Source: a virus
IMG/VR virus record: IMGVR_UViG_3300049927_000050
Coordinates: 1 to 26,669 of that record
Length of the DNA stretch: 26,669 bases
Direction: 5' to 3' (one strand)
Both the position numbers and the translations under genes were made by a program. This document shows, piece by piece, positions 1-26,669 of the stretch. Position 1 is the stretch's first letter; every line of letters begins with the position of its first letter. The notes beneath the pieces were generated by a model. That model saw only the letters and a list, made by a program, of their open reading frames with translations, searched no databases and was not told the DNA's origin.

Positions 1-1
1 C

Positions 2-880
2 AATAGCAACATCTCCCCCGCCAACTCCTACTACGAAGTCGAGGAACAGTGCAGCGCCGCGCAGGGCGGGCCGCGCCACTACCTGTTCCAAGTGGGCTCG
101 GGCAACCAAACGCTGTACGCCGCGCTGATCTCTGCCATCCCCGACATCACGTCGAGCAACTACCTCACGCAAGCAAGCGCCGACGCGCGCTACCAGCAAC
201 TCAACGGCTACGGCGTTACGGGCGACATCACGGCATCCCGCCCGGCCGACGTTGCCGCCGCTGGAGTGCTAACGACAGCGGCCCGCTCCGACCACAAGCA
301 TTCCCGCGAAACGATTTACGGCACGGCGGCACAGCGTGCCGCCTTGTCCGGCGTTGACCTTTACAACGGGCTCCGTTTCGTCGAGAGCGACACAAGTCTC
401 GTATATACGCGCATTGGTGGTGCGTGGGTGTTGACGAACACGCTCGGCGCGTGGATTGCGTTCACGCCTACGGTCAAGTTTGGGGCAACCGCAGCGACGA
501 TTGCGGCGGATTGCCGTTACTCACGACATGGCCGACTCATTATTGCGCACTACGCGTGGCGCCTCACGAACTTGAACGGCGGCGCAGGCACACTCACGAT
601 AACCCGGCCGGTGGCCGGGTACTACGAGCCCGTAACGCCGAACGTCGGCAACGCATATTCACAGACGATGGGCACGTGCAGTCTTATTGACGTGTCCGCT
701 GGTGGCTTGTACCACTACGGCGTGAGCGCGAACCTCTCTGACGGCAGCGACATAGTGTTCCGCAGCAACGCATCTCCCGGCGTTGTTGTGAGCAATACAT
801 CTCCGTTCACTGTCGCCGTTGGTGCTATTGCAACCGGCGACGAGTTCTACGCCAACATCATCTACGAGGCGGCGGCGTAA
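2..880 (+). CDS. Tail fibre / receptor-binding protein, 5'-partial (paralogue of the next gene)
   Basis: The reading frame is open from base 2 to the TAA at 878-880, so the start lies left of the window; the ATG at base 92 is internal. The first ~100 residues match the next gene closely: both have SPANS(Y/F)YEVE, AQGGPR, then YLFQVG or YTFQVG, then QASADARY and a (D/R)xxDxxAAAGVLTT segment ending in DHKHSRE or DHMHDRE. The ADARY element is common in phage tail fibres. After ~residue 150 the two proteins diverge; this one ends in a glycine-, serine- and valine-rich beta domain of about 130 residues, the expected place for receptor binding. No catalytic motif is seen. It probably attaches to the virion by the shared N-terminal part and contacts the cell by the C-terminal part. 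Fibre function is inferred from composition, the repeat element and position beside the endolysin. Confidence 0.7.
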   Translation, partial: NSNISPANSYYEVEEQCSAAQGGPRHYLFQVGSGNQTLYAALISAIPDITSSNYLTQASADARYQQLNGYGVTGDITASRPADVAAAGVLTTAARSDHKHSRETIYGTAAQRAALSGVDLYNGLRFVESDTSLVYTRIGGAWVLTNTLGAWIAFTPTVKFGATAATIAADCRYSRHGRLIIAHYAWRLTNLNGGAGTLTITRPVAGYYEPVTPNVGNAYSQTMGTCSLIDVSAGGLYHYGVSANLSDGSDIVFRSNASPGVVVSNTSPFTVAVGAIATGDEFYANIIYEAAA

Positions 881-1971
881 TGGCGACGAGCATTATTACC
901 CACACCATCACCGGGCCGACCGGGACAGCGCTGAGCGCCGTTCCCGTGATCATCCGCCTTGTGCCGCGCGGCGCGTTCCGCACCGCGGACGGCAGCGAGG
1001 TTGCGCCCACCTACGTCACCACCACCAATGCCTCTGGCGTCTGGTCCGCGACTTTGGAGCGGAACAGTGGCATCAGCCCCGCCAATAGCTTCTACGAAGT
1101 GGAGCAACAACTGAGCCCGGCCCAAGGCGGGCCGCGCAAGTACACGTTCCAAGTGGGCGCGGGCAACGCGACACTGTTTGCCAGCCTGATAAGCCCGATT
1201 CCCGACACAGCGGCGGCGGGCTACATCACGCAGGCGTCAGCGGACGCGCGCTATGTGTTGAGCCCCGGCAGCTACGCCACCGTGGGCAACATTGCCGATT
1301 CCCGACCGAACGATTCGGCAGCGGCGGGCGTACTCACAACGTACGCACGCGGCGACCACATGCACGACCGCGAAACCCAGCGCGGCACAGCGGCAACGCT
1401 TGCAGCGCTGACGGGCACTGACTTGATTCAGGGACAGGCGGTTGTGACGACTGATGCCAACAACATCACTGGCGCTGGTATTGCCACGCCCGACACCACA
1501 AGCCAACCGGCGCGCACGGACTCCATGTTCGTCAAGAACGCTCAGCGTTTCCAGCCCGGCTACTGGAATCAGCCGTGGGGTGTCATGGGATTCATAACGA
1601 AGACGACGAACCAGACCGGAATTACAACGCAAACTGACATCACGGGAGTGACACTGACCTTCACCGCTGCGGCCAACCGCCGGTACAAGGTGTCGCTTTA
1701 TTGTCGGGCACAACAGATCACTTCGCCATCGAATAATGAGGTGTACATCACAACCGCGGCCAACGCGTTATTGCAAGTGTCGTCGTACAACCATGCAGCC
1801 AATGATTTCGTGACGCATCATGCGGTTGTTATTCTTTCACCCGCTGCCGGGTCGGTCACCTACAAAGCTAGAGCCGCTACTGGTGCTGGCACTTCGTCTA
1901 TTCTGTGCGATGCAACCTATCCGCTTGATTTCTGGATCGAAGACATCGGCCCCAACGGCGCCCCTGCGTGA
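880..1971 (+). CDS. Tail fibre / receptor-binding protein
   Basis: 363 residues. The ATG overlaps the stop of the upstream fibre gene by one base (TAATG), so translation is probably coupled, and no independent Shine-Dalgarno is present. Residues 1-65 form a beta-sandwich-like N-terminus (TITGPTGTALSAVPVIIRL) likely used for virion attachment. Residues ~65-175 are the module shared with the upstream paralogue, containing QASADARY and DHMHDRE. Residues ~175-363 are unrelated to the paralogue and rich in threonine, alanine and valine, consistent with a trimeric beta domain ending in DFWIEDIGPNG. It is probably the second of two receptor-binding proteins made by duplication of the anchor followed by divergence or replacement of the tip. 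No hydrolase motif is visible. Function is inferred from architecture and neighbours. Confidence 0.7.
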   Translation: MATSIITHTITGPTGTALSAVPVIIRLVPRGAFRTADGSEVAPTYVTTTNASGVWSATLERNSGISPANSFYEVEQQLSPAQGGPRKYTFQVGAGNATLFASLISPIPDTAAAGYITQASADARYVLSPGSYATVGNIADSRPNDSAAAGVLTTYARGDHMHDRETQRGTAATLAALTGTDLIQGQAVVTTDANNITGAGIATPDTTSQPARTDSMFVKNAQRFQPGYWNQPWGVMGFITKTTNQTGITTQTDITGVTLTFTAAANRRYKVSLYCRAQQITSPSNNEVYITTAANALLQVSSYNHAANDFVTHHAVVILSPAAGSVTYKARAATGAGTSSILCDATYPLDFWIEDIGPNGAPA

Positions 1972-1977
1972 TCGTGA

Positions 1978-1989
1978 TACGGTGACCCC
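1978..1989 (+). promoter_or_regulatory. Leaderless-type -10 element for the endolysin gene
   Basis: TACGGT (1978-1983) is followed by exactly six bases and then the ATG at 1990. TGA precedes the hexamer, giving a TGN extended -10. No Shine-Dalgarno lies between. The same arrangement recurs before seven other genes in the window. Confidence 0.55.
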
Positions 1990-2934
1990 ATGCGCGCGCT
2001 CGTCCCCCTCCAATACGCGGGCTCGGACATCTCCGAGCACCAGCGCGCCATTGATATTGCGGGCTACGCCGCGGAATACCCGCTCGTCATCATCAAGGTG
2101 AGCGAGGGAAGCACGTACGAAGACCCCGAATATGCCCACTTTGCAGGGGAAACTGGAGAAACCCCGTACCGGGGCTTCTACCACTTCTCTACGCACTCTG
2201 ACGCGCAGGCGCAGGCCACCAATTTCGTCTCTCTGTTACGCAGAGAAGGTTATTTACCGCTGAAACCGGGCGATTTCCTCATCATCGACAGCGAGAAGAG
2301 CGACGGCACGGAAGTGCCGGACGCAATAACGGACGCTATTCAGGCCGATGTGCAGATTGCGAGCCCCGAGAAGCCCGTTTGGCGCTACGGCTACCGCTCC
2401 ATGTGCCACCGTTGGCGGGACAACGGGTACGCCGGGCCGCTGTGGGTTGCCAGCTTCGACGTGCTGGAAGACGCACAAGCACTTGGCGCCGTGCTCGACC
2501 AATACGGGATAGCGGACAGCCTCATGCCGTTCTACAACGGCGACATCGACGTGAACCGCGTGCTCGACCTTGACGCCTTCCACGCGCTAACCTACCCGTC
2601 TATCACCCCGCAGGAGACTCAAATGGAAATCACGACCCCTCTCACGATCAAGGACCACGACGCTGCGGGCAATCCGACTGTCGACTACCCGACGAACGTC
2701 GGCAATACGCTGGTCTACATCCACGACGGCGTGATGCGCACGCTTGGCAAGGCGACATCCGCCGCCACAGACACGCAATCCCTGCTTGCAGAGATTGTGA
2801 GCCTCAAGAACATCGTGAATGCCCTCGTGACGCTCCAGACGACCGCTCCGGGCGCCCCGCCCCTCGTGATCGACTACGCGAAGCTCTCGAAGGCCGTGGC
2901 CGACGAACTGGCCTACCGCCTGGCGCCAAGGTAG
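1990..2934 (+). CDS. Endolysin, GH25-family lysozyme with extra C-terminal domain
   Basis: 314 residues. The first ~200 residues look like a glycoside hydrolase 25 (Chalaropsis-type) muramidase: SDISEHQ with Asp13 near the N-terminus, VIIKVSEG at the second strand, GFYHF, then LIIDSEKSD with the acidic pair Asp100/Glu102, and a late FYNGDIDVNRV corresponding to the family's final strand. GH25 enzymes cut the MurNAc-GlcNAc beta-1,4 bond of peptidoglycan. Residues ~205-314 are an extra domain with a short beta part (TLVYIHDGV) and an alpha-helical end (SLLAEIVSLKNIVNAL, then DYAKLSKAVADELAYRL), a plausible wall-binding or oligomerising module. No signal peptide or membrane segment is seen, so release would need a holin; a candidate lies at 21047-21286. 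The start is fixed by the -10 element six bases upstream. A second in-frame start is possible at 2623. Confidence 0.9.
   Translation: MRALVPLQYAGSDISEHQRAIDIAGYAAEYPLVIIKVSEGSTYEDPEYAHFAGETGETPYRGFYHFSTHSDAQAQATNFVSLLRREGYLPLKPGDFLIIDSEKSDGTEVPDAITDAIQADVQIASPEKPVWRYGYRSMCHRWRDNGYAGPLWVASFDVLEDAQALGAVLDQYGIADSLMPFYNGDIDVNRVLDLDAFHALTYPSITPQETQMEITTPLTIKDHDAAGNPTVDYPTNVGNTLVYIHDGVMRTLGKATSAATDTQSLLAEIVSLKNIVNALVTLQTTAPGAPPLVIDYAKLSKAVADELAYRLAPR
2612..2625 (+). promoter_or_regulatory. Internal Shine-Dalgarno and in-frame ATG within the endolysin gene
   Basis: AGGAG at 2612-2616 is followed by six bases and an ATG at 2623 that is in frame with the endolysin (codon 212). Initiation here would give a separate 103-residue C-terminal protein. 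The position coincides with the boundary between the catalytic domain and the extra domain. Confidence 0.4.
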
Positions 2935-2943
2935 AGTGGCGTC
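2932..2943 (+). promoter_or_regulatory. Leaderless-type -10 element
   Basis: TAGAGT (2932-2937) overlaps the TAG stop of the endolysin gene and lies six bases before the ATG at 2944. There is no Shine-Dalgarno. No good -35 is visible. Confidence 0.5.
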
Positions 2944-3276
2944 ATGGCAACCACGATCACGGCGTTCACCGATGTCAAGGGCAACAAGACCTTTCCAGTA
3001 CGCGGCACTGTCGGTACGGCTGAGGCGCTCGTCTTCAACAACCTGGAAGGCTTCGCCCGAGTGCGCGTGCTCAACAACGACCAGACCGCGGTCAATAGCG
3101 TAGCTATTGGGTTCGCTTCTGGAACCACAGTTGGGAGCGGCTATCTCGTGTACGGCGGCACCACGCTCAACAATGGCGTCGACTTCTACTTGGCGCCCGG
3201 CGAGAAGCTCTACGCCATCGCCGCGGCAGACCGCGACGTGACCTTCATCTGTTGGCCGAACTGCAACCAGGGCTGA
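2944..3276 (+). CDS. Small beta-rich protein, probable virion component
   Basis: 110 residues, not recognised as a named family. The sequence is rich in glycine, valine, threonine and alanine with alternating hydrophobic residues (VRVLNND, AIGFASGTTVGSGYLVYGG, DFYLAPGEKLYAIAA), suggesting a compact all-beta fold. It has no signal peptide, membrane segment or catalytic motif; one pair of cysteines lies at the C-terminus (ICWPNCNQG). It sits between the endolysin and the terminase genes in a virion-gene block and has its own leaderless-type -10 element. A head decoration or fibre accessory role would fit composition and position, but this is only inference. Confidence 0.6.
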   Translation: MATTITAFTDVKGNKTFPVRGTVGTAEALVFNNLEGFARVRVLNNDQTAVNSVAIGFASGTTVGSGYLVYGGTTLNNGVDFYLAPGEKLYAIAAADRDVTFICWPNCNQG

Positions 3277-3277
3277 G

Positions 3278-3293
3278 TGCTACCCTCTGCCGC
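3278..3293 (+). promoter_or_regulatory. Extended -10 element for the terminase genes
   Basis: TGCTACCCT (3278-3286) is a TGN-extended TANNNT hexamer ending seven bases before the ATG at 3294. It matches the TGCTAYYNT form found before the small basic protein, capsid and 11841 genes, but here the start codon is close enough for a leaderless transcript. Confidence 0.5.
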
Positions 3294-3776
3294 ATGGCTA
3301 CCACCCCCAAGCAACTGCCGGTAGAAGAGCGCTGGACGCTCTTCTTCGATTTCCTCTCCCACGGCGTGATGCCCTTCACCGCTGCGCGCCGCTCGGGGCT
3401 CAGTGCCGGGCAACTCAACTACCGGCGCAAGATGGACCCCTTGCAGCGTGCGCGGGAGGATGAAGCAATCGAGATGTACGCCGAGCACGTCGAGCAATAC
3501 ATCATCGACGTTGCGATGGGCACTCAGAAGCCCGACAAAGACCGACTGAACGCCGCGCAAGCGTGGCTCAAGGTGCGCAATAAGCGTGTATGGGATGCGC
3601 CGAAGGAAACCAACATCAACGTGCACCACACGCTCGAATTGAAGAGCGGTGACGACATCAAAGCACTGCAAGCGACGTTGCTGGAGCGCCAATCACGCCT
3701 CGCGTTGCCTGCGGGGAACGATCCCGACATTATTGACGCGGAAGTGATCGAAGATGACGACGATCCAGCTACTTGA
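3294..3776 (+). CDS. terS: Terminase small subunit (probable)
   Basis: 160 residues, beginning MATTPKQL. An in-frame TTG at 3252 would add 14 residues inside the upstream gene; the ATG at 3294 is preferred because it sits just downstream of a -10 element like other starts here. The N-terminal third contains a helix-turn-helix-like stretch (PFTAARRSGLSAGQLNYRR), followed by helical segments with many charged residues, a NAAQAWLKVRNKRVWD segment and an acidic tail (DAEVIEDDDDPAT). A DNA-binding N-terminus, helical core and acidic C-terminus fit a small terminase subunit, which recognises the packaging site and delivers DNA to the large subunit. The strongest argument is location: it overlaps the large-subunit gene by 23 bases. 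Sequence alone would not prove it. Confidence 0.75.
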   Translation: MATTPKQLPVEERWTLFFDFLSHGVMPFTAARRSGLSAGQLNYRRKMDPLQRAREDEAIEMYAEHVEQYIIDVAMGTQKPDKDRLNAAQAWLKVRNKRVWDAPKETNINVHHTLELKSGDDIKALQATLLERQSRLALPAGNDPDIIDAEVIEDDDDPAT

Positions 3777-5448
3777 TGCCGCACTCATCGACCTGATGAC
3801 GGTCGAAGAGAAGCAAGAATACGCCAAATATCTCCAGAAACAGGCCAATTTGGCCGATTTATGGACGTATATCAACAACGTGAGCCCCGAAATCGTGCCG
3901 TACGACAACCTCGTGGTGTTGTGCGAATACTTGGACGCATTGCTCGATGGACGGCTCTACAAGAGCGGTCCAGGCCCCATTCCGGTCAAGATTGGCGAGC
4001 GCGTCGAGCGATCTGGCCGCAGAGAGATCACTGTCCCCATACTTGTCCACCCCGAAACGGGCGAGAATGTGGTCTACAACCTGGCAATTTACGAACCACC
4101 GCGACACGGCAAGTCCCTCGTCGTGTCCGAGCACTTTCTCGGCTACGTGGGCACCAAATACCCCGGAACCAAGATGGCGAACGCGTCCTACGGGGATGAT
4201 CTCTCGTTGGAGCTTGCAAAGCGACTCGTGAAGAACATCGAAGACGGCAAGCCGATGTACGGCGAGGGTGTTGTAGGTGGATTGAACGCCAGCAAGCTCT
4301 CGTGGGAGATGACCAACGGCTCGAAGTTCATTGCAGGCGGGCGGGCGAGCGGCTTCACCGGCCACGGCTGGCAAGTGGGTGTTGCCGACGACTTGCTCAA
4401 GGACCGTATCGAGGCCAACTCTCCCACTACTCGCAGAACGGTGCACGAGTTCTGGTTGGACACGTGGTGGACCCGCCGAGAGCCGTGGCACGACGGCACG
4501 CCAGCGCGCGCCATCCTGATGAACACGCGGTGGCACACCGACGACGTGTCCGGGCGTGTCGTGGAGGGTGCCGACGACTGGTGCGTACTCCGTATCCCCG
4601 CTTTGGCCGAAGAAGACGACATTCTCGGCCGCGCGCCCGGCGAGGCGCTCATTCCCGAGATCCTCAATAGTGAGCAGCTATTGACGCTCCAAGAGCGCAA
4701 CCCACAGGGCTTTGCGGCTCTGTACCAAGGGCGCCCGTTCCTCGCGGGCGGCAACTTGATCCACGAGCCGTTCAACCACTGCTCGGTGGAGGGCGGGCTC
4801 TACAAGTTGGTCGACCGCAACGGCGCGGTGCTCTACGTGCCCGAAGCAGACTGCTTCCGCTTCCAAGTGATTGACCTTGCGGCAACCGAGAAGAAGACAT
4901 CGGACTGGACCGTCTTGGGAACCTTCGACGTTACCCCGGAGGCCCCGCGAAAGATCATCCTGCGCGGGCTCAAGAGAATGCGCATCACGACCGAAGACCA
5001 TGAGGGCATGGTTGTCGATGAGTACCGGCGAATGCGTGCCCGCTTCATTGCCGTTGAAGACCGCACGTTCGGGACCAACCTCATCAATAGACTGCGCAAA
5101 CGTGGCGGGCTTATTGTCCGCAGCGTGGAGGCCGACAAAGACAAAGTGACGCGCGCGCTCCCGCTCGATTCTCTGATCCGCGGCGAAGAGTTCTGGTGGA
5201 TCGGTGAGGCCAGTTGGGTCATGGACTTGGAAGAGGAAATCTTGACGTTCCCCGACACCGAGCACGACGACCAAGTAGACGTGTTGGCGTACGCGGCGCG
5301 GGTCTTCGAGCAATTGCCCCGGCACAACCACTACGGCCGCAACGACCCCCCGGCGAACATGGGCGAGCGCATTCAGCGCCACATGGAGGGGCTCAGGAAG
5401 ACCGGCAGGCGCCGCTATGAGCACCCCGAGTTGGGTTCCTTGCGGTAG
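3754..5448 (+). CDS. terL: Terminase large subunit (packaging ATPase and nuclease)
   Basis: 564 residues. The ATPase domain has a Walker A YEPPRHGKS at residues ~113-121, Walker B VGVADDL with the acidic pair at ~212-213, and the coupling motif MNTRWHTDD. The RNase H-like nuclease domain carries the three expected acidic sites: VIDLAA (Asp374), FIAVEDR (Glu435/Asp436) and EHDDQVDVLAYA (Asp505/Asp506). All catalytic residues I can identify are intact. The enzyme pumps DNA into the prohead through the portal and cuts the concatemer at start and end of packaging. The PPRHGKS form of Walker A is typical of several headful-packaging phage families, but packaging type cannot be settled here. The start overlaps the small-subunit gene by 23 bases, so translation is probably coupled. 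It is separated from the portal by five small genes. Confidence 0.95.
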   Translation: MTTIQLLDAALIDLMTVEEKQEYAKYLQKQANLADLWTYINNVSPEIVPYDNLVVLCEYLDALLDGRLYKSGPGPIPVKIGERVERSGRREITVPILVHPETGENVVYNLAIYEPPRHGKSLVVSEHFLGYVGTKYPGTKMANASYGDDLSLELAKRLVKNIEDGKPMYGEGVVGGLNASKLSWEMTNGSKFIAGGRASGFTGHGWQVGVADDLLKDRIEANSPTTRRTVHEFWLDTWWTRREPWHDGTPARAILMNTRWHTDDVSGRVVEGADDWCVLRIPALAEEDDILGRAPGEALIPEILNSEQLLTLQERNPQGFAALYQGRPFLAGGNLIHEPFNHCSVEGGLYKLVDRNGAVLYVPEADCFRFQVIDLAATEKKTSDWTVLGTFDVTPEAPRKIILRGLKRMRITTEDHEGMVVDEYRRMRARFIAVEDRTFGTNLINRLRKRGGLIVRSVEADKDKVTRALPLDSLIRGEEFWWIGEASWVMDLEEEILTFPDTEHDDQVDVLAYAARVFEQLPRHNHYGRNDPPANMGERIQRHMEGLRKTGRRRYEHPELGSLR

Positions 5449-5468
5449 GGCGCCGTGCACCCTATCTT
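5440..5468 (+). promoter_or_regulatory. Promoter candidate for the paired small virion genes
   Basis: TTGCGG (5440-5445), a 17-base spacer and TATCTT (5463-5468) resemble a vegetative sigma-factor promoter. The same -35 hexamer, TTGCGG, occurs before the capsid gene. About 30 bases of leader with GAGG at 5488-5491 precede the ATG at 5501. Confidence 0.45.
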
Positions 5469-5500
5469 GTGCCTATCACCGATCTCAGAGGTTCCTTCCA

Positions 5501-5836
5501 ATGGCACTCACTTTCACAGTCCCGGCCGAGAACATCCGCCCGTATCACATCGTTGGCGATCTCAAGCTCGTCATGCGCAAGGTCACGTTCGACAACTCGT
5601 ACCCGACTGGCGGCGAGGCTGTGGCGGCGTCCGACTTTGGGCTCGCCAAGATTCTGTGGATTTCCGTCAACGCCCAAACCGATGTGCTCACGAAGCACGT
5701 ACGATGGGTCGAGTCGGCGGGCGCCCACACCCTGCTCATCGCGATCGAAGACTCGATCTCCGGTATCGAGGCTCAGGCCGGTAACGCCACCGACCAATCC
5801 GCTGTCTCTGTGCACCTAATGGTGTTCGGGTACTGA
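5501..5836 (+). CDS. Small virion protein, decoration-like, copy 1 of a tandem pair
   Basis: 111 residues starting MALTFT. An earlier in-frame ATG at 5417 lies within the terminase gene and is rejected; the chosen start has GAGG nine bases upstream and matches the initiation region of the next gene. The protein is all-beta in character: KVTFDNSYPTGGEAVAASDFGL, WISVNA, VRWVESAG, LLIAIEDSISGI, then AGNATDQSAVSVHLMVFGY. It is roughly half identical to the following gene. Small capsid-surface or virion proteins with a FDSSYPTGGE-like segment are familiar to me from other phages, which supports a head decoration or similar role; I did not verify this. No enzymatic motif is seen. Confidence 0.65.
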   Translation: MALTFTVPAENIRPYHIVGDLKLVMRKVTFDNSYPTGGEAVAASDFGLAKILWISVNAQTDVLTKHVRWVESAGAHTLLIAIEDSISGIEAQAGNATDQSAVSVHLMVFGY

Positions 5837-5854
5837 TCCAAGGAGGATCTTCCA

Positions 5855-6199
5855 ATGGCACTCACATTCACCAAACTCCCCTCTGCGGACCCGTACCTTC
5901 GGCTTGGCCGCGGGGACACGGTTCTGTGGGTCGGCACGATCACGTTCGACAACTCGTACCCGACGAACGGCGAGGCAATTGCTGCCTCGGACTTCGGGCT
6001 CGACTCGATCACGTTCGTCTCGGTCAACGCCGCGGCCACCCCGGTGACCAAGTTCGTGCGTTGGGATGAGGCCAACTCGAAGCTCATCGTCTTCATCGAA
6101 GACTCGATCTCGGGCATCTCGGCCGAAGCTGGCAACGCCACCGACCAATCGGCCGTCAAGGTCGCCGTCATGGTCGTGGGCCGCAAGGTCGCCGCCTGA
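5855..6199 (+). CDS. Small virion protein, decoration-like, copy 2 of a tandem pair
   Basis: 114 residues. The start has one of the strongest Shine-Dalgarno sequences in the window, AAGGAGG, eight bases before the ATG. Conserved blocks with copy 1 are TFDNSYPT(G/N)GEA, AASDFGL, VSVNA, VRW, IEDSISGI and AGNATDQSAV. The regions that differ are residues 7-25 and the C-terminus, where this copy has GRKVAA in place of GY. The similarity extends into the ribosome-binding region (CTTCCAATGGCACTCAC in both), so the duplication included the translation start. A strong ribosome site, a terminator at 6230-6254 and compact beta composition suggest an abundant virion protein. The exact role is not established. 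Confidence 0.65.
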   Translation: MALTFTKLPSADPYLRLGRGDTVLWVGTITFDNSYPTNGEAIAASDFGLDSITFVSVNAAATPVTKFVRWDEANSKLIVFIEDSISGISAEAGNATDQSAVKVAVMVVGRKVAA

Positions 6200-6226
6200 C
6201 CAGTCAAGCTCTTTCCACTGAGCTAC
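6193..6226 (-). other. tRNA-like D-arm fragment (possible tRNA remnant)
   Basis: The minus strand of 6208-6226 reads GTAGCTCAGTGGAAAGAGC, which has the form of a bacterial tRNA D-arm (GCTC stem, AGTGGA loop, GAGC stem). The next bases, TTGACTGGTCAGG, look like a tRNA-Arg anticodon arm (CTGAC-loop-TCAG) that has lost most of its loop. No T-arm or acceptor partner follows, because the sequence runs into the end of the coding region at 6199. It is therefore a fragment at most. Confidence 0.4.
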
Positions 6227-6229
6227 GAT

Positions 6230-6254
6230 GGGGCCGGGCACAACGCCCGGCCCC
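6230..6254 (+). terminator. Strong GC stem-loop after the paired virion genes
   Basis: GGGGCCGGGC (6230-6239) and GCCCGGCCCC (6245-6254) form a perfect 10-base-pair stem with a five-base loop. It is followed by TTCCC rather than a full U-run. It lies 30 bases after the stop at 6199 and 22 bases before the next start. Confidence 0.6.
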
Positions 6255-6276
6255 TTCCCAATAATGGAGTCCCCCA

Positions 6277-6624
6277 ATGCCCGCAGACACCGAAACCCGT
6301 GACGGCAACTGGCGCGTCATCAACAATTTCGACCATCAGTCCCGCAGCCCCTACTCGTCGGCCTCCGGGCAGACCAAGCGTCCGGCCGACCCCGGCATCA
6401 TCCGGTCCATGCGGGGTTACATCGAGCAGGAGGGCCACTTCGACATCACGTACTACGATGCCGAGCAACTGGCCCAGCTACTCGGTTGGGCGCCGCCCGA
6501 GAAGCTCCACGAGCTACTCGACCGCATTGCCGAGCTTGAGGTAGAGGCCGAGCTTGTCCGCTCGGTCACGTGGAAGAAGGCGCAAGACGCCGTACGTATG
6601 GCGAGCGTGCGCGATGCCAAGTGA
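6277..6624 (+). CDS. Hypothetical protein
   Basis: 115 residues, not recognised. The start has GGAG seven bases upstream (6266-6269). The N-terminal half is polar (NNFDHQSRSPYSSASGQTKRP) and includes PGIIRSMRGYIEQEG; the C-terminal half is predicted helical with a leucine- and glutamate-rich stretch (PPEKLHELLDRIAELEVEAEL) that could form a coiled coil. No membrane segment or catalytic motif is visible. It follows a terminator-like stem-loop and opens a run of three small overlapping genes that ends at the portal, which suggests one translational unit. It could be a minor virion or assembly factor, but nothing in the sequence decides this. Confidence 0.6.
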   Translation: MPADTETRDGNWRVINNFDHQSRSPYSSASGQTKRPADPGIIRSMRGYIEQEGHFDITYYDAEQLAQLLGWAPPEKLHELLDRIAELEVEAELVRSVTWKKAQDAVRMASVRDAK

Positions 6625-6901
6625 CACGAGCTACTACTTCAACCTCAACCGCATCCCCGGCACAGACGCTTGGATGATCGAGTACATCCGGTACGAGATG
6701 GACTACACCGACGAAGGCGCCTTCCTCAGCGGCACGACGCACATTCTCACCACTGAGGGCTGGTACGAGCTTGCTCCCGGCCAGCCGTACCCCGCCGACA
6801 TCCCGATGATCACCGGCAAGGACATGCGCCACTCCAGCACTCAGACGGTCACCGAGATCGTCAATAGGGTGTCCGACCTATTGAAAGTGAGTACCCTGTG
6901 A
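6614..6901 (+). CDS. Hypothetical protein
   Basis: 95 residues from the ATG at 6614, which overlaps the previous gene by 11 bases; the upstream in-frame ATG at 6554 would add a basic 20-residue stretch lying wholly inside the neighbouring gene and is less likely. The protein is aromatic- and acidic-rich (YYFNLNRIPGTDAWMIEYIRYEMDY), with a later THILTTEGWYELAPGQPYP segment and a C-terminal helix (TVTEIVNRVSDLLKVSTL). I do not recognise the family. No signal peptide, membrane span or catalytic motif is seen. Tight overlap on both sides implies coupled translation with its neighbours. Confidence 0.6.
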   Translation: MPSDTSYYFNLNRIPGTDAWMIEYIRYEMDYTDEGAFLSGTTHILTTEGWYELAPGQPYPADIPMITGKDMRHSSTQTVTEIVNRVSDLLKVSTL

Positions 6902-7167
6902 CCCCGACAATGGACATATCGAGCGGGCTTGCTGTGGCCTTCTTCGCCGTACTCAACGTGGTCCAGGTATTCGTGGCCGCGCGCGAGCGCCACGAGATGC
7001 GCAAGGACCACGCCGCGCGCATTGCTGTGGTGGAGGAAGACCGGCGTGCGCTGACCGCTGCCGCACTCCAGGCGCCGAACCCAATAGCGGCGAGCGCCAT
7101 GCGACGGGACATGCGGGTGGCGAACGTGGTGGAAGCCAATCCCGTCAACATCGAGGGCTTGAGCTAA
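6898..7167 (+). CDS. Small membrane protein with cytoplasmic-type tail
   Basis: 89 residues from a GTG at 6898 that overlaps the previous stop by four bases (GTGA); an ATG at 6910 would remove only four residues. One hydrophobic segment near the N-terminus (GLAVAFFAVLNVVQVFVAA) is a likely membrane helix. It is followed by a highly charged helical region (RERHEMRKDHAARIAVVEEDRRAL) and a low-complexity end. One helix plus a charged coiled tail is seen in some holin or spanin partners and in other small phage membrane proteins, so a lysis-accessory role is possible but unproven. It lies immediately before the portal gene, an unusual place for a lysis gene. The minus-strand protein at 23002-23268 has the same general build. 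Confidence 0.6.
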   Translation: MTPTMDISSGLAVAFFAVLNVVQVFVAARERHEMRKDHAARIAVVEEDRRALTAAALQAPNPIAASAMRRDMRVANVVEANPVNIEGLS

Positions 7168-7176
7168 GCTGTCGAA
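7165..7176 (+). promoter_or_regulatory. Leaderless-type -10 element for the portal gene
   Basis: TAAGCT (7165-7170) overlaps the TAA stop of the preceding gene and is followed by six bases and the ATG at 7177. No Shine-Dalgarno is present. The identical hexamer at the same distance precedes the genes at 12324 and 16908. Confidence 0.6.
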
Positions 7177-9312
7177 ATGGCCGACAAGACGTACACACCC
7201 GCGACTGTGCCCAAGGGCGTCCCCTCCAGCGCCAAGAAGGGCTCAGGGCACGACCTCACGCTGCCGGACAACGAGGCGATGGAAGTCCTAGAGCGGTGGA
7301 AGCACGGCACCGCGGCGATGACGCAAGAGCTATTCGACTACTACCTCAACTTCCACTTCATCGACGGCCAACAGTGGATCTGGTGGAACACAGAGCAGCG
7401 ACGGCTCGACCAAGTGCCGCGCGACCCCGAGCGAGTCCGGCTCACGATCAACCGCATGAAGGCCAATAGCCGCACGATCATGGGCAAGCTCATGCAGCGC
7501 CCGCTTGCCTTCGAAGTGCTCCCGACCGACGCCGACGACTCACACGTGCGTGGCGCCAAACTCGGGGAGTCACTTCTAGAGAACGTGCGCATCCAACACC
7601 GTTGGGAAGAGATGCGCGAGATGGCTTATTGGGCAACGTGGAAGGCGGGCACGTGCGCTATTGCGGTCATGTGGGATGCCGAAGCGGAAGATCCGACACA
7701 GAGCCCCGAAGACACGGGCAACGTGCAGCGCGCCAAAGGTGACACTCGTGAGAAGGTCTACAACCTCTCGCAATTCACGACCGAGCCCGGCACCGACGAC
7801 GCGGAGCTTGCACGCTACTGGATCACGCTCGACCTTCTCCCTCCGAAGGAAGCGCAAGCCAAGTACCAGCTTTCGGAAGAGCCACCCGCTGACGGCAACA
7901 CCGCAACGACTCCGTTCTTGCTCAAGCTGAACGACAAGCAAACTGGCAACGCAATGACGCCACTCACGCAAGTCTTCACGATGTACGAGCGCCCGAGCTA
8001 CCTCAATAAGAAGGGGTGCGTGCGTGTCGTTATTGACAGCAAGTGCGTGTTCGACGACGCGTGGCCGTACCCGTGGAAGGACCATCTCAACATGGTCATC
8101 ATGCGCGAGACGAAGATGGAGAACCGTTGGTCGGGCTCCACTATTGTCACCGACGCGCGGCCTATTCAAACGGCCTTCAACCAGTCGTGGTCGAACATCG
8201 TCGAGCACATGAAGCGCGCCGGTAACGCCCGCCTCGCCATGCCGCAGAGCGCGGTTGACATGATGGAAGACCTGTCGGATCTGCCGGGCGAGATCATGCC
8301 GTACCCGGACGGACAGGTCGCGCCCGAGTGGAAGTCGCCGCCGCAGATGCCTCAATGGTGGGTCGACCAGCCTGGCAAGCTCGCGCAAGAGCTTGACGAC
8401 GTGATGAGTGTGCACCCGATCTCGCGCGGCGACGCGCCGCAGAATATCGAGTCCGGCTACGGGCTCTCGATTCTCGCGGAGCACGACGCCACGCCGACCG
8501 AGCGCCTGCTCAATGAAACGCAGATGGCCTTCTCGAAGTTGGCGACAATGGTGCTCAAGCTCTACGAAGAGGAAGTGGGCGACAAGCGCAAGAGCATCGT
8601 CTCTGTGCCCGGCCAACCAGCGCGCACACTCTCGTGGTCCGGGGACGACTTCCGCGGCCAAACGACGGCAATAGTGCCGCAGGATCAGATCATCCCGCGC
8701 TCCCGCGCTGCGCTCATGGAGACGGGCAAGGAAATGGTCAAGATGGGCTTCATCTCGAACATGGCCGACTTCGCATTCTTCACCGAGATGCCGTCGAGCC
8801 GGATGCTCTTGGAGGGGCTCAACCCCGACATCGCTCGGGCGCGCCGCGAGAACGCAGGCTTCGCCGTTGGGCGGCAGGCTGTCCCTCGGGAGTGGGATGA
8901 CCACGAAGTGCACATCATCGAGCACCACCGTTATTGCAAGAGCGTCGACTTCGACCTACAGCCCCCGGAAGAGCAAGCTGTCATCGAGGCGCACATCCAA
9001 GCGCACGTCACCATGCAGGCCGAGAAGATCGCGAAGCAGCAAACGGCTGGCGCCATCGGCGGGCCGGGGCTGGCAGGCGCGCCGACGACGGCCGGTCCTG
9101 CCGCGCCGCCCGAACTGAACCCTCCGAACACTGGCGTACCCGTGCCGCCCGGCCCCCCGCCCCCGGCCGGTCCCCCGTCTATTGGAGCGATGGGTGCTAT
9201 TCTGCCGGGACAGGAACCGGCGCCCGCAGCGGGCGGCGGGGCCAACCAAGAGCAGATCTTCAACGCCCTTCTCCAGCAAATGAATAACCCCAGCCAACAA
9301 GCCCCCAAGTAA
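7177..9312 (+). CDS. Portal protein
   Basis: 711 residues. The N-terminal region has the usual look of podovirus-type portals: FHFIDGQQWIWW, then RVRLTINRMKANSRTIMGKL, with the early RPLAFEVLPTD segment and LGESLLENVRIQHRWEEMREM helix. A middle section has WSGSTIVTDARPIQTAFNQSW and later GYGLSILAEHDATPTERLL. Twelve copies form the ring at the capsid vertex through which terminase pumps DNA. The last ~100 residues are low-complexity and very rich in proline, alanine and glycine (VPVPPGPPPPAGPPSIGAMG), ending in a short helix (QEQIFNALLQQMNN); this tail probably lies inside the head or contacts scaffold or ejection proteins. The next gene is the scaffold, then capsid, the classic order. The long minus-strand reading frame inside it is a GC-driven shadow. 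Confidence 0.9.
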   Translation: MADKTYTPATVPKGVPSSAKKGSGHDLTLPDNEAMEVLERWKHGTAAMTQELFDYYLNFHFIDGQQWIWWNTEQRRLDQVPRDPERVRLTINRMKANSRTIMGKLMQRPLAFEVLPTDADDSHVRGAKLGESLLENVRIQHRWEEMREMAYWATWKAGTCAIAVMWDAEAEDPTQSPEDTGNVQRAKGDTREKVYNLSQFTTEPGTDDAELARYWITLDLLPPKEAQAKYQLSEEPPADGNTATTPFLLKLNDKQTGNAMTPLTQVFTMYERPSYLNKKGCVRVVIDSKCVFDDAWPYPWKDHLNMVIMRETKMENRWSGSTIVTDARPIQTAFNQSWSNIVEHMKRAGNARLAMPQSAVDMMEDLSDLPGEIMPYPDGQVAPEWKSPPQMPQWWVDQPGKLAQELDDVMSVHPISRGDAPQNIESGYGLSILAEHDATPTERLLNETQMAFSKLATMVLKLYEEEVGDKRKSIVSVPGQPARTLSWSGDDFRGQTTAIVPQDQIIPRSRAALMETGKEMVKMGFISNMADFAFFTEMPSSRMLLEGLNPDIARARRENAGFAVGRQAVPREWDDHEVHIIEHHRYCKSVDFDLQPPEEQAVIEAHIQAHVTMQAEKIAKQQTAGAIGGPGLAGAPTTAGPAAPPELNPPNTGVPVPPGPPPPAGPPSIGAMGAILPGQEPAPAAGGGANQEQIFNALLQQMNNPSQQAPK

Positions 9313-9324
9313 AGGACCACTGTC

Positions 9325-10104
9325 ATGCCCGCAGGACCGATCCCCGACAAGACCGCGACCGGCACTCCCGTCCCCCCGAGCGAAGGCGGTACGCCTACGC
9401 CCGAGCCGCAGAGTGACGCTGCCGCCGCTGGTGCGTCCAATGCGGACACCGGCACCGGACTCAACGACGAGGCGAAGACGAGCGAGCTACGGCGCGCACG
9501 TGACGAAGCAGCCGCGCACCGCGTGAAGCTGCGCAAGTACGAGGAAGCCTTCGACGGGTACGAGGATGCCGATGTCGACAAGGCTCTCACGATGTACCGC
9601 AACTTGCTCAAAGACCCCAAAGCGGCGCGCAAGGACTTCAAGGCCACCATCGAGAACCTTGAGAAGTGGGCCGAAGAGAACGACGTGGATCTCGAAGATG
9701 AAGGCGACGCGCCACCGGCCAAGGGCAAGACCAAGGCCGAGCCGAAGTACCTCACCGAGAAGGAACTGAACGCCGCGCTCGACGCGCGCGAGAAGGACCG
9801 CATGACCAACGATGCCGTCAAGGAGATCAAGAAGACGGTCGAAGGTTGGGGCTACAAAGAGGGCTCGTGGCAATACCAGTCGATCCTCTTCCTCGCCAAC
9901 AAGGACGCCAACGGCGACATCACGAAGGCCAAGGAGCAGTTCGAGAAGGATCTCAAGGAACTCTCCCCGAAGGAGCGCGCAACTCACCCGCCAGCGTCGG
10001 GTAAATCTGGCGGCGCGCCGGGCGCTCCCGCAGCGCCCCCACCGGCCGAGAAGTTCGACGCTCGGCAGAGCGCCCTCAAGCGCTTGACTGAGGCGGGCTT
10101 CTGA
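9325..10104 (+). CDS. Scaffolding protein
   Basis: 259 residues with AAGGA eight bases before the ATG. The composition is typical of a capsid scaffold: a proline-, threonine- and alanine-rich N-terminus, a long charged helical centre (SELRRARDEAAAHRVKLRKY, IENLEKWAEENDVDLEDEGD, KELNAALDAREKDRM) and a proline-, glycine- and alanine-rich linker before a short basic-amphipathic C-terminal helix (DARQSALKRLTEAGF), the part that often contacts the capsid protein. No protease motif is seen. It lies between portal and major capsid genes. It should direct prohead assembly and then leave or be degraded. Assignment rests on composition and position rather than on a conserved catalytic motif. Confidence 0.85.
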   Translation: MPAGPIPDKTATGTPVPPSEGGTPTPEPQSDAAAAGASNADTGTGLNDEAKTSELRRARDEAAAHRVKLRKYEEAFDGYEDADVDKALTMYRNLLKDPKAARKDFKATIENLEKWAEENDVDLEDEGDAPPAKGKTKAEPKYLTEKELNAALDAREKDRMTNDAVKEIKKTVEGWGYKEGSWQYQSILFLANKDANGDITKAKEQFEKDLKELSPKERATHPPASGKSGGAPGAPAAPPPAEKFDARQSALKRLTEAGF

Positions 10105-10208
10105 GTCAGACTTGGGTTGTGGCATAACACGCAGGTGCCAGCGCCGAAACTGGAGAACAGTGCACGCTCCAGGTGTAAGCGTGTGGTTAGAAAGCGTGCG
10201 TCACACAA
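10105..10208 (+). other. Gene-free interval, possible structured RNA
   Basis: The 163-base gap after the scaffold gene (10105-10267) holds no convincing gene. Possible pairings before the terminator are GTTGTG (10116-10121) with CACAAC (10204-10209) and CTGGAG (10150-10155) with CTCCAG (10167-10172). Competing pairings exist, so this is only a hint of a folded transcript end. Confidence 0.25.
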
Positions 10209-10234
10209 CGAGCCCCGGCTACGTCCGGGGCTCG
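10209..10234 (+). terminator. Stem-loop terminator after the scaffold gene
   Basis: CGAGCCCCGG (10209-10218) pairs perfectly with CCGGGGCTCG (10225-10234) around a six-base loop. No U-run follows. A promoter-like TGCTATTGT starts directly after the stem, so this is a terminator-then-promoter junction. Confidence 0.65.
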
Positions 10235-10243
10235 TGCTATTGT
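10235..10243 (+). promoter_or_regulatory. Extended -10 element before the small basic protein gene
   Basis: TGCTATTGT fits TGCTAYYNT, shared with sites at 3278, 10430 and 11808. A leader of about 24 bases with AAGGAGG (10256-10262) leads to the ATG at 10268. No -35 hexamer is apparent, as is usual for extended -10 promoters. Confidence 0.5.
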
Positions 10244-10267
10244 GGCGACTATTGCAAGGAGGCCGTC

Positions 10268-10426
10268 ATGGCAAAGGCACACCCCGGATTCAAAGCAGTG
10301 CAGAAGAAGATCGCATCCAAGCAGGGCATTCCGATGAAGAACGCTGGCGCCATCCTCGCCGCGTCCTCGCGCGGTGCGTCGTCTGCGGCCAAGGCAAAGA
10401 ACCCCCGTTTGCGGAAAGTCAAGTGA
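10268..10426 (+). CDS. Small very basic protein, probable virion or DNA-associated component
   Basis: 52 residues with a near-perfect Shine-Dalgarno, AAGGAGG, five bases before the ATG. It begins MAKAHPGFKAVQKKIASKQG and ends SSAAKAKNPRLRKVK; about a quarter of the residues are lysine or arginine and there are almost no acidic residues. Short proteins beginning AKxHPGFKAVQ are familiar to me from other phage genomes, usually without assigned function. Its own terminator upstream, its own promoter and strong ribosome site, and its place between scaffold and capsid genes suggest high late expression. Binding packaged DNA is a reasonable guess from charge, not a demonstrated role. Confidence 0.7.
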   Translation: MAKAHPGFKAVQKKIASKQGIPMKNAGAILAASSRGASSAAKAKNPRLRKVK

Positions 10427-10438
10427 CCCTGCTACCGT
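10409..10438 (+). promoter_or_regulatory. Promoter candidate for the major capsid gene
   Basis: TTGCGG (10409-10414), an 18-base spacer and TACCGT (10433-10438), with TGC directly before the -10 (TGCTACCGT). It combines the -35 seen at 5440 with the extended -10 seen at 3278, 10235 and 11808. It would give a leader of about 115 bases before the capsid start. Confidence 0.55.
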
Positions 10439-10453
10439 GACATCAGTCACCGC

Positions 10454-10537
10454 GAGCAGGACTCGCCAATAAGTAGCTGAGTGGAGCAGGACTCCGAGAG
10501 CGCTTCGACGAAGAGAATCCCCAACACTTTCGACGAA
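10454..10537 (+). repeat. Two pairs of short direct repeats in the capsid gene leader
   Basis: GAGCAGGACTC occurs at 10454-10464 and 10484-10494, exactly 30 bases apart, and TTCGACGAA at 10504-10512 and 10529-10537, 25 bases apart. Both lie in the untranslated leader between the promoter candidate and the Shine-Dalgarno AAGGAG at 10550-10555. Confidence 0.6.
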
Positions 10538-10562
10538 CCACATCTCACAAGGAGAACCTCAA

Positions 10563-11756
10563 ATGGGTCTGACCCTAACCTCTGCCTCAGCCGTCTTGAA
10601 GGACGACTACCAGCCGCAAGTGCGCGAGCAACTGAATAACAGCTTCATGCTTCTCGATCAGGTCGAGAAGAACACCGAAGACACCGTTGGCACGGCCGCG
10701 GTTCTCTCGGCGCACGTGAAGCGGTCGAGCGGCGTCGGCCCTCGCCCTGAGGGCGGCACCCTGCCGGTCGCGGGCAACCAGACCCACACGACCGAGCGCG
10801 TTTCGCTCAAGTACAACTACGGCGTGATCAAGGTCACCGGCCAAACGATCAAGCTCATGGCTTCCGACAAGGGCGCGTTCGTTCGCGCGGTCGACAACGA
10901 GACGAAGGGCATCGTTCGCGACCTCAAGCGCAACGTGAACATCCAGTGCTACACCGCGGTCACCGGCTCGATCGGTACGACCACGGGCTCGGCGGGCGCA
11001 ACTTCGGTTGCCGTCAACGCCAAGTCGACGCTGCGCCGGATCGAACCCGGCCAGAAGTACGACATCGTTGAGGCCGCGTCAGACCTCATCGTGCGCACGG
11101 TCACGGCCGTGTCGGTCACGCTGTCTTCGCTGACGTTCACCTACACGACCGATTCAGTCGGCACCGGCACGGCGGCTTCGGGCAACCGGATCGTCACGCA
11201 GGGCGTCGTGCCTTCGGGCTCGTACGAGTTGACCGGCCTGGAGTCCATCGTGGCTTCGTCGGGCACCTTGCACAACATCGACCCGACTGCGTTCGCGGTG
11301 TGGGCCAGCTACCAGGCAGCCATCTCGGCCGCGCTGACCGACTCTGTGCTCGAAGAGGCGCTGGACGAGATCGCGATTGCGGGTTCTTCGAACCCCAACC
11401 TGATCATCGCCACGCACTTGATCGTGCGCAACTACGCCAACTCCCTCAAGACGCTCAAGCGTTTCCAGGGCGAGAGCTTGGTCCTCAAGGGCGGCTGGAA
11501 GGCTGTCGACGTGAGTGTGGGCAACCACACGGTTGCGCTCACCCCCGAGCGCGACTGCACCGAGTCGACGGTCTTCATCCTCACGACCGAGAACCTCATC
11601 GAGTTCTACGCTTCCGATTGGGAGTGGATGGAAGAGGATGGCGCAGTCCTGAGCCGCGTGAGCGGTACGGACTCCTACGAGGCCGTCCTGTTCAAGTACC
11701 ACGAATTGTGCACCGACAAGCGGAACGCACACGGGAAGCTGACTTCGGTTAGCTGA
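10563..11756 (+). CDS. Major capsid protein, probable HK97 fold
   Basis: 397 residues with AAGGAG seven bases before the ATG. The protein begins with a helical arm (SAVLKDDYQPQVREQLNNSF, LLDQVEKN), followed by alternating beta and helical regions, a long loop-rich beta domain (residues ~140-215, rich in threonine, serine and valine) and a C-terminal part with LIIATHLIVRNYANSLKTLK and VFILTTENLIEFYASDWEWM, a pattern common in phage capsid proteins that align a template backbone helix and late beta strands. Position directly after portal and scaffold, strong promoter and ribosome site, and a terminator after the gene all fit the most abundant virion protein. No protease cleavage site can be assigned. 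It contains none of the CTATTG/CAATAG hexamers that are frequent elsewhere, consistent with strongly biased codon use. Confidence 0.85.
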   Translation: MGLTLTSASAVLKDDYQPQVREQLNNSFMLLDQVEKNTEDTVGTAAVLSAHVKRSSGVGPRPEGGTLPVAGNQTHTTERVSLKYNYGVIKVTGQTIKLMASDKGAFVRAVDNETKGIVRDLKRNVNIQCYTAVTGSIGTTTGSAGATSVAVNAKSTLRRIEPGQKYDIVEAASDLIVRTVTAVSVTLSSLTFTYTTDSVGTGTAASGNRIVTQGVVPSGSYELTGLESIVASSGTLHNIDPTAFAVWASYQAAISAALTDSVLEEALDEIAIAGSSNPNLIIATHLIVRNYANSLKTLKRFQGESLVLKGGWKAVDVSVGNHTVALTPERDCTESTVFILTTENLIEFYASDWEWMEEDGAVLSRVSGTDSYEAVLFKYHELCTDKRNAHGKLTSVS

Positions 11757-11782
11757 TCCCGCAAGGGCTGGGGGGCGGTACG

Positions 11783-11808
11783 GAGCGGGCGCTTGGCGCC
11801 CGCTCTTT
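11783..11808 (+). terminator. Intrinsic terminator after the major capsid gene
   Basis: GAGCGGGCGC (11783-11792) pairs perfectly with GCGCCCGCTC (11796-11805) around a TTG loop, followed by TTT. It is the best terminator in the window and sits 26 bases after the capsid stop codon. Confidence 0.8.
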
Positions 11809-11816
11809 GCTATCCT
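11808..11816 (+). promoter_or_regulatory. Extended -10 element directly after the capsid terminator
   Basis: TGCTATCCT (11808-11816) matches the TGCTAYYNT form. CGGAGG at 11830-11835 precedes the ATG at 11841. The promoter begins at the base of the terminator stem, as at 10235. Confidence 0.5.
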
Positions 11817-11840
11817 GGCACCATTCCCCCGGAGGCTGTC

Positions 11841-12311
11841 ATGTCCAAGTTCGATCCCCGCGAGCACGTGCTCGCCTACGCCACTGAGCTATTGCGTCGA
11901 CCGGACGCCACACTCGGGTGGAGCGGCGACACCGATCTCTTCGTGGCCTACAACCGCCTGCTCGACTCTTGGGAGATCTGGCGCGAGAACGAAGACGCCA
12001 CCTTCCAGTGCGTCATGCGCCAGCGCAAGCCGGGGCAGCAACTCGACATCTCTGCGGTGATTCGCTCGCTCGTGGCTCGGGATACGCACTTGCGCAATAA
12101 CAGCCACACCGAGCAGATGGACCGGCTTATTGCCGAGAACGCCGTCAAGGAGCAGGAGCACCAAGACAAGGCCGCGGAGGCCCTGCGGGATACGATGGAG
12201 CGGGTCTACCATGCCGCCGCCAGCAAGGACTTGAAGCATGAGACGGGCTACGTCCGGCCGATGACTGTGCCCGGCAGCATCAAGGCCAAGATCTCGGCCC
12301 TGCCCGACTGA
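11841..12311 (+). CDS. Hypothetical helical virion-region protein
   Basis: 156 residues from the ATG at 11841, chosen because CGGAGG lies five bases upstream; an earlier in-frame TTG falls in the terminator loop. The N-terminus has EHVLAYATELLRRPDATLGW and WEIWRENEDATFQCVMRQRK, then a long charged helix (TEQMDRLIAENAVKEQEHQD) likely to form a coiled coil, and a polar C-terminus. No catalytic or membrane motif. It lies between capsid and connector genes, where head-completion or minor capsid proteins are often encoded, but I do not recognise the family. Confidence 0.65.
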   Translation: MSKFDPREHVLAYATELLRRPDATLGWSGDTDLFVAYNRLLDSWEIWRENEDATFQCVMRQRKPGQQLDISAVIRSLVARDTHLRNNSHTEQMDRLIAENAVKEQEHQDKAAEALRDTMERVYHAAASKDLKHETGYVRPMTVPGSIKAKISALPD

Positions 12312-12323
12312 TAAGCTCTCGAC
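12312..12323 (+). promoter_or_regulatory. Leaderless-type -10 element
   Basis: TAAGCT (12312-12317), preceded by TGA that provides both the upstream stop codon and a TGN extension, then six bases and the ATG at 12324. There is no Shine-Dalgarno. Confidence 0.6.
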
Positions 12324-12956
12324 ATGGCCGGTGACCCTCTCTCCACGATCCGCACGCTGACGTACGAGCGTGCCGACATCTCGCAAGACGACGCACGCTT
12401 CGGCAGCACCACGATGACGAACATCGTCAATAGTGCGCTCAAGCAAGTCTCGGGCGACTTCGACCCCTTCTGGCTATTGACTTCGGGCTCTATTGCGGTT
12501 GTGGCCGGGACGGTCAACTACGCCACGAGCACGCTGACGCGCTTTCGCAAGGTGCAACGCATTGTCGATGACCTGAACTATGAACTGACGGCACTCGGCA
12601 AGCGCGAGATCGGGCGATACCAGCGCTTCACGTCGAAGCCGCAGGGCTATCACGTTGAAGAGGGGTCCATCAAGCTCTTGCCGGTCAGTGACGCCGCGTA
12701 CACGTACACGGTGCACTACTACCAGAACGAGATCCCGCTCGCGAGCGACAACGACCAACCGGCGCTCCCGGTCGAGTACACCGACTTCCTCGTGGTGCGC
12801 GCTGCGCTCATCTGCGCGCGCAAGATCAAGGACGCAGAAGCGGTAGCAAACATGAAGGAAGAAATCGTTGACTGGAAGAAGCGCATCGCTGACGACCTTC
12901 GACAGATGAAGGGCAACCCGCGCATCGTCTTGCGCGACGAGAACGTATGGGTGTGA
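12324..12956 (+). CDS. Head-tail connector / adaptor protein
   Basis: 210 residues. The layout resembles phage head-to-tail adaptors: an N-terminal helical part (NIVNSALKQVSGDFDPFW), a central beta section (SIAVVAGTVNYATS, FRKVQRIVDDLNYELTALGK, YHVEEGSIKLLPVSDAAYTY, VHYYQNEIPLASDN) and a C-terminal pair of helices (YTDFLVVRAALICARKIKDA, EEIVDWKKRIADDLRQMKG). Proteins of this shape bind the portal ring and form the upper tail. It stands directly before the large nozzle-like gene and starts behind a leaderless-type -10 element. The assignment is by architecture and gene order. Confidence 0.7.
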   Translation: MAGDPLSTIRTLTYERADISQDDARFGSTTMTNIVNSALKQVSGDFDPFWLLTSGSIAVVAGTVNYATSTLTRFRKVQRIVDDLNYELTALGKREIGRYQRFTSKPQGYHVEEGSIKLLPVSDAAYTYTVHYYQNEIPLASDNDQPALPVEYTDFLVVRAALICARKIKDAEAVANMKEEIVDWKKRIADDLRQMKGNPRIVLRDENVWV

Positions 12957-12957
12957 C

Positions 12958-14715
12958 ATGCGCCCCGAGACAAAGTTCCAGACCTACGCCGATTGGAGCG
13001 GAGGCAGTTGGGGCAGCGACGGCGCAGTCGTTGCCGCCACCGAGCAACCGTTCAAGTATCGCGCTCTCAATCTCCAGGTCTACACGAACGGCAGCATTGG
13101 GCCGCGCCCCGGCTGGCGATTGTTTGACACCACGGGCGCTCCCCCGGCCACGACTGGCGGGAGCAACGACTACTTCGGGTCGTTGTGGGTTCCCAACGGA
13201 GGCTACGGTAAATTGCTATTTGTTTCCGCCTCCACGGCGGCAGCGACACGGCTTCTTGATCTTGGCGGGTTCCCGGCATCGTGGAGCGACTCTGCGCTCG
13301 ACAACCTCTCACAGACGGACGGCAACATTGCCGAGACGAACCGCGGCGACTTCACGTTCATCAATCCGCAGGCGGTAATCATTGGCGCGCGTCGTTGGTA
13401 CAACCCGGTCACCAACGCGGCACCGACCACCATCACCTACCCGTCGTCGTTCAACCCACAGAAGACCGTGTTCTACAAGGACCGCGTATACGCGTTCGAA
13501 GACGCCACCTATCTGAACCGGGTGTACTACTCAGACTTCGGAACCTTCGACACCTTCTCCGCAGGCAACTACTTCGATCTTGGTGTTGGCAACACCAGCG
13601 CGGCCACTCGTCCAACCATTCTCGGCGCTTGGGTTGTGAAGGACCAATTGCTCTTTCTCGTCTCCCCTTCGGGAGTGAGCACAATCGACTCGTACACCGA
13701 GCTTTGGGCGCTTCAAGGACCAAACGCGATCACGGGCTCGCTCGTGCGAATCGCCAAAGGCCGCGGCCCGCAGTACGGCACTGAGGCAGTCATTCATCAC
13801 GAGTTCGTTGTGGCGCTCGACATGACATTTCAACGTGGCGCCATCGTGATGTCTCCTACCGGATACGACTCGAAGACGCTCGACGCCATTCGTCCAGGCA
13901 ACGAAGCCTACAGGTACGCCTCAAACGGCGTTGGCAAGAACGCGGTGTCATTGTACGGAGAGGATGCTTTGATCTTGCCGTACCGTATTCCGTCATTCTT
14001 TGACGCCAGCGCAGTGACTCCCAACCCCGTAGGCAACAACGACGAAGCAGGAATGCAAGCGTGGGAACTTGTGCACGGTGTGTGGACGAAGAGCATTTGG
14101 TGGAACGGTGCTCGTCCAGAAATCGAAGGGGGCACCAACATCAATCTTGTGTTCGCCACTCTCCCATTCATGGGCGACAAACTTCTCACTGTTGTGAACC
14201 CATCGGGTGATTTGTCGGGCACGTGGTCTGTGCTCTCTCGCGATCTTTGTCTCGATCGACCGGCGCGCATTGACGACACGTGGTCTGATCCATCCGAAAC
14301 CTATTCGGGACTCACCAACTCTCCCTTCGGAGTGAACTGCCAACTGTGGTTGCCAGAAGAGATGGCACCGCTCGGCTTCGGCGTGCGCGTCAATAAGGTC
14401 ACGGTCGAGTTCGACTATTGGAAGAGCACCGCGTATAGCCCGGTGAGTACCGCCGACTTCTCGGTGAAGGTGAAGTACCGCGGACAGAGGGGCGGCGCGC
14501 AGGTCGACACTGACACGCAAGGTGGCCCCGATGGGTCGTTCGACTACCTCACGGCCAACGCCACGCGCTATCCAGACCGCGGGCGGCGCACGTTCACGTT
14601 CATAAGCTCGCCGTGGTACGGCTCGTACCAAATTGTCTTTCCGACGATGCGCAACGTGGCCTTCCGCAAGGTCACTGTCGAGTACGAGCAAAGCCAAGCA
14701 GAAGCAGGTTCGTGA
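12958..14715 (+). CDS. Tail nozzle / stopper-like protein
   Basis: 585 residues starting one base after the preceding stop, so probably co-translated; TATGGG six bases upstream is only a poor match to the local -10. The sequence is dominated by beta strands with many aromatic residues: YRALNLQVYTNGSIGPRPGW near the N-terminus, repeated blocks such as TVFYKDRVYAFEDATYLNRV and QLLFLVSPSGVSTIDSYTEL, and RTFTFISSPWYGSYQIVFP near the end. This alternation suggests a beta-propeller-like body, as in the lower tail proteins of short-tailed phages that seal the channel after packaging. No catalytic motif is seen. It follows the connector and precedes small tail and internal proteins. Function is inferred from fold-like pattern and place. 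Confidence 0.65.
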   Translation: MRPETKFQTYADWSGGSWGSDGAVVAATEQPFKYRALNLQVYTNGSIGPRPGWRLFDTTGAPPATTGGSNDYFGSLWVPNGGYGKLLFVSASTAAATRLLDLGGFPASWSDSALDNLSQTDGNIAETNRGDFTFINPQAVIIGARRWYNPVTNAAPTTITYPSSFNPQKTVFYKDRVYAFEDATYLNRVYYSDFGTFDTFSAGNYFDLGVGNTSAATRPTILGAWVVKDQLLFLVSPSGVSTIDSYTELWALQGPNAITGSLVRIAKGRGPQYGTEAVIHHEFVVALDMTFQRGAIVMSPTGYDSKTLDAIRPGNEAYRYASNGVGKNAVSLYGEDALILPYRIPSFFDASAVTPNPVGNNDEAGMQAWELVHGVWTKSIWWNGARPEIEGGTNINLVFATLPFMGDKLLTVVNPSGDLSGTWSVLSRDLCLDRPARIDDTWSDPSETYSGLTNSPFGVNCQLWLPEEMAPLGFGVRVNKVTVEFDYWKSTAYSPVSTADFSVKVKYRGQRGGAQVDTDTQGGPDGSFDYLTANATRYPDRGRRTFTFISSPWYGSYQIVFPTMRNVAFRKVTVEYEQSQAEAGS

Positions 14716-15263
14716 TGCCTTCCAATATCAACAACCCCTTCGAGTGGAAAGAGATCATCAATTTCATTCGCAACGGAGACGACGCGGCAGCTATCGAGCG
14801 ACTGACCCAGCGCGAGCGCAGACTTGATGCCCACATTTCCACTTTCTCATCCGACCAGTTCGTACCGATTCTCTATCAGAATGCGATACTCGTCACAACG
14901 TCGACCACGGTCATTGAGGGCTTCCGCATCGGGTCATTTGTTTGGTACTCGGGTCGTCTTGTTGCGACGGGCGCTGGTACGGCCAACGGCTACGTTGCGG
15001 TAAGCATTCCGCCATTTCTCCCGTACAGCCCACCGACCAACGTCCAGGTTCACGGCAACATGCAAATCTACGACCAGAGCGTGAACATCTGGTACGCAGG
15101 CAACGTAGTCTTTCACCCGACTATTGGGCAGAACCTTGCCGCCCTCCCTGCCGCCAACAGTGCCTCCCTGCTCGGCCAGGCCGGTTCGCCGTTCACGGCA
15201 GCGTTTGCCAACTTGGATCAGGTCACTTGGTCGTGCTGGTATCAGACCAGCGCCCCCCAATAA
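14715..15263 (+). CDS. Small tail-region protein, unknown
   Basis: 182 residues from the ATG at 14715, which overlaps the previous TGA by one base (TGATG). The N-terminus is helical (NPFEWKEIINFIRNGDDAAA, ERLTQRERRLDAHISTFSSD), followed by a beta-rich remainder (YQNAILVTTSTTVIEGFRIG, VHGNMQIYDQSVNIWYAGN). The helical start and beta body could be an oligomerising stalk plus head, as in short fibre or tail-tip subunits. No motif decides this. Coupled translation with the nozzle-like gene suggests that both belong to the same tail structure. Confidence 0.6.
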   Translation: MPSNINNPFEWKEIINFIRNGDDAAAIERLTQRERRLDAHISTFSSDQFVPILYQNAILVTTSTTVIEGFRIGSFVWYSGRLVATGAGTANGYVAVSIPPFLPYSPPTNVQVHGNMQIYDQSVNIWYAGNVVFHPTIGQNLAALPAANSASLLGQAGSPFTAAFANLDQVTWSCWYQTSAPQ

Positions 15264-15265
15264 GC

Positions 15266-15277
15266 TAGGATGGCGTC
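15266..15277 (+). promoter_or_regulatory. Leaderless-type -10 element
   Basis: TAGGAT (15266-15271), six bases, then the ATG at 15278. No Shine-Dalgarno. The spacer GGCGTC is identical to that before the gene at 2944. Confidence 0.55.
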
Positions 15278-15943
15278 ATGGCACAGATCAACGACGCAGC
15301 GGTCGGGCGACTCAATGCGAGCCCGGCCACGACCAAGAGCATTCAACGCCAACTCGGGCTACCCGAAACCGGGCAGTGGGATGAGACGACGGACAACGAG
15401 TACGCCGCGTGGGCGAAGTCGATGGGATACGACCCGAACTTCGGCATGGACAACAACGCTACAAACTGGAACACCGCGCAGGCGGCGCTCGCACAGCGCG
15501 CACCGGACACTGGCGGCAACCCGGCGATGGAAGACCCCGCGTACGCCGCGTATCTCCGAACGATGGGCATTCAACAGGCCGACATCAAGAACGAGATCAT
15601 CGCCCGCACTACTGCGGTGCAAGATGCGATCAACCGCAACGCAGCGGGCTACGGAGAGCAGAAGGCAACTCAGACCAAGAACGCCGGGCTCGACTTTCAG
15701 AGTCGTGGGCTCGGCAATAGTGGCGCGCAATACCAAGCGCAAGATAAGGCGGTTGCCGATGTCACCTACCAACAGAATCAAGACGAAGCTGCGCAGCGCG
15801 ACGCGCTACAAGTCGCAAATCGAAACTCCCAACAAGCTCTTTCGCAATTGGGTCAGAAGCGTGCCGAGATGGAGTTTGACGCCCGCTCCCGAATTGGGCA
15901 GAAGCGTGCACAGCAAACTTACAACCCGCTCGGAGCTTCGTGA
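15278..15943 (+). CDS. Internal virion protein candidate with peptidoglycan-binding-like start
   Basis: 221 residues. Residues ~15-50 (TKSIQRQLGLPETGQWDETT, then a helix) resemble the short three-helix peptidoglycan-binding repeat whose consensus is IQ..LGL..TG.wd..T; this is a weak match by eye. The rest is polar, very rich in glutamine, alanine and asparagine and almost certainly helical (QNQDEAAQRDALQVANRNSQ). Such glutamine/alanine-rich helical proteins are typical of podovirus internal (ejection) proteins. It is translationally coupled (TGATG) to the next protein of similar composition. No lysozyme catalytic motif is visible. Confidence 0.6.
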   Translation: MAQINDAAVGRLNASPATTKSIQRQLGLPETGQWDETTDNEYAAWAKSMGYDPNFGMDNNATNWNTAQAALAQRAPDTGGNPAMEDPAYAAYLRTMGIQQADIKNEIIARTTAVQDAINRNAAGYGEQKATQTKNAGLDFQSRGLGNSGAQYQAQDKAVADVTYQQNQDEAAQRDALQVANRNSQQALSQLGQKRAEMEFDARSRIGQKRAQQTYNPLGAS

Positions 15944-16893
15944 TGGCTGATCCAACACCCGCCGCGCCCGCCGACGCATACGCCGGTTCACAAGACGCCA
16001 TCGAGCGTCAGAAGAACGCGCTCGTGCAGATCCTTGGCGAGCAGGGCGTGTACGGCCAGAAGCAGCTACAAGCCCGCCAAGCCTCCGCTGCCGCGCTCGC
16101 CAGTGCTCCGACCCCCTCTCAGCAAGCTGGTGCCCCGGTCACGCAAGATCCAACGCAGCGAGCCATGTACGACGCGTTCACCAAGGACGCGCAGAGCAAC
16201 ATCGCGTCCGACGCGCAAGAACAGGCGCGCATTCAGCAAGCGAACATGGCCTACATGGATCAGGTGAAGGGCGCAATTCCGCTCCAGCAAGCAGACCTCC
16301 AGTCGTACACCGACTCGCAACGTATGGCGTACGAGGATCGACAGAAGCAACGTGACGCTGAGCTTGCGGCGCAACAGGCGGCAGCGGCGCGCGCTGCCGC
16401 TTCGAGCGCCGCCGCCAATGATCCCAACAAGATCTACGAGACGCTCAAGGCGAAGATCGACGCGCAGAATAAGATTGACGCTGAACAGTGGGATAAGATG
16501 CCCATTGAGCAGCGCACCGCTTCCGCCGCAGGGCAACTCGGTAAGGGCGGCAATAAGCTCACCATCGACAGCGCTATGGCAGCACTCGGGATGGATGTGG
16601 CGGGGCCGCGCTCGCACGAGAGCCCCAACGATCCTTATTGGGATGCGGGCCATCCCGGCAAGGTTCAGACTGACGCCAAGACGATCACGCCGATGATGAC
16701 TTCGTTCTTCCAAGACATGCTCGCGGGCGACAAGACGTGGGGCGAAGTCGTGTCGACTGCGCACTCCTTCACGCCGGACAACTTCTCTCAATACGGCGTC
16801 GACATGGCAAACATCGACCCCAAGAGCATCGGGGTGTGGCTCGCCATGTACGCGCCGTCCTTCGGGGTGGACCCGGCGACTCTGCGCGGATGA
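15943..16893 (+). CDS. Internal virion protein candidate, alanine/glutamine-rich
   Basis: 316 residues from the ATG at 15943, which overlaps the previous TGA by one base; a GTG at 15940 would add only one residue and is less likely. The first ~170 residues are low-complexity helix with alanine, glutamine and lysine (QKQLQARQASAAALASAPTP, QRDAELAAQQAAAARAAASS). Residues ~200-316 look more globular (LTIDSAMAALGMDVAGPRSH, TPMMTSFFQDMLAGDKTWGE, SIGVWLAMYAPSFGVDP). It sits between another helical internal-type protein and the 1380-residue ejection-type protein, so the three probably form the internal core or ejectosome. No enzyme motif seen. Confidence 0.6.
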   Translation: MADPTPAAPADAYAGSQDAIERQKNALVQILGEQGVYGQKQLQARQASAAALASAPTPSQQAGAPVTQDPTQRAMYDAFTKDAQSNIASDAQEQARIQQANMAYMDQVKGAIPLQQADLQSYTDSQRMAYEDRQKQRDAELAAQQAAAARAAASSAAANDPNKIYETLKAKIDAQNKIDAEQWDKMPIEQRTASAAGQLGKGGNKLTIDSAMAALGMDVAGPRSHESPNDPYWDAGHPGKVQTDAKTITPMMTSFFQDMLAGDKTWGEVVSTAHSFTPDNFSQYGVDMANIDPKSIGVWLAMYAPSFGVDPATLRG

Positions 16894-16895
16894 CG

Positions 16896-16907
16896 TAAGC
16901 TGTCCGC
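16896..16907 (+). promoter_or_regulatory. Leaderless-type -10 element for the large ejection-type gene
   Basis: TAAGCT (16896-16901), six bases, then the ATG at 16908. No Shine-Dalgarno is present. The hexamer and distance are identical to those at 7165 and 12312. Confidence 0.6.
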
Positions 16908-19900
16908 ATGGCAACCAAATGGGGCTCTGGTGGTGGCGGCACCAATTGGGGCTCGACCGGCAGCACGACTGCTAACCCCACGACCGACGCCCCCGTTGAA
17001 GCAACGGGAGAGGCGCCATACACGCAGACGCTCCAGACCAATAAGAAGGCAGTGGCCGAGAGCCTATTGCGGCTCTACCGCGCCGGAGATGTGGAGGGTT
17101 ACAAGAAGGCTCTCCCGCAGGTGCAACAAGTCTTCACTCCGCAAGACATGCACGCCTATGGGCTCGACCGCATTTCTGTGGTTGGCACGCCTGGCAACTG
17201 GTTGGGCGGCGCCAAGTCGCAAATCCAGAAGGCCGAGACTTCGTTCGGCACGAGCACGGCCGGGCAGCTTCTCGGCAAGGTGATGACTAAGCTCGACGCT
17301 CCGCGCACCGTCGCCACCGCGGGCTTGCGTCAAGGTCTGTGGGGGTTCGGCAATGTTGCCGAGAAGATTTCAGGCGGGCGCATTCAAGGCGGCGTCGAAG
17401 GTGGATGGAACCAGTTTCGGGAAGACCTTGGCAATCACGTCACTCCGAGCGACATCTTCAAGTCGGCAAACGCCAATCTCGAATCCAAGGGCGCGGCGCC
17501 GATCACAGGCGGCGCCACTCACAACTTGCAGCGCGCTGGCGGCGACGTTGGCATGGTCGTGCTCGACCCATTGACAGCCTTGGGCGGCACGAGCAAAGCG
17601 ACAGAGGCCATGATGGAGACTATTGGCCGAGAGGTTGGTGAGTCCACCGCGAAGAAGATTGCGGTTCACGGCCTTGAGGGCGGCGTCAAGAAGGGCATCA
17701 TCAGCGAGGCCGAACACCAAGCTGTGCTCGAAGTGATCGACCGGCAGGCCGCAGAGCTTGCCGCTAGCGCCGAGAAGGGCACTCTCAAGCGGGGTCTTCT
17801 TCCCGGCACGATCAAGCGGCAGACCTTCAATCTTGCGGCGTCCGGGGACGTGGCCGAACTCGCCGCTCGCGCGGAGACGCGGCTCATTCGCGAGGGCCGC
17901 GCCGGGCTCAAGTTCGGTGTGGGCGCGGGCAAGCGTACGATCATCCCGTCCTACATCGACGGGCACAGCTTCCTCAACCCTCGCCTGTACGCGGCCGACA
18001 TCATGCGCGGCGGCGAAGTGGCGGCGTCCGCTGCCGAGCCGGGGCTCGCGACCGGGCTCGCGGGCGTGAAGACTATTGAGCCGCTCAACGAGAGCGAATT
18101 GAAGAACATGCTCTTCACGGCAGACAAGGCCGCGCCAGAGGCCAAGAGCGCCGTAGTCACGGTTCCGCCCCTCACCCCCGCCGACGCCGAGCACTTCGTC
18201 ATGCGTAACGCAGACGGCAAGGCGGCGGGCATCCTGTCGATCAAGGACAGCAAGGTGGAGGCGCTCTACGTCAACAAGGCTCTCGCCCCGGAGGCCCATG
18301 CCGCTGACAAGCTCTACGCAGCCGCTCAGGCAGCCGGACACGACGTGTCGGCGCTCGGCGCTGACGAGCTTACCGTCGCGGGCCGGAAGGCCCGTGAGGG
18401 CTTCCTAGAGCGTCAGGGCGGGGCTCTGACCGTGGACAAGGCACTGGCGCAGGGTGAGCGGGGCTCGGCGCTCCAGGCACTTCCCCACACGGCCGAGCAG
18501 ACCGGGCTCTTCCCCGCTGAGAAGGCAGCCGACCAGCCGTGGCTCAATAAGACCGCAGAGGTTACCCGGCGCAACCCACTGGACGTTCTGCGCCAGAGTG
18601 GCGTAGGACAGGCTGTGGGGTCCGCTCTGGCGCCACGGTCCAGGGTGACGGCAGAGTCGGGAGCGTTGGCGAGCAAGGCGCTCTACAGGGCTCAGGAGAC
18701 GACTGGTGCCAGTATCGCCCAACAGACCCACGACCTGTGGCTCCAGTTGGGCAAGACGAGCGACAAGGGCATCGCTGCGCTTGAGAAGGGCGCCCCGAAG
18801 CCTCTCGTGGATGCCCTGCCCTCTCTGGCCGGGCTCAAGGGCCGGGAGGCATTCAACGAGATGATGACGGCCGTGGCCGAGCAACGGCTATCCCCCGACA
18901 CTATTGCCGCCGTGGACGCCCTCAAGGGCAAGCCCGGCGCGCTCACGAAGGCAGCCAACGCTATTGCCACCGCGGCCGAGCGCGGAGGCGTGGTAGCTCA
19001 CCCGGCACAAGAGGCGCTCACGGCGGCGGGCATCGAGGCCAAGCCGACAGTAGCCAAGATCCTGTCCCCTACGGGAGAGGAAGTTGCCCGCGGAGACGCC
19101 GGGCTCAAGCTGCGCGAGGCGCTCGGGATCAAGCCGGGCGAGGAACTCAAGGCGGGGTCCGACCTCACCACTCAGGCCGTCAAGGTCATGCGCTCGGAGA
19201 AGGGCATCAAGGCGCTCAACGACGCGCTCGTGGAGCGGCTCGGGCTCAACCCCGGCACCAAGCTCTTCCACGAAGACGTGGTTGCCTCTGTGGCGCTGCG
19301 CTCGCGCGCGACCTTCGAAGCCGCGGCGATGGACAACATGTACCGCGGGCTCGCGAACACGATGGTCGATCACAATGTTCCGCTCATCTCGATTGTGGAG
19401 AAGGGCGATAGCGCAGCCGCCAAGGCCGCGGCCGACAAGAACTGGATTCGCCTTCCCGGCAAGCAGGCGTCCGCTGGCGACATCTACGGCCCGTCATCGG
19501 TGATGAACGAACTGTCCAAGGTCAACGACATCGTGATCAACGACGAAGCGATGAAGGGCTTTCGCAAGTTCCTTGACGGATGGAACGGTACGTGGGCGTC
19601 ATACGCGATCAACCCGTTGCCGTTCGGCACGGGCTTCCACGCGCGCAACGCCACGGGCAACGTGCTTCTGTCCTTTCTCGGTGGCCTAACGAACCCGTCG
19701 AAGTTTGCCGAAGCCGCCAGGGTGCAACTCGATCTCGCGAAGGTGCGCCGTCTCATGTCACACGAAGGGCTCGCCTTCGACCAGGCGCTTGAGCAATCCG
19801 GTATCAGCAACTACTCGAAACACATCATCACTAACGGTCGAGCGCACGGCGTCATCTCCGCAGGCTTCTTCGCGGATCTCGACAACTACGATCTGGAGCG

Positions 19901-21050
19901 GATGCTCAACGGCCAAGGACAGTCGGTCGGTCAGAAGGTCGGCTCATTCATCAAGGACAACAAGCTATTGCAGGCGAATCGTCGACTTGGCGATGTGGTG
20001 GAGAATAACGCACGTGTTGCACTATTCATGGACTCGCTGGAGAAGACGGGCTCGGTCACGTACGCTGCCGACACGGTGAAGAAGTACCTATTCGACTACC
20101 AGGATCTCACGCCTTTCGAGCGCCACAACATGAAGTCGCTCAACCGCTTCTACACGTTCATGCGAAAGAACACCGCGGTGCAGTTGTACGCGCTGGCGCA
20201 CGACCCCTGGAAGCAGAAGCTCATCATGATGGGTGAGAGCGCTCTCTACAAGGACGACCCCAACGCGCCGATACCCGACTACGCGCAGAAGACCGGGTAC
20301 AACGTCTCTCGCTTCCTACACGGCGGCAAGGGCGTCGACGCGCTCGGCATGAACATCGACACGCCGCTCGACAACGCAATCAAGACGCTCGACCCCATCA
20401 CTCAAGCCGTCACGATGGTGCCGGGCCTGCGTAGCATCGTCCCTCCACAATACCGATCGGACAAGCAGCAACTCACGAGCGCACTATTGAATAGTCGCTC
20501 TGGTGGGCCGCAGGAGTTTGTCAACTTCCTCTTCGAGACGGCGACGGGCAAGGACACGTTCTCGGGCAAGGACATCTCGAAGGAGAGCGGCAAAGATACC
20601 TTCAATAGACTAGCCAACGCGTTCCTGCCGTTGTACGGCAAGGCGCAGCGCGGGCTTTCTGGCACTGTGGTTGGCGAGAGCGCGCAGCCGGGCATGGACA
20701 AGCGACTGTCGGTCATGCAGGCATTGACGGGCTGGAACTTTCTCCCGCTCACCGACAAGCAGCGCAATCAGATTGCATATGTCACGGCGCAAGAGCTACA
20801 GAACTCACTCACGAAGCTCAAGGATCAAGGCGTTGATGTTCCGTCGTACACCGACCTTATTCGGTTGGGGCTCGCGCCGGATGTCTCAAAGCTCAATAAG
20901 CCGAACACGAAGACGAAGCAACGCACCGGCTCACAGGTCACCACCGATACGACGGCGAAGCTCAACGCCGCGCGCGCCGCGCTCGGGCAGACTTCACAAA
21001 CAGGGATCAAGCCACCGGCAACGAAAGCCGCCAAGAAGAAGTGGGGCTAG
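16908..21050 (+). CDS. Large ejection-type / internal virion protein (1380 aa)
   Basis: 1380 residues, the longest gene in the window. It opens with a glycine-, serine- and threonine-rich disordered stretch (WGSGGGGTNWGSTGSTT), followed by long alanine-rich helical regions. Residues ~420-505 contain a segment reminiscent of a GNAT acetyltransferase (AAGILSIKDSKVEALYV, then ADKLYAAAQAAGHDV and REGFLERQGG). Residues ~895-1120 hold the most conserved-looking part, including FHARNATGNVLLSFLGG and LTPFERHNMKSLNRFYTFMR, a type of segment I associate with the C-terminal part of large virion proteins injected with the DNA. The C-terminus is basic (KAAKKKWG). No lysozyme or protease triad can be assigned. 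It should travel in the head with the DNA and enter the cell. The role is inferred from size, composition and gene order. Confidence 0.7.
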   Translation: MATKWGSGGGGTNWGSTGSTTANPTTDAPVEATGEAPYTQTLQTNKKAVAESLLRLYRAGDVEGYKKALPQVQQVFTPQDMHAYGLDRISVVGTPGNWLGGAKSQIQKAETSFGTSTAGQLLGKVMTKLDAPRTVATAGLRQGLWGFGNVAEKISGGRIQGGVEGGWNQFREDLGNHVTPSDIFKSANANLESKGAAPITGGATHNLQRAGGDVGMVVLDPLTALGGTSKATEAMMETIGREVGESTAKKIAVHGLEGGVKKGIISEAEHQAVLEVIDRQAAELAASAEKGTLKRGLLPGTIKRQTFNLAASGDVAELAARAETRLIREGRAGLKFGVGAGKRTIIPSYIDGHSFLNPRLYAADIMRGGEVAASAAEPGLATGLAGVKTIEPLNESELKNMLFTADKAAPEAKSAVVTVPPLTPADAEHFVMRNADGKAAGILSIKDSKVEALYVNKALAPEAHAADKLYAAAQAAGHDVSALGADELTVAGRKAREGFLERQGGALTVDKALAQGERGSALQALPHTAEQTGLFPAEKAADQPWLNKTAEVTRRNPLDVLRQSGVGQAVGSALAPRSRVTAESGALASKALYRAQETTGASIAQQTHDLWLQLGKTSDKGIAALEKGAPKPLVDALPSLAGLKGREAFNEMMTAVAEQRLSPDTIAAVDALKGKPGALTKAANAIATAAERGGVVAHPAQEALTAAGIEAKPTVAKILSPTGEEVARGDAGLKLREALGIKPGEELKAGSDLTTQAVKVMRSEKGIKALNDALVERLGLNPGTKLFHEDVVASVALRSRATFEAAAMDNMYRGLANTMVDHNVPLISIVEKGDSAAAKAAADKNWIRLPGKQASAGDIYGPSSVMNELSKVNDIVINDEAMKGFRKFLDGWNGTWASYAINPLPFGTGFHARNATGNVLLSFLGGLTNPSKFAEAARVQLDLAKVRRLMSHEGLAFDQALEQSGISNYSKHIITNGRAHGVISAGFFADLDNYDLERMLNGQGQSVGQKVGSFIKDNKLLQANRRLGDVVENNARVALFMDSLEKTGSVTYAADTVKKYLFDYQDLTPFERHNMKSLNRFYTFMRKNTAVQLYALAHDPWKQKLIMMGESALYKDDPNAPIPDYAQKTGYNVSRFLHGGKGVDALGMNIDTPLDNAIKTLDPITQAVTMVPGLRSIVPPQYRSDKQQLTSALLNSRSGGPQEFVNFLFETATGKDTFSGKDISKESGKDTFNRLANAFLPLYGKAQRGLSGTVVGESAQPGMDKRLSVMQALTGWNFLPLTDKQRNQIAYVTAQELQNSLTKLKDQGVDVPSYTDLIRLGLAPDVSKLNKPNTKTKQRTGSQVTTDTTAKLNAARAALGQTSQTGIKPPATKAAKKKWG

Positions 21051-21286
21051 AGCAGACCACGGTCTGCGGGAGCGACCGGGGAGACGCGCCGGATGACGGC
21101 GACGACCGCAGCGAGCGCACCGAGCACAACGGCCGAATAGTGCGTTATTGGACCGGCCACGCCGGGGAACTGCTTGCTGACCTCTTCGCTCGCGACAGTG
21201 ATCACGGTCGACGCACCGATGAGATACAGCGGCGCGGCGTACAGGACGACCCTCACGCGCTTGATGAAGTCTGAGAACTTGGACAT
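21047..21286 (-). CDS. Holin candidate, two membrane helices
   Basis: 79 residues on the minus strand, with AAGGGG five bases before the ATG. Two hydrophobic segments are visible: VLYAAPLYLIGASTVITVA (about residues 14-32) and YSAVVLGALAAVVAVI (about residues 50-65), flanked by a basic N-terminus (SKFSDFIKRVR) and a charged C-terminus (RRVSPVAPADRGLL). Size, two spans and charged ends fit a small holin that lets the endolysin reach the wall. The endolysin lies at the other side of the virion block (1990-2934) and on the other strand, so this assignment is not supported by direct neighbourhood. Its end overlaps the end of the 1380-residue gene by four bases in convergent orientation. Confidence 0.6.
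   Translation of the reverse strand: MSKFSDFIKRVRVVLYAAPLYLIGASTVITVASEEVSKQFPGVAGPITHYSAVVLGALAAVVAVIRRVSPVAPADRGLL
21052..21067. terminator. Short palindrome at the convergent gene junction
   Basis: GCAGAC (21052-21057) pairs with GTCTGC (21062-21067). It lies two bases after the plus-strand stop and inside the last codons of the minus-strand holin candidate. It could terminate transcription from either side, but it is short and has no U-run. Confidence 0.25.
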
Positions 21287-21288
21287 GC

Positions 21289-21918
21289 CTACCCCTTGGG
21301 TTTCCTAAACACTAGCAGTGTAGATAGGTTTCTGCGCGCATGAACCTGGCGCCGCCCTCCGGGCTGAGCCCGGCTGGTCTTGGCGAGATGCTCGAACTTG
21401 TCGATCAACTCCAGGCGGCAATAGATCATCGAGTATTGGGTCGTGTAGTGCACGCCCGGCCAGAGCTTGCCTGACGAGATGTAGTCCTGGCACTTGACGA
21501 GCAGATAGCCGCGAGGCTTGAGCACTCGGGTGCACTCGGTGAGCCCGGCGTAGATCTGTTCTTGCACACCGAGCGGGGTGGTGGGCGCGTTGGTGAGCCC
21601 GTACGCCGAGTGCATCCCGGCGAGCCCGGTTGTCTTGCGTCCACCCACCGAGACGTACGGCGGGTCAAACGCAACGGCGTCGAACATGTTGTCAACCCAC
21701 GGCAGGTCGGTGAAGTCGATACCACCCATCACGCCGCCTGGCACGTCGTGCATGATGTCGGACTTCATGAGCACTTCCGGCTCGTAGATCTTCCACCAGT
21801 TGCCCTTCCCGTAGGTGGGGTCAAGCACCATGCCGTCGAGGTAGCCGAGGCGAGCCACGTCGGCAATAAGCGCGGCGTTATTCTTCCAGTATTGGGCAGC
21901 GAGGATCGGCGGGCTCAT
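21289..21918 (-). CDS. DNA methyltransferase (amino-methyltransferase, DPPY type)
   Basis: 209 residues. The start is the ATG at 21918, which overlaps the stop of the upstream phosphoesterase gene by four bases (ATGA); a longer frame upstream lies inside that gene. VLDPTYGKGNWW at residues 31-42 fits the SAM-binding motif I (DPxxGxG-like) and AFDPPYV at 83-89 is the catalytic DPPY motif of N6-adenine or N4-cytosine methyltransferases. Motif I precedes DPPY, and the segment after it (VLKPRGYLLVKCQDY) fits a later conserved strand. The enzyme would transfer a methyl group from SAM to a base of phage or host DNA, most often to evade restriction. Short length and lack of a clear recognition domain leave the target unknown. 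No partner restriction enzyme is visible. Confidence 0.85.
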   Translation of the reverse strand: MSPPILAAQYWKNNAALIADVARLGYLDGMVLDPTYGKGNWWKIYEPEVLMKSDIMHDVPGGVMGGIDFTDLPWVDNMFDAVAFDPPYVSVGGRKTTGLAGMHSAYGLTNAPTTPLGVQEQIYAGLTECTRVLKPRGYLLVKCQDYISSGKLWPGVHYTTQYSMIYCRLELIDKFEHLAKTSRAQPGGRRQVHARRNLSTLLVFRKPKG

Positions 21919-22991
21919 GCGGGGTCGGCGTACACGTAGGTCTGCGTGGTGATGCCGCGCTCGGGCGTCACGATGAAGAGCGCTTGGCGCGCCTTCTCGT
22001 AACCGAAGCCGGACGCCTTCGCGTACTCGTCGTATCCCTTGAGCGAGCCGTTGACAATGAAGTCCGGCCCGTAGAGAAGCTGATGCCAGTGGCCCATGAG
22101 CGCAATATCCCACGGCTTGCCCGTGCGGGCGTACATCTCGTGCTTGCGATGGAGGAACTTGAGCATGGAGGGATAAATCCCTCCCACACCACCGGCAGAC
22201 CGGAAGCCGTCCCCATGTGTCAGAAGGAACTTGGTGCCGTTGACATTGATGATCTGCTCGGGCGCCATCGAGATGCTGAACGTGATGCGCTTGTCGTCGC
22301 GCAGCGTGTCAGCCAACCAGTTGTAGAGCACCCACGCGTAGCTCGACTGCGCACGCTTCTTCATCTGCATACGCGGCGTGGTGCGGTCGTGGTTGCCATC
22401 CACCGTAGGCACGAACACCCGGCCGAACTCGTCGGCCAGCTTGCGCAGTGCGCTTGCCAAGACCGGCACCCAATAGACGATGCTCTCGGTTGGGAGAGCC
22501 TCGTTGGTCTGCGCCAACTCTGCGTGAATCACGCCGGTCAAGATGTCGCCCAATAGTGCGCACACGATGCCGTCGTATTCGAGGTTGCCGGTGTACCGCT
22601 TGCAGAACTCCACCGTGAAGTCGATGACACGTTGCAGCCGCTTCAACGCGATCTCGCGGTTGTACTCGTTCATGCCGTCCATCTCGTAGATGTCGACCAC
22701 TTCGTCAAGGTGGAGATCCGAGAGCATGAGGATCGGAGTCGCGACGTGTCGATCCTTTGACGCCGGGCGCGACACCCACTTCGGGATCTTGAGATCCTCA
22801 GGCTTGATCTGCGTGTAGCGCGACACCATCTGCTCGGCGCGGTCGCGCTCTTCGACCAGTTGCCTGATCTCCGCACGCAGCGCTGTCGCCTCATTGCGCT
22901 CGACAACCTTCTCAGCGTGTGACTTGGTGAGGGCGGGGGCCTTACCGGCGCGGCGCAGGTTGTATGCACGTTGAGCTTCTGATTGCGGCAT
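21915..22991 (-). CDS. Calcineurin-like metallophosphoesterase
   Basis: 358 residues with AAAGG seven bases before the ATG. All main motifs of the family are present in order: LMLSDLHLDE, LLGDILTG, VDGNHDR, LTHGDGF and LMGHWHQ, so the two-metal site looks complete. The first ~85 residues form a separate basic and charged helical region (EAQRAYNLRRAGKAPALTK, then ALRAEIRQLVEERDRAEQM) that may be a coiled coil or DNA-binding extension. Relatives include SbcD/Mre11-type nucleases as well as phosphatases and phosphodiesterases. The gene overlaps that of a DNA methyltransferase and follows the primase-helicase, so a role in phage DNA processing or host DNA breakdown is likelier than a metabolic role; this is inference. 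Confidence 0.85.
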   Translation of the reverse strand: MPQSEAQRAYNLRRAGKAPALTKSHAEKVVERNEATALRAEIRQLVEERDRAEQMVSRYTQIKPEDLKIPKWVSRPASKDRHVATPILMLSDLHLDEVVDIYEMDGMNEYNREIALKRLQRVIDFTVEFCKRYTGNLEYDGIVCALLGDILTGVIHAELAQTNEALPTESIVYWVPVLASALRKLADEFGRVFVPTVDGNHDRTTPRMQMKKRAQSSYAWVLYNWLADTLRDDKRITFSISMAPEQIINVNGTKFLLTHGDGFRSAGGVGGIYPSMLKFLHRKHEMYARTGKPWDIALMGHWHQLLYGPDFIVNGSLKGYDEYAKASGFGYEKARQALFIVTPERGITTQTYVYADPA

Positions 22992-23001
22992 GGAGGGCCT
23001 T

Positions 23002-23268
23002 TCAGCGACGGATCAGTTGGTCTTCGATGTAACGGTGTTCGCGGTCGTGTTGTTCCACGTACACCTTGAAATCTTCTTTGGTCACCATCTTGCTATTCAC
23101 TTCACAGAGCAGGCTCTTCACTACAGCATGGTCGTCACTCTGACTGTCAGCGCGTGTCTTGCTCTTGCGATCTAAACGCCATCCTACGGCGAGCACAGGT
23201 ATGACCACAACGGAGAGTGACATGAGATCAGAGTGCGCAGTCTCGAAGATAAGGTGCCAGATGCTCAT
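23002..23268 (-). CDS. Small single-span membrane protein, unknown
   Basis: 88 residues on the minus strand. One hydrophobic segment (SLSVVVIPVLAVGWRL, about residues 17-32) is followed by a charged tail (DRKSKTRADSQSDD, VTKEDFKVYVEQHDREHRYI) likely to form a helix. No signal cleavage site is evident. The start is fixed by a TAGTCT -10 element six bases upstream, inside the stop of the primase gene, and no Shine-Dalgarno is present. One-span proteins with a charged coiled tail occur among phage lysis accessories and membrane anchors. It lies between replication and modification genes, so function is left open. Confidence 0.65.
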   Translation of the reverse strand: MSIWHLIFETAHSDLMSLSVVVIPVLAVGWRLDRKSKTRADSQSDDHAVVKSLLCEVNSKMVTKEDFKVYVEQHDREHRYIEDQLIRR

Positions 23269-23280
23269 GGGTTCAGACTA
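23269..23280 (-). promoter_or_regulatory. Leaderless-type -10 element, minus strand
   Basis: On the minus strand TAGTCT (23280-23275) is followed by six bases and the ATG at 23268. A possible -35, TTGGTG, lies 18 bases upstream. It shows that the leaderless arrangement is used on both strands. Confidence 0.55.
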
Positions 23281-25797
23281 CAGGCGATCCCACGCGAGCA
23301 CCAACCCGCGTCGCGCGCCGAAAGTTCCTTGGAACTCGGCCTCTTTCGCGCCGTAGTTCGTGACCAGATATTTGCGCACAGCCGTCGCGCCACCAGGGAG
23401 AATGAACGTCTTGCGTTGAAGAATAAACGCGACAAACGACTCCACTCTAACACCAATCGTGTTGCCGAGATCGAAGACTCCACTCTCGCGGTCATCTTCT
23501 TCGAGCGCCCACACGAGCGCGTCGCGAATGGGATTCGTCTTTGCTGCTTCCTTCGCTTCGCTCGACACGCGACCAAGTATCGGTTCGCCTTCGAGCACGC
23601 CACCATTAGCCGCGTAGAACTCCTGCAATAGTCGCCAGCCGTACTTGAGCACTCCAAGGTTGTAACGGACGCGCGATGGCAGCGACTCATCGCCCGCAGG
23701 CTCGATCACGAGCTTGAGGTTGGGGTTCTCGATGTAGACCTTCGACAGCCACGTCAGATACGCATAAGGTAGCGAGCCCGGCTCCCACGTCTGCACAGCG
23801 GCGAGCACTTCGGCGTCCTTGCCGTCCTTCGGGAGATTCACCAACACCATGCGCTCGGTGTGCGACTGCTCGGTGAACGCATCCTCACCGCTCACGACGA
23901 GCGGAGCAATAGCAGGGATGGTGCTGATCTCCGAGACGTTATTGAGATTCATGCCGCCCTTGCTTGACGACTGCCCGGTGTACGCGTCGCGCAGCACTTG
24001 GTTGAAAGTTTCCAGGGTATCTTTCCTCGCGCCAGGCCGGTACTCGTCGAACCAGACGGGAAAGGCGTTCGTACTTCCCGCGTATGCACCGACAGCGTAA
24101 CCAGTGGTCCCGGTCAAGTTCGACGTGATCGAGGAACCACTGAACCGTGGGATTACAGTCTCTAGCAACGTAGTCTTGCCAGAACCGCTCCCACCTGTCA
24201 CAGCGAGCACGGGAAAGGCGTCCACGAGTGATCGGAGAGGCGCAACCGCAAGCCAACAAAGAATCGGGTCCATGACTGAGTGCTTGTGTAGCTCCCTCAG
24301 TGCCGTGATCTGTTCGAGAGCCCACGGCCCCTCCTGAATGGTGATGAGCTTGTCAAGCTGGATGTTATTGGTCGGTGGCACGTATGCCCAATACTCGTGC
24401 GAGATCTGACCGTTGGGCCAAATGAATTGGCCGTCATGTAGCCCGGCCACCTTCGCCATGCGTCCCGACGAGAGGAACACGCCCGAACTCTGCAAGCGAG
24501 CGAGTATCAACTGCGCGTCGCGGTCGGTGCCGTACCATGAGCCGCCATACGAGTTTGACCACCGTACGACGGCTTGCTTGCTACCAAGGTCGGTCGACAT
24601 GATGTGAGCGCTCTTATTGAACGGCATGATCTTGCCTTCGTACGCGCGACCGGACTCGTGGTAAAGCTCACGCTCAGGCTCGAAGGTCCAGTTCGAAATC
24701 AACTCGGGCGCGGCCTTCTCGTTCGGCGCCGGGCGCTCGAATCCTTGCGACGTGGGCACCGGGGCGTTCGCCGGGATCGAGATGGGCGGGCGTGCTCGCG
24801 CAATAAGCGCAGCGAGATTCGAGATCTTGCCAACGTCCATCTTGTCGGGCAGCGGGACGATCAGTACCTCCGCGTCGACCGCGAGCAAGTCCATTGCCCA
24901 TCGCATCGTCGCGTTACGTCCAACGGCATCCCCGTCAAATGCAAGGTACACAGTTCGACCTCGTAGCGATTCGACTTGAGCCTCCTTGCCCGCGTTCGCG
25001 CCAGTAGGCAGAGCAAGCACAGCGAAAGTGTCGAGAAGCGCGTACTTCGCGGCCCAAGCGTCAGTCTCGCCTTCGCACATGAATACTGGTTTCTTCGGGT
25101 CGTCATCGAGCCACTCTCCGTAGAGAATGTGATCATACAACCCAGCGCCCGGCGCAGAGATCATGGTGCCAGTGATGTTGCGCGTCTTGTACGCGACCAG
25201 CGCACCGGCTCGGTCGAAGTACGGCACGACTATTCGGTCGGGAAGCTCCCCGATGCCGAACGTGTCAGCGAGCCACGCCGGGTCCATTGATTGCAGCGTG
25301 TCCTTCCTGCGGGATAGGAACTCCGCTATCACGCCGTCGTGCCCCCCAGCGTCAACGCGTGACTGCTCGTACATGGCGAGCGCCTTCTCGGGGTCGTACG
25401 ACTTGCGCGGCTGGAGTGTGGGGGCACTCCAGCCAGCAAGCACCATGTCGGCCGCGTACCGCCGACACTCGGTGACCAGTTCCCCGAAGGAGGGATCTCG
25501 CCCCAACTTTACTTGCATGAAGCGCTTGACGAGATCAATAACGTCGCCCTGTCTGTTATTGCCGCCAACGCGCTGCTCAGCGAAGTCACCCCAACGCTGG
25601 TTGCCGTTCTTGTCAATGAAGACATCGAACGACGGATCATTGTCGGGGCGGAAGGGAGAGAAGTACCGGAAGCGTCCGGCCTCTTCCTTGGCGGGGTAGT
25701 GCTCGTTCGCTTCGAGCACGTACATGATCGGCAAGTCGGCTTTGATCTGCTCGGGTGTGAGTGACTTCACCGTGTCTTGAATCTCTTGCCAGTTCAT
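23278..25797 (-). CDS. TOPRIM primase fused to a P-loop ATPase (primase-helicase)
   Basis: 839 residues with AAAGG five bases before the ATG. Residues ~43-90 resemble a DnaG-type zinc domain (RYFSPFRPDNDPSF, RWGDF, QGDVIDLV), but the cysteine and histidine ligands are absent. The TOPRIM domain has FMCEGETDA (Glu242, Glu244, Asp246) and LAFDGDAVG (Asp288, Asp290), the metal-binding residues expected for a primase. The C-terminal half has a Walker A AVTGGSGSGKTTLLE (Lys541) and a Walker B PVWFDEYRPG (Asp584/Glu585), so it is an ATPase, most likely the replicative helicase. It should unwind DNA and lay RNA primers at the phage fork. It follows an SSB-like gene across a structured 280-base interval. 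The helicase superfamily cannot be assigned with certainty; the ATPase is not an obvious DnaB/RecA-type core. Confidence 0.9.
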   Translation of the reverse strand: MNWQEIQDTVKSLTPEQIKADLPIMYVLEANEHYPAKEEAGRFRYFSPFRPDNDPSFDVFIDKNGNQRWGDFAEQRVGGNNRQGDVIDLVKRFMQVKLGRDPSFGELVTECRRYAADMVLAGWSAPTLQPRKSYDPEKALAMYEQSRVDAGGHDGVIAEFLSRRKDTLQSMDPAWLADTFGIGELPDRIVVPYFDRAGALVAYKTRNITGTMISAPGAGLYDHILYGEWLDDDPKKPVFMCEGETDAWAAKYALLDTFAVLALPTGANAGKEAQVESLRGRTVYLAFDGDAVGRNATMRWAMDLLAVDAEVLIVPLPDKMDVGKISNLAALIARARPPISIPANAPVPTSQGFERPAPNEKAAPELISNWTFEPERELYHESGRAYEGKIMPFNKSAHIMSTDLGSKQAVVRWSNSYGGSWYGTDRDAQLILARLQSSGVFLSSGRMAKVAGLHDGQFIWPNGQISHEYWAYVPPTNNIQLDKLITIQEGPWALEQITALRELHKHSVMDPILCWLAVAPLRSLVDAFPVLAVTGGSGSGKTTLLETVIPRFSGSSITSNLTGTTGYAVGAYAGSTNAFPVWFDEYRPGARKDTLETFNQVLRDAYTGQSSSKGGMNLNNVSEISTIPAIAPLVVSGEDAFTEQSHTERMVLVNLPKDGKDAEVLAAVQTWEPGSLPYAYLTWLSKVYIENPNLKLVIEPAGDESLPSRVRYNLGVLKYGWRLLQEFYAANGGVLEGEPILGRVSSEAKEAAKTNPIRDALVWALEEDDRESGVFDLGNTIGVRVESFVAFILQRKTFILPGGATAVRKYLVTNYGAKEAEFQGTFGARRGLVLAWDRL

Positions 25798-25814
25798 TAT
25801 TGCCTTTCGAGTAG

Positions 25815-25912
25815 TGGACCCTTAGGGAATCGAACCCCAACGAGCATGGGTTTATTGCGAGCGTGCACGAAAGCATCTCTCACCACATGTCGCCTCTAAC
25901 CTGAGCGGGTCC
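25815..25912 (-). other. tRNA-like element (T-arm plus acceptor stem) upstream of the primase gene
   Basis: On the minus strand TGGGG-TTCGATT-CCCTA forms a canonical tRNA T-arm (five pairs, loop with TTCRA). The next bases AGGGTCC-A could pair over six bases with GGACCC at 25912-25907, giving an acceptor stem. Between them a small CTC/GAG hairpin sits where a D-arm would be, and a long imperfect hairpin (GTGAG with CTCGC, tip TGC/GCA) sits where the anticodon arm would be. I find no acceptable seven-base anticodon loop, T8 is absent, and the span is 98 bases, so this is not a standard tRNA. A pseudo-tRNA, tRNA-like leader or attachment-site relic all remain possible. The primase ribosome site begins about ten bases downstream of the T-arm unit. 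Confidence 0.4.
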
Positions 25913-25916
25913 GGGT

Positions 25917-25959
25917 GTGGGCCGGTGCACCGGCCCACGTGTGCGGTCGCGTACCGCAC
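25917..25959. repeat. Perfect 22-base palindrome followed by a second hairpin
   Basis: 25917-25938 is a perfect palindrome whose left half is GTGGGCCGGTG. Directly after it GTGCGGT (25941-25947) pairs with ACCGCAC (25953-25959) around CGCGT. Both lie in the 280-base gene-free interval 25798-26077. They could be protein-binding sites, terminators or part of a replication origin. Confidence 0.65.
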
Positions 25960-25971
25960 GAGTGAGCGAGC

Positions 25972-26063
25972 GGGGCACCCGGTTGGCTCATTGGCAAGGT
26001 GCTCAAGGGGCGTAATCCCCGAGAGCGGTTGAGAGCCGAGCCTATTACCGGGTGTTGGTCCCC
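25972..26063. repeat. Large nested inverted repeat (about 92 bases) in the gene-free interval
   Basis: Pairs nest in order: GGGG 25972-25975 with CCCC 26060-26063; CACCCGGT 25976-25983 with ACCGGGTG 26047-26054; GGCTC 25985-25989 with GAGCC 26038-26042; CTCAA 26002-26006 with TTGAG 26029-26033; GGGG 26007-26010 with CCCC 26017-26020, with tip CGTAAT. Small bulges separate the segments. It may be a folded RNA or a cruciform; the strand cannot be decided. Confidence 0.55.
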
Positions 26064-26077
26064 GCGAGCGCTCACGA

Positions 26078-26587
26078 TCAGATGGGCCGCTCTTCGAAGT
26101 CGTCGTCATCGTCTTCGATGGGCGGCACCGCGGCGAGCGGCTCGCTCGGTGTGGAGACAGGCGTCGAGACGCTACCAGCGGTCGGGCCGAACACGGTCGT
26201 GTCGGGCCAGAAGCCGCCGCGCGAGTCGGGCCGGGTGCGCTTCAACTCGACGGAGAAGTGCGTGCCCAGCACGACGCTGAACGCCTCTTCGAGCGTGCCT
26301 TCGGGCTCGACGCCCAGCTTGGTCGCGGTGCGAAGGAAGATGGCCGCAGCGCCGGGCTTGTCGCCCGCCTTCGGCACGTTGATGTTGAGCCACTCGGACC
26401 CACCGTCTTCCGGCCCGCCGCGCACGACGTACCGCAGACCGACGCGCTCGCCGCCGCCTTGCGTTGGGCTCACCTTGACGTGAGTGAACTCCACGTCGGG
26501 GTACTTGCCCGCCTTCAATTCCTTGACAGACGCTCCAGCCTCTTCGGCCTTGGCGATCAGTTCTTTCCAACTGAGTGCGTTGCTCAT
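26078..26587 (-). CDS. SSB-like / DNA metabolism accessory protein with acidic tail
   Basis: 169 residues with AGGAG before the ATG (minus strand AGGAGCAATCAGAATG). It has a helical start (SWKELIAKAEEAGASVKELK), a beta-rich middle (DVEFTHVKVSP, RVGLRYVVRGG, SEWLNINVPKAGD, HFSVELKRTRP) and a disordered proline- and serine-rich stretch ending in an acidic tip (IEDDDDDFEERPI). A beta domain plus flexible acidic C-terminus containing an aromatic residue is the general design of phage single-stranded-DNA-binding proteins, where the tail recruits replication partners. The primase-helicase gene follows downstream. Sequence similarity to a specific SSB family is not evident to me, so the call rests on design and neighbourhood. 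Confidence 0.6.
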   Translation of the reverse strand: MSNALSWKELIAKAEEAGASVKELKAGKYPDVEFTHVKVSPTQGGGERVGLRYVVRGGPEDGGSEWLNINVPKAGDKPGAAAIFLRTATKLGVEPEGTLEEAFSVVLGTHFSVELKRTRPDSRGGFWPDTTVFGPTAGSVSTPVSTPSEPLAAVPPIEDDDDDFEERPI

Positions 26588-26669
26588 TCTGATTGCTCCT
26601 GTGGTTCGCCCTCAGCGGGTGCTTCGGGAGGGTTGACTGTGAAGTCGTACTGCTCTTGCGAGCAGAGAT
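26584..26669 (-). CDS. Partial C-terminus of an unknown protein
   Basis: On the minus strand the frame that is open from the window edge ends with a TGA overlapping the next gene's ATG by four bases (ATGA). The visible 27 residues, LCSQEQYDFTVNPPEAPAEG followed by EPQEQSE, are acidic and proline-rich, as is common for a disordered protein end. Nothing can be said about function. The overlap implies coupled translation with the SSB-like protein. Confidence 0.55.
   Translation of the reverse strand, partial: LCSQEQYDFTVNPPEAPAEGEPQEQSE

Follow-up and report, generated by a model that had tools for sequence, protein, structure and literature searches.

How do the genes of a phage begin when a TANNNT hexamer, six or seven bases before the start codon, stands in the place of a Shine-Dalgarno site? 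Eight genes on both strands of the window analysed here are of this kind, and the first-pass annotation had proposed that the hexamers are −10 boxes of leaderless messages. The window is an entire IMG/VR record, a linear stretch of 26,669 bases with about 61% GC, and is a contig of a tailed phage. Its plus strand bears a tailed-phage late region (GH25 endolysin, small and large terminase, P22-like portal, major capsid protein, SU10-type adaptor and a 1380-aa protein), and replication genes lie on its minus strand (SSB-like protein, primase/helicase, exonuclease and methyltransferase). A tRNA search and an Rfam search of the window returned nothing at threshold. Just upstream of the primase gene, at 25803-25905 (minus strand), lies a tRNA-like remnant with a GGTTCGATTCC T-arm and GGACCC/GGGTCC ends, in which ARAGORN finds no tRNA and Rfam gives a weak tRNA-like match only.

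Eight hexamers and three kinds of gene start

All eight TANNNT hexamers are confirmed in the sequence, and the spacing of six bases (seven at 3294) that had been claimed for them is exact, the first T being located at −12 in seven cases and at −13 in one. On the plus strand, TACGGT (1978-1983) lies six bases before the predicted leaderless gene of the GH25 endolysin (1990-2934; PF01183, E = 1.4e-13), and TAGAGT (2932-2937), overlapping the preceding stop, lies six bases before a predicted leaderless gene of unknown function encoding 110 amino acids (2944-3276). TACCCT (3281-3286) precedes by seven bases a terminase small subunit-like gene (3294-3776; phrog_4044, E = 6e-4), which heads a probably coupled pair with terL (3754-5448; phrog_38). 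TAAGCT occurs three times on this strand, each time six bases before a gene predicted to be leaderless: at 7165-7170, overlapping the preceding stop, before the P22-like portal (7177-9312; PF16510); at 12312-12317 before the SU10-type adaptor (12324-12956; PF24175), whose following genes abut or overlap and are probably coupled; and at 16896-16901 before the 1380-aa protein (16908-21050), for which an ejection or internal virion role is probable. Upstream of the latter gene, TAGGAT (15266-15271) stands six bases before g20 (15278-15943), a predicted leaderless gene for a 221-aa protein of unknown function. On the minus strand, TAGTCT (23275-23280) overlaps the primase stop and stands six bases before the predicted leaderless gene of an 88-aa small membrane-like protein (23002-23268), in the slot 3' of the primase.

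In seven cases the open reading frame has no ATG, GTG or TTG earlier than the start given. At 3294 the ATG is internal, with an in-frame TTG (3252) 42 bases upstream of it, which makes this start the weakest of the eight. The gene caller used is a crude, greedy first-start caller that missed some genes, for example that at 15278 in the window. At three starts (2944, 7177 and 23268) the hexamer and the preceding stop codon overlap, which bears out the annotation's "several"; the other five are free of such overlap. Apart from the recurring TAAGCT, the string GGCGTC is repeated directly before ATG, twice in the window and once in the phage Shocker. The description of the set as leaderless virion genes fits some members but not all: the set includes the gene of an endolysin, that of a small membrane protein next to the primase and one of unknown function.

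The absence of a Shine-Dalgarno site from these starts is borne out by their weak pairing with the anti-Shine-Dalgarno sequence, averaging −2.8 kcal/mol against −7.2 kcal/mol at the other non-overlapping starts (Mann-Whitney p = 0.0025); the AGGA before 15278 belongs to the hexamer TAGGAT itself. Three classes of start can be distinguished among the roughly 28 genes of the window. The first comprises the eight TANNNT-led genes, with a spacing of six or seven and weak pairing, each separated from the gene before it by 9-18 bases. The second groups about ten other genes that do not overlap the upstream gene, with pairing that is stronger on average; the major capsid gene shows this mode of start, being Shine-Dalgarno-led both here and in most relatives. 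The third contains about nine genes that touch or overlap the gene before them, with coupled translation as the probable mode.

Two Shine-Dalgarno genes, at 10268 and 11841, possess a TANNNT 24 bases upstream, giving an 18-base leader with a GGAGG-type site and the same −10 geometry. A perfect 11-bp GC-rich hairpin (10208-10235, plus strand) is located directly before TATTGT (10238) and the short leader of the first, and a perfect 10-bp GC-rich hairpin (11783-11805, plus strand) directly before TATCCT (11811) and the short leader of the second. These hairpins probably mark transcription unit boundaries and, together with the TANNNT hexamers that follow them, fit a late region split into several transcription units with putative boundaries at these points. 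A perfect 10-bp GC-rich hairpin resembling them is also found at 6230-6254, in the gap before the gene at 6277, and is possibly a terminator lacking a long T run.

Within the window the association between hexamer and gene start is not due to chance. The 643 ATGs on both strands of the 26.7 kb were compared, and TANNNT-N6-ATG occurs at 7 of the 23 gene-start ATGs and at none of the 620 others (Fisher p = 3e-11), so that the equal frequency at random ATGs which the first-pass annotation named as evidence against its reading is not seen. A count made independently of gene calls gives 7 occurrences at spacing 6, while the other spacings average 1.5 (Poisson p = 9e-4).

Only the T, A and T of the motif are invariant, the other positions being variable. 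No −35 element was identified, TTGA or TTG not being enriched 16-19 bases upstream of 34 sites, and a generic sigma-70 scan of positions 1-14000 gave no match. The base at −1 is C in 17 of 28 cases against 94 of 303 (p = 0.003), with a preference for pyrimidines (p = 7e-4), statistics that rest on a first "clade" grouping which took in loci already seen to carry matches. A longer shared motif, GGCGTCATGGC, was also tried and rejected: TANNNTGGCGTCATGGC is found in 95 stretches of viral contigs against 88 for the pattern shifted by two bases, and is thus not commoner. In unrelated viral contigs TANNNTGGCGTCATGGC nevertheless coincides with a called gene start in 13 of 77 cases, and in 3 of 74 when the hexamer is displaced by two positions (p = 0.015); spacing 6 is again the peak among the remaining genes of these 13 contigs (6 against 1.0). 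It is therefore TANNNT at a spacing of six that carries the signal, rather than the longer string.

Recurrence in relatives and conserved slots

Capsid and primase relatives were drawn from IMG/VR and GTDB; a portal search of viral contigs found no relatives and a primase search of named phages gave no match. The spacing results rest on an unbiased grouping and not on the first "clade" grouping. Among primase relatives with GC of at least 0.5, picked by primase homology only and with promoters not looked at, spacing 6 was counted 10 times and other spacings 1.03 times each on average (p = 1e-7); for the eight nearest capsid relatives the figures are 6 and 0.35 (p = 2e-6). Relatives with only 27-45% protein identity carry the signal as well. 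No such peak appears in the AT-rich primase relatives or in a wider low-GC set of relatives (2 at spacing 6 against 4.3). Among phages with a known host, the Microbacterium phages Shocker (5 against 0.43) and Min1 (2 against 0.05) possess the peak, and Shocker, a capsid relative, carries TANNNT-N6-ATG at three annotated genes of the virion region. Mycobacteriophage D29 (0 of 62 genes) shows no peak at this spacing.

One conserved site is that of the gene directly 3' of the primase: among 15 distinct phages with GC of at least 0.44, the window counted, 11 carry TANNNT-N6/N7 there (window, L010-L015, L062, L063, L065 and L068). The exceptions are L021, L022 and L067, which have no motif, and L064, with a spacer of five (N5). 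Primases of these relatives are about 35-45% identical to that of the window. The window, L010, L012, L013, L062 and L063 have a gene for a small membrane-like protein in the slot. Pfam identifies an Amidase_2 endolysin there in L011, L014 and L015, although the curated cut-off is not reached in L011 and L014, and inspection of the proteins points to an amidase endolysin in L065 and L068 too. A 4-base overlap between the slot gene and the primase stop makes coupled translation possible in L010, L015 and L065. Shortly after the slot, L062 (9586) and L063 (13356) share a second syntenic gene of 85-86 amino acids led by TAGGCT-N6-ATG.

Other sites are conserved to differing degrees. For g20, all four members of the family (the window gene and the three detected homologues in L012, L013 and L063, 29-36% identical) possess TANNNT-N6 at the first start of the open reading frame, and L014 has a similar gene in the place of g20 led by TAAGAT-N6. 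Orthologues of the 1380-aa protein carry the motif with N6 in L063 and N7 in L013 and lack it in L012, L014, L064 and L068; Shocker gene 23449, near the 1380-aa gene in size and position, has N6. The portal orthologue in L023 is led by TAGCAT-N6-GTG, and the motif is absent from most portal orthologues examined. We put forward tentatively, at somewhat less than even odds, that some promoter-plus-start slots, chiefly that after the primase, predate the genes they drive, lysis-type genes having been exchanged behind a leaderless start, and that many small leaderless units make up the late region in this lineage of actinobacteriophages.

Probable leaderless messages and rival readings

We consider it probable, at roughly 0.87, that the hexamers are host sigma-A type −10 boxes giving rise to leaderless messages, mostly at the head of short units, in a phage of an actinobacterial host. 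The main (sigma-A type) RNA polymerase of the host would use the hexamer as −10 without a recognisable −35 box, and transcription would begin at the A of the ATG, since a TANNNT six bases before a start places the expected transcription start at the start codon. The leaderless mRNA would then be translated from its 5'-terminal start codon; most such starts would head a short transcription unit, with downstream genes read through start/stop overlap or a Shine-Dalgarno site. Promoter activity, the position of the 5' end and the host are what we infer from the sequence. The leaderless reading of the first-pass annotation draws support from the exact spacing, the weak Shine-Dalgarno pairing, the preference for C or a pyrimidine at −1 and conservation in distant relatives. 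By this prediction about a quarter of the genes of the phage, mostly with capsid, DNA-ejection or lysis functions, should be leaderless.

The hexamers might instead be accidents of stop codons, as a TAA or TAG shortly before the next start needs only a T four bases on to complete TANNNT. Such an origin would suit the three hexamers that overlap a stop, but not the five that do not, nor the spacing of exactly six, nor the lack of the site at non-gene ATGs. Moreover, the primase slot is kept in relatives, where its hexamer is often clear of the stop codon, and the peak at spacing 6 is absent from the Pseudomonas control phages YuA (0 of 47 genes) and D3112 (1 of 49). Chance combined with stop-codon overlap is hence rejected on the ATG test and the relatives, and hardly any credence is left to it. 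The dense packing of genes on one strand, where several neighbours overlap by 1-23 bases with no other signal, is what would be expected of long late operons in which genes are translated by re-initiation or by coupling to the gene before them, with the hexamers as weak or secondary promoters. The eight genes, however, never overlap the upstream gene and their gaps leave just enough room for hexamer and spacer, whereas the overlapping genes are without the motif, and conservation this deep speaks for more than residual activity; long operons are accordingly judged unlikely.

If the motif were a signal in translation, or some other DNA signal with no part in transcription, akin to the start-associated sequences known from actinobacteriophages, the fixed distance to the start codon and the repetition of hexamer-plus-spacer strings would likewise be explained. 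Start-associated sequences and repeated upstream motifs in mycobacteriophage cluster K and Microbacterium clusters EC and EF (PMC7302621) are similarly repeated just before many starts, but they are long conserved blocks, those at the ribosome-binding site being of 13 bp, or lie 21-30 bases upstream. In the window no such 13-bp block is found at the ribosome-binding site, and nothing beyond the TANNNT core and its spacing is kept, a restriction to T, A and T that is the pattern of a −10 box. In Deinococcus radiodurans, moreover, an ORF-adjacent TANNNT alike in motif and position was shown by mutation to work as a promoter −10 (PMC12340547), although on bacterial genes and in another phylum. 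A signal unrelated to transcription is thus very unlikely, and promoters of leaderless messages are the preferred reading.

Leaderless expression has been mapped well, both in Actinobacteria and in phages of Thermus. Zheng et al. (2011, PMC3160421) count TA-led genes as leaderless and put their share in Actinobacteria and Deinococcus-Thermus at over 20% of genes, and mapped start sites of M. tuberculosis display TANNNT without a −35 motif and the same preference for C or a pyrimidine at −1 (Cortes et al. 2013, PMC3898074). The window resembles these bacterial genes in the first T about 12 bases before the start, in the lack of a Shine-Dalgarno site and of a −35 box, and in a share (8 of about 28) near that figure; it differs in that the genes are phage virion and lysis genes, leaderless by prediction. 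Thermus phage phiYS40 produces middle and late mRNAs of which most lack a leader (reviewed in PMC3594737), which makes it a comparable phage with many leaderless non-early genes, but its host probably belongs to a phylum other than that of the host here, and in the window the predicted leaderless starts are a minority among Shine-Dalgarno-led and coupled genes, the major capsid gene among the former. Since leaderless phage messages are known from phiYS40, and a search of the published literature (subscription journals being largely outside its scope) turned up no paper describing leaderless virion or lysis genes as characteristic of actinobacteriophages, this is a known mechanism in a new setting: the mechanism is familiar from Actinobacteria and phiYS40, and what is new is the phage lineage and the conserved promoter slots. 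For environmental phages such starts offer a host clue from sequence alone, and the choice of start codons in these genomes is corrected. The slots are also testable, and raise the question of why translation of the capsid gene is Shine-Dalgarno-led but that of the adaptor, ejection and lysis genes would be leaderless.

Host and remaining gene content

The host is most likely an actinobacterium, as suggested by the capsid and portal relatives and by WhiB in relatives. Capsid and portal matches among named phages with a stated host are all phages of Arthrobacter, Microbacterium and Cellulosimicrobium, with identities of only 21-29%; all records with a stated host are actinobacterial (11 of 11 for the capsid, 9 of 9 for the portal). 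WhiB belongs to an actinobacterial regulator family. It is encoded in the records of the replication-gene relatives L010, L012 and L068 and in MW202795, in a search that left out the window fragment, and among 14 control genomes in Corynebacterium only. The exonuclease of L010 is 73% identical to that of the window, and one GTDB relative sits in a Mycobacterium MAG. The capsid relative L052 (SKHG01000017.1), with 66% GC, is placed in a MAG labelled Candidatus Campbellbacteria, which may reflect mis-binning. Of the two host groups suggested by the first-pass annotation, Actinobacteria thus gain from these relatives and nothing was found in favour of Deinococcus-Thermus. Its view of the motif as a strong host indicator holds in one direction. 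The host of D29 is rich in leaderless genes, yet D29 lacks the motif, so absence of the motif says nothing on the host, and the motif alone is an unreliable test.

Some further features of gene content were noted. Upstream of the portal gene, 5501-5836 and 5855-6199 encode a paralogous pair of small proteins whose homologues in L024-L026 are located directly 3' of the capsid gene, indicating that the block has moved. Genes 1 and 2 (2-1971) encode apparently related tail-fibre-type proteins with an N-terminal part common to both, and gene 1 and the gene at 14712-15263 match the same protein of L029.
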